Below, piece by piece: positions 1 through 64,000 of a DNA stretch of 64,000 nt. The notes beneath the pieces are model-generated. The model had not been told where the DNA came from. It did no database searches and saw only the letters and a list, made by a program, of their open reading frames with translations. The position numbers and the translations under genes are program-made. Within the stretch, counting starts at the first letter, position 1. Every line of letters begins with the position of its first letter. This DNA is from Enoplolaimus lenunculus (taxonomy: Eukaryota; Nematoda; Enoplea; Enoplida; Thoracostomopsidae), in contig JASANG010000185.1 in the NCBI GenBank assembly GCA_030248215.1, positions 42,447 through 106,446 on the forward strand, in the 5' to 3' direction.

Positions 1-1
1 A

Positions 2-676
2 AACAAAGAAGTCAACTCAGCTTCAGACAGCCATTCAAAGTTTCGCCAAAAATTTAAACTCAAACCAAGTGATATTGAAAAATTAATGCAACGAAATAGC
101 GATATTTTAGTCGTGAAAACAAAACACGAGGGTGAAGCGTTAGCTGGGAATTGTGACCCCAGTCTCAACAGCAGACGAAATCTGGATGCAATCCAGACGA
201 GCTGCTACTGTACTAATGCACAAACACAGTCGAAAAAACCTGGAAAATGGTATTCGGCTGGAACTGATCAACGCGAAATGTTGAAACCGATCCCAGAAGC
301 GATGATCATTGACGAAGATGTGGCTGAGGCAGCCACAGAAGCCAACAGAGGAATACATTCAGAGGAGAAAAAAGCAATCCCAGACGAAGGTGAAACTGGC
401 GGCAATCCAAAGACAAATCCAGATGACGAAGCAACGTCTTGGCAACAAACGATCCCAGACGCAGCTGATGAACTGAAACGAAAAACGAATCCCGATGAGC
501 GACGACCAAAATTTTATGGATTGAACAGTGCTGGATGGCTCAGACCTGAAATTCCGACAATTACAGTTGAAATGGTAGAAACTGTATTGAATGGAAAAGA
601 TGAAAAATACAGGAATAAAAAGAAAGTGAAGAAAGAGAAAACTATTGATGAAAAGAAAGATATTTTCATCAATGAG
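2..676 (+). CDS. Gene 1 exon (partial): acidic low-complexity N-terminal region
   Basis: Residues 1-225, open to the window edge, so the true start is upstream. Rich in Pro, Asp and Glu with repeated IPDE/NPDE-like motifs, then a Lys-rich stretch (KKKVKKEK). Donor GAG|GTATGT at 677, phase 0. The reading frame runs on to 742, but the strong donor and matching next exon argue for splicing. Confidence 0.75.
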
Positions 677-3600
677 GTATGTCACTCAATGCAGGATCAA
701 CCGAAAATTTCAAAACTGTTGGCTACTTTTTCTGTAAATTAGGCACCGCCCGGTTCGAACGCGTCATCATTGGCTCAGAAAACCGACGCTTTTCCGCTGC
801 GCCAATGTGTCCGCTGTTCCAGCTGCATGTAAACGCAAACTTTTACGTTGCAAACATAAATACCAAGTGCAATCTTGTAGAAAGCATGTACAGTAACAAA
901 TGTGAAGGCATGCAAAAATTTGCATTTGTATTTCTTTGTTGTGATTAAATGTTTAATCACTAACAGATTTCAACATAAACCGTAGCAGAAGCCCAAATCA
1001 TTTGCATAATCTTAAATTGTTCCGAAATCAGCTCCCGGAGGCCTTCATTACTTGTGTAATGCGGTCAAATTGTAGAATAATTTGTGATACTCGTGCAAAC
1101 AGATATTTTCTCTAATTTTTGTATTTACAATGCGCCAATATTTTGCCGAATATAACTTTAATCAATGAGTTGAAAATAGTCGATGAATTCAGCACTTTTT
1201 GCCGGAAAAATTAGCTTAGAAAAGCTGTTTCTTTGCAAGGAAAGGTACTCTCAACTGTGTGTAGCAGAACTAAAGGTTTGAAAACAGACAAATTGTGACA
1301 TTTTGGTTCTTTGTCATTTTATTGAGAAATATGGTAACCTTAATTTGAAAATATGTTAATTTTGAAGATCGCTATTCCTTGGTTTGAAAGTTACGATACC
1401 TATCGCCAAGTGGTAATAAGAATACGACTCATTTTTACCGAAGTCTATTTATAAGGCGGCCTGCTACCAGCATATGTAAATAAATTGAAAAAAACTATTG
1501 ATAAATTAAAAAATATATTTCTAAATACATAATACTTCAGAAACCAGACCAGGCGCACTGTCAAATTAAAGTCGTCCAGAAACCTGCGTCGCCGATAATG
1601 GAACATTGTAAGTTTGAAATTTTAAGTTTTTTCTTAATTATTTTTTGCAATTTTTTATTTTTGAAATTTACTTAAAATAAGACAGACGAGTGTGATGTAG
1701 AGCTTTAGTTTCTCTGCTTTCTCAAGTATTTAAAATTACCAAAGACTGCAGATTGAAAAAGCCATGAGCAACAAATGTTAGGTGTGGTTTAAAGGCGGTT
1801 GTGGTTAACAAGCGCACTGAGCGGATAATTACTTGTGTGTGCTCATTCGGAGACAAGAAGACTGATGGACATACAAACTACGAAGCGCAGGTGTACGGGC
1901 GTTTAGGGTTTAAGACTTGAGCCCCATTCACACGTGTAAGTGTTTGCAGCGAGAACTTGCAACTGCACGTTTTGCACGAAAATTCCATCACAAGACTTGC
2001 ATCTGCAAGTTTAAGATGCGAAAATTTGCACTTGTAAATTGCAGCTGCGAGATCTCGCCGTATAAAGTGCACGTGCGAATGGGGCTTTAGGCTTGGTCGG
2101 CAGGTTCTTTTAGTTAAAATGAACCATTTCTATAATTTTAGCAGAAGATTCATTTTTCGACGCTCAAGACTCCATTCCTTCAGAAGAACACCGAGAGAAT
2201 GGTATGCCAGTTACAGAGCAGAATCAACAAGGATCAGTGGCAAGTCGAAGTGGAAATCGCGAGCAAAGGTCTCTAGAGATTTTAGGTGGTCAAACTGCAA
2301 TGGAAATGACAGTGACAGACCGAGTGTCGACTCAAATTAGAACCGACCAAAAGTTGAAGAAAACACAAAATCAAGACATGAAACCAAGAGAAGAAACACA
2401 AGAACACATGGACACAAACAAAGGAATGCGATGGATGAAACAGACAGCGATAGACGAGCAACGACAAAGCGAGGAAGACGAAGAAGAATGGTCGGAAAGT
2501 GTGGAACAGATTGAACCGAATGGAGATATGATTTATGAAGTTTTCGAGGAAAATGTTAACCGCGATGGAATTCTTAAGGTAATACTCGATACAGAAACAA
2601 AAAACATTGTCAGCTTTTCTGTCAAGATTGGTTGTTTGAATAGTAAAATGATTTTTAAATTTTCAAAATATTTTGTCAATGAATAACCGAAATTAAAGAA
2701 TACTAAATTGAGCTTTAAGCATTTTGAAAAACACGATTTCTCAAAAACATACGGCAAACGGCCGTTCTGAACAATTTTCTATGTTTTGTATTTTCTGGTT
2801 TAAAAGCTACAAGTCTTTATTGCCAAGCAGTGATTGGAACTATTAATTTAAAGGATACTTCATCAGGTTGGGAACTTCATTTTCAGCTGTGTTTAGCACC
2901 TATCACCGGTTGATAATAGGTTTTGGAACAAACCAGGTGTTGAATATGCAGACCAGAAAATCTACGTATAAGTAGACTCAATTAAGTGAAAAAACTTGCC
3001 AAATTAAACCTAATTCTGTACTGATTTTAATAAATTATAAGACCTATATTAACAGGTGTATTTGACGCTACACACAGTTGTGAACACTGGTAAAAAGTAT
3101 AACGGTTTGTTGTTTTGAGATTCGTCACGAAATCGGCCGCAGTCCTGATGGCCGCCGGAAACGTAACGAAACTGTTACTCGGACCCGGATACCACCGGTT
3201 GGAGCGGCAGATTCAATTGAACAAATGAACAGTTTTGCACAACCGACAATTGCCCAAGCGATATTTGAATTGAATGTCCGACATGAGCCTTCACAAGGAT
3301 TTGCTGAAATTCAAATTGGACAACAAAACATTGATGACATTAATTCTAAGAGCAAAATGACTCCGGTTCAAATTGTTGGAGAATCCAGGTAAATATTTCT
3401 GGTTTACTTGAAATTAGCCGTAAATCTGTGAAGGCAGCCAGTGGCGAATGAATCTTTTACCTTTGCCTGTCCTGTGGTGTTGAAACTTTTGCGATTCAAA
3501 TTGTTTGGTTGTGAAACTCAAATTATATTTGCTCATAGAAATCAGTATTCTCTCTGCGCTTGCGCCTAACAACTTGCAAATTCCACCATTTTAATGTTAT

Positions 3601-6600
3601 TTTATTTCAGTCGCTAAAAGTAAAGAAGTTTTTTCTTTCACACACAAATCATCGATTCCGCTACTCTGATTGCAAATGTTGCAAAATAAATATTGAAGTT
3701 GTGAGACTGCAGATTAAGACTTAACTTACATTTATTGCTTCTTGCTTACACTCCTAACAGAAGCCCCCCAAGCCCTCAAATAAGCGCTCAGAAACGATTT
3801 CGTTTTTCTGTATTTCCGTTGCAGATATTGACCAATCAGAATTTATATTGGTTCTCCACACTAAGCCAATAAGAAATGCTTTCTGTTTCGATGTGCATTT
3901 TATTAGTTTCATTAGGCTTTTTGTTATATTTTCTAATTTCAGAGAACATATCATCAACGTTGACGAGTTTACAAAGTTTGAACGTCATTCCGATCAACAA
4001 CTTGAGGTTGCTGTTTTAGCAAAACTGTTCTTTGTAATGTAATTTGTGTCTTGGCCGAGTTTATGTTACTCTTTTATGGTCGTTTTGTTTTGGTGGCTGA
4101 CTTGGGCTGAAGAGATGTTGAGAAGCAAATTGTAGGTCTCTGAGTTAATGTGTTGCCTAAAATGTTAATATTCTGGATACGTAGGTATATCACTATTTAT
4201 ACTATGCTACGTATATAATTTTGGGTTCATCGGAGCAGTTTATAATTTGTTGAGCGCACAAAATAACTTTGCTCTGCACAAAATCGGAGTGGCTTGGGTT
4301 TAAGCTTAGGTTTACAATTTTAGGCCTCGGTTTCGCCAATTAAGCATGCATCGGTTGTTTATTTTCAGGACGAAGAATTTTTACGCAATCGGATCCTAAG
4401 CGCCGAAGGTATGGATTTGCTTGAAATTAGCGGAAGTGTCAGCTCTGAAGGCGAACTTACTGAAGACCCTTTGAAACCATATTTCGAAGCTTTAACCGAG
4501 TCCGAACAACGCGTTGTTAGCAGCCGCATTGAAGATGCGACAGGGCGTCGAGAACAAATTATGCAAATGTCCTACGCTGAAATTGCTCAACTCAGCGAAG
4601 ACGAACTGGATAAACAATATTTTGATGTGTTGACACCGGAAGAAATTGAAAAAATCTCGTAAGCGAAATTATTTGTTTAACCATTTCTCGTATGAATATT
4701 TTTTCTACTTCATGCGGTTTTTTTATTTTTCAAATTATGATTTAAACACCGCAATTCTTGATTGCAAATGACTTTTTTCACTTTTTTTGTTCTCTGATGC
4801 TGTATTTTTGGGCCAATTTAAACTCATAAAAAGTAATTAAAACTCGTCAACGCAGTTGCAACATTTGTAAGACTAAAATCTTAAAATATGTGTCTGGCCA
4901 TGACGTGCCAAAATTCACAATCTAACACTGATGTATGCATCTTCGAGAAAATGTTTATAAACAAGACTTAATATTAATATGGATGATATTAATTACTTGA
5001 CTGTTTTTGTTATTTTTTCAGAATCAAACAAAGCCAAGCACAACAGGGTCGCGATATTATCGCTTCGGCGAGCGACTACGAGTTATATCAGATGTCACAA
5101 AGCGACGATTGGACAACATATGTCGACTTATTCTCTCATGAGGAATTTGCAACCGAGGTTGAGCCTCGAATCGCTCGAGTTGTTGCGTTGAGGCAACAAA
5201 TATTGAACGCGACTCCGGATGAAATTGCGGCGATGGCCGATGCTGAAATTCATAGTTTTCAAAAAGTGTTGTCGCCTGAAGAATGGGCGAATATTAGGTA
5301 TAAATAGAAATGGCGTTTAGAATTTTAACCTTTGGTTGGGTTTAGATTTAGGCTTTTATGCAGTGGCGGATCCTTTTGATGTGGGATTCAGTGCGTTACA
5401 TGATAGCGAATAAACCTAGAGAATGAAGCCAGCGAAAAGTCAAACGCAATTTGAGCACAAAGTCTTGACAAAAAAGCATAATTAATCGGTGTTGCCAGGG
5501 GCCATCAGAATCCCGGCCATCCTCTCGGTGGAAGTTGTGACACTGGAGAAATATCTACATTTGACAATAGGTTTCAATTAAATTTTATAATTAACACTAG
5601 TGTGACAACATTTAGTAAGTATAGTTATCGTAGACAAATAATGAAGATAGCGAGAATCAGTATAAGTAAACTACGTTTAGGTTGTGCCCAGAATTACAGT
5701 AAGGCTTATGCTGGAAATTTGGTTTACACTCACGCGTTTTCCCCGTCTTAATAGGATTCGACTTATTTTGGTTATTTTGGTGTCGCGTAGTTTCAGGCAA
5801 ATCTATATTGATGCGAAAGGGGACAAAACACATTTGAACGGATTGGATAACGATCAGTACCTTGAAGCATCGATATCCTTATCTGTTGAAGACGATGAAA
5901 CTCCAAAGGTAGCAGCCCCAGGGTTGTACCTACAGAGAGGGTCGTGGCGTCGCCCCTCGCCGCTTCCAATTTGAACAACTGTCACATTGAATAACCGCTA
6001 ACGACCTGCTTATTCTATTTTAAGTTCCAGTATCTTAAAATTTTACCTGCAACGGTTCCCAAAAACGGAAATCTCCCAGTAAGTAATTGAGTCGCCGCCA
6101 GGACATCAGATTACGAAACAAAGTTTTATATTCGAATTAAGCACGGAAACACGCACAATTTTCGAGTGTTTGTTATTTATGCCACAACTTCTTGCTACCA
6201 TAAAATTGTCCAGGGTTACGCTATACTAATACAGATATTGCGGATGTCCTCCATCCGCAAAAATTTAGTCCGGATGTTGCATCCGCATCCGTATTTATTT
6301 TTGCCGATATTTTTGCTAATGTTTTCGCTAAATTTTGCTTTAAAAATCGAAGCAATGAATAATTTCTTAATGCATTTTGTACCATGTGGAAACTCGAAAG
6401 TTGCGTACTCTTTTATGATGCACTCTTTGGTTTAACGAAATGTTTGTCTGACGAATCTTAATTCGCACAATTTTAAATATTCTCAGTGCAGCGGGCCGAT
6501 TATTCGTATTTGGCGGCTTGCAGACCCACCACATCCGGAGCAAAATTTTCGTTAAATGCTGTATAATAATATTGGTTAACTTAAAATCCAATCTTTATCA

Positions 6601-9600
6601 CAGGGGTGAATTAATGATTGTTAATAATTTGGCATTTGAGCCAGTCCACCCCTGCTTGCCATTTGCTGTTAGAAATGTATTTGCAACCTTAAACGTTATT
6701 GTTTTTAGGCACCGCTGTCACCTGATATGTCGGATGCTGAGCGAGAAGAACGTCGACGCAGAATTCTTAGAGCATCTGACTATGAACTGTATCTCATGTC
6801 AATCCACGAAGACCTCCCTCAGGTCTATTGGCCAGTCCTTAACCCAGAAGAAATAGCGACCGTAGAAAAACGATTAGAAGCCATCAACTCAATGAGGGAT
6901 CATATCAAAAACGCGACGTTCCCTGAATTAGCACGGATGCCCGATGTTGATTTTGACGCTAACCTTGGTGTACTTACGCCGGAAGAGATAGGAAATGTGA
7001 GGTAAGCAGTCTGTGAACCGATATTGAAAATAATGCAAATGAATAGTAAGTAATCAAACGAACGGAAACGAACAACGGATGATTAATTGTAGATTTTTAA
7101 AAGTTTAAAGTCGTGTAATTTTTCTGCCAGCACAACTGAGGAATGCAAATATTAATTATATGGAAAAAATAACGATTGCACACAAACAACTTGTGCTTGT
7201 GTCTAAATTTTATTATTTTTCATATTAAATCGAACATTTACACGCACATTTGTAATTAAACACGGAATCATTTTAGAGATTTATAACTGGTCAGGAAGAG
7301 AAACAGAACGGAATTATAACTGAAATTTTGCTATGGAAACGATGGCTGCAGAGTTAAATTCTGAAGCAGGTCCACAGCAGCGCCATCTGTTTAGACAGGG
7401 CCAAGAATTCAAGTATGCTCCTGTGGTATTGTAACTGACACATAATCAGAGCCAACTGGATCCGCTGTTCGGACACTGGCCAAGTAAACCGCAGTTGGTC
7501 CAAACAAGTTTTGGTCGAGTTTTATTGTTAAATATTTTTATGTGGAGCAAATTAACTCCGGCACTTATTGAGCAGATGCTATCTTGAAGAGGGTGGCAGA
7601 CAAGGGTGTATAAAAAGTATGAGCTCAAACAATTTTTTTCATCTTCAGGCAAAAATGTTAGTCTTTCATGAAAGAAAAGTGTTATTTGTTGTCAAGTTTT
7701 ATAGAATTGGGTTACTGCTTAGATTTATTTCCATCTTACAAACTTCTACGCGTGAAGAGATTCAATCATCCAATTCTTTATCTGCAAAACTTTTCAGCGG
7801 AAACGTTTGCTGCTGAAAAGTTTGTGAAAGTGACTTTGGACAAAATTTGTACCACATGATGTAACGGTTGAATGCTTGACTTGAGTGTAAAATGACAGGG
7901 GTTCGATTTCCCGTGTGGTCGTTAATTTTGGACCAGACATGAAACAGGGATTGCGCAGACTGTATAGTTCCTCCAACAATGGAAGTAATACCGCCTTGGT
8001 AATTTCAGCAACAAACGAACTGAAGCTGTAGATGGCCGACAACATATTCTGGATCTCTCCGATTTGGATCTTTATTTAATGGCGCAATCTCCAACAGAGT
8101 TGCAATCATACGCTGTTTATTTTGATCCTGAAGAATTTAAAACGTTAGTAACTGCACGAATACGCAAAATTGCTGAACGCCGTCACCGAATATTGAATGC
8201 ATCTGCGTTGGAGCTTACACGCCTTGGTGATGATCAATTTAATGCGTTCCAATCATGTCTGACATCTGACGAGTTTGATCGCATCAGGTTAGTGAGACAG
8301 TGTCGCCAAGTGGATATGATTTGCACCTTTCAAGCAAACAGACTGCGTTCGAATCCAGGTGGGAATGAGTATAGGAGGTGGTGTCATCTCAAGGGGGATT
8401 TGAGCTTTAAATAATATTCAAGCTTCTTGTTCTTCTGGAGCTGGTGTGTTCAAATCTGCGTTGAATCTCTCACTTGCGGTTTAAAGCTTTGTTCTGTAAT
8501 TTTGCAGCTTTTTATTAAAAGGACATCATTATCATTAATACCTAAGCATTGCTTAGGCTGTAACATTACAAACAATATTCGTCACCAGACCAACACGTAA
8601 CAGTGGCTAAGAAAGTTACAACGTTTCGCACAAATTACAAGCGGGGGCAAAACTGATTCAGGGCTGCTAAAACTTTCCCAGGGGCGTTGCTCATTGTGTA
8701 CTTCTTGAAATACGGGACAGTCGCTAAAAACATGTATTACACATTGGTGTAAATGTAGCCGATTTGAAAATACCTGCCTCAAACGTAGGTATGCATTCTC
8801 CATCTGTCTGTTTTTCCTCTGTTTTCTACTTTATTTTCATTCATTTTTCGTTTTTACTTTCTATTTCATTTGTCTGTTCTGGTTACTATGTGAACATTGT
8901 TATCAATCAAGCATCGGCACTCATACACTTTCCTCTTTGCCTACGCCTAAACCTAAGCCAAAATTGTACCAAAATTTGAACGTTTCGAATACTGACTGTA
9001 TGGCAAAAGCGTCCAAATGACAAACCAATTTATTTTGATTCTTCTCATTATTGTTTCAATGCATGCGATACTAATTTTTGTTTGCGCACTCATTTCTCGA
9101 ATTTCCTGGTATTCTCAAATGTGTATTACATTTCTCTTCAGTTGCTACTAACTTTTGTAAGTTTTTAAACGATGAAAACTAAACTTTGAGATGCAGTGCG
9201 GTGTTTTTCAGGTGACCGGATGTGCGGCCAGCAAATTATTTCGAGAAGACGAAATTTTTAATATTTATGTCGATTTTGGTCTTTGTTATTCTTAAACCTG
9301 TAAAAACGGTTTTAGTTCGTTTCTCCACAAATATTGACAGACACATTCCCATCTGCCGTCTTTGTGTGAGCCAGTGAAGACGGCTTCGGGTGTGAGCGAA
9401 AATTCATATCTGTTGTACTTGGCTGTTTGAAAACGTATGTGTAACGGGTAAAAGGTGCGATACAAAGGCATAAATTAATCAATGTCTCTGGATGAAGGAG
9501 GGTAGAAACAATAAAAAATTTCTAAATTCTGATCCCGAAGCAAAGGCTCATACGTGGCTTTAAAAATACCTGTTTAACTGTACGTTCATATCTGTTGATA

Positions 9601-12600
9601 GTCTAACACAATCCAAATTGCTGGCCGCGTCTGCGTTTTGTTTATTGATTCTTTGCTTAAATATAATTTGCTTTTATTTCTTTGTTTTGCAGCTGCATAA
9701 CATTTATTTATCATTTTCTGTTGATTTAACAAAACTGTACTAACATTTTAGATATAATTGATCTCGAATGTGTGCAATTTTTTGTTGAAATTTTGAAAAG
9801 TTTCCATCAACGGCAGTGATCTCGCCTTTCGATGATAGTTTTGGTCTTAGGCTTTCTCACAGTCTTGCGTTTGCTGACTTTGTGATTTTTTAAACCGAAA
9901 ACAAATTGAATCTTTCAAGTCAAATGACCAATTAAATTTAAAGTAAGTTTTGCGTTTTTATTCTGCGAAAAATTATTTGTTACTCTCAAAAATCAATTCT
10001 TGAAATACTTCTTGTAGTTTAGCAAAATATGTTTATTTACGTTGCCTAAACTCTGAGACAATTTAATAAAAGTTCAAATATCAGTTAAGTTTCGTTTTTC
10101 ACAAGCTCGAAAAGTCGCTTTCGGCAACGATGCAAAAATAACTGGCGCTCAGCGTTTTTCTCCAGGCCAGGATTTGTCTGGTCTTGGACTCGGTTTCGTC
10201 CACAATCTCGGTTTTAATCATTTTTGTTCTTCCCTGCTCGTAGAATTTAGTGAATCCCGATTTTCGAATTTTTCATCATGGATATTGGCCGATCCCTAGG
10301 TAAGTTTGAAATGTGAATAATTTTATGAAAGTTTAAGCACAACGGAACAATTTTACAGTTAACCCGGGGTCAACCGCTAGATTTTGAGTAAATTTTGGGT
10401 CATGTCCGCTAGCACAATATTATCAATAAGGTTGTGCCGCTTAAAGAAGTTGCGTTTGGTTTCACATTTAATCGAGTATTTGAGTTACGGCATCAACGTC
10501 GGTAACATTAATGTTGAAAATTTGTTGACGCTAATTATTTTAAATTATTTTTTAGATTTCAGATGATTATCCACACTTCGGTTTGCAAGTTTAGTACACA
10601 GTTGGCTGTGATTTCAGTTGTATTCACGGGTGACAGTGTTTCTTTTCTTAAATTTGAGCTGAGAAAACATCTCTTCCGTTTGGTTCCAGGTATGATAATT
10701 GCATTGCGTGGTGGTAGAAGATAATAGAATAGGCTTAGTTTCGCTTAGTACATTTCGTTTTATTTATCTAAGCCCGGTGTACTAAACTGGCATGGCCGAA
10801 CAGTTTTGTATTGCAATAACACAAAGTTTCGCTTGCATCAGGCGCACATTCACAATTGTCAACAAGGTTGGTTATGAAATTTTACAGTCAAATTTATTGA
10901 CATTTTGAAATGAGTTTTATGAACCATTTGTATCGTAAAATTTTCAACACAGCAGACTCGGTGTGGTGGGGAGACACATTTCCTCATTTCTCATTGGATT
11001 CACCACTGAATTTCAGGTTCAATAAGCATAAGATGCTCTCATGATTTTGAAAATATCATTTGTGTGCTTTATCTGTTTTGAACAATTTTACATGAGTAGG
11101 GATGTTCTCGCAGTATATAAATATATAAATTAGTGTTAACTGTCAAACCATATTGAAAAAGTACAAAACAAACTTTTTCGTTTTCGTTCTCAAACGATAC
11201 TCAAAATACGTCTGTTCGGTTTTGTCGATATATTGAGACGCGTTGAACGCATTTGACACAATTTAAAGTTGAAATAATTAAAAAAATTATTAAAATAGGA
11301 ATTTTAAAAAAAGTCTTATTTGTTGTTTTTAGTATTTTCAGAATTCTAAACGCTTTTCTGTTTTGAAGGTAACAGATTGCTGTGATTCGCTAACTTGGTT
11401 AACCTTTGTGTAGCATTGGTGTAAAGGTAACTTGTTAATATCATTGCATAGTTTATAACAGTATTGTGCGATTTCATAGCTGCATATTTTGTAAACTGTT
11501 TCAATATTTTTGCACTTTCAAAATCTGGTATGTCACACGAGGGAGTTTATGGAAAACTGGAAATCGGATTCGAGCAAATCCTGTCAGTTTTTACTGTGAC
11601 TTAATCTCGTTCCTCTACCATAATTCAGCTTTATTTTATTGTTACAGGTTTGTTTTTCGGCTTGTGGCTTCGGCTTAGGTTTAAGCCTAAGCATAAGTCT
11701 AGGTTTAGGTCCTTGACTTGGATAAACATATCTTAGCACAATGCTTGTATAAATATATGTATATGTTTAAGTGCTGAATTTTAAATTTATTTTTTAAAAA
11801 TTTTTAATGTTTAAAAAATAATATTTTCAGTCGCAGCCGATCAACAGCGATTGCAGCGTTAGCGCAAGCGAATTCGATGACTGATGCAAATCTTGCTAAA
11901 ATAAGCGGCGAGCAATTGAACGCATTGCTCGCTCAACTGCCGACTGAATCTCAACTCGAGTTCAACCGGCGTGCTCAGAAAGCTCGAGACTCTCGCACTC
12001 GGATACTGAACGCGAGCGATCGTGAGTTGAGTCGACTCGGAGCAGAGCAATTTGACGATTTTGAACGCGTGTTAACTGGTGACGAATTTGGTGATTTAAA
12101 GTGAGCAAGGGGCACAGTCGGAGGTGGAATTGAGCGCTGTTTTCATGCCTAAGTCATAGCCCTGTAGAGCCGAAAATTTAATATTAACGTTGAGGGGTTT
12201 CATGTTTGCCAAATATTCTGTTACTCTAATCCTAAGTCTAAACCTAAGCCAATTTGACGCGTACTCAAGCTGGCAGTACTCGCTGCAGCAAAGGGTTTAT
12301 TAACTATTCAAAGATTAGCTGAACCAGTTTGAATGTTACTTACAAACCATATCTCGAACTGGCAATGCTGGCAACACAGTTGTATGTTTTTAGACTGAAA
12401 CGGCAAAAAGCAATAGACAGAGACGAAGAAATGTAAGTCATATTGGTTTTCAGTATTTATTTGCGCATTAAACATAACGAAGACGTGTGACAGGTTATAC
12501 GTCCGTAGCAAAATGTGTGAGACAACTTTAAAAGTGAGCTAAGTTGGTCTTTCGCAATGGAAAAGTTCGAATTTCACAGCCAAATTTGAAAAACTTCTTT

Positions 12601-15600
12601 TCAAGTTTGACCAATGAAACAGGCGTTGGTCATGTTCAAATAGGTTTAAATATTTTTAGACACTTGATTTCCAGGCCAGTACTCGAATGTTATTGGTTAT
12701 AATTAAGACAATATAAAGTTGAGTTTTATATGTCCAACCACTGAAATCATGGACAGTTCAACGATTTCAACAATAGATTTTCAGTACACATATGTACGTG
12801 TAACCGAGATTCCAGGTTGCTCAATTCAAATTTCATTCTTAGCTAAAGATCCGTTTTTAGTGAATTTCAGGTTCAGACAATCCAATTTGGAAATTTATTT
12901 TAACCATTCAAATCTTTTGAATTTCACGTTTTTAATTAATAATAATTTAAAATTTTAGGTTCTCGTCCGCCGAGGAAGAACCACAAGCATTAATCAGCGC
13001 AGAAATTATTGTAGAACAAGCGGAACATAAACGCCGAATTCTACACAAAACAGCTGCAATTGACGTTAAGGAAGACGAAAATGTACCTCACGGGTAAGAC
13101 ATAACCCTTATTTTCATAAGTATGTTCTTTTCCTTCGTATATAACGTTTCAAGCTGAAATTGTAACACCAATCTGTCTGGTCAGAGGCGTCTACAATGAC
13201 AACTCTGTTGTGCAAGCTTGACGCTCAAGGCTGAGGAGTCTCTAATGTCTTGTAGAGATTGTGTATTGAGTATGCGAGTAATAATTGCTAAACACAATCC
13301 ATTGTTTGTTTTATTTAGCTTACACTGTTTTCACAATTGTTGTCAATGTATACTCAATGTGGGAAGTGGCTAAGTTTTCTTATATTAAAATTCGGATCGT
13401 AATTATTTGAAATGCATTTATCTGTCCAGTTTATAATCTCTGTAGCCATAGAAGAAGAAGCTAAAATTGTCTTTGTATAAACTGTAGTTTGTGTTAATGA
13501 AATGTTTTTTAAATAGTTTGCGTTGGGCTGGTTTATAATAAGTTCTCAGGGGCCGGATGTTAGAGCCATTCAATTCGTGCGACAAACTTACATTTGACGG
13601 AAACTCGTGTATGAAATTTACGTAAAAGTTGCAAAAGCCCTGAGACGTCTTCTTGGAATCGATTCGACTGCAAACTGACTTCAAAAGTTAACAAAAGTTA
13701 CTGATAAGACAAAGCATTTTCATATGTTTGAGATTTCTTTCAAAATACACTTGAAATTAAACATTTACATTGTGTTTCTTCGAATGTTTTCTTTTTTAAA
13801 AATTTAGTTAACTTACCCTTACCAGTTTCACTATTGTTCCAAATTCCACTCCGGTAGATTTAGTACGTTTTAGTTTGGTGCTCCTTCTTTGTTAGTTTCT
13901 GTTGATTTTTCAAACAAAAACACGATGATAACTATTAATCAGGAGTATCCATCTTAGTAGTTTTTGCATTATACAAACGAATCAGCCGTATTCCGTTTTT
14001 GTTTGATCTTAACTCTACTTTTGGCAGATGGACCTTATGTACGTCTCATTAACTTTTAGAAAATTTTTTAGCTTTTGAAAAATAACCGAAAGCATTATTC
14101 AATGAATCAGAACGTTCTATATTTGCTTCGCTTACATGAATTGTACCCAATCAAATTGTATGATCCAGGTTTATTAATGAATGTATGTGCAATCAGTAAT
14201 GTCTTTTGCAATATTTCGCAAAAATGCAATTTTTTTTGTATTCTACAGAAAAGGCGATATTGAAATCCAACAGTGGCAAGACGAACAAACTCAAAGAAAT
14301 CAAAAGGAAGATCAAATTCTGGAATTGCAAAAAATAGAGGAAGAGAAGCGTAAGAAACAAGAGAAAAATGAAGAAAAAGAGCAAAAACGCAAAATCAAAG
14401 AGGAACAATTACGAGAGGCACAGGAAGAAAGAAAACAAACAAAGGAGGAGGAGGAGCACAAGGAGCGTGAGGAAACGGAACGACTGCGTAAGGAAGAGGA
14501 AGAGCGACTACGTAAAGAAGAGGAGGAACGCAGGAAGCGTGAAGAAGAGGAACAACTTCGAAAAAAAGACGAAGAGCGACAGATAAAAGAAGTTGAAGAA
14601 CGCAAGAAGCGGGAGGAAGAGGAACGACAACGCCAAGAAGAGGAGGAGCGCAAGAAGCGGGAGGAAGAGGAACGACTACGCAAGGAAGAGGAAGAGCGAC
14701 AGAAAAAAGAAGAGGAACAACGCAGGAAACGTGAAGAAGAGGAACAACTACGTAAAGAAGAGGAAGAGCGTAATAAGTGTGAGGAAGCGGAACGTCGTCG
14801 TAAGGAAGATGAAGAGCGGCAGAGAAAAGAAGAGGAAGAACGCAGGAAACGTGAAGAAGAGGAACGACTACGTAAGGAAGAAGAAGAGCGACAAAGAAAA
14901 GAAGAGGAAGAACGCAGGAAGCGTGAAGAAGAGGAACGACTACGTAAGGAAGATGAAGAACGACAGAGACAAGAAGAAGAAAAACGCAGGAAGCGTGAAG
15001 AAGAGGAACGACTACGCCAAGAAGAGGAGGAGCGCAAGAAGCGTGAGGAAGAGGAACGACTACGTAAGGAAGAGGAAGAGCGACAAAGAAAAGAAGATGA
15101 AGAACGCAGGAAGCGTGAAGAAGAGGAGCGACTGCGTAAGGAAGAGAAAGAGCGACAGAGACAAGAAGAAGAAAAACGCAGGAAGCGTGAAGAAGAGGAA
15201 CGACTACGCCGAAAAGAGGAGGAACGCAGGAAGCGTGAAGAAGAGGAACAACTTCGAAAAAAAGACGAAGAGCGACAGATAAAAGAAGTTGAAGAACGCA
15301 AGAAGCGGGAGGAAGAGGAACGACAACGCCAAGAAGAGGAGGAGCGCAAGAAGCGGGAGGAAGAGGAACGACTACGCAAGGAAGAGGAAGAGCGACAGAA
15401 AAAAGAAGAGGAACAACGCAGGAAACGTGAAGAAGAGGAACAACTACGTAAAGAAGAGGAAGAGCGTAATAAGTGTGAGGAAGCGGAACGTCTTCGTAAG
15501 GAAGATGAAGAGCGGCAGAGAAAAGAAGAGGAAGAACGCAGGAAACGTGAAGAAGAGGAACGACTACGTAAGGAAGAAGAAGAGCGACAAAGAAAAGAAG

Positions 15601-18600
15601 AGGAAGAACGCAGGAAGCGTGAAGAAGAGGAACGACTACGTAAGGAAGACGAAGAGCGACAGAGACAAGAAAAAGAAAAACGCAGGAAGCGTGAAGAAGA
15701 GGAACGACTACGCCAAGAAGAGGAGGAGCGCAAGAAGCGTGAGGAAGAGGAACGACTACGTAAGGAAGAGGAAGAGCGACAAAGAAAAGAAGATGAAGAA
15801 CGCAGGAAGCGTGAAGAAGAGGAGCGACTGCGTAAGGAAGAGAAAGAGCGACAGAGACAAGAAGAAGAAAAACGCAGGAAGCGTGAAGAAGAGGAACGAC
15901 TACGCCGAGAAGAGGAGGAGCGCAAGAAGCGTGAGGAAGAGGAACGACTACGTAAGGAAGAGGAAGAGCGACAAAGAAAAGAAGATGAAGAACGCAGAAA
16001 GCGTGAAGAAGAGGAACGACTACGTAAGGAAGAGGAAGAGCGACAGAGACAAGAAGATGAAAAACGCAGGAAGCGTGAAGAAGAGGAACGACTACGCCAA
16101 GAAGAGGAGGAGCGCAAGAAGCGTGAGGAAGCGGAACGACTACGTAAGGAAGAGCAAGAGCGACAAAGAAAAGAAGAAGAAAAACGCAGGAAGCGTGAAG
16201 AAGAAGAACGACTACGTAAGGAAGAAGAACAGCGACAGAGACAAGAAGAAGAAAAACGCAGGAAGCGTGAAGAAGAGGAACGACTACGCCAAGAAGAGGA
16301 GGAGCGCAAGAAGCGTGAGGAAGACGAACGACTACGTAAGGAAGAGGAAGAGCGACAGAGACGAGAAGAAGAAAAACGCAGGAAGCGTGAAGAAGAAGAA
16401 CGACTACGTAAGGAAGAGGAAGAGCGACAGAGAGAAGAAGAAGAAAAACTCAGGAAGCGTGAAGAAGAAGAACGACTACGCCAAGAAGAGGAGGAGCGCA
16501 AAAAGCGTGAAGAAGAGGAACGACAACGTAAGGAAGAGGAAGAGCGACAGAGACAAGAAGAAGAAAAACGCAGGAAGCGTGAAGAAGAAGAAGAAGAAGA
16601 ACGACTACGTAAGGAAGCGGAAGAGCGACAGAGACAAGAAGAAAAACGCAGGAAGCGTGAAGAAGAAGAACGACTGCGCCAAGAAGAGGAGGAGCGCAAG
16701 AAGCGTGAAGAAGAGGAACGACTACGTAAGGAAGAGGAAGAGCGACAGAGACAAGAAGAAGAAAAACGCAGGAAGCATGAAGAAGAAGAACGACTACGTA
16801 AGGAAGAGGAAGAGCGACAGAGACAAGAAGAAAAACGCAGGAAGCGTGAAGAAGAACGACTACGCCAAGAAGAGGAGGAGCGCAACAAGCGTGAAGAAGA
16901 GGAACGACTACGTAAGGAAGAGGAAGAGCGACAGAGACAAGAAGAAGAAAAACGCAAGAAGCGTGAGGAAGAGGAACGACTACGTAAGGAAGAGGAAGAG
17001 CGACAAAGAAAAGAAGAGGAAGAACGCAAAAAGCGTGACGAAGAGGAGCGACTGCGGAAAGAAGAGGAAGAAAGACTTCTGAAAGAAGAACAGCGAATTA
17101 AACAAATAGCGATAACCCGAATGCAGGACGAAATGCTTCTGTTAGAACCATATCAACTGCTCAGCATTGAAGAGTCTGACTTCGCAGTTAAAATTTCCGA
17201 GTTTACGGAAGAAGCCATTGCTGCTTTAAAGTAAATAATACTGTAAAATTCAGCGTTGTTGACACGTTCTCACGTTGTGAAACAGCCATATTTAGATTCG
17301 AAATGTGTTACTAAAGCTTGTAGTGAAATTTGATATTCCTATCTTTGTTTTTAAATTTTCCTAAACAAGTGTGTTTTACATATGCCTTGGTTAAACTATT
17401 TGAAAACAAGCAGCAGTGTAGCAAAAGACAGGATAAGAAACCTTACTGTCAAATTACATTGAAAGAATGTATTTCTGCAAAAATGTATGTTTCTATTGCT
17501 GTGCGGGCTAAAAAAACTAAAATATTAACTTACCCGCATGCATATTTTACGTTTTAATTTGATTCAATTTCAAGCTGAGAATTGATCTCCAGAATCTTCA
17601 ACGGTGAGCTTGTAAGAGAGCTTTGCTTACATATGCTCAACCCTCCAGCTTAAATACAATATAAATACAACTGCTTGTTAAAATTTTAACGAAGCCTTTT
17701 TTATTTCAGCGAACGTCGACAACAGGCAAAAGAACAGAATGAAAAACTGAAAACAATCACTGATAAAGAACTTGCCGAATTGAATAAACCAGAACTCAAC
17801 AAACTGTTTGAAGTTTTAGCACCCGAGGAACGTGAAAAATTTCGAATTCGAGTAGAAATTGCTGTAGAAAGACTTCAAAACGCCAGAAATATTGTAAAAG
17901 CCGCCAAGAAAGGCCCGATGGGACCGGAAGAAATTAATGATAGCGACTTAACTGAGATTGAACCAATGCTTAACAAAGAGGAAATGGAAACCATAAAGTG
18001 AGCGATTTGTTGCAGTAAATTTAAGGCGTCTAACAGAGGCGAACCGAAAGAGTGGATCCATTCCTCGGTACGCCGCCACTGGTATACAGCGATTGAAGCG
18101 AAAAGTTTGCACGGCTTCGTCGTTCAAACCGCTTTAAGTGAATAATGCACCGAGGGCAGGATGTAAACATATTTTTGCGCATTCGAATTGAGTAGATAAC
18201 GTTCAATGACTGAAACTGAATTTATTACTGAAAATCCAGTAACAGTGTTATTTTGTCGCATCCATTTAGAAATTTCGGGGCTGTATCTCGTTAAACCTTT
18301 ATACGCCAAGGAAAACATTTTGACTCAAAACTTAAAAATTCTACTAAACATCTGCACAATGTCGAGAACATGAGTATCCCATTTTATATGGCCTCCCGTT
18401 ATATTTTGTAACCTGGTCATTTTAAAATGGCCGGAGGTCAACGTAAGACGGAATCGTATTTTGCAATTTTAGAACAAACCTACGCGAAACAAAACAAGCG
18501 ATGAATGAAATCGCTGGTATGTCTGACAAACAACTTGCAGAACTTAGTCAATCTGAACGAAAAGCAATTTTCAACCAGTTGCCTCAAAATGAAAGGGAAA

Positions 18601-21600
18601 AACAAAAAGTTCGGGCCGAAATCGCCGTTGAGCGTCTGGAAAAGGCCCGAAAAATGTTAACCGCCGCCAAGGAAAGGCCGATTCCACCGGAAGAAGTTAA
18701 TAGCGAACAATTAGCACAACTTGAACAAATGCTTAACACAAACGAAATGAATATTGTAACGTAAGTTTAATTCATGTGTTACTGTTTAAAATCCATTTTG
18801 CTCGACTATTTTTGCTACGAAAAAAATGAAATAAAGGTTCAGAAATACAGATATGAATATTTTTAATTATAAAACCTTGTTACTGTGATATAAAACATCG
18901 AATGACAATTGTTACTACTTTAAGAGAAAACATATCAACAACAAATGCCGCCATAGCGAAAGTCGAGGATATGTCGGATTTGGAATTAGCGGAACTTAGC
19001 AAAACGGAAAAAGAAGAACTTTTTAGCCATTTACCCGTCAATTTAAAGAAACAACAACAGATTCGTGCAGAAATGGCGGTAGAGCGGAGACAAAAGGTTG
19101 TAAAAATTGTTGAGGCAGCCAATGACGGTTCCTTAAGCCGTGAGGAGCCAACTGAAGACGAGATAAATGAATTGGCGGCGGTGATGAGCGAAGAAGAAAC
19201 GAATTTGTTGAGGTAAAATTTAAATTTTTATATATCAATTAGATAGCAAATTTATGCTGGACAAAAAGCAGATATGCAGCAGTGACAGAAATTTCGTGAG
19301 CAAATGACCGAAATGTCAAACTTGATTTGGACCTCAAAATCTAATACAAGATTTTGCATTGAAATTATGGTAAGGGGGCGCTCTCCATCTTGCGGACCCC
19401 CCGTAAAAAAGAGCATATCTTGTCTTATGATCTTTCTATACCCATTATACATAAGAGTAAGTCCAAATCTAAGCCAAAGCCTAAACCTAAACGTGATTTT
19501 ATTAGCCTGAAGTCAATGTCTACTTTTATTATTCGTGTCAGATTATACCATGCCGAATTGAAGCGACTGCGTGACATCATTTTATCAATGAATGACGAAA
19601 CACTCATCAACCAATCAGAATCCGATCTGCAAAATTACCTGACGTCATTAAACGAACAAGAAAAGCATGAAATTCAACAACGATTAAGCAAATTGCGATC
19701 TCGAGGGGAAACGGCAATTGCAATGTCAAATACAGAACTTGCAGCGATTAGTGATGTTCAATTTGAAGAATTCAAAAATTGTGTTCCAAAACAACCGATG
19801 GCAAAGCTTAGGTAAGTGCAGGCCAGTGCTCAGAGATGGAGGCAACATATGCTTAAACCCACCATTTGAAAAATTTTAGCCCAGTTTGCAAGTCATTGGA
19901 AATGTCTACATTTTCCTTCTGAAATACCACAGTATGTAAAACTGGCGGCGGCATTTTTGTGATGTGAAGTATGCTATAACCTTCAAAATAGGTGAAAAAT
20001 ACATATCAGATTAAGATCAGGGTTCGAGATCTGTCTTCAGATTACAAACTTGAAATAAATTTAAAAAGTAATTGAAATTTGCCAAAAAATCCAAATCAGT
20101 TGAGTTGTCATTTTAGGAATACGGACCAGTTTTATTAAGAATTAATTTTGAGCTTTTGACGCCCATTTTTACGTTTATACACATTTGTGAATAATAATTC
20201 TGTTGATTTCGGATTTCAGAGATCGTAGACGTGACATAATTGAGATGCGAGCAATCATCCTAAACGCGGATGACGCATTTGTTGCCCAACTCACTCAACC
20301 ACAACTTGACCGCTACAGGTTGTACTTGAGTGAGTCAGAAGTTGCACAACTCGACGCTCGCATTGCCGACATCGATACAAGACGTGCTCGAGTGTTCAAT
20401 GCGACTCCAGTTGAACTCGCGTTGATGTCCGATGCGGAGTTCGAGTCGTTCAACCCAATACTCGCCCGTGATGATTACCAACAGCTCAGGTGCTTTTCAT
20501 AGTTATGTTCGTTCTGCTAAAAATTTTGCAATGCAAATTATTCATTTGAAGATTACCAAGTTACTTCACTGGCATTGTATGGTCTTTTTAGATAGCAATA
20601 GTTAATTCCCGAAAATCACTTATCTTTTACTAATAAACCGTTTGATAAAAAACTTATTTGGGATGGCTGTTTTCTAGAATGGAACATGCAACGATGCAGG
20701 GAAAGATTCGGAATGTCTCGGTGCGGGAGATGCTTTTATTTAAAGACAAGCAGAAACATCAAAATATGCATATTTTATGCGTTTCCTCACTGTGTTTAGC
20801 AAATTTTCATCCTAAGAAATAAAGGTAAACATTGAAAATTATGTTTTGGATGGTAAATTTCAGGTTTTGCGGTAAAAGTACAAAAGTTTGTCGGATCACT
20901 TTTCTTGTTTGTGTTTTAAAATTATCTGAACTCAAATTTAGTTCACTTAATTGTAGTTCAAAACGTACGGAAGCTCAGCTGAAACGTCAAGATATATTCG
21001 AATTAACTCAACTTGAGTTGGCTCAATACTCGACGGCAGAACTTGCGAGCAGCTGTCAGCCATTTTTGATGGACACTGAATGGACTGGGATTAAAGACAA
21101 GGCCGATGCTGCTAGAAATCGCCGCCGTTATGTTCTCGGTCTTCGGCCTTACGAATTGGCGGTCTGTATGGACCGACAAACGTTAGATGGATATGCTGAT
21201 GTGCTGAGTGAAAAAGAGTTGGATAATTTGAGGTTTGAAATTTTAATCAGGAGTGCGAACAAGCGGGTAGGAATTAACGGCAACTGCTACATTGCAAAGA
21301 CTCTTATACACTTTCACCTGCATTTACACATATGCTTAGTTAAAAGGTCAAGGTTTGATTTAGACAAAGGCTTGCCTATACGTAGCCTAAATCTGAGCAT
21401 TTTTGCCTAAATCTGAGAACTTTTGCCTAAACCTGAGAACCTTTGCCTAAACCTGAGAACTTTTGCCTAAACCTGAGAACCTTTGCCTAAACCTGAGAAC
21501 TTTTGCCTAAACCTGAGAACTTTTGCCTAAACCTGAGAACCTTTGCCTAAACCTGAGAACTTTTGCCTAAACCTGAGAACCTTTGCCTAAACCTGAGAAC

Positions 21601-24600
21601 TTTTGCCTAAACCTGAGAACCTTTGCCTAAACCTGAGAGCCTAACGTGGGTACAATTTTCTTGGAGAAAATGAATGTGGGGAAAATTTTCACAGCAGACT
21701 TCAGCTTGTTCTATTTGAAGTGATAATAACTACGCTGGCGTGACCAAAAACAATCTGGCCATGATTTCATTTCAGAAGGGCGAAGCCTTTATAGAAGTTT
21801 TTGTTTGAATTCTTTGATTTTAGCGGATTTATTTCAAGGACTGTAAAGGTACATTTTTCTCGTTTCCATTTTGTTTATAAATGTAACTCACTGGCTTCAG
21901 ATGAATTTGATTCGACCGTTAAAATGAATTTCAAACAGGAATCGGAATACTTTCAGATCCAAACAATCAAAATATGTCAAACTACGGAATACAATATTGG
22001 CTGCTTCTGAAGCCGAATTGGCAACATTAACACGATCTGAACTCGCAGAGCACTCAGAACCGTTGAGTAACGATGACCGCGATTCCATCTATGCGCGATA
22101 CGACGCACTGCAAGATGCACGAAGGACTGCTAAAGCAATTACTGCACTGCAGTTGGCAATTGCAACTCAACAACAGTTTGAATCAATGTTGAAACCGTTG
22201 GTGCTAGAAGATGACAAGGAAACGCTCATGTATGGAGTAATATTATTTGAAAATTACTCAATAACAAAATGTATAATGTTTTTAGTATTTGTTAAGGTTT
22301 ACTTGAACAACAGTTAACTTTATAGAAGAAGGTGTTCAGGAAACGAAATATATATGAAAACTGCATACAAATCGGTTAAATTTACCTAAAATGCCCTCAA
22401 TGGTTGATACATAGCGAATGCGGAATACGTTCCCCCAACCCTGATATGCAGAAAATTTTCAATGCTAATTTACTGTTCATCTTGAAGCTCATATTATCGT
22501 CACCAACTCAACTTTGAAAACTGAAATTTTCACGCAAAAGCGTTCCTTTGTGCGCAATTAACTTCCTTTAGTCGGTGCTCTATTTTGCAAAGCAAATGGT
22601 TCATTTTTGTTGCAGAACCCGTCGTGAAAAGGCGGTCAGCCTTCGAGCCGAAGCTCTCGTCCTTAGCGATGTGGTCCTTGCGACTACGGCCGCATCAGGA
22701 CTGACTCGATTTAAACCGGTGCTCACTGAGCAAGAATTTGAAGATTTGCTTGATAGACGGGATTCAATGGCTAAATTGAAGAAAATGTTGCTCAATGCAA
22801 GCGGTCTTGAACTTGCTTTGATGCCTGAATCACAGTTTACTCACGCTAGAGCTACGTTGAGCACAAGCGAAGCAGACAGCGTTACGTGAGTTTTTTGAAA
22901 GTTTGAATTTTAAGTGTGAAGTGACTGCTTGCAAATACCTTAGCAACATTTCTAAATTTTAAACATTCTTCATTATCGTTAACATTTTGAATGCCGATCG
23001 GCAAATCAAATTTCCAACTGATTAAATTTAACACCTTTGATTACTGGTTGGGAAGATGGTTTCTCATCATGCATGTAATTGTAATAATTGTGAGAAATTG
23101 CATGAATTGTGTTGCTTTTCAGTTTGCTTGTTTAAAACAACTTTCCTGTAATTTGAACCATAAAAAGAATTAATTAGTGATATACACAGTGATTTTTAGC
23201 CACCCCGAAGATGTCAGTTCAAAAACTATCAATGTTTCTCTTGAAAAAGGCCTTTGAAACACTAAAAGATATTTGTCGTCTGAAGAGACTTGCATCTCAA
23301 ACAGTTTGCGAATTTCATATTGAAATCACTAATTTCTATCACTTGTTCGTAGCTGATCAGCATCAAGTGTGAAACCAGGAAGGTCGTTAAGGGTCAAAAT
23401 CAATTTTGAAACTTCTGTCCAGTTCCTTATAACAGTTAATTCAGATAATGACAAAACAAGTAACTTCCGTTTTAAAATTTTATAAAATGTTTACTTCACT
23501 TTCCTTTCTAAAATCTTGGTCACACTCTTTATTGGGAAACTCAAGCTACCAGCAGCATAATGAGCAGCCTCAGTACAGAATTGCGAACCTCCTAAAATGA
23601 GTTTACACCAACATAAAAACAAAGTCGGTTCAAAACAAAAATACCAAATTCTTTTAATTTGCAAAAAAACTTGGAAAAAACAATTTTAACGTTTTTTCAA
23701 CTCTGTCTTTAATTTTTATCTGCAGCTTTGATTGTTTTTTGTTTCGCTGCAACAGCTGTTACAGAAATGTTATAGCGGGTTTTCAAGGATTGTTTTTACT
23801 CACAATTACAGTAAAAATATTACAATTATGGATCATCCACGTAATATTGTCTACGCTACTGTAAAAAATTGTCCACACACCTGGCATTAAGGGCGGGACA
23901 AAACGACAATGTTCTTAAGCTATAAAGACTTTACAGAAGGTATAGATAGATAGTGGGTTTTGAAAGCAGGTCCTTCGAAGGGACTAAGGACAATGTAGAC
24001 ACTGTCTGGACACAGTGTCTGACAATACGAGTTCCTTCGAACAGACTCTGTATAATTGCAAAGCAAAGTTCCTTCCGACAAACTTTGTGTTGCGAAATAA
24101 GCTGAGTCCCTTCTGACAGACTCTGGACAAAACAGTTGCCCTTTAAATAGCGTATTGACAATTTAGCATGGGTATGGACGGCAACGTGACCAAGCATAGG
24201 TCGTCCATAGCGAGTGCGAGTTGTCAGTAGGGTCTACACAGGATATGATTGACATTTGGACATGTAATTTGGAAACAGTAAAATTACAGACTTAGGGGCT
24301 CGTACGTGTGGACAATTTTTTACAGTAGCGTAGACAGTATAACGTGGATGACCCATTATGGTTTAAAACAGGAAGTTTCAATGCAGTGTTTGTGTTTTGA
24401 TTTGTTGCTATCATATAGAATACATTTAAAACAAGACATACAATAGCTTTTGGGCGTCGAAATTTTTGGTATGCGGCTACTGAAGTCAAAACAATTTTGT
24501 CAACGCCGGATGCCATTAAAATAGTCAAAAAGTGCAGCGCCAGCTTAAGTCTTAGGCCCTGGCTTAAATTCAAACGCTTATGCAGTAAGATTGCATTTTA

Positions 24601-27600
24601 CTTCGTAACAGTGTTATATATTTGGGCCGTCCCCTTAATATTTATTACACCATTTGACACTAAAGCGTTCCTTCTATCATATTAATGTTCAGTTTAAATG
24701 TTATGTTATTTTATTAATATTAATTAATAATTATTCTAGTTATAAAAACTTATTATTCAACAAATTAGCATTATAACCAATAATGATTCAAAATTAAACG
24801 CTAAACAATGAACTCTGATATCGCAAGGAACCGTATACTGAACGATTTGACAGATTATCAGCTTTCACAGGTTTCCACATACGAATATAATCGTTGTTAC
24901 GAGTCGGTGTTGTTTTCCGAAGAACGGTCTGCATTTCGGCATCGATATGAATTAGCAGTCAAAGACAGGGAACGTATAATAAATGCTTTGGATTTAGAAA
25001 TTGCTGGGATGTCCCCTGACGAATTTGAAGCGATTGCTTGTAGAGTACTGTCAGATGAAGAACAGACAACGATAAGGTAAGTCAAGGCGTATAACCAGAA
25101 CAGTGGTCAAGGCTGTCCTGCCTTTAATCCATAAACCAAAACAGATTTAACCTTTGGTTTAATATTCCGCTGTTTCGTTCGTGAGGGTTTATTCATGGTT
25201 TTACCTTTGTCCTGCGGCGCTGTCCATCTCCGTCTGTTGCCGTACGTCACCGGAAGTGAGCTAAAGTATAGATCCACCCTGACTGGCTGCCTTGATAACT
25301 TTCACTCAGCCTAAATGTGTAAGAGATGGGTCTTTATTTTTAATTCACGTTTCGTATCTTGGCTTGAATAGTAAACTTTGTTGTAATTTTGTTCTGGCCA
25401 TACGACTGTTCCAACATTTTTGTGTTGTTTAATTTAATTCATTTTTGATGCGATATAAATTGCAGGGTGCGACCGGATCTCAAAAAATGTCGGAGTCGGA
25501 TAATATAATATCCGACCGGAACCAGAGCCAGATAATTAATGCAAATTTAATACTAGAGTGCATTCAAATATCAGTACGTACCTAACAATTCTTCCTTAAA
25601 TATCCTAGGTATCCAAAGGGTTAACGTAACAAAGGCTAATGCTTAGGCTTAGTTATAGACTTATTTTTCGCTGATGTCAGCCCAATAAAGACAGTGAGCG
25701 TATACGGGTACATGCAAACATTTACATTACATGTATGAGAGAAAAGACATGTAAAAGTAAGTCAATCGGTTCCACAGTAGTTGGCGTAAATACAAATGTA
25801 GGTTTCAATTTTTTGAAATTTAAAACACATCTGGCAGGTTGAAATAAAAGAGTCGGAGCCGGATGTCGATTTTTTGCCGGTGCTGAAGCCGGATATCCGG
25901 ACGCGCCCTGGTCTCCCTGGTATAAGTTGGTAGATGTAAAACAGTTTATGAGTTTGATTGAAAATATTTTAGTAACTGATGGTAGGTCCTTCACGCATTT
26001 GGGAACATTGTTTCAGATCAAAATTCAAACAACTGAGTGCGCTTCGCATCCAAGGACTTCAGATGATTAGCGGCCGCTCATCTTTAATCAGGATCTGCCC
26101 AGAAGAAACATACCAATATGCTCATGTGCTCACTCGACAAGAGTTCACAACTCTTTCAAGTCGAGTCGAGCAAATTCATCGACATCGAGCTCGAGTACTC
26201 GCGGCATCTGGTCCAGAACTTGCGACTTGGCCGGATACTGAATTTTATACCCATTTGGAAGTTCTGGGAGAAATTGAAACGCGAAAAGTTAGGTAAGACG
26301 GGCATCGGTAATGTACTTTAAGATTATTTAGCAGTGAAATATTTTTACTTTTGATTAATAGATTTAAATTTGGTTATCGTTTTCGAATGAATATACCAAC
26401 CAAAGTTTTTGTAGATAAACGCTTTTTCGCATATGATTGCGTGCTCAGCGTAATGTTCCCTCTAGAAAACGACACAAAATAAATTTAAGAAGTATTAAAA
26501 AATTTTATTGCTATCCCAGAGTAGAGTTAGGCTTCGCCTGAGCCATGAGCTTAGATTTAGAATTAAAGTTAGTTGGACGCTTAGCGAAACTTAGTCGAAG
26601 ATGATAAAATCATTATACTCAAGGTGCCACCGGATATTCGGATCCAGTTTATTATCCGGCAAAAATCAATATTTGTATCCGATTCCTGTATCCGGTATAA
26701 ACCTACCGAATGCCGGATATTTGCGATGGTTGTACCGTGTTTCAAAAATTGTTTTCCACACACAAAATAATGTATCTTATATTCAAGAAATATTGTCTGA
26801 CATTTAAGACAACCATCTCTTGATACGGACTCCAGACATATTTGTCTTTAATTTCAGGAATGTATTTGTCATATTTTTAAGAAATATGGGTCTGAAATTC
26901 ATCAGACTTAAAAGTCTAAGATTTAAGACTTTGTTTCATGAACGATTAAGACAAATATTTCTGAAACATAAGAGAAATATGTCTCAAATGCAAGACAAAT
27001 GTTTTTAAGGGAACCGACTCCAAAATTGGAAGTTGAAGCTCTACCAAATACCCTCTTTTTACAACATACCACACGTCTAAGACGTAAAATTAGGTCGGGG
27101 AGCCTAAGCTCAACCCGAAATATCCATGAAATTTGATTATTTATATAAACTCCTGAGAATATAAGTGGAGGAACTTTTTGCATACATAAAAATTAGAAAT
27201 TTTGTATTATTTTGTAAATTGGCAACAGTTGTTTTTTTGAATATAAAACAATTGTGTTTTAATCATTTCAGAAATGAATTTCTGAGCTGTTTAAAGCTAT
27301 TAATGTCTCAAATACAAGACATTCATGTCTTGAAAATTTAAGAAAGTAGGAATCTTGAAATTTCAAGACAATTTATTTTGTGTGTACAATTGAGCGTCTT
27401 CAACATCATGCTGCGATTGGATTTCTGGGCGAGTCAAGAAGTTCAAGTTTTGATACGTTGTAGTAAAAATGAAAACTTCGAGCTAAAAATAATTCTAATT
27501 AAGTAAACATATACTATTGTCCGACACAAATACTTCAACCAGTGCAGAAGTTTTTATGCTATATTATTATCGGTTTCCGGCGGTAAAAAAATTATTATCC

Positions 27601-30600
27601 AGTTCCGGTTGCGGTATCCGGCAAATTAATATCCGGTCACACCCTGCTTATGCTATGTCATAATCAGCAGATTGCGGGGCCCCGCCTACGACTTTGTTCG
27701 TCGATTATTATATACATCGTGTGACAGCAACGCCAATTTCAGCCTTGCACGCAATCAATCTCAATCGACCAGAGCAAAAGCGTTGAGTGTCACCGATAAT
27801 GATTTGTCCCAACTGACAGACTCGGAGCTCAGTTCGTTCAAGCCACATTTGTTCCCGAAAGAACTTGACCGACTCAATCGACGGCTTGGAGCAATTTTAG
27901 AGTCGCGTCAAAAAATTATAAACGCCAGCGTTCGTGAACTTGTCGCAATGAAAACTCCACAGTTTGAACGTCGGATTCAACTGCTCAAACCACATGAAGC
28001 GAATGAGCTACGGTCAGTTCGAATAGATGTAATATTCCGCTGAATTGTTCAGGAAAATGTTATCGCGAGCTACGTTCAGAAGCTACAAACATTTCAATTG
28101 AGTTTTATTTTCCACAAATGAAATCTTTACCCATTTCTGCAATGTGATCAACATTTGTTAACAGTTGGTGTTAAGTAATTGTATGTTTTTAACCAGAAAA
28201 ATAGTGAGCGTGCAAATTTAGCAATTTTAGAATTTGATGCCCATCTGATGCACAAATTTACAGATGCATAAATGCATATGTTCGTCCGTTTCAATACCGA
28301 TCGGTTACTTGTAATAAGTGTTACACACATTTTAGAATATAATTTATGTCTACAGACAAACCCGTCAATCTGCAATTGATCGCCGCTCGGATATAATGTT
28401 TCGTACCGGAGACGAACTGGCCGCCTTAGATCAGACAGAACTCGACAAATTTGCCGACATTTTAAGTCAGGAAGAACTGAACGACATCCGATCGAAGCGG
28501 AACCAAGTAACTCAGATGCAAGACCGTATACGATGTGCAACGCTACTGCAGTTGATTTGCATGTCAGACACCGAATTTACATCCTGTGCTGTGACATTAC
28601 CTATTCATGATCGAGAATATTACAGGTAAAGTCGACTCAAAATGAATCATTCTTTTTCAGCAAAGTTTACCAAATGTGCCAAAAACAAGCTGTTGCGTAT
28701 CAATGAATGGGTTTGTAAAATTTATTTAAGTTTTTAACTTAAGTTGTATCTTAAGGAACTACTTAAGTTGCCGACTTAAGTAAATATTTGAGGAAACATC
28801 AACAAATGTCAAATGTGAGTCGTTGCCATAAGTAATAGTTTTGCTTTATATAAAAGAGGAATCATGAGTCTACAATTTCAGTTACACCAAGGTCAGTATG
28901 GCCGAACGGTTAATTGGTAATGTATCAATTTATTCAGCGACTTAAGTTTTTACTTTGGTACGCTTTTAAAAGCGACAAAATGGTTAAGTATTACTTAGCA
29001 CGTACTTAAGTACTAAGTTGTACTTGGTTTCGGAAACCCAGCCAAGATTACTAGTCAACGTAGTTGAACATTACAAACAAATTAAAATCATTTTTGCTAA
29101 TAACGCGTGTGTACCGTGTTTCCAATCTATATCGTAAAGCTGGAAGGCCCCACATACGTATTTTGGGCAACTTTCCAGCATTACTTGGTTTACAATAATT
29201 TCATAGAAAATACAGGTGATTGTTCTATGAAAGGTAGATTTGCAAGGAAATTTTTGTGCTTTTGCTACTTTTTGCATTGCGCAAAACTGGCAGTCTAGAA
29301 GAATATTAACTCTCATCATATCAAAGCTTTTGTTTGCTATCATGAGTTCTACAAACTATCCAGAATGATTTGACTTAAAATGCATTCAAGAAATCATGCA
29401 ATATTCACACATTCGTTTTAGAACAGACTTTTATTGTGAGGATTCTTGAATACTGCTAATACTGGATCATAGCCCAAAATACGCGTATCGAAATTTACTC
29501 AAATTTAATGTGGAGAATGCGATCAAAATAATTAAAATCAAAACAACGCCATTGTAACAATAATTATTACTCATTTATCAATTTAAGTTCAAATTTTAGA
29601 GAACTCCGCGATTATGGTCAATTTGCTCGAGAAGAAATACTGTCATCAGAAGACAGATATTATGCTCAATTGACTCGCGATGAACTCAAAGAGTACGAAC
29701 ATGTGCTCGGGCGGACTGAATTTACATTTATGCAACAAAGACATGAGTGTTTGCTTAAAAAACAGGCGTGGTTAAGATCAAAATCTCAACTTGAGTTGGG
29801 GCTGATGGGATACAAAGAGTTTATTTTTGCATGCGATGTCCTCAAAGAAGATGAACGTATTGAAATTGGGTACGTTTACCCAGTTCAATATATTTATTAC
29901 GCAACACCTTCCAAAATATCTTGCGTACACCGTGTAATAATTTTCCGTTGTCTGAAAGGTAAAACAGGTTGTGAATATTCAAATGTGTAAATATTTGCAG
30001 TTGACACTATTTAGTAACCAATTGAACTTGGCCAAGCAGTGGCAAATTTGTCATTTTACGGTTTAGAAGGATACTTTTTGTGGTCTGAAATTTTTCGGTT
30101 TTAAATCAATTTCTAAGAATTTTTGGATATTTATGATTGACGAATTGCGCCGAAATCGCTAATGTTTTTGAATTTGTGTTGTAAACTCGCCATATTTGTT
30201 TAGCCTGTTTGGCTAGAAAACACACTGTGAGCTTCACATTAGCTATTTGCACCGCATAATTTTGCGTATAGCAAAGCAACGGGTAAATAAATCTTCCTTA
30301 TCACTTGTGGAATTGCCACATCGGTCAGTGCATTCTGAAATGGATAAAATTATTCCAATTTCAGTCTCACTCGTGAAGCTGTTGTAACTCGTCGGCATTG
30401 GATTTTAAACGCTCCAGAACGAGCCCTGGCTCGACTGACTGACTCAGAATTTGCTGAATTTGAGTCGATTTTAACTCCAGCCGAATTGGAGTCATTGACT
30501 CCGAAAAGGCGAGTTGTAGTTGAACGGCGTGAGAAAGTCCTGAGCACTGGGTATGCAGACTTGGCTCTCATGACAAACGAGCAACTCAACTCTGAGTTGG

Positions 30601-33600
30601 AATTATTTCGATCAGAAGAACGCCAAGAGTTGCTGTAAGTCTATACTCGATTATCAGAGCGTTTGCCATAGAGTCGTCAACGAAGCCACAAAAACTATAA
30701 CTTTATCTGTGTTTATTGAACGATTAGATTTAAAAGTATGAAGTTAACGTTGCGTTAAAGCGAACAGCAACACATAATAATTTTGAGAACCAGTCGATGC
30801 CACAAAAATGTATAGCAGAAATAAGGCAAATGATCCATCAAACTTAAACAATATTTATTATACATTGCAGACTGTAAATACTTAAGGATGAAAAAGACGA
30901 AAGAATATCTGTTCAGTGATACCCTTTTTCAAAAAAAAAAATAATATAAATTTTAATATAAATTGTGTAAAAAATATAAAATAAAAACATTGTGTTTCAA
31001 GACATGACGACATCTTCGAGTTTGAGCACCAAGTTCTTAGAGTACAACACTGATGCTAAATGAATTTTATCTGACAGCTCCGAGCTTTAATTTGAGTCCT
31101 GAAATCAGGTGACATGAAAAATTAAAAGTATTCAGTTGGAAAATGGTTACACAAATCAAATAATATTTACTGCAGTTATTTTCAGCAAACGACGCTCGGA
31201 TGCAATCGAAGAACGCCATCAAATTGAAACCATGTCAGATAAGCGTATTATGGCGTTGTCAAGTGATAGAATGCGTGAAATCGACGCGTTTCTTACCCCA
31301 GAAGAACAGTCAGAATTCCTGAGTCGGCATTCAAAGCTTCGTGCCTTAAAGTGGACCCTGCTTGGGGGTCCGATTCAAGAATTGCTCACACTTAATGATG
31401 ATGATTTTTGTGACGCCCTAGGACTTTTACACGTTGACGAATTGACTCGGGTTACGTAAGTTAAACCATACTTATCTACCAACTTCCAAGCAGTCAAAAT
31501 ACTTTCCAGTGTTGCATCCAGGGTTGAAGTACGTATATGGGGGCTCTTGTTCTTTTATGGCAGTACATTTGATATTTAGAAATTTTAATTCATTCACCAG
31601 TTTTCCAATGTCTTATCACTTGCGTAATTGTACTTGAAAATAATTGGAGTCCTCTCATTTTGAAAACCCTTGATTAAGCTTTGTTTACACCAAAATGTGA
31701 TACTATTAATATAAGCTAAAATATATTCATACAAATTCAAATTTTGTTTATTAATTTCAGCGAACTCGTTATTCTTAGCACCTATCGGTATTTAGTATAT
31801 AATTGTTTTCAAACAAGCCAACTGCGGCATCTGGTGATGTAGAAATCTACAGAAATGAAAAAACTTTCAACTGTCAGATGTGCTAAATTCTTCACTTGAT
31901 CATTTACTGGCTTTTAGGTCACATGGCCAAACACCAACTGGTGATAGACGCTACAAATATTTAATAATACGTTAATGCGGTCCAAATAACACAGTTACAC
32001 CTTCAGGCAATCGTGTAAAACGGCTTAAAAGGCCGACACGGCCAGAAAAACGGCTCGGGATTCGTGAGTTTATCTTTGGATCCACCACTTTTACATTTTA
32101 CCCGTTCAATAGTTTTTACCCAAAGTGATTCTCAATCCTAAATTCCTCGTAAAATATTTTAAGAAAACGGCGAACGGACGCTTTAACATTAAAAAAGCGT
32201 GCAATGAGCGCAACTTCTCAACAACTGGGTTGTATGTCTGCATCAGAAATTTCCCAGCTCAAAAGTGTTTTATATCCGAATGAAGCCAGTGTTGTACAAC
32301 AACGTTTAGATGTTGCCATCATTCAACGCAATGCAACTTTAAATGCAACGCAATACGATTTAGCAGTCATGGATGTGGCAGACTTTGAAGAAAAGTTGAC
32401 ATATTTAACACAAGAAGAAGTACTAACAGTCAGGTACTGATTACATTTAATTACCAGCTGTACAAATTTTGTACGACAGCGATGATAATCGACTAAAAAT
32501 ATTTGTTTAACTTAACCACATACTTTTTACATCATCATCATTATTATTATTATTATTTTTATTATTATTTTTTCTTTTCTAAAGAAAAAGTTGGTTGCAA
32601 AATTATTGCGAAAACTTAAATTTTTCTTTGCGCCTTCACATGACTGTTTTATTACAAAGAATGGATTTTACGAAAAATGGTCATATTTGACCCATAAAGT
32701 TTCATCAATATCCAATGGTGCAGAAGGTTGGGTCTTTAAGTATCGGTGGAACACAACAGATTAAAGCGGTCATTACATTTACTAATTTATATCAAAGTAA
32801 CAAGTAAGAGCTGACATATTTGACTTAACAAATATGAACTCAAGGCTGTTTAGGTTATCGCTAACGACACAGGAAGTATCATTTGAGGACTTGAGGACAC
32901 GTCAAATATAAGGTGGTATGTTACATTTTCGTATTTACAAGTCGTAATTTTTTACGTCACATTTTACTTTTTAGAACTCAACGCCAAGAAGCTATTGAAA
33001 AACGTGATTTTCTATTGCGTTCAACCGGGTTCGAACTCCTGACCTCTGGAATAGAAAACGATTCGGGAGATAAATTGGCCGCTGAGTACGGCGATTTATT
33101 ATGCGAAGAAGAACTTGATGATCTTGAAGAAAAACTAAGAGATGCAGATAATTCAACGACAACATTTAACATTCAATTGGACTTTGGTAAACCTCAAGTT
33201 GACAAATGCGGATCGGCCGATGGCGATGAATGCAACACCAGCGAACGTGTGAAAGGGAACACTTTAGAATGTAAAATGTCGAAAGAAGAATATGATGATT
33301 CAGATGAAACCAGGTAAGCATTTTTGACAAAAATTGTGCTGTTTTAATGAGAATGACGATGTCACCTGACTTAGAAGATACAATTTTCCGTCCTGAAATT
33401 AATAAATGTGGTCGATGACGACTTTGAATTTAAACATTGAAAATGCAAATGAGAAAATAAACACGGGACAAAAAATGATTTGGATGAAACCTCACGATCC
33501 TAAAATATACAATTTTGTTACTTGTACATAGCAACCATTTAAAAATAGCAACATTGTGTTTGCAAGTTATTGTCGAAAATGCATTAATTTTACTACAATT

Positions 33601-36600
33601 TGTTTTCAGTTAATCGTACGTCTCTGAACGCATCAGCGCCTTCGCAACACGTGAATCATTCTACTGCCCACATATTTGTTCACCGTTCGAAAATTGATTT
33701 ACTTACCCGACAACCTAAATTATTAATTAAAATTGCGTTTTAGTAATTTTGTGTTATTTTAATTAATAATTTAATAAAATTTTGTAATGTTTTAATTAAT
33801 TTTTAACATTTTTAATATTGCACGTGGTTAAGTAAAATTTTGTTGAATTTTAACATGTATTCATTATAAATATTATATTCTATAACCGTATATTCTCTCT
33901 ACGAAGAAGCCATTAATTGTAAGAGTGTAAAAGAGTTAAAAATTGTAAATTTAACTTGTTTTGCAAGAGTAGTATTACCGGAGTTGTTTTGAAATATTGT
34001 ACACGTATATATTTTAACCTGGTAGAACTCTTGTCAGTGAACACATTACTACTAAAACAGGAGGTAAGTAATTTTAATTTTAGTATTTTTAAGTTATTTT
34101 AACAATTTTTGCTTAATCAATTTAATTTTGGCTTAATTACTATGGGATTTGCATGGCACTCAGTTTGATTTTTCTACTGGTTTCTTGTATTTGTTGTCGA
34201 CTGCCTGAAGCGATTGTTTTTGGGTATTTGCTATAAGTCTTTGTGTATTTTTTAAGTTCCACCGTCTGGCAGGTGTTTGTTTAAGCTAAAAGTTCTGTAA
34301 CTTAAGCCTAAGCTTCAGCCTATTTTATTAATCTAGTCATTGTGTGTGTGGAAAGTTTTTGTGAAGGAAAAGTAAACAAGAATCAGTGTTTTGTTTCCAA
34401 TTTCTATTTTTTAAAAATACTCAAGTAATTTGACACATTGCACATATTTCAGTGTTTTATTATTTACTCGTTAGTTTTGCCGTTGCTAACAATTATAATT
34501 CAGCGGTTTCAACAGGAAATATATTTTACACAAATACGGAACAGGAATTGAATGTTTGCAGGAAATTCCTGTGAAACCCTGCTACTTACTAACCAATCAT
34601 TGTAGTTTATTTTTGTAAACTTAAGACCTTGTCTGGCTTACGATTTGTATTTTATACTGTTTTATCACAACGTAATCTCTTAAACTTTGATAGTATTGCT
34701 GCTGTTTTGTGAATGCCACAAAACAGGCGACTAATAAAAGGTTGAGCAAATATTAACTAATGGGGCATATGATTGGTATCCCATGTGCGATATCAAGTCG
34801 GCCACGTTAGTAAACTGATGAGAAGAAAAACTGCGCAAATTGGCAGGAATTGGTTATTTTTGCCTTCAAAAATTTATTTGTTTTATTAAAGCGATTAAGT
34901 ACGTCAACCGCGCTGTACAATCACTGCCACATAAAATTGCAACTGATAATAAACCACATAAAAAACAAAAAGGCTTCCGAGCGATGCGTTTAAACATTAA
35001 CCGCAATCGCAGGAAACCAACTTTGTTCTTTAATACCAGCCAGCCGGATCGAAATGTCCTTTCTGATATCTCCATTCACATGTTTATATACTCGCAAATA
35101 CAATAATTTTTGTCAAACTTGTTCGGCATTCATGTGATACTGAATAAGCTTAAACGATCAGGATCTTCTTTGACTGGTAATATTTCATTTCTGATTGTAA
35201 TTACTCATCGTTCCGAAACACAACTTTTCAAAATGTTGTGTTCATCGCTTAATATCAATCAACTGCGAACGCATGCAGTCGATTAACTGCTCAAAGTAAA
35301 AAAAATGGATTTCAAAATGTTTGTCCGCTGTGCACAAGATTTGATAACTTAAATTTCACAACTTAGGCTGACACCAAAAAAGCGATTACGACTTTTTCAA
35401 TGTGAAAAATATCGAAAGTCCACTGTTTGTCCTTTACTCAGCTTTCTGCTATGAAAACCAAACTTAATCTTTCAAAACATCCTATAATCATGGCCTTACG
35501 TAGCGGATGTTTTAAAAGTACAAATTTATTATAATTTTGAAAAATGTTATGCGTTTCAACTTAGAGAAATAAAGCTGACTGATAATTTCCGACCAAACGT
35601 ATAAATACCCAGATTTATAGACTGTACGTAAATTTCAGATCAAAACGCAAAAATGCACTCGAAGTGCGAATTCACATATTTGAGCTGGACGATTTATCGC
35701 TACTAAATTTATCGGGTGCCAACAGGCGGAAATATTTCGCTTATTTGACCACAGAAGAACTCCAAGAACTCGAGATGAGAATTGACCAAGCAAAACGGAT
35801 TCGAGAAAAGTTGCTCAAAGCAAAACCGGTGGATCTGGGCACAATGAACGATGCTGATTTTGAAGCGTTTGCTCAACTGCTGAGTCCAGATGAATTTAAA
35901 AAGATCAGGTATATGATTTTAAAGCTGAAAACCATAAACAACCTGCTTAGAACTGATGATGAGGTTCGAAATTATTTTATCATACTTCAACAATCCTTAG
36001 CGGAAAAACTCTACGAAAAATTAATGCCAAGGCTTATTTGAGATTTCAGCCATTATAATTTTTAGGCTTAAATCTTAGTGTCAAATTCCAATAACATTTA
36101 TCCGCTTCTATTAAGATGGCAAAAACTAAAAAAATTTATCACAGTTTATTTTTACTTGACGTAATAGAAAAAACTTTCACGAACAAAACACTACAATGCA
36201 CATATGACAAATCATAGTGAGATGTTACTCAATGGTGTAATTAACTTTGCTTTCTTTATTGAAAAATGCACTTAGCGCCGTATTTTGGCCAGATAAAAGA
36301 TGGCATCTGGATCTGATATTAGCTGGCAACCGGTATCATCATACGTGTATTATACTAACTCATGCGCTCATATTCTCTAAATTATATTGCAACTGCTATC
36401 CATTAGTTATAGGTCTTGTAACTTTTAAATTGGCGAATAGAAACCTTCAAAATGTGTGTTTGAGTTGTACTGCTTTTAAGCAGAGTTTCAAAGCCACAGT
36501 TGCCGTAATTCGCTTGTTATTAGCCTACACGCAGTTGAAAATACTGCTCTTCGTGTTATGTCTTCTGGATCCGTCTTCCCAAACGTTTGTAGTGCCTTTC

Positions 36601-39600
36601 ACGAATTGATGATATATTTTGTAGCTTTCCAACGAGTGAATGTTGTACTGTTGCGGATGGTTTACTGCATTTCAGTGCAATGCGTCATGAAGCGTTAAAA
36701 GGTAGAAATATCCTAATGAACAGCGATGATCGACAACTTGCGGAACTCAGTGCTGAAGACCGGAAACGATATTTGACGTTTATGAAACCGGATGAAGCCA
36801 CTGAAATCAGGCAAAAATTTGAGAAAATTTTCACTCAAATAAACGAAATTCGCAACTTGGCTCCGTATCAACTTGTAGATCTGTCCGCAGACGAATTCAG
36901 CAAACATTCGCAAGCGTTGCCAATAGTCGAAGTCGAAGCGATGCGGTGAGGATTTGTGGGAATCCTTTGCCAATTTTGTTTTAAAAATTTAAATTTCACG
37001 TTATATTTAAAACAGGTTTTGAAAATTTAGTCATAATAATTTTTATGCTACTTTTAGTGACAAAAGGTCAAAAGGTGCCGCCGCTCGTAAACAGCTTACG
37101 TCACTCACTGATCCGGAACTCATTCAACTCGACTCAAGCGATCTTGCTCGCTTGCTTGAATTCGTTAGTCCAAGTGAGTCACGCGAGGTGGGGCAGCGAC
37201 TGGAAACACTTCGATCTCAGCGCGAAGAGTTGTTGACCTCGACTCCAGTTGAACTGGCAACAATGGACGACGCTGATTTCAAAGAGAAGATTGTTCTGGT
37301 GAACGATAAGGAAAAAGAAAAGTTAAGGTAAGAAGTTGTAAGTCAAGGAATGATAAGGTGGGTAAACATGCAACGCCGGAAATTATTCATTTCAACGTTA
37401 CAATGTGTTTTATTAGCTGAATGGCTGAAATATGTTGCACAGGTATAATGCGGCATCAATTAAGTTCGATGCACGGGTGCAAGATTTCGCGTCCGACAAC
37501 AAATCAATTTCAAGTTTCGCAGCTGCAAATACTTCAAATTTGCACGTTTGAAAGCCATTGCAAGTCGCTTTAGTTTTGAATCTGCATTTTGATCGGCCAA
37601 TCGCAAAATATTGTGTAATGGGCTTCTGAATTAATTCAAATTTTTTGAATTTATTTAAGGAACTTGAAATAGTTCAAATATTAACTTTGTTTGATATTTC
37701 CCTGTTCTGTCCAAGGCAGGTCGGACTGGATTTGCATGTACTGAGTACTAAACAGTCATTTTAGCTTTGAAATCTATTTCAAGTGTCAAGAAATTTCGAT
37801 AAAAACCTACTGTGCGTGTGAATGTTTCACGTAACTGAAGCTTGTAGCTGCAAGTTTTGTTCGATCTTGCAGCTGTAAACTAAATGATATTTATTTGCAA
37901 ACATTTGCAGTTGCAAGTTATTCGTGCAAGTTACAACTGGTAGTTCTCGCTGTAAATACTTGCATGTGTGAATACGGCTTAAGCTTGGTGCGTTGGTCGC
38001 AATATGGAAGTTTAAAACATTGAAATTTTTGCTACATGCGCTTTGAAAGCAGTAACAATGATTGAGCAATTAAAATGTTTTGAAATTTTTTGATTTATAT
38101 GGAACCTGGTTCATGGAGTAATTTCATTAAATATACCATGTAAACAGGTTTTAGCGTTTGATGAACTTTATTAAAATCTCTCTGAAAACTGAGAGATAAT
38201 TTTAAGGGTTGCGCTATACTTTTGTTGACATCCGGCGCCATCGGTAACCCGTACGGCACCTTCCGTCACCGTGAGTTACCCGTCCGGCCCCGTCTGCCAA
38301 CGTCCGTCACCATGCGGTATTGTACGTGAATTACGCACGTACAAATGACTGTAACTAAAATTTTTAGCTTAAAAATTGTCCGCAACCTATTCTCGTCTGA
38401 CTATTTCGAAGAGTGGATGATTTTCACAAGAGTGTGCAAATGGGTACATTCTGTACACAAAACAATGTACCCAGCGAACGTTGTATTTGTGACCTACCCC
38501 CCCTTATTTGGGGTGGTACGTTGAACCAATATTTTGAATTTTAGCTAAACTCGTTCGGATTATATTTTAACTCCTATGTTTACTATGTAGATTAAGTGGT
38601 GAACACCCCCAAATCAGGGGGTCGAGCAAAAATGCAACGCGTGCTGGCACACTTTGTGCCATGCACTACCGCATGAGTTGCACACTCTTCTGCAAGTGGA
38701 CATCATCCGCTTTTGCTATTTCCGATTGATTATTGTCAAAGCCATTTTCGAACATAAATTACAATCTAAAACTCTGAAACGCAAAGGGCGTTTTTGCTTT
38801 ATGCGGTAAAATATGAAAAACACAGCAATAAACTTTAATTTATTGAAAATTTGTAGAACACAACGAACGAAAATCTTAGAAGACCGTTCATTTGTGCTTA
38901 CGTCGTCAAATTTGGAATTAATTCAACTTAACGCCGACAACAAATTAGTCGAATACTTGAAATTATTAACACCAGACGAAACGAAAATCGTGCAAGCGAA
39001 GCTTGAGTCAACAGAAATGCTGCGAAATGAACTGCTTACAGCTGCTTCCAATTGCCCGTATACATTAGCAGCAATAAGCAGCGATGATTTTGAAACAAAA
39101 ATGAAAAATTTTAAGTCGGATGAATGGGAAAATATCAGGTTTGGAGGTTATTTGATAATTTTGAAGTTTTTGTGGCTTTATGTTTTTGTAGTTGTGAAAT
39201 GGGTTGACCAATGAGAAAGATACGTTTCAGGTAAAAAATGCTGGTCATGATTTACATATAAATGTATTGGAACTGTAGGTCAAATGAGATTACGTGGCTA
39301 AAATGAGATACACAAATTGCCTTCCTACTTACAGTAAGCGATGTTTTAATTCCAATTTAAAATTAGATCTTAGATGAAATAGCAAATAATCATGAGAGAA
39401 AAGGTTAAATGATAATAAAATTTCTTATCCGTTTTCCTTATTTCAGGGCACAACGTGATTGTGCGGTTGAAGCGTCAAAATTGCTATCTGCAACCGCTCG
39501 AGAACTGCTATCTTTAAGTGATTTGGGAAGTTTTCAACCACTTCTCGGTTATTTAAATGCAACGGATGCTAATCAGTTAAGCTCCAAGCTTTCGGAGGCC

Positions 39601-42600
39601 CAAGCAAAAAGAGTTTTCTTATCTGAAATGCCGTTATACGAACTGGGATCTTTCCCTGAAGAAAAGTTCTCCGTTTATGAGGAATTATTCGAGCCAGAAC
39701 AATGGCAACAGTTGTGGTATGAATTTATATGAAATTTGTAGTAATTTTAACATTTCAATCTGTTACATTTAAACACTTATAATTAAGTTTGTTGAAATGA
39801 AGAAACAAATTTGTGTGGATATTAAATAATGCCAGATTCCGCCACAATGAAATACAATTCTCGATAGAAGTTTAGACGAATGTTATCATTAATGTGTCAG
39901 ATAAAACACTTTAAATTTTAAAAATTATTTGCTTACTTTTTCCAAGTGTAACAAGCATCGCCCTTTTAATCTGTTTCAGCTTTTATACATTTCCTATTCA
40001 CAAGCTTAAGCCTGATTTGAAACCTAAGCCTATGAGTAATCTTAAGTCTAATTCGAAGCCTGTACAGAAAATTGAAAAATTCGAAAACATTGGAGTGTGA
40101 GTCTACTAGAATTACATTTTATGTTAATCATAATTCTACGGATCTTATCAGTGTGAAGTGAAACATTTAGAGAATGCTACTGTGATGTGGTAAACTCAGT
40201 TAACTGCATGTACGACCTTTAGATTGGTTCAGTAGGCAAATGTTTTATTTTGATGTTCTCCATTCATGTGGTTCATAAAAGCAATGCCAGATTTTGAGCA
40301 ATTTTTAAGTGGAATTTTATATTTTTATTCTGTAAAATGTATTTTTTCGCGTTTTTGACTATTAATTGAGGTGCAATTTTACACTCACCGGTGGACAGGA
40401 CGTCCTGGTCGCCTCACTTTCATCTCTCGCTGAAGCAAATATTGGGATTTTAAAATAAATTATACTCAAATTTTATGACAATCTCATATATGTTGTATAT
40501 AAGGTTTAAGATTTTAAGTGCTTTGCAGTGCTGTACTGTATGTTTACAAAGAATGCTTCAATTGTGACATTTGATTTTTCAGCTAATATAATTAGATTAG
40601 TTGAAAATTATTAATACTCCAGAGCTAAACTTTAGCAACCGCAGCCGGCTCTGAGCTTCAGCTAACGCTCTTGCTCTGAGTTTACATACTGAGTACGCGA
40701 GTCTAAGCAACGTTGAATTCAAATGCGTCGTTCAACGCGTTGTTGATATTGTCAACAGACGTGAGCGAGCATTTCAACTCAGCTCACTTCACTTGACGCG
40801 GCCCTACTGGACAAATGTTAACTGGAGATGATTTCAATTCTGTTTTGAGTAAATCAGAATGAAGGGAACGCAGTTTACATATCTCATTCACGTTTTTGAC
40901 CACGGGAAAATCTAACATTATATTCCATGATTGTATAACTTTCTTGCGAACAAGCAAAGCTCATGAACAATTGTTTTAACATCTAAAGACTATTCTAAAA
41001 TCTGCTAAAACTGCTGGTTTGAATCTGGAGGTATTCCAAATGCATATTTTTCGTAGCCTTTTTGTATCCGGCTTTAGTTGTAACTGTACGAGAAGATTGA
41101 AGGTTTAAATTTTCTAATAATTTTCACAGTTCAATGATATGATAGAAATTATGAGCAACTTTTTGACTTAAACGTGTGTTTTCATCTTTAAACGTTTGCG
41201 AATTACTTCATTTCGAAAGTTGGAATTTTTGTAGACCAATTCGTGTGTCTTTTTCATTGTTAATTATTTGTTACGTTTTGCCGTTATGATTGTGTCACTA
41301 ACCTTTAAGTTTCTGATTATTGTCTACTCTCCATTGCTTTCATTTTGTCTTTCTCCCTTATTCCTAATCGCCTTCAAATCTTATTTATCATAAAATTTGC
41401 TAATAATCTTTCTCCGACCAGTTTAAACTGTTTCAGTTGAAATATATTTTTAATTTTCAGTTAATTTCGAAACTAAAATTGGATTTTAAGACATTTATTG
41501 TCCCACTTGTTTGTAAGAGTTTGATACGCATGCAGATAAGGAACTCGTGCCTTGTACAGATATTGTACTGGGTATATCTTCTATAATGAAAAACACAAAG
41601 CAATGTGCGTGTCGAGCGAGTTGTTTTTGTTAAATATCTACAAGCCGGTGTAGCATATAATATTAACTCCCTTAAAAATTAACTCCCCCAATCACTATTA
41701 TATGTAATTTTGACTCCCCCAATTAATATATAATATTGAATTGAGAGCTATAATTATATGCAACATTGGTGTTAACAAAAAATGGTGGACTTTGGACAGC
41801 TTCGCCTATTTTAACCTTTGTTGACATGCATTTAACTTCATTTCAAATTATCTGTTGAGCGCTTAAAATCAGTTATTTGATGTTAAACCCCGCAAATCAC
41901 AAGTCCAATCATACAGAATTTAATAACCTCATTCGAATCGTCTACAAATCATGAACGACCAGGCGAATCGAAAAAAATTAACTGCAGTCCGCTTCAATAC
42001 TTCAGTTCAAGTAAATCAGTGGAATGCTTAAAAATCCGAATTTGTGTCTACTTGGCTGTGTGTTCCTTTATCACTTACATATGATGCGTGTATTAATAGC
42101 CGAAAACTGGGTCATACTGTAATTTGAGATGTATCATTTGCACAGAAAAACGTTAAAAATGAAATTGGTCCATTTTGTTTTGGTCCTTGTTTAGTGCCCA
42201 TCCCAAGCGTTGTTTCATTCAAACGAAGCATATCCCACACACTTCTGTTTGTTACTTTGCTATAATCATAAGCCTCAGTCAATTGTACTTTATGCAGTCT
42301 TTATGTGCGGGACAAGTTTTTGTGGAAGGTAAACGCATTTGTTTTCATAAACATACGTTTGCAACTTTTTAATTGTTGTAAAATTGAATTTTAAACATTT
42401 TAGCGAAACTCGAGCCAGCTGTCAAGTGAAACGTGAACAAATTTTAATTTTGGACGGCGAGGCGTTGTTGCGACTTGAGCAAACTGATCCAACTCAATTC
42501 GAAGCATATTTTGAATATTTGACTCCCGATGAAATTGGATCAATTCAGTTGAAACTTGACGACGAAAAGGTATCAGTGATGCGGCTTATGTGTTTAGCAA

Positions 42601-45600
42601 AAAGTCACATACAAATTTATCTTGTCTTAGGATAATGTACTGGTAGGAGGTTTGCAGTTCTCTTACAGTTTTATATTTATGAATCAATAATCTTACCATT
42701 ATATATAACATGTAACACATCCGTCAACATAAATAATTGACAACTTCACGGCATTACATTTATTGTAAGTTCTTATGAGTAACCCTATAACTCATAGAGT
42801 ATACTATGAGCAAATAAAGGTACATAATATACGAGCAATACAGACACTGTCATCAGTGTTGAACAATTTTGACATATATGCGCATTGCAAAATCTGCACC
42901 GCTCTTAGCTTAGTGGTCATCGCAAACACCTCCCATCTGTGAGACGGGGGATCGAATCTTACCTTGAAATTACATCTCATATGATATTGAAAATATTCAT
43001 GTGACAAAGGGTTAATGGAAAAAATCACAGTATCTTTAAACTTATTTTTAGGTAAATACATCAGGTTAGGCTTAGACTTCGGTACACGCTTTGCTAAGTT
43101 CAGACGGAGAAACTTACCTTTAAGAGACAATATTTTAGTTGTTATTTTTAGACTCAACAAGCATCGCTAGCTGATACATCTGTAACCCTGGACGATACAA
43201 GTGAAGCGATAGAACCGGTAAGAGATGGCGTTTATATAAATAATTTGGCTCAGGTTGATTACGAGAGCATAACGGCAGTGCCCACTTAGTTTAAGCCTAG
43301 GATCAAGCCTAATCCTAATTTTCATAGTTTCTAAATTTCACAGTCTTTCTGACTCTCGAAGAGCAGGCTTAATCCGGCCCAATATTTCGACACACTTGGT
43401 TTCAGAGGCGGACTAATCAATTTGTTGAATTTGAGCCCTGCGAAAACTTAAATTTACCGCAGAATATGAAATGACATTCAAAAATCACACTTTCACTAAG
43501 AAATCGAAGCGACAAGTGATTTGAAAACGAAAAAATGAAATCTGACATGGCTTCTGCGAATTGCCTTCCGCTTTGTAATTTGACAAGAAGCTTAAGGAAT
43601 TTTTCGCCAAAAAGTTGGATAAATTAAAGTTCCTTTCACAAAATATCCATTAATTAAACATATCTTTCAGATGTACATTCAAGAACTAACCACAAAACAC
43701 ATTGTTAATGAAAATATTACTGTTTAATAACTTGCTCCAAGATGCAAATTAATTTCAGGAACTTGTTGCAACCGTATCGGAAAGCGACCATTCTCAGTTG
43801 ATCTTAGGCGGTCACCCTGATGTGATCCCGTGTCACGAACAGTTTCCATCATCGTCGCATTCAATTGGTTCCACTCAACAGCCGGATGTGATTGGTTCAG
43901 CGGAAGTGACTAATGAAACTGAAGCTAACAGTGTTTCAGGGATTGAGAAAGACGGAAGTCCCACGGCAAAAACAGGGTATTCGTTTGGAAATTAGAAATT
44001 TTAATCAGGAGTAGGGAATGTTATTAAGCTTGAACCTGTGATTTTTAGATCCTATTTACGATCCCTCGGTTACTTGTCGTTTGAGCGTTAATAGGTTTTC
44101 AAACGATACGTTTATTCTGCCGATATGAAATAGAAAATTTGTATTATAATAACCTTAAGAAGAATAAAAATAATCTTTTTCAAAATTGTCATTGGGACGG
44201 CTTTAGTAGCGTTTACTGCTTGAATTTGCTTTAGCATTTGTACTAAACATTGACTCTGTAGTTTATTTAATAGCTTGGATCACCAGTCATGCAACGTCCT
44301 ATTTCGTGTTACAATTAAACCGAATAATGGATGACAGTTGCAGAGAAAATCATATGCAATTATTCATCACTTAAAAGCGTTAAATTACTATAGGTTATAA
44401 TCACAACAGAATAAATCAAATAGGCAATGATAATGGTTCGGTTTGTGAAACATTATTAGTGTATTTTCTTAACTTTTGATTTATGAAGTCGGATTTAAGT
44501 GTGGTTTCAACATTTTAACCAATATTTTGTAAAAACATTTGTCTTATACCGCGTCAAAGCTACAAATGAATTGCATAATCTCAATTTATGACGTGATTGG
44601 ACTTGAGTCGATATTTTGAAACAGTATTTTGAAAGATTTCAATAAAGTAAAAAATATATCTCATCGCTAACTGGTGATTGGTGCTATGAAATATTCGCAT
44701 TAGATTCTGCGTGAGACTGCTTATTCGCTTCATGAACGTCTCCTGTGTGAATGGTCATTGAAATATTTGTCTGTTATTTTTGGTTTCTTAATTTCTAAAC
44801 TTTCCTCCATTTCTCCTCCGTTCTTTTTTCATTTTTTCAACAAAGACATTCTTTTCTTTTCTTTATTATTTCTTCATTATATCCACTGTTGTCTGAATTT
44901 ATGTATTTTTTCTAAATTTCCCTTTTGTCAATTTTCTAACCTGTTTAAAACAGACAGAGTAAACTTGATCTTAGACGAATTTCTTATGAATTAATTACAT
45001 CATTCTCAAGCTTAAACAATTGTGCAACATCGCTGCATTACATTTCACCAAATTTTAACATTAATATCATTTATAATCATCCGGGTTACCCATCCATACC
45101 AAGGCGTAGCCAAAAGGGGATCAGGTGACAGAACCCATTTGGTATTTTTGTATTAAAGTTATTTGACACGGTTAACCCTCCTGTGAAGATATCGTGTAAA
45201 GTAGACCCATCCTCTCCAAATTCCTGGCTGCGCCGTGATCCGCAAACCAGACTTGGATGGATGACTTTATGCCGCTTAAAATTTCCTCGCTCAGTTTTAA
45301 ATTTTCACAGGCACATTTTGCATTAAGATTAAATGACATAAAATTGGTTAAATTTTCAAAAATGTAAACGCGTCCAAAATTGTATTTTTGGAATATTTTA
45401 GGAAGAAGAAACGGAAAACATCAAAAAAGCAAGGATCAAAAGACTCAAGCGAATCTGAACATTCGACTGTTGAATCTCCTGCCACCGTTCAAATCCCTGA
45501 ATTTGAGGTTAAAGACATGGGCAATTAATTCAACGAATTATTGACTGACAAAAAATTAACATTAAAATATGTTACGGTTTTATGTGCAAGAAAAAAAAGT

Positions 45601-48600
45601 TTTCATTTTCGTAAAACTTCTTTGAAAAACTCTTAGTTTGGAACGCAAGTAATCACAGTTTTATCACATGAATGTCCATGAATTCGTTTCAAGGTTGGAT
45701 TCGAACACCGGTCTGTCGTGATGGAGGCGTTTACCATCAACAGACATCTGTTAGAACTTGAAGCACAGGTCATGGGGGGGGGGGCGTTCTCACGTGTTGT
45801 GAAGATTTTTCATCGCGCATACGCAGTCATTTAATAAATGCAATTAAAACATTATCAACATATAAGTACCAAAACTGCTATATCATTTTCTGTTTACCTT
45901 TGCTCAGATATACCAACAGTGGATGATCACTCTTTATAACACCTTATAGTTTAATTTGGGTGTATTTATGTGATAGCGACCCCCTATAAACAAGGCCGGG
46001 TCACCCAAAAACGCAGCGTCCGGTGGTACATTTTGTACCATGCGAGACCCCAAGTGTTCCACAGTCTTGGTTATACTGAACCGTAATTTATTTCGTATTT
46101 TATTTACAGGAAACTCCATCGATGCGGAAAAGACACAAACGCGAAGCAGCAAAAAATAAACAAGAGCAACAAATGAAAGAAATCATTGAGAATGGATCTG
46201 CAATTTCAAGTCCGACCACAGAAGCAAAACAAGCCTCGGCACCACAGTTGTAAGTGTATCCCCCCCCACAAAAGTAAAACTATTACAAAATGCTTTCCTC
46301 CTGTACTGATGCTAATTTGATGAAAAACCAAAATCCCTAACTGTATATACTTGAGGTTGAGCCAGAGACTAATCATGTTTCGGTAGCCGTTTGGAGAATG
46401 GAAGTAAACAAGAACCAGGCAATACAGACTCAAAAATTATGTATCGGAATAATAAACGTATGTCAGATAGCTTTTTCAATATGATTTAGGTTAAGCTAAA
46501 CACATGTTGTATTTTATATCAGTTTTAAAGAATTAAAAAATTTATTCAAATGCGAGTACATTTCAGTTCACTAACGACTGTAGGTGGCTGTGCCATTCTT
46601 AAACCATATTTCAAAATGAAAACTAAAACACAAACTAAATTCAAACCATAAAACCACACCTTAACGGAGGATCAGGCTTCACCCAGTCTCGCTGATACCT
46701 GGAAGGAGCAGCCAGGAGCGGAATCAGTTTTGATAATCGGTTTCTTGAATTGCATATTAGTGGTCTAAGTTGCGTTTCTTGCGGTGTTCTGAGCTGTATA
46801 GAATTTAGGACTTGAAGGAGTACTGGTGTTGTTCTGCGCAGTATTTTGAATGCTGAAGCGTTATGAAGTAACAAAGAAAATTTTGGAGAACTTTGATAAT
46901 TCAGGAGTTGGGCAAAAAATTTTAGTGATAGTAACGGGATTAGTCTCACTATTCTGAAGACGGAATTGGCCATTCTAATGGGGTTAGTTTGGCAGAAAAT
47001 GCGGCGAATTCCTGGAGTTTTGGTGTAAATTCTAACGGGGTTGGAGTTGCACGGCTTTCGCGAAATTTAGACAACTTTGATATATTGTGAGCCAGCGGCT
47101 GGATGTAACCAGAAATTAGGTACAGTTTTCACAATGAATTTCAGATGAGGCAACCTCAAATAGGACAATTTTAACTGTTTGTCGTAATTGTGTTATTGTT
47201 CGGTGTTATATTTGGTATTTGGTTGGTCAGTAAATGTTCAACAGGCCGTGTCACCGAATTGAAACTATTAGCGTAACATCGGCAAAGAACTGAGTACAAA
47301 GTTGTGATTTACGGCTGTTAAACTAGCAAATTATCAACTTTTCACAACAAATATTTACATGAGTTTATCGATAATAAGTTTGACTTCAATTGAAAAAGTA
47401 TCTTTGATTTGCAACTGTAATTTGCTGTCGCTTTGGAAAATAGGCGTTTGTTACAAGAATATGTTATTGAAAAAGTAAACCATTTGCCCCATCTTACCGC
47501 TATTCATAAAAACACGAACCGTTTTACTTATTGCTAAAAAAGTTACATAAAATTTGTCGAAATATCTTAAATTTTGTCGTATATTTTTAAATTTAGAATT
47601 GAATATTTTCAGTCTCAGCGTTAAAAAATCGTCATCACAAAGATCAACACCAACTGGCAGACCGATTACACCAATGGACAACACTGTCCTGAAACATGTC
47701 GGGGTCCAACATCCGCGATTTCTGGAACGCCGAAAAACACTGGATGACCTGAGTGAAGCTTTGAGAAAATCTGGGCTCGAATCGAGTCATTTAATATTTG
47801 GTAATTTTTGTAAAATCTGTGATTGCAACATTTATCAACGCCTGCTCATGTGTGCTTTACTGCCGCCTCAAAATTCCCGTCCCAGACAAGAAATTGATAG
47901 CTTTTGTTTGTGGTGCGATTTTGGGATTTTGGGATTTCGGGTTTTTGTGATTTTAACAGGATTCATCGCATGCCATTTTTGGGCTTAGGCTTAGGTTTAG
48001 GATTAAACAATCCTTTGGACTAAAACTAGCTTTAGATTAGGCAAGGCTCCGTGCTTGGTTTAGGTTTAGGCAATTCTTAGCATTACAATTAGGTGTTCAG
48101 GCCTAAGATCTGGCGTAAGCTTAGATATAGGGTTTAGAGGTGCCTTAAGCTTACGTTTTGACTTAAGCTACGGCTTATGCATAATAGGCTTTGGTTTAAC
48201 ATAGATTAGATCTTAAATGACCCTTGGGCTAAATCTCAGGCTTAGGCTTAGGCTTCGGCAACACCAATACCTGAAACCAAGCGTAAGCATAATCTTAAAA
48301 ATTGGTCTAAAGTCTTCCTGATCCTGCTCCATTGCTGCCATGAAAAATAACCGAAACGACTTAAAAACTGACACGAATCTTCCAATGTTCCACAAATACT
48401 GCAATAGGAAAAACTTTGTTTACAATTTACAGGCATTGATTATACACGAAGCAACGTACATCAGGGCGAGTTTACGTTCGATGGAAAATCACTTCATGAA
48501 ATTGATCCAAAAATTCAAAATCCTTACCAACAGGTTGGTACACAGTCTTAAATTTGTAGTTTTCCCTGTTAAACTGTCTGATATGAACAGCTATGAATGG

Positions 48601-51058
48601 CATTTATTGCTGGCTGATAATAGGATTTATAACTTTTGAAGCAGTTTTCTATCGAGTTAACTGTTGTATTCTGATGAAATATTGAGATTAGTAACTTCTG
48701 TACTGCACTTATTTTAAAACCTACTGCATATTGGCATGCCATACTCTTGAGAATATGAATTTAGGTTTGATTTGAAATTTAAAGTTTTAAAATATCTAAT
48801 TTTTAATATTTTTAGGTAATCGCGATTGTCGGAAAGACGCTATCTGCTTTTGATGCCGATGGTCTTATACCAACATTTGGATTTGGAGATGAAAAAACCG
48901 CTGATAAAGGCATATTTTCGTTAAAAAAGGATGCCTGTTATTGCCGAGGTAATAACTTTTTTCAGATGAATCTTTTATATGACGGACAACAACGAATATT
49001 AACATAGCATTCAATTAACAATCTAACGGGTGGGAGGTGTTTACCATCTTGGATTAGCTATAGAAGATGGACATAGCGCTAATACATTTGGAAAAGACAA
49101 AATAATGACGAGATACAGGCTGTGGCTTGAAGAGTATTTATTATATAATTCTTGCTTATATCAATGACGTTGAGACCAATGAAACTTCAATGCTTTTGAA
49201 TTCATTTAAAATCTTTCGCCGCCGTCCATCCGAGGTCAGTATCGTTTGAGAACTCCTCACGTGTTCACCCTAATTGTTGAGGCTGTAGAAATCATTCAGG
49301 TATTTTTAACATTCAATGGTTCTTTAAGCAAAATTTGAACTGTAATTGAAATGTTTTTTAGTGAATTTTAGGTTTTGAAGAAGTTCTTCAAGTATACAAT
49401 GCGACTACACCAGACGTTTGCCTATCAGGTCCAACTAATTTTGTTCCGTTGATTGAAAAATCTGTTCAAATTGTTAAGGAAATGAAAGCAGTAAGTTTAC
49501 TTGAACAAATCTCTTGGATAAATGTATAAAATTATTAAAATGTGGACCTCTTTTGAAATATTAATTTTCTTAAAGCCCTATTCGCACGTGCAAGTTTTTG
49601 CTGCGAGAACTTGCAGGCGAAATTGCACGCAAAACTGGCGTTTTGTCATCAGCCAATAAGAATGTGGCTGCAATAAATTCAGTGATAATGCATGGTTATT
49701 CACACATGTGAACTAAATCTTTAGCTGCGGTTTTTAATGAATTATTTGTAGCTGCAAATTTTTTGGAACGGTATTTCTGAAGCTGCAAGTTCTCGCAGCA
49801 AAAAAGTTACGTGTGAATAGGGCTTAAATCAAAGTTTCAGTACCATATCCTGGTGATAGTCGCTGACGGTCAAGTAACAAACGAGAAAATCAACCAAAAA
49901 GCAATCGAAAGAGCTTCGCAATATCCACTGTCCATCATTTTGTACGTTTTGTGTTTTTTTTATTTAAATTTGTAAAATTTATTAAAATGAGGGTTGGGTT
50001 TCTATGGAAAAGTTGAATTCACCGGGAAAACGGAAAGACGAAAGAATTGAAAATCATGTACTATTGCTTCCGCAAGCGTAAAAACGTTGGTGAATGATCC
50101 ATTTTGTAGTTTCCTGGATCCCGCCACTTATTCCTCTCTAGTAAATCAGCCTTCGCGGTCGCAGGAGTATGTAAAAAATCAATTTCTCACAGTTTCCATG
50201 ATGTTTTGTCGCTGTTTTGCAGTAATTTTCTGAGATTATAATAAAAGTTTTTTTCCGTATTTTCCGTTGGTTTTTTTCCGGTACCCAACCTTAATTAAAA
50301 TACGATTTAATATTGCAACTGCAACGTTGCTCTGAACTGCATACAACTGATGCTCTGTGTGTATTCATACCATGTGATGTTCTATGTTTAAATATAATGC
50401 TGATAAGCTCATGATACGTAATTTAGGCATTGTGTCTATTAATTCTGTTTGTAATATTGTAAGATTTTATGACAAAAACTGCGTTTCAGGGTTGGCGTAG
50501 GCGATGGACCGTGGGAAATGATGAAAAAATTCGATGAAACATTACCGAAACGTCAATACGATAATTTTCACTTTGTTGATTTCCATAAGGTACATATTGT
50601 TATTAACATCACAATTGGAATTTAGTTTTCAAAATAGTTCACTGGAAAAGCATTGGCGTTGTGTTCGGTAAAACTATACTGCGTCATAATTTGAAAAATT
50701 ATAAGATTTACCACATTTGTACCGATTTATAAATTTGTTGCAAATAAATATTTGCAATGTTTCCAAGCAGCAAAGAACTCCACAATTTACACACCGTATA
50801 AAATTGGTCCCTCACTGGAACTGCAACAAAAGTTAATGGAAAACTTTTCAGTTGCTGTGTAATATTTACAATCATACAAAACTGTTTGACAATTTATCCA
50901 TTGAAGACTATTTTTGTTTCAAAATCAAAGTCTGTTGTTTTTAGGTAATGAAAGATGTCGAAAACCCAGAAGCAGTGTTTGCCCTACATGCACTGATGGA
51001 AATTCCAGATCAGTATCGTGAAATTAAACAACTTGGACTGCTTAATTTTCCACCGTAG
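2..51058 (+). CDS. Giant modular protein: ~45-aa helical repeat array, long E/R/K helix, C-terminal copine-type vWA domain (47 exons, 5' partial)
   Basis: Whole-gene entry; exons are listed separately. Seen: 47 exons joined by GT-AG introns with every phase compatible, total 13,770 nt, open from the window edge to TAG at 51056-51058, giving 4,589 residues. Order: acidic disordered region (1-504), module array (505-4128) interrupted by a charged helix (1056-~2010), basic/Ser-rich linker (4129-~4340), vWA domain (~4340-4589). Known: copine/RGLG vWA domains bind divalent metal through a MIDAS site and act as protein-interaction modules; copines carry two N-terminal C2 domains and plant RGLG proteins a RING finger, neither of which is present here. 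Inferred: a long scaffold or cytoskeletal linker with a vWA binding head; no signal peptide or membrane segment was seen in the visible part. The start codon and promoter lie upstream. Alternative splicing is easy because nearly all array exons are phase 2-2. Function unknown. Confidence 0.85.
1541..1607 (+). CDS. Gene 1 small exon
   Basis: Acceptor TTCAG|AAACC, donor ATT|GTAAGT. Enters phase 0 and leaves phase 1; it supplies the phase shift needed between its neighbours. Residues 226-247, no recognised motif. Confidence 0.6.
1921..2085. mobile_element. MITE (GCCCCATTCACACGTG ends), 165 bp
   Basis: GCCCCATTCACACGTGTAAG and its partner GCCCCATTCGCACGTGCACT (read inward) bound a segment rich in GCAAGTTTTCGC/CTTGCA arms. 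Same family as 49575-49823. Lies in the intron 57 nt before exon 2142. Confidence 0.75.
2142..2578 (+). CDS. Gene 1 exon: acidic/polar linker
   Basis: Acceptor ATTTTAG, donor AAG|GTAATA; phase 1 in, 0 out. Residues 248-393, rich in Glu, Gln and Lys ([13 protein letters not shown]). Probably disordered. No homology recognised. Confidence 0.7.
3120..3388 (+). CDS. Gene 1 exon: polar linker
   Basis: Acceptor TTTTGAG|ATT, donor TCCAG|GTAAAT; phase 0 in, 2 out. Residues 394-482 ([18 protein letters not shown] then a Gln/Ile-rich part). From here on, phase 2 is the standard junction class of the gene. Confidence 0.65.
3943..4006 (+). CDS. Gene 1 small linker exon before first module exon
   Basis: Acceptor TTTCAG, donor GAG|GTTGCT; phase 2 in, 0 out. 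Residues 483-504 ([20 protein letters not shown]). Same role as the exon at 5797: a 2-to-0 adaptor placed before a module exon that starts in phase 0. Confidence 0.6.
4369..4658 (+). CDS. Gene 1 module exon 1 (phase 0-2)
   Basis: Residues 505-600, two helical modules: [15 protein letters not shown]... and [20 protein letters not shown]... each closing on an acidic turn (LTESEQ, LTPEEI). Acceptor TTTTCAG, donor TC|GTAAGC. Confidence 0.85.
5022..5297 (+). CDS. Gene 1 module exon 2
   Basis: 276 nt, phase 2-2, residues 601-692. Modules [16 protein letters not shown]... and [20 protein letters not shown]...; ends SPEEWANIR. Acceptor TTTTTTCAG, donor AG|GTATAA. Confidence 0.88.
5797..5908 (+). CDS. 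Gene 1 small linker exon
   Basis: Phase 2 in, 0 out; residues 693-730 ([15 protein letters not shown]..., then [11 protein letters not shown]). Acceptor AGTTTCAG, donor AAAG|GTAGCA. Supported mainly by frame: it converts phase 2 to the phase 0 needed by the next exon. Confidence 0.6.
6709..7001 (+). CDS. Gene 1 module exon 3 (phase 0-2)
   Basis: Residues 731-827. Begins [20 protein letters not shown]; second module [20 protein letters not shown]; ends [10 protein letters not shown]. Acceptor TTTTTAG, donor AG|GTAAGC. Confidence 0.85.
8009..8287 (+). CDS. Gene 1 module exon 4
   Basis: 279 nt, phase 2-2, residues 828-920. Modules [18 protein letters not shown]... and [20 protein letters not shown]...; ends TSDEFDRIR. 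Acceptor AATTTCAG, donor AG|GTTAGT. Confidence 0.88.
8288..11830 (+). other. Long intron of gene 1, no exon found
   Basis: 3.5 kb AT-rich sequence. I found no further module exon by eye. An AG..GTAAGT-bounded stretch at about 10243-10299 is open but not in the required phase. A short match to the module core (ILNA after a TTTTCAG at 11341) stops after a few codons. Near 11665-11710 there is a patch of TTAGGT/CCTAAG hexamers. Confidence 0.6.
11831..12100 (+). CDS. Gene 1 module exon 5
   Basis: 270 nt, phase 2-2, residues 921-1010. First module diverged ([20 protein letters not shown]), second typical ([20 protein letters not shown]); ends TGDEFGDLK. Acceptor ATTTTCAG, donor AA|GTGAGC. Confidence 0.87.
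12959..13093 (+). CDS. Gene 1 short exon, partial module
   Basis: 135 nt, phase 2-2, residues 1011-1055. Contains only the helix start of a module ([18 protein letters not shown]) and a short acidic tail; leads into the charged helix exon. Acceptor AATTTTAG, donor GG|GTAAGA. Confidence 0.75.
14249..17230 (+). CDS. Gene 1 giant exon: ~900-aa E/R/K-rich repeat, probable single alpha-helix
   Basis: 2,982 nt, phase 2-2, residues 1056-2049. Almost all is built from 8-residue units of the type RKREEEER / LRKEEEER / QRQEEEKR, three units per 24 residues (72 bp). The only non-polar position is a Leu about once per 24 residues, so a two-stranded coiled coil is poorly supported. The i,i+4 Glu-Arg/Lys pattern is that of ER/K single alpha-helices. 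The last ~37 residues ([20 protein letters not shown]...) form half of an ordinary module, so the repeat appears to have expanded inside a module exon. It resembles trichohyalin-type sequence by composition only. Other frames are open here because of the codon repetition and are not genes. Acceptor TTCTACAG, donor AA|GTAAAT. Confidence 0.85.
14521..15912 (+). repeat. 696-bp near-identical tandem duplication inside the helix exon
   Basis: The block from 14521 recurs at 15217 with an offset of exactly 696 bp (232 codons) and only a handful of substitutions (for example CGTCGT/CGTCTT near 14795/15491). Unusual marker residues recur together: [15 protein letters not shown] and NKCEEAER. In-frame, so it lengthens the helix without a break. 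Confidence 0.85.
17710..17997 (+). CDS. Gene 1 module exon 6 (288-nt subtype)
   Basis: Phase 2-2, residues 2050-2145. Has [20 protein letters not shown] and a 6-residue insertion (GPMGPEE region) shared with the next exons; ends NKEEMETIK. Acceptor TTATTTCAG, donor AA|GTGAGC. Confidence 0.88.
18473..18760 (+). CDS. Gene 1 module exon 7 (288-nt subtype)
   Basis: Phase 2-2, residues 2146-2241. [20 protein letters not shown] with the [11 protein letters not shown] insertion; first module [19 protein letters not shown]. Acceptor CAATTTTAG, donor AC|GTAAGT. Confidence 0.88.
18925..19212 (+). CDS. Gene 1 module exon 8 (288-nt subtype)
   Basis: Phase 2-2, residues 2242-2337. [20 protein letters not shown], first module [20 protein letters not shown]. 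The preceding intron is only 164 nt. The acceptor (ACTACTTTAAG|A) is the only AG giving the right frame and the shared 288-nt length. Donor AG|GTAAAA. Confidence 0.82.
19542..19811 (+). CDS. Gene 1 module exon 9
   Basis: 270 nt, phase 2-2, residues 2338-2427. [20 protein letters not shown] and [20 protein letters not shown]. Acceptor TTCGTGTCAG, donor AG|GTAAGT. Confidence 0.87.
20220..20489 (+). CDS. Gene 1 module exon 10
   Basis: 270 nt, phase 2-2, residues 2428-2517. A good consensus example: [20 protein letters not shown] then [20 protein letters not shown]; ends ARDDYQQLR. Acceptor GGATTTCAG, donor AG|GTGCTT. Confidence 0.88.
20957..21232 (+). CDS. Gene 1 module exon 11
   Basis: 276 nt, phase 2-2, residues 2518-2609. 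[20 protein letters not shown] and [20 protein letters not shown]; ends SEKELDNLR. Acceptor AATTGTAG; donor AG|GTTTGA is weak, but the position matches the family. Confidence 0.84.
21386..21645. repeat. 20-bp minisatellite, 13 units, with a partly alternating 40-bp higher-order pattern
   Basis: Tandem units of CCTAAACCTGAGAACYTTTG, 13 in a row. The Y position alternates T/C in most neighbouring units, giving a 40-bp dimer. First units (CCTAAATCTGAGC...) and last unit are diverged. Lies in an intron of gene 1; the CCTAAACCT core resembles the dispersed CCTAAG/TTAGGC patches elsewhere. Confidence 0.95.
21957..22229 (+). CDS. Gene 1 module exon 12
   Basis: 273 nt, phase 2-2, residues 2610-2700. 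[20 protein letters not shown] and [20 protein letters not shown]. Acceptor ACTTTCAG, donor AT|GTATGG, an atypical last codon compared with the usual AG|GT. Confidence 0.82.
22616..22885 (+). CDS. Gene 1 module exon 13
   Basis: 270 nt, phase 2-2, residues 2701-2790. [20 protein letters not shown] and [20 protein letters not shown]; ends TSEADSVT. Acceptor TTGTTGCAG, donor AC|GTGAGT. A TGA follows immediately if unspliced. Confidence 0.86.
23829..24354. mobile_element. Non-autonomous inverted-repeat element (MITE), ~525 bp
   Basis: Left end GATCATCCACGTAATATTGT and right end (reverse complement GGGTCATCCACGTTATACTG) form ~48-bp inverted repeats that continue through CTACGCTACTGTAAAAAATT. ATTATG occurs on both flanks. 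The interior has three degenerate ~50-bp repeats around a TTCC/TTCTGACAGACTC motif; no transposase. The same end sequence occurs at 59057-59404. Confidence 0.8.
24828..25076 (+). CDS. Gene 1 module exon 14, shortened at its start (or alternative first exon from ATG 24808)
   Basis: 249 nt, phase 2-2, residues 2791-2873, 7 codons shorter than the 270-nt norm. [20 protein letters not shown] and [20 protein letters not shown]; ends SDEEQTTIR. In-frame TAA at 24802 means the exon must begin after it. The AG at 24826-24827 keeps the frame but has a poor pyrimidine tract. An ATG at 24808 in a fair context could start a shorter product instead. Donor AG|GTAAGT. Confidence 0.7.
25463..25920. mobile_element. 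hAT-like non-autonomous element
   Basis: Left end CAGGGTGCGACCGGAT, right end reads inward CAGGGCGCGTCCGGATATCC, with CCGGAT-rich subterminal repeats. Flanking ATAAATTG / ATAAGTTG are near-identical 8-mers, as expected of hAT target-site duplications. No transposase. Shares ends with the element at 26620-27646. Confidence 0.65.
26017..26292 (+). CDS. Gene 1 module exon 15
   Basis: 276 nt, phase 2-2, residues 2874-2965. First module diverged ([20 protein letters not shown]), second [20 protein letters not shown]; ends GEIETRKVR. Acceptor TTGTTTCAG, donor AG|GTAAGA. Confidence 0.86.
26620..27646. mobile_element. hAT-like non-autonomous element carrying a nested insertion
   Basis: Ends CAAGGTGCCACCGGATATTC and (reverse complement) CAGGGTGTGACCGGATATTA match the element at 25463. 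Flanking 8-mers ATTATACT and CTTATGCT agree at 6 of 8. A different inverted-repeat element (26758-27385) sits inside it, so this one is older. Confidence 0.6.
26758..27385. mobile_element. Inverted-repeat element nested in the hAT-like element
   Basis: Ends ACACACAAAATAA...TTATTTTGTGTGT, followed inward by related AAGACAA/TTGAAATTTCAAGA segments. The interior is full of AAGACAAAT / ATTTGTCTTA palindromic pieces. No coding capacity for a transposase. Confidence 0.6.
27743..28012 (+). CDS. Gene 1 module exon 16
   Basis: 270 nt, phase 2-2, residues 2966-3055. [20 protein letters not shown] and [20 protein letters not shown]. Acceptor CAATTTCAG, donor CG|GTCAGT. Confidence 0.86.
28356..28625 (+). 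CDS. Gene 1 module exon 17
   Basis: 270 nt, phase 2-2, residues 3056-3145. [20 protein letters not shown] and [20 protein letters not shown]. Acceptor GTCTACAG, donor AG|GTAAAG. Confidence 0.87.
29600..29869 (+). CDS. Gene 1 module exon 18
   Basis: 270 nt, phase 2-2, residues 3146-3235. [20 protein letters not shown] and [20 protein letters not shown]. Acceptor AATTTTAG, donor GG|GTACGT. Confidence 0.86.
30365..30634 (+). CDS. Gene 1 module exon 19
   Basis: 270 nt, phase 2-2, residues 3236-3325. Lacks an early Met codon so it is easily missed. [20 protein letters not shown] and [20 protein letters not shown]. Acceptor CAATTTCAG, donor CT|GTAAGT. Confidence 0.87.
31186..31455 (+). CDS. Gene 1 module exon 20
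   Basis: 270 nt, phase 2-2, residues 3326-3415. [20 protein letters not shown] and [20 protein letters not shown]; ends HVDELTRVT. Acceptor TTATTTTCAG, donor AC|GTAAGT. Confidence 0.87.
32164..32433 (+). CDS. Gene 1 module exon 21
   Basis: 270 nt, phase 2-2, residues 3416-3505. [20 protein letters not shown] and [20 protein letters not shown]. Acceptor ATATTTTAAG, donor AG|GTACTG. Confidence 0.85.
32533..32580. repeat. ATT/CAT trinucleotide microsatellite
   Basis: Imperfect CATCATCATTATTATT... run ending in a T-rich tract, inside an intron. Confidence 0.85.
32975..33313 (+). CDS. Gene 1 exon: one module plus acidic tail
   Basis: 339 nt, phase 2-2, residues 3506-3618. One module ([20 protein letters not shown]...[12 protein letters not shown]), then the second module is replaced by an acidic Asp/Glu/Ser linker ending [12 protein letters not shown]. 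It splits the array into two blocks. The GGGTTCGAACTCC stretch resembles a tRNA B box, perhaps by chance. Acceptor CTTTTTAG, donor AG|GTAAGC. Confidence 0.82.
33314..35638 (+). other. Intron of gene 1 with an AT-rich core
   Basis: 33720-33900 is very AT-rich with several AATAAA. At 33610 a TTTTCAG is followed in the live frame by T TAA, which could end a short isoform. A strong unpaired donor-like site (GGAG|GTAAGTAAT) lies at 34063. No further module exon was seen. Confidence 0.5.
35639..35908 (+). CDS. Gene 1 module exon 23
   Basis: 270 nt, phase 2-2, residues 3619-3708. [20 protein letters not shown] and [20 protein letters not shown]; ends SPDEFKKIR. Acceptor AATTTCAG, donor AG|GTATAT. 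Confidence 0.87.
36676..36945 (+). CDS. Gene 1 module exon 24
   Basis: 270 nt, phase 2-2, residues 3709-3798. [20 protein letters not shown] and [20 protein letters not shown]. Acceptor GCATTTCAG, donor CG|GTGAGG. Confidence 0.87.
37058..37327 (+). CDS. Gene 1 module exon 25
   Basis: 270 nt, phase 2-2, residues 3799-3888, 112-nt intron before it. No early Met codon. [20 protein letters not shown] and [20 protein letters not shown]; ends KEKEKLR. Acceptor CTACTTTTAG, donor AG|GTAAGA. Confidence 0.87.
37812..37978. mobile_element. Degraded copy of the GCCCYATTCRCACGTG inverted-repeat family
   Basis: Right end, read inward, is GCCGTATTCACACATGCAAG then TATTTACAGCGAGAACT, matching the ends at 1921 and 49575. 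The left end is diverged (GTGTGAATGTTTCACG). TTAAG follows the right end. Left boundary approximate. Confidence 0.5.
38414..38712. mobile_element. Inverted-repeat element ~300 bp
   Basis: GGATGATTTTCACAAGAGTG near the left and its near-complement (GGATGATGTCCACTTGCAGA read inward) at the right, both continuing to GTGTGCAA. No coding sequence. Confidence 0.5.
38857..39138 (+). CDS. Gene 1 module exon 26
   Basis: 282 nt, phase 2-2, residues 3889-3982. [20 protein letters not shown] and [20 protein letters not shown] (a 4-residue insertion); ends KSDEWENIR. Acceptor TTTGTAG, donor AG|GTTTGG. Confidence 0.85.
39447..39716 (+). CDS. Gene 1 module exon 27
   Basis: 270 nt, phase 2-2, residues 3983-4072. 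[20 protein letters not shown] and [20 protein letters not shown]. Acceptor CCTTATTTCAG, donor TG|GTATGA. Confidence 0.86.
39717..42403 (+). other. Long intron of gene 1 containing one dead module exon
   Basis: 2.7 kb. Apart from the pseudo-exon at 40636-40880 and a CTTAAG/CCTAAG patch near 40000-40050, no gene-like structure was seen. 41650-41750 has repeated AACTCCCCCAA/TAATATTA pieces. Confidence 0.55.
40636..40880 (+). pseudogene. Dead module exon (stops and frameshift)
   Basis: After a TTTAG at 40631-40635, the frame expected from phase 2 reads a module-like sequence with TGA at 40652-40654. It continues through [11 protein letters not shown] and [19 protein letters not shown], then the frame shifts by one base into [16 protein letters not shown], a stop and RERSL. 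The order (acidic turn, R..R helix, second acidic turn) and size match a live two-module exon, and no donor remains. It sits between live exons 39447 and 42404. Confidence 0.8.
42404..42569 (+). CDS. Gene 1 last array exon, one module
   Basis: 166 nt, phase 2 in, 0 out; residues 4073-4128. [20 protein letters not shown], closing [17 protein letters not shown]. Ends the repeat array. Acceptor ACATTTTAG, donor AAG|GTATCA. Confidence 0.83.
42900..42966 (+). repeat. tRNA-like (SINE-type) sequence
   Basis: TTAGCTTAGTGGTCATCG resembles a pol III A box and GGGATCGAATCTTA a degraded B box about 40 nt later. Flanks do not form an acceptor stem. Probably a tRNA-derived SINE, not a tRNA gene. Confidence 0.35.
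43152..43217 (+). CDS. Gene 1 small linker exon
   Basis: 66 nt, phase 0-0; residues 4129-4150 ([20 protein letters not shown]). Acceptor TTATTTTTAG, donor CCG|GTAAGA. Confidence 0.7.
43759..43976 (+). CDS. Gene 1 linker exon, Ser/Thr-rich
   Basis: 218 nt, phase 0 in, 2 out; residues 4151-4222. Low complexity, includes [15 protein letters not shown]. Acceptor AATTTCAG, donor GG|GTATTC. Confidence 0.75.
45402..45507 (+). CDS. Gene 1 linker exon with basic cluster
   Basis: 106 nt, phase 2 in, 0 out; residues 4223-4258. [20 protein letters not shown] looks like a nuclear-localisation-type basic cluster followed by Ser/Glu. Without splicing at GAG|GTTAAA the frame would stop at 45529; the downstream vWA exons in matching phase favour splicing. 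Confidence 0.72.
45774..45784. repeat. Homopolymer of 11 G
   Basis: Run of G in an intron; prone to length error in assembly. Confidence 0.9.
46110..46249 (+). CDS. Gene 1 linker exon, basic
   Basis: 140 nt, phase 0 in, 2 out; residues 4259-4304. [20 protein letters not shown], then Ser/Thr-rich. Acceptor TATTTACAG, donor TT|GTAAGT. Confidence 0.77.
47613..47800 (+). CDS. Gene 1 exon: start of the copine/RGLG vWA domain
   Basis: 188 nt, phase 2 in, 1 out; residues 4305-4367. Ser-rich start, then [18 protein letters not shown], the first helix and strand that precede the MIDAS motif in copine/RGLG domains. Acceptor ATTTTCAG, donor TTG|GTAATT. Confidence 0.88.
47985..48270. repeat. Degenerate TTAGGC/TTAGGT hexamer patch
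   Basis: About 280 bp with many TTAGGC, TTAGGT, TTAGAT and CTTAAGC words on one strand, in an intron just before the MIDAS exon. Resembles degenerate telomere-like sequence without a clean tandem array. Smaller patches lie near 11665, 12240, 19460, 40000, 52890 and 54060. Confidence 0.6.
48433..48533 (+). CDS. Gene 1 exon: vWA MIDAS motif
   Basis: 101 nt, phase 1 in, 0 out; residues 4368-4401. [20 protein letters not shown] carries the DxTxS metal-binding motif typical of copine and RGLG proteins, followed by NPYQQ. Acceptor TTTACAG, donor CAG|GTTGGT. Confidence 0.9.
48816..48948 (+). CDS. Gene 1 exon: vWA core
   Basis: 133 nt, phase 0 in, 1 out; residues 4402-4445. [20 protein letters not shown] then FGFGDEKT, a hallmark of copine/RGLG domains. 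Acceptor TTTTTAG, donor GAG|GTAATA. Confidence 0.92.
49372..49490 (+). CDS. Gene 1 exon: vWA core with MIDAS Thr
   Basis: 119 nt, phase 1 in, 0 out; residues 4446-4485. [20 protein letters not shown], then [15 protein letters not shown]; the Thr of GPTNF is the third MIDAS residue. Acceptor ATTTTAG, donor GCA|GTAAGT. Confidence 0.92.
49570..49828. mobile_element. MITE (GCCCTATTCGCACGTG ends) abutting an exon acceptor
   Basis: Element proper 49575-49823 with ends GCCCTATTCGCACGTGCAAG and GCCCTATTCACACGTAACTT (read inward), flanked by TTAAA on both sides (49570-49574, 49824-49828). Same family at 1921-2085 and ~37812-37978. The right end lies 17 nt before exon 49841, so the branch-point region is probably element-derived. 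Confidence 0.82.
49841..49941 (+). CDS. Gene 1 exon: vWA core with MIDAS Asp
   Basis: 101 nt, phase 0 in, 2 out; residues 4486-4518. [20 protein letters not shown] then QYPLSII; Asp of VADGQV is the last metal ligand. Acceptor AGTTTCAG, donor TT|GTACGT. Confidence 0.92.
50490..50589 (+). CDS. Gene 1 exon: vWA core
   Basis: 100 nt, phase 2 in, 0 out; residues 4519-4552. [20 protein letters not shown] then [15 protein letters not shown] is diagnostic of the copine/RGLG family. Acceptor GTTTCAG, donor AAG|GTACAT. Confidence 0.93.
50945..51058 (+). CDS. Gene 1 terminal exon
   Basis: 114 nt, phase 0; residues 4553-4589 and [23 protein letters not shown] then LGLLNFPP, the end of a copine/RGLG domain. 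The protein stops here, with no RING finger after it. Acceptor TTTTTAG. Confidence 0.93.
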
Positions 51059-51418
51059 TCTTTGTTTAAACCTTTTGAACTCGGAATTCAACTGGAGTTT
51101 AACTGCACAAAACTGTAATTGAAAATATTAAAAATCTATTTTTTCAAACGCAGTACTGAGTTGTAGAGCATAATTGAACGATATTTTACATACATTAATT
51201 CAACAACTGGAATATCTGATGTTACAACAGTTTACACAAGTTGATGTGGAGAATGCGCAATACTTTGTAGTTGATTTGTGTAATTCAAAATGTGTACAAC
51301 TGTTTGATTAAATTGACCTCAAAAATATGCTAAGATTCGACAGCAATTCATTGATTTGACATTAAGCAGAGGAAATTTTGTCCATTTCGGCCATCGCTCA
51401 AGACCTTGAATAAGAAAT

Positions 51419-51489
51419 AGTAATAGTAATAATATAATAATAATCATAACAACAACAACAATAATGACAATAATAATAATAATAATTAG
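51419..51489. repeat. ATA/ATC/ACA trinucleotide microsatellite in the 3' UTR region
   Basis: Imperfect AATAGTAATAATA... with CAACAACAA and ATAATAATA runs, between the stop codon of gene 1 and its likely poly(A) site. Confidence 0.85.
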
Positions 51490-51618
51490 TGTTTGGTGTA
51501 CTTTGGAATGAAAGTTTTGATGTTATTGACCGTCGTAAACTTTTGGATGTTCGTTTCGCTTTACTCTGTGCCGGTGTCTTCTGTATGACAATGTTTTCGG
51601 TTTAACCTAATGTTAAGA

Positions 51619-51624
51619 AATAAA
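51619..51624 (+). other. Candidate poly(A) signal of gene 1
   Basis: AATAAA about 560 nt after the stop, followed by a T-rich stretch. An earlier ATTAAA at 51127 is an alternative. Confidence 0.45.
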
Positions 51625-51658
51625 AATAATTTTTCTTTTGATTTGTGTGTTTTAATGG

Positions 51659-52174
51659 CAGTCCCATGTTACCGTTGGTTTGGGTTGCACACGAATTGTC
51701 CGCCCTGTACATTTTTCCGTGGACAATTAATTATCGCAGTAACTCTGAGCGGACACAATTTTAGCTAGCTACCGCGTCCATGCATAGTTTTCGTTTTCCA
51801 TGAAATGTCCACATATAGTTTTTGTTTTGAGAAAATGTCCGCATACCAAAAATAAGAGCTATATTAAAAATTTTCCTTCCGCCAAAATTTGAATTTCCTA
51901 CCAAAATTTGAATTTATGCCAAAATTTAAATTTTCCCGCCAAAATTTGAATTTTTCCGCCAAAAACGCAGTGGACAACCACGCATTACTGACAGGTTTCT
52001 GTTGCGTCCGAACGTCTTTTATTTAGGTGTCCGCACATAGTTCCGTAGATATCATTGTCATCCAGTACTAGCTATCCATGCTATGTCCAGTTAACGTTTA
52101 ATGGACACTATTGAGCTTTTAACAAACGACTGGACATTTTGTATGCAATCCAAACCAATGGTAACGTGGGACTG
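51659..52174. mobile_element. Inverted-repeat element ~515 bp just after gene 1
   Basis: Ends CAGTCCCATGTTACCGTTGG and (read inward) CAGTCCCACGTTACCATTGG, continuing as TTTGGRTTGCAYAC for ~34 bp. The interior has four to five tandem CCAAAATTTGAATTT-like units at 51885-51965. No transposase. Confidence 0.8.
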
Positions 52175-54272
52175 ACATAATGTAAGGGTTGGTAAATGCG
52201 CCCATGCGACGCAGAGGTCCGTTCTGCTGTCCGGGGACAATAACAAACAATGAGTGCAACGTAGGCAACCCAGCGATCAAAACACGCATGCTTACGTATA
52301 AATTTATTTCTACACAATAACCTGGGGCATAGTCAGGGGGATTTCATGTGTACCAGGTGTCAACTTTCCTCTTTTGATAATTTAATTGTTTTACTGGCAA
52401 AAGTAAATATTCTAAAAGAGTATATAACTGTGTCGGGTTATGTTTGTATGATGTGATTTATGATTTGTTCTCTTCTCTCCAACCCTGCGAATTGTGTCTA
52501 CAGTTTCAGAATGGGTACGGAATCATTGCCGCAAAACGTCAAAATGTATCCTTAGGTGTAATGCAAACAGAGCCGCAGGCAAAATTTTGAGGCGTATGTA
52601 AACCAAACAGAGTATAAAACTAAATTTCTAAGTCCAAACTGGTTCAGCCGAGACTCAAAATTATCTGGCTACGCCCTTGTTTATTGTATATAAATTTACT
52701 AGGCTACTGCCCCCTTACTACCCCTGCGATTTCAAGGGATCCTAAGCAGGATGAGTGGCTGCCGCACCCAAACCCACCGAACTAAACGATTTTTACTCTA
52801 AAGGCGCCAGAAGCACAGTGGCCCATGTATACAACAGGGCGGCAGCGTTTTTCTGTGGGGCTGTAATAGAGTCAGTTTAAGCTTTAGACGAACTTTTTTT
52901 TGCTTCGGCTTAAGCTTAAGCTTAAGAACGTATATTTTACCCTATCGGGCAATTCGAAATTAATAAGCTGCACTTTTTTTATATATTTTTTGGGCAGAAC
53001 TGACCTGTTCCGAAATATTTTTGTTTATTTCCATGCCCGTTAATCTTTTTCTGGATGTAATAAAGTTTGTGCGGATTATCTGTCTATCAGCTGTCAAGGT
53101 CAATATTCTGCTTTAGTCTGTTTTATAGACACTGCTATAGGCCTAATGGACTTCTTCCAGCGATGGACTCGAGAAGTAGCGACTCCTTTTTTACTCCGCT
53201 TTCATTCGAGTCACAACGGTATGGTCGATTAATGTTTGTAAACGTTTCAGCGATTATTGCAAAACCTTAAATTTGACCAAAATTTCAAATACTCAAACCA
53301 TTCACCGAGAATCTATTTTTTCAATCGACCAGAGGTTTTAAATAAGAAAGTATAACTCGTTTTATTATAATATTCAAGAGGAATAAGTTATGGTCGATCA
53401 AAGTTGGCAAATGTTTATCTTTCAATCTATCGGTGCAACATTAGGATTTGATTCGAATTACCGAAATTATGTGTTTATTTTCAGCAACCATTGATTAAAA
53501 TTTGACCTCAACTTCGGACAGCCATAATTTACTTAATTTTTAGTTACTTAATATTGTAAATGGAAATATATCTGCCGAATGCTCTTTTAAAATTGCTATC
53601 GAAGAAAAAAGTGATGAAATAAATCGAAATTATTATTAACATTTCCACCAAAAATTGCCACTCCGGAATTTTAAAATGTCCCCTTTATTGTAGTACAGAG
53701 TGTCTCCAAGCTTCTGTTACATCAGTGAGGTGCGTTAGAAGCTTAACCAATCATTCTCTGTGGTGGTTTTTAAAATCAAACGGGACATTTTAAAAGAATA
53801 TTTGGAGTCATTTTATAATGCGTCCGCAATAACAAATCGTAAGGCCTGCATTGAGGTAAAAGACTAAAATATTGATTCTCATTATAGAATTTAAACACAG
53901 TTAACAATGTTTCAATAGAAGACTCGATTTTTGCAAGCTTTATCTCCCACATTCGAGGTTACAGCTTATGCGGCCCATGTATAGAACAGGTTTAGGCCGT
54001 TCGTCCTCTGGACTGTAATAATGTTAGCTTAAGCTTTAGATTGTTTTTTGCTTAGTCTCCAGGTTCATGCTTAGGTATGGGCTTATGTTTATGTTTAGGC
54101 TTAGATATAATTTTATAACAATATTCTAATGCTACTGTTACGGCCATGTTCTTTATATTGATCACTTTTTCGCTTAGGCTTAAGCAAAGACTTGTGCAAA
54201 GGCAATCTCAGGACACCCTGTTGCTACGACGACTGAGCCTTAGCCTAAATGTGGGAGGAAAGTATACATGAA
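52175..54272. other. Intergenic region between two convergent genes
   Basis: No gene seen. Contains CTTAAG/TTAGGC patches near 52890 and 54050 and a small inverted repeat (TTTTAAAATGTCCCC at 53670, GGGACATTTTAAAAG at 53783) that may be a MITE fragment. Confidence 0.55.
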
Positions 54273-54477
54273 CTATAAATGTTCTTTCCACGGGGTCAAA
54301 TCTAAGCGCATAATAGCATCGCAGGATACGAACGATTCTTTGCTGACAAAGGCAAACGCGTCACGGGAGGTTTTAGTTATCTTATCTCCGTTGTCACAAA
54401 TGATCCTCGCAAAAGTAACTCGATTAAGAGCCACCACTTGTGCTTGGCTGAATGTCCCATCGGCTTCGTACCACAGC
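54273..54477 (-). CDS. Peroxidase terminal exon
   Basis: 205 nt, phase 2 in, stop [31 protein letters not shown], then [16 protein letters not shown]: the typical C-terminal Cys-containing end of the family. Acceptor ACATTTTAG on the minus strand. Confidence 0.9.
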
Positions 54478-57400
54478 CTAAAATGTACACTCGTTTTTTC
54501 AGTGATGGATCCAAAGGATGTTCCATTAACCAAATCTATGGTCCCAATCATTAAGCAAAACCAAAATTATATTTTGAGAATTAGTGTTAATTTGCGTTTG
54601 GCTTCTTGCTCGCTTAGGTTGTAATCCTTTTTCACAATTCTATATTTTACGGCCTGTCGTCAGAAATTTCTGGATTAGAAAATTGACGATGAAGATGCTC
54701 AATATTCAACAAATATTACGCGTACGCACAATGGAAAATCTTCACAAAATATGATACTTAAGAGTTTCGGTCTGTACATACAGCTGTGTCCCAAATAATT
54801 AGGAAAGGCACAATATTTATTTCGATTTTGAACCAGACTGTGCCCCCTACTATTCGGTTCCGGACTGTTGTTTATTTTCATACTTAAGCTCCAGTTGTTT
54901 GGACAGCACACGTTTAGTAATTTTCAGCATTTTAAACGAATTATAGTTCATTACATTAGGAATATACGTTTAATACTTTAGAGTATGCTGCTGTCAAAAT
55001 ATACAAGTTACACTGCCAAAAATGGTGAGTCAAATTGACTCTCTTCGAAATAGATTTTTCCGGTCTACACAAACTGAGTCATGTTCGACTCCGCCAGAGT
55101 CAAATTCAACTAATTGAACGATTCATTGAGTCGAAATTGACTCTAGCGGAGTCGAATTTTAACTCAGTTTGTGTAGTCCGAAAAAGCCTATTTCGGAGAG
55201 AGTCAATTTGACTCACCATTTTTTGCAGTGTATACTTTGAGTGATAAATCAAATTGAGCACTAAACGCAATTTGGTCCATTAATACAGTTATTGACAATT
55301 ATGGCCGAATTATAAATTTTGGACCTTAAGTACTCATTTGCGGACTAAAATTAAAATGACAAACTAAGTTTAAACCTAAGCCTAAAATTCATATATTTTT
55401 AGGTTTATCCGTTATTCAAGTATATGAGCGTACCGATCACCATTTCGAATATTCGAAAACTGTTTGCCCATCAAACAAGCACCTGTTGGCCCAATGGTGC
55501 TTCCTGGTAATGGCTCTTCCATTGTTTGACCCACAAATATATCAATATCATCTAAAATTGTACGAAAACACTAAAACATTACTGTCGGACTAAAAAAATA
55601 AAAAACATTTACCTGTTCTCTAACAGTACTGATTACTTTCTTCCTAACATAAATGTTTCCGTCTTCAGAAAATAATTGCTAAATTTAAGCTTATGGTTAG
55701 GTCTAACAATTATCTCAGATTAGTCGCAGCAACTGTATAATGATGCTTATAAGTTTGTTCAAAAGTTCAAAACAAATGCCGAAAGCGCAGAGAACGCAAA
55801 GTTTAATCAGAATAGCACGGAAAGACAAAAGCGTAAAATTTTCTGAAATCATACGTCGTATCACAGTTTTGCAAGAAATGCGAGGTGCATCGGTTTACTT
55901 GCCCTAAATATTGGTGGACTGGTGGTAGCCACAGCAGTGTTGAAAACCCTACTCGACTGAGTCTTTAGATCAAAATGTTGTTACCTGGGTTCGCATACAA
56001 CGATTTCAAATCATCGATTGCGCCGGGACTTGTGATCTCGCCTGCTAAATCTTCAAAAGACGTTGCACGAGACAGTCCACAAAACTCTCGCCAACTGTTG
56101 TATCCTGGAAGTCCATGATCACGACAACGTTGGATGTCCAGCGATGCCAAATCCGAAAACCCGAATAACTCTTCTGTGATTTGATTTTGAAGTGTAGTTG
56201 GAACACGGGCTGGAGTTAAAATCATCCCGTTCACAACAGCATCAATACCTCCTTGGAATAGAATTTTATCCGCATGATGAATGACTTCAGGAAAACTCAA
56301 AAAAACTTCTCGCGAGCTGTCATTGTCGTGTCTAAAAAGGTTTGCAATTTGGCCGTGACCAAAGCGAAATGCAGATGTTGCGAATACGTTCGAAATACTT
56401 GAATCTACGTAAGGATCATATCCAGAGTAGCTCCCAATATGTTGATTGTATCCATCAGCCCCGAGCACCCGCGGCAGATACTCGTTGTAAGTAATGACGG
56501 CAATTTCTGCACCGACGATTTTGCGAACATTTTGAAAAAGTCTAAACAAATAAAAATGGTCAGCGGGCGGCCCTCAGCGTAACATGGGCCCATTTTGTTA
56601 TATTTGTTTCGTTATTTGATCATTATCATTATTTTAATTATTATTATCATTATATTTTGTATTTTACACGATCACAAACCAAAAGTCAGCTGTTGTACAT
56701 TTTCCTCCACAGTTGAAGTTAAGGCGTAGGCCTTGGATCAGTCTTAGATTCAACAATGTACTCATGCCACAAAATGTGTCATATGTGGTTGCTGGTAAAT
56801 AACAAACCGTTAATTTGGCCTGAATGTAAATTTTTATTTAACCCTTTCTCACATGAATATTTTCTATTTCGCCTGAGACCTACTTTTATGCTAGGATTCG
56901 AAGTCCAGTGACTGGAGTGGGAGGCGTATACCATCACCGCTCAGCTATAGGAGCTGTGGTGATTTAGTACTATGTATACGTGTTGCAATTGTTAAACACG
57001 GTGCGATATATTATTTAACGTATATACACTGCGCTAAGTTGCCTATAGGCAACTCAATGTGAGAAGGGGTTAAATCTTACGTCTCAACGTCCCAGTGAGG
57101 ATTAATTGCCGAAAGTTCATCGACAAGACGATTATGTTCTCGCATGAACAAATGATGAAACGCCACCAGACCCAGAAATATGTCGATTCTGGTATCACCA
57201 GCTCTGAATTGGACCTGAAAATACCTTTGGTCACATTTCTAATATTTTAATTTCGGTTCGTTTTGTTAAAATCCTGTGAAACGCAGCTGATCCATTGTAA
57301 TTTAATTGTTGATATCGTCGTATTCATGGTTGTTGCACATTTTTACATCAAAAAATACTTTTTGTTGCCAGAAAATCATCAAGTCGCCACGGTCGTCATT

Positions 57401-60400
57401 CGATCTTTTTAATAAATTACTTTAATTTTTTGTAAATTCTCTGGGACCGCGAGCAATATTTTTCTAGAGGTGTCAACCTGGACGTAGCAGCGAACCGAAA
57501 ACTTACAAAGATCTAATCTATTGTAGACGGCCAATAGTGAAAACAGAGGAAAATTTTTCTGTAAAAAAGAGCGTGAAAAGCGAGGAAACGGGCAGCACAA
57601 AAAACCCGTAGTTTTGGTTTGTTTTCTAATGCATCAGCGACACATTCGGTTTTTTCTAAAGGCCTCCCCTGATACCTTGGACTCCCTGTTTCCGCATACC
57701 TGTGGTATCGTAACAATTTGATTTGAAAAATTAAAAAAAAAAAACGTACCGGACACTGATGTTCGGAAATGCAACCAGATTTATTGAATGGCAGTAAATT
57801 TTGCAATTCGCCAAAGCTTTCTGTCATCATTTTAGCACTTCCAGGTTCACGAATTTGTTCTAAATCAAATTCAGAATTTGCATAAATCATCCCTCCGTCA
57901 ATATACGATGAGTGCTCGTTGTATTGTTCGCGTACAACTCCATTTGAACTCGTACCACAAACAGGACTTGACCTCGCCGTTCGAATACAGCAAGAAGTGG
58001 CCTAAAACCAAACACACAACTTTTGTGTATCCTTAATCATCAGTTGGTGACAAATGAATCTGCGAAATAAAGTCTCGAATATTCCAACTCTTTACAAAAA
58101 TGACTGTCGAATAAGAATCTTAATTATCTTTCGTTTCTTATTCAACTAAAAAATATTTCATTGATATGACAGGATTAGAGTCATTTGCAAATATTTGTTA
58201 TTGTTCGAGTTGTTACGGAGTTTGTATTGAACCCTTTCGCGTTATAATCTGAATATAATAATCTCATATATTAATCAACGTTCGTCATGAAACGAAAACA
58301 CCTGTGGAACTTGCAATATTCATAAAATTTCGTTTGCGTCAATAATTATTGTTGAAATATTAAAGATGGAAGAAGCTTTTTTGTTTAAAATCGGATATGG
58401 GTTTGGAAATCTCATGTATATAAAACTAAAAATATGTTAAAACGTAATTTGCAAGCACTGTTTGTGGCAGAAATCACATCGAAATGTACCAACCAACAGA
58501 ATAAAAATTGTCAAAATCTTACCATTTTTTACCATCTTAGTGTACGCGTAGTCACGCAATCATAACAGTCTCGTGTACTTACCGTACAAGTGAAGTTTTC
58601 CCTAAAGGGATCGTTCATACTGACACTGATATCCATACAAGGCATTCCATCTCCCATTCCGCAAGTAGAACACGTTTTGTTAGGCAACATTTTGGTTCGG
58701 GACAAATCATGGCTTAAAAACTGGCCCCATTCCATAATATTTTGATTCAACTCTGGATCTGGATTGTCTTCTTCTGAACGCAAAAGTATTCGAGTCGCTT
58801 CACGTGCAGAAGGCAGTTGGTTGGTTTGGTTACCTAAAATGCGTCCTGGTAAACATTTAAAGACCAGCGTTTACTTTTAGAAACAATAAAAACGTACCAA
58901 GAAAAGTTAAATGCTATTAATTCTATATTTCGTTTTCAAATATTAACTGATTGTATCACATTTGAAATTTTTAGCTAAAATTCCACAAAAGAAGTTTACG
59001 TTACCTGCCATATGCGCAGGTGACTCAAAACACTGGTAAATAACGCTACATATTATGGGTCATCCACGTTGTATCTGTGCTAGAGAGTGTGTTTCATGAG
59101 TATAAATTCCCTGTATCTCCTCTAGAATTGATATCAGGACAGTAGCCACACTCCTTCTACAAAGCAAATAATTCGAAACAAAATAAATACATACACATAT
59201 TACCAACACATGTTTTATTAACATATCTCTGATCTCCTTTCTGAAGGGCTTTGTGATAAGAACCAACACTGCATTGTGAGTGTTGTGACAAATCAAAACG
59301 CCTTTTTAGAAAGTTTTGTAGGGCATTTCTGATATCGCGCTAGCAAATTGCGTATTAAGGGTACTTTTTTAAATCTGTGTAAACTTTATAACGTGGATGA
59401 TCCACTAATGTTTTCTTCAATTCAAATACAAAAGATGTTCTTCGTGAAAGTATAATATATGTTTTTGAGACGGCCTGGAGGCCGTCTCTATTAAAAGCAG
59501 TTGATGTTTCGGGGTGTAAATTTAACCAAATTTGCAAAAAGAAAAGGCGATAATTCTAGCTTACTTAATGAAATTTTGGTTTTCTAGGGTAAATGAAAGT
59601 TGCTAAAATTCTGCTTTCAACAAGATGGAAAAGAACTGAAATTTTTCGAGGGTTAATTCCTTAGTGACCCCCTTAAAAATGCCGTATTTGTCCCCCTGAT
59701 TTTGCAAAACCTATTTTTGATCTCGTCGTGTTTACCGTCAAGGTGATTTGCATATTTTTATGTACATGCACAATGCACATTTGTACTTTTATATGGAAAA
59801 CAAGTCCACAGCACACTACACCTTTTAGAATATGATTTATTTGTGTACAATTTTGTCCTGGTGGGATGGCGGAGCCGAATGGACAAGACGGTTGACTTAG
59901 GTGCTAGGGGCTATTAGTTACGCATCTTCCGTGGATTAATTCTTTCTGGCTGCGACCAGATATTAGTTTTCGGTAAAAATAGCTATCACGGTGTATTGTT
60001 TTTTTCTGGTCATTGGTACAAACTGTAGGACTGTTTTCAAATATAAGACTGCAAAAACGGTCATTCCTTGCCATTTGGCGTATTTTGGCCACTATCCATT
60101 TCGGTATTTTACTCAATGACTGTTTGTCAACAGTTTGTTTCTTATCTTTGATTGTTATTCTTTTGGATATTTTATTTTTAAATTAATAACTTTAAAAGCC
60201 ATATGCAAAAACTTAACAAGTATGACGCACGAAAAATGATTTGCATTTTAAACATCAATTCAAATTCTAAATAGAAAGTATGAATCAGTCAAAGTTTTAG
60301 CCGAAAGTATAATTACAGAACTTTAGTGACTCTAATCCTACACTGCAAAAAATGGTGAGTCAGATTGACTCTTTCCGAAATAGGATTTTTCTGACTACAC

Positions 60401-61459
60401 AAACTGAGTCAAAATTTGACTCCGCCAGAGTCAAATTGAGTCGAATTTGACTCGGGTGGAGTCGAATTTTGACTCAGTTTCCGTAGTCAGGAAAAGCCTA
60501 TTTCGGAGAGAGTCAATTTGACTCACCATTTTTTGCAGTGTACTCATGTGAGTTAGTTACATGTTACTAAAATTTGTAGCTTGCAAAATTTCAGGCTAAA
60601 CTGCCTCCATAAAATTTTAGTAGATTGTTGCTGAAAGGCTTACGCGATAAATGTAACGCTTGAAGCTGTTTGGAACAACTTAGGCTCTAAACGAACTTTT
60701 GAAATAACGGGCAGTTAAACGTTACTACAAGACGAGAAACAGATTTCTGATTAGCTATAGAAGCTGCATTCTTGGCAGCGGACAGACTAATGACAATTGT
60801 TTAACAAATTTGACGACAACCCACTGGTAACACTCCGTATACGTATATTTACATCGTGGAAATTTCTGGCAGATCTTGTGAGACTCGATGAGCCACATTA
60901 ATTGTCTATTGTTGCTATAAACTCAATAGACTACGGGAAGAAAATAGTATTTTCGGAAAATTAATCTTATATTTGTTTTATTTACCCCGTCTTCATTGCC
61001 GCTTTTAGAGGCTGCTTGTTAACAGTTGTCTGCGAACCAGTGTAGTGAACAAATAGCCTGCAAGGTGTTATTTATCCGTCTGTAACATTGCCTTTTTCTC
61101 GTCTCGTTCCTTATATAAATTTCTAGAGTGGGTCAATTTTCCTTATTACCTTACTTTTATACGCCTTTGAAGACATTGTCAAAACAAATAATAAAAATTA
61201 ACGGAACATACCAGTAGGTACACCAATATTATCATCATATATCGCTGGAAGCCATCGTATTAACGGTGTGAATGCAGATCCCCAAGCAACGTTTTCGACG
61301 TTATTACAAGTGCCATCCAATGTACGATATTTCTTGAGAAATTTATTTGACTTTAGACAATCTGCCTTATGTGTTGTAGTTTGAACTGGCGAACAAAAAT
61401 CTTTCTTTGTAGTATTGTCAAGTATTTCCGCGTTCATTCGCACTAAAATTTTAAACAAC
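54273..61459 (-). CDS. Animal haem peroxidase (7 exons, 5' end unresolved)
   Basis: Whole-gene entry. Seven exons on the minus strand with matching phases encode 587 residues from 61459 to TAG at 54275-54273. Seen in order: [17 protein letters not shown] (domain start), [10 protein letters not shown] (distal Gln and His), [12 protein letters not shown] (calcium-loop region), [10 protein letters not shown] (catalytic Arg), AFRFGHGQI (proximal His), [21 protein letters not shown] and VSCDAI (C-terminal Cys). Known: the family oxidises substrates with hydrogen peroxide and is usually secreted or vesicular; in myeloperoxidase an Asp and a Glu form ester links to haem. Here those positions are Ser (LSHD) and Ile (TRIDI), so haem is probably not ester-linked. 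No immunoglobulin, LRR or NADPH-oxidase part is visible; the signal peptide and propeptide must lie upstream. Substrate not predictable. Confidence 0.9.
55011..55230. mobile_element. Palindromic MITE with TA target duplication
   Basis: CACTGCCAAAAATGGTGAGT at one end and its complement at the other, extending ~75 bp inward through AGTCAAATTGACTCTC and ACACAAACTGAGTC. TA on both sides suggests the Tc1/mariner group. Lies in the last intron of the peroxidase gene; a second copy is at 60341-60540. Confidence 0.9.
55434..55551 (-). CDS. Peroxidase exon
   Basis: 118 nt, phase 1 in, 2 out. [40 protein letters not shown], conserved family block. Donor CG|GTACGC; if not spliced the frame stops at 55412, but the next exon restores the family sequence (R-LWYE). 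Confidence 0.9.
55985..56541 (-). CDS. Peroxidase exon with proximal His
   Basis: 557 nt, phase 2 in, 1 out. [40 protein letters not shown] (proximal haem ligand), [20 protein letters not shown]. Acceptor TTTGTTTAG, donor CAG|GTAACA on the minus strand. Confidence 0.93.
56890..56959 (-). repeat. tRNA-like (SINE-type) sequence
   Basis: Minus strand reads TATAGCTGAGCGGTGATGGT (A-box-like) and GACTTCGAATCCTAGC (B-box-like) about 40 nt later. Related GGGAGGTGTTTACCATC sequence occurs at 49027 and a similar B box near 45695. No acceptor stem seen; a SINE fragment is likeliest. Confidence 0.4.
57081..57214 (-). CDS. Peroxidase exon with catalytic Arg
   Basis: 134 nt, phase 0 in, 2 out. [41 protein letters not shown]. 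The Arg of GDTR is the catalytic Arg; the Glu expected three residues later is Ile. Donor AC|GTAAGA. Confidence 0.92.
57750..58001 (-). CDS. Peroxidase exon
   Basis: 252 nt, phase 0-0. [49 protein letters not shown]. Matches the family block from the conserved R(S/T)xPxC region through the calcium loop, where the usual final Ser is Gly. Confidence 0.92.
58583..58833 (-). CDS. Peroxidase exon with distal Gln/His
   Basis: 251 nt, phase 1 in, 0 out. [41 protein letters not shown] and H of GQFLSH are the distal-pocket residues; the ester-forming Asp before His is Ser here. Acceptor GCATTTTAG, donor ACG|GTAAGT. Confidence 0.92.
59057..59404. mobile_element. Second member of the GGRTCATCCACGT inverted-repeat family
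   Basis: GGGTCATCCACGTTGTAT at the left and (read inward) GGATCATCCACGTTATA at the right. The ends match the element at 23829, but the interior differs. Within a peroxidase intron. Confidence 0.6.
60341..60540. mobile_element. Palindromic MITE, second copy, TA target duplication
   Basis: Same family as 55011-55230 (CACTGCAAAAAATGGTGAGT ends, GAGTCAAATTGACTC arms), 200 bp, TA on both sides. Also in a peroxidase intron. Confidence 0.92.
61212..61459 (-). CDS. Peroxidase exon: start of the catalytic domain
   Basis: 248 nt, phase 2 in, 1 out. [48 protein letters not shown]: the conserved N-terminal block of the family. A second acceptor (ATTTTAG, exon start 61442, phase 1) is possible; the upstream exon is not settled. 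Donor ACTG|GTATGT. Confidence 0.85.
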
Positions 61460-63135
61460 CTACAAAACTAATCCGTATTTTTAAATTTCTTAACAAAAAT
61501 GTCAAAAAGCGATTATTCGATTGCCACCGATAAATATTGAAAAAATTGAACAACAGTGAGTAAAATAGGGTTTGAGCCATATGCTTTAATGGTGATACCG
61601 GTATGTTAACCAAAAAACTTGCAAAATCTTTTTTATGGTGTAGTATATAAGACAGAATATGTAATGTTAAACGTCCCAGGTCCGGCGAAAGTAACGCAAA
61701 TAAATTCAGTTCATAAAGGAATAAAAAGTTAAATTACTTTCAATTAACGAAGCATTGACTACAGCCACAATTTATTGATCAACAGCCTTGAATTTGAACA
61801 AGGAAATGGTTCAATGAAAGTTGAATCATGAAACTTTCAACAAAAATGTGCAACTGAGTGCATTGTGTTTACACAAGAATGTATCCACTGCCCAGTTGCA
61901 TACGTTTAGTTAATATGTATTTGTGCATTATACACCACTGTTTCGACTCACAATTCAATTTGCTCGATGGCATTGGTTTATCCGGTATTGGAGTTTCAGC
62001 AACGTATTCACAAATTGTACTGCACGTTTTTTTCTCGGCATCAGAGTTTTTCGGCTAAAACGTTACAAAAATACTCGGTGGTTTGCGGACAGGAATTAAT
62101 ACAAGCAAACATTTCAAATAACGCATATGTCGGTGGTTTAAACATAAATAACGCATATGTCGGTGGTTTAAACATAAATAACGCATATGTCGGTGGTTTA
62201 AACATAAATAACGCATATGTCGGTGGTTTAAACATAAATAACGCATATGTCGGTGGTTTAAACATAAATAACGCATATGTCGGTGGTTTAAACATAAATA
62301 ACGCATATGTCGGTGGTTTAAACATAAATAACGCTTATGTCGGTGGTTTAAACATAAATAACGCATATGTCGGTGGTTTAAACATAAATAACGCATATGT
62401 CGGTGGTTTAAACATAAATGACGCTAACATGGGGGCCGATTCTGTTACCAAAAGAGGGGAATCAATTTCGTTTAGTTTTGAAATTTAGTGACAAAAGCTA
62501 TGAGAAACACTTTTTACGCATATGAAAACACAAAAAGACAACTATTGATTTGAGACCGATATACAGTAATTAAAACCAATATCCAATCCCTGCGCAATTG
62601 CTGCACAGCCGGGATTTTAAATTGTCTGGCCCTCGGATCTAAACAACATTTGTGGAGCACAAAAAATGACTGCAAGAAATTTATGATCCCCGAAACTTTA
62701 GAAAAGAGTCAAAAAAGGCAAAGCACAATTACAAGTTGTAAAATAACCCACACAGATACAAAAGTGTTCATGTTTGCTACGCTTCCTCGCAAAGATATTT
62801 TGGCGTATTTGTCCCCCCTTAAAAATCAAATACAGGATATTTCTCTGATGTCAAACGCCGTTCGATATGTCACATACGATGCTGTACTGTGATAAACGAC
62901 ACCGGTTGAAATTAAAATGATTAAACCACGTTTGGATTCTCGCTCGCTTTGCTTTGGAGCCCTCATTTATTGCGCATCACCGTTTTGGACATTTCTGGAT
63001 CCACCACGAATTCTCACGCCTTGTTTTATCATTTTGTACTGTCTGCTGACGGATGACGGTGAATGAAGAGCATAGCACAACTCTTAGTCTCTATCCTGTG
63101 TGTGAAGTGTTTAATACCGATCATATGTTTTTTAC
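61460..63135 (-). other. Intron or 5' region of the peroxidase gene
   Basis: Holds the 30-bp minisatellite at 62117. If the exon at 63136-63250 belongs to the gene, one more small exon is needed here to change phase 0 to phase 1 or 2; I could not locate it. Confidence 0.4.
62117..62416. repeat. 30-bp minisatellite, 10 units
   Basis: Ten head-to-tail copies of a 30-bp unit containing ACGCATATGTCGGTGGTTTA, nearly identical (one A-to-T change at 62335). Because 30 is a multiple of 3, several frames stay open; the + frame reads NNAYVGGLNI repeated. Treated as a minisatellite, not as a gene. Confidence 0.95.
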
Positions 63136-63250
63136 CTGAAACGAACATTGTCCCAGCGATTGCATAGAATCAACCAAAGAATCACCAATTTGTGATGCAA
63201 TACATTTACCCACCGCCCCTTTCTTTCTGTGAGCTCTCCGTATTTTATTC
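63136..63250 (-). CDS. Possible upstream (propeptide) exon of the peroxidase gene
   Basis: 115 nt between ATTATTGCAG and CAG|GTAAAA on the minus strand, phase 2 in, 0 out. Reads NKIRRAHRKKGAVGKCIASQ then IGDSLVDSMQSLGQCSFQ; basic stretch and two Cys would suit a peroxidase propeptide. It does not join directly in phase with exon 61212-61459, so membership is uncertain. Confidence 0.35.
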
Positions 63251-64000
63251 CTGCAATAATAAATAAAACGTGTCTCTCCAGCATCGATACTAAAAACAGA
63301 ACCAGAATCTCCTCGCACTTCGCGTTGCTATTTTAGCAGAAAACAGGTAAGTAATTTTAACCTTGGCATTTCTTTTATAATTATGTCGCAGTCTTTTTGT
63401 ATATGACTTTTACTGGTTATTTAACGTTGAAATATAAATTTTAAAACCTAATTTAATGTCAGGTTTTCGAAACCGACAAACGACAATTTAAACGTGAAGG
63501 ATTGCTAAAGTAAGAGTTGCATGCATAACCCCTCTTTGGGCATTGCATTGCCGTGTGTAACAAATATCGAGCGATCAGAAATACTTAATGCTACTAAACT
63601 TGCTATCTGCATAACAAAACCTTTTAACAATGCCGAGTATGACACACGTTGGTGGAGAACGAGTGTAAACAATCAGTGTAAAAACTTGCTTTGAAAATTT
63701 AATTTGCGTCTAAATTTGCATTTAATAAAAATTCAATTTTTTATTAGTTCCAGCTGTGACATTTGCACCTGAAATATATTTTCTCTCAAAAACATCGATA
63801 ATTTACCATTGGACAAAACGATTAAACCTAAATTTAATGCTGTTAAATTTCGTTTCGGTAAAATTGTTTGATTTGGCGTTCTGCCAAACATTGATTTGTT
63901 ATGATTCATGATCATATCGCGGAAACTTATTATCGTTTAACCCAGCGATGCAAGTGGAACCAAACGATACGTAAATTGCCAAAATTTACATGATTATTTT
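63251..64000. other. Region upstream of the candidate peroxidase exon
   Basis: No clear exon. A minus-strand TATATTTCAG at about 63772 is followed by a short open stretch (VQMSQLELIKN) ending in a stop. Nothing else recognised. Confidence 0.4.

Follow-up and report, generated by a model that had tools for sequence, protein, structure and literature searches.

The locus described here raises the question of what kind of protein would combine an array of helical modules with a long charged helix and a vWA domain of the copine type, and whether these parts belong to one gene at all. The window, by which we mean the whole stretch of 64,000 nt that was analysed, lies on contig C917; a paralogue was found on contig C1293 and a third array locus on contig C29. 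Such a combination had been proposed in the initial annotation of this DNA, and within the window the observation was confirmed by a profile of the array exons, by the paralogue and by the match of the C-terminus to the Copine family.

Gene model and extent of the locus

Exons were modelled with a home-made splice/codon dynamic programme, in which the vWA exons were placed manually and a number of small, weak exons were kept. A first model of 101 exons and 16,138 nt was a clear over-prediction and was replaced by a later one, in which the window holds 52 exons with a spliced length of 13,993 nt, or 4,664 codons including the stop, and the only stop is the TAG at 51058 (Table 1). The earlier count had been 47 exons and 13,770 nt, which differs slightly from ours.

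The initial annotation placed the feature at 2..51058, but the gene is not confined to the window. Coordinate 2 is not its start, as C917:40081-43185 forms a single 1,035-codon open frame running into the window, and seven upstream exons of the X/Y kind described below are conserved in C1293, up to 12 kb upstream of the window. The build first described, of array, charged helix and copine vWA, was thus retained but proved incomplete, since the upstream DNA adds a second array of repeats and possibly a membrane anchor, which make the protein longer. The whole model, from the window and the upstream exons of C917, comes to ~6,500 residues, and the gene spans about 26 to 93.5 kb of the contig, between neighbouring genes.

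Several other features were noted on C917. An animal haem peroxidase gene lies at window 55968-58870 on the minus strand, convergent with the array gene, with three frames matching PF03098 (best E 4.6e-50), and an eIF2A-domain exon lies at the far 5' end of the contig. One tandem repeat (20 nt unit, 12.7 copies, window 21385-21638) sits inside an intron, and another (30 nt unit, 10.3 copies, 98% alike) occupies window 62116-62424.

Table 1 Features of the array gene within the window, in window coordinates.
Feature	Position	Strand	Basis
3' part of large low-complexity polar exon	1..676	+	exon C917:41725-43122 (model), starting upstream of the window; 1,035-codon open frame; no Pfam family
Two polar exons ahead of the array	2142-2578, 3120-3388	+	exon model; no Pfam family
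Array, first part: five module exons	4369-4658, 5022-5297, 6709-7001, 8009-8287, 11837-12100	+	profile matches, exon model
Charged exon	14249..17230	+	composition, charge spacing, translation, tandem repeats
Array, second part: full modules of ~270-288 nt, nearly all phase 2/2	17710..39716	+	profile, exon model; predicted structures of 20221-20487 and 35640-35906
Exon with a non-module tail as its second half	32975-33313	+	within the second array part
Last, truncated module	42404..42569	+	profile E 1.3e-12 (itself a seed); exon end from model
Ser/Thr/Lys-rich linker exons	43152-43217, 43759-43976, 45402-45507, 46110-46249	+	exon model
Copine-type vWA, seven exons	47613-47800, 48433-48533, 48816-48948, 49372-49490, 49841-49941, 50490-50589, 50945-51058	+	joined frame, Copine E 2.6e-66, paralogue identity

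Array module, charged exon and copine head

A profile of the array module picked out 28 plus-strand stretches in the window, each with an E-value no higher than 4.6e-9, although the result is circular for the 26 of them that seeded the profile (the non-seeds lie at 4378 and 26084). The same profile matched 32 stretches of C1293 at E 2.5e-6 or better, and as none of these had been used to build it, they independently support the array as real. Among the model exons of 255-300 nt, phase 2 at both ends was found in 22 of 26 on C917 and in 29 of 30 on C1293; the four C917 exceptions comprise two non-array exons (window 3120-3388 and C917:37321-37601) and two modules (at window 4369 and 6709). Such near-uniform phase 2/2 is a signature of tandem exon duplication.

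Each array exon consists of two homologous halves of ~45 residues, so that the array holds about 60 half-modules. Aligned with hhalign, the A and B halves reached a probability of 97.9 (E 3.1e-13), and in a shuffle control 16/26 B halves and 20/26 A halves beat the best of 520 shuffled halves. AlphaFold2, given an alignment of the window's own exons only, predicted two modules (20221-20487 and 35640-35906) with pLDDT values of 95.2 and 95.4 and an identical layout, namely two short helices followed by a 22-residue helix, twice over. In these models the last short helix would probably join the first helix of the next exon into another long helix across the exon joint.

For the identity of the module, a Pfam search with 54 modules reached no family cut-off among the best 25 of 58 weak families, of which the best was the ALTTAQ repeat (4 members, E 0.0027). 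Among natural proteins in the PDB, the EHR of MafG matched best by sequence, ungapped over 39-42 residues, at E 4e-4 to 3e-3 with 26 modules and 2e-4 to 8e-4 with 54 modules (PDB 1k1v, 7x5e, 3a5t). In a gapless test, 25/54 modules exceeded the 99% shuffle level against the EHR, compared with 2/54 against the reversed EHR; bZIP_Maf in Pfam was touched by 1/54 modules (E 0.035). However, the 54-module PDB search was topped by HeliScrew4 (E 1.7e-6, best single stretch 0.0096), and since this outscores the Maf EHR in total, the EHR-like motif may be convergent.

Foldseek returned nothing at E 0.001 or better for the two predicted modules: for one, Maf took ranks 1-3 at a non-significant E of 0.88-2.9, and for the other, MgtE and FliG led while MafG came at ranks 4 and 21, none of them significant. 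Assignment to a known helical repeat or known fold was rejected, because no Pfam cut-off was reached among those 25 families, no Foldseek match was significant and the leading names disagreed. By its sequence the module may be called EHR-like, with common ancestry with the Maf EHR as a candidate explanation, and it probably represents a new domain family. Phage records gave no match to the array module.

The charged exon within the array (993 full codons) has a core of 890 residues, 832 of which are E, R, K, Q or D, and opposite charges stand at i,i+4 in 624 cases, compared with 332 in shuffles. Hydrophobic residues number 51 in this core and follow no heptad; instead, 34 of the 51 fall at one position modulo 8, that is, at 8-residue spacing. 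A coiled coil was rejected for this exon on account of the missing heptad and the mere 51 hydrophobics in 890 residues. The charged region fits an ER/K single alpha-helix of ~890 residues, which would be expected to be monomeric in solution, and given the rise of 0.15 nm per residue in an alpha-helix its length would be ~130 nm if fully helical. Read from the translation, the last ~40 residues of the exon look half-module-like, with a profile match of just E 11; on this reading the long helix may be an inter-module helix that has been lengthened enormously.

Downstream of the array, the C-terminus joined from 46110 contains no stop until the TAG, and it matches Copine PF07002 with 223.7 bits against a cut-off of 27 (E 2.6e-66). 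The residues of the MIDAS motif (DxTxS, T, D) are in place in the joined translation, including VADGQ, and likewise in the C1293 paralogue, and metal binding is predicted from them. Between the two paralogues, 166 of 219 vWA residues are identical, and identical nucleotides occur at 172, 191 and 88 of the 219 first, second and third codon positions, respectively, a pattern that indicates coding constraint and thus selection on the vWA.

The absence of C2 and RING domains, claimed from the start, was borne out in the parts scanned with Pfam: no C2 domain appeared in the array exons, the joined N-terminal model or the linker, and no RING in the array exons, the joined N-terminal and C-terminal parts or the linker. 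A genome-wide C2 search also gave no match on C917 or C1293, with weak sensitivity, as among five other copine contigs it recovered a same-strand upstream C2 for C275 alone. These further contigs with copine domains are C603, C566, C275, C1107 and C706. The suggestion of an atypical copine of the nematode type without C2 is supported by the C-terminal copine domain, by the lack of a visible C2 and by 116 genomic hits to the N-terminal domain of nematode cuticle collagens. The canonical SL1 spliced leader had 0 exact matches in the genome, so that the usual chromadorean signature is missing, and it is the cuticle collagen that identifies the genome as a nematode's; the genome may lie outside Chromadorea, or the assembly may lack this repeat. 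Cytochrome oxidase I gave no match either, and the mitochondrial genome is apparently not in the assembly.

Upstream exons, the paralogue and a third locus

Upstream of the window, C917:28962-35905 holds alternating exons of ~50 residues that form six X-Y pairs. Phase 1/1 was found in 12 of the 17 model exons of 140-200 nt, and the remaining five include linker and vWA exons. The X/Y pair had no PDB match better than E 0.96 and no Pfam family backed by more than 1/10 members, and in the genome it gave 4 matches, on C917 and C1293 only. In their alternating strand-helix-strand look the exons resembled SEA domains. Still further upstream, in exon C917:26636-27213, a 19-residue hydrophobic stretch (Kyte-Doolittle mean 2.16) precedes lysines and arginines. 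This is a possible membrane anchor, short and assigned to the gene only by the exon model, in which the start exon is missing; the C1293 contig ends before the counterpart of this exon.

The C1293 locus, which is unlinked to the C917 locus, repeats this plan: both carry X/Y exons, a module array, a linker exon and a copine vWA on one strand. On C1293 ~32 array exons are followed by a linker exon and then by the copine domain, in the order and strand seen on C917. The linker exon 46110-46249 has its counterpart at C1293:34697-34567, with phases 0/2 in both and the common start ETPSMRKR. BLASTP of the two loci aligned two collinear series of seven exons each, one upstream (E 1.2e-4 to 5e-12) and the other at the C-terminus (E of 1e-16 or less in the best rows); many non-collinear matches (dispersed repeats, low complexity, antisense frames) were set aside. 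Among the copine loci of the genome that were compared, the nearest relative of all seven C-terminal exons, in both directions, was the other array locus.

Because C1293 repeats the order, the strand, the linker exon and its phase, there is strong evidence, drawn from sequence comparison, that the array and the vWA form one gene, and we infer a single transcript. The alternative considered with the initial annotation, that array and vWA belong to separate genes, is thereby made unlikely. The C1293 model has no ER/K exon, which indicates that the plan can do without the long helix.

Across the genome, a module query matched C917 and C1293 only, 33 times at E 1 or better, and a module query written by eye gave 58 matches at the same level, confined to C917, C1293 and, weakly, C29. 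On the latter contig seven stretches of C29:523935-528855 matched the 54-module profile as divergent modules, with E-values of 1e-4 or lower. The last of these modules stand in one 3,721-codon open frame that continues to the contig end (~538167) as acidic repeats rich in Ser/Thr, mostly spaced by 1,299 nt and amounting to about 3,000 residues. The genome scan gave no copine match on C29, where the contig breaks inside the acidic repeat, and no X/Y match was found in C29:480001-538169.

Proposed role and comparison with known proteins

On balance we hold it somewhat probable that this gene encodes, as one protein of ~6,500 residues, an intracellular scaffold that bears tension and belongs with the atypical nematode copines. 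Its parts follow in the order possible anchor, six X/Y pairs, polar stretch, array with the ~890-residue helix inside, Ser/Lys-rich linker and copine vWA. The N-terminus, as modelled, would sit at a membrane, the array and long helix would bear and buffer tension or set a distance, and the copine head would dock onto a partner at an adhesion site or on the cytoskeleton, by analogy with CPNA-1 at the muscle attachments of C. elegans. Copine vWA domains that have their MIDAS residues dock proteins in a metal-dependent manner. The main difference between the paralogues lies in the inserts in or after the array, which would fit a chassis with exchangeable springs or spacers, and these inserts, the location of CPNA-1 and the MIDAS-bearing vWA together favour an intracellular tether under tension. 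Single alpha-helices are described as constant force springs in the excerpted text of PMC4183817.

More tentatively, and rather doubtfully, the loci may represent a family of giant tension proteins in which an EHR-type unit was amplified, each paralogue has its own spring and at least two carry a copine vWA as docking head. The springs would then be the 890-residue helix in C917 and ~3,000 acidic repeat residues in C29, with none in the C1293 model. The EHR-type fold is otherwise known beside the DNA-binding helix of Maf factors.

An intracellular scaffold away from muscle attachments (epidermal, ciliary or nuclear), whose Maf-EHR-like modules bind protein or nucleic acid, would accord with the EHR of MafG as the best natural sequence match and with the many roles of copines. 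We regard it as unlikely, however, because the modules have no following basic DNA-contact helix or zipper and because the fold search with the second module ranks MgtE and FliG above MafG without significance for any of them. Still harder to sustain is a single extracellular or cuticle/matrix-associated protein, with the X/Y exons as SEA-like adhesion domains and the hydrophobic stretch as a signal or type II anchor. The SEA-resembling alternation of the X/Y pair would suit this improbable arrangement, and X/Y domains outside the cell would conflict with the intracellular reading. Against it, the pair has neither a Pfam nor a PDB match, and copine vWA domains are known as intracellular. Long ER/K helices, moreover, typically occur in cytosolic proteins, myosins among them (PMC5378345, in excerpt). 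Finally, a giant array protein next to a separate short copine-domain gene is very unlikely. The joins 39716/42404 and 42569/47613 do depend on linker exons that are weak and on introns as long as 2.7 kb, and the C29 locus has no copine match up to its contig end. Yet C1293 shows the linker exon again, with order and strand unchanged, the linker and vWA exons join stop-free in matching phase, and the frames scanned between 39716 and 47613 (window:42807-43166, minus strand) revealed no further gene.

If the tension-bearing intracellular scaffold is the right reading, it would join the Ig/Fn3 proteins and the spectrin family as a third class of giant modular scaffold of the muscle or junction type, would show a diversification of the atypical nematode copines and would define a helical repeat that is not in Pfam. 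With a stiff charged helix in one paralogue, none in another and apparently a disordered repeat in the third, the loci would also offer a natural comparison of springs on one chassis.

In the open-licence PMC literature, judged mostly by titles and the first lines of abstracts, no protein of this build is described. The copine domain and the atypical nematode copine lacking C2 were already known, whereas the array, the X/Y repeat and the long helix together appear new against that literature. The closest comparison, by description rather than by sequence, is C. elegans CPNA-1, a nematode protein of about 1,100 residues with a C-terminal copine domain and no C2. It was reportedly described by Warner et al. 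in 2013 as having a predicted N-terminal transmembrane stretch as well. In the excerpted account of PMC12812942, CPNA-1 is located at M-lines and dense bodies, is bound by UNC-89 and serves as a scaffold at integrin adhesions, and a module array, X/Y repeat or ER/K helix is not among the features described there.

Canonical copines share the Copine family match with the giant, which differs in having thousands of repeat residues and no recognised C2, and the plant RGLG E3 ligases share the copine-type vWA, whereas no RING was recognised in the scanned parts of the giant. Titin, obscurin and comparable elastic giants of muscle offer a functional analogy, as in them too symmetric exons encode tandem modules and spring-like segments are inserted; the nematode giant has no recognised Ig, Fn3, kinase or PEVK, and no homology is claimed. 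The small Maf EHR may resemble the module in the ungapped 39-42-residue match and in two short helices followed by a long one, but the module is repeated dozens of times and comes without a bZIP. In the Nrf2-MafG structures, as far as the excerpt of PMC9756947 describes them, the EHR has two helices ahead of the long basic helix. The charged helix, in turn, is like the SAH (ER/K) domains of myosins, INCENP and drebrin in its i,i+4 charge pairs and in having no heptad, and compared with the myosin-10 SAH piece of residues 813-909 given in the excerpt of PMC4183817, it extends over ~890 residues in the nematode protein.
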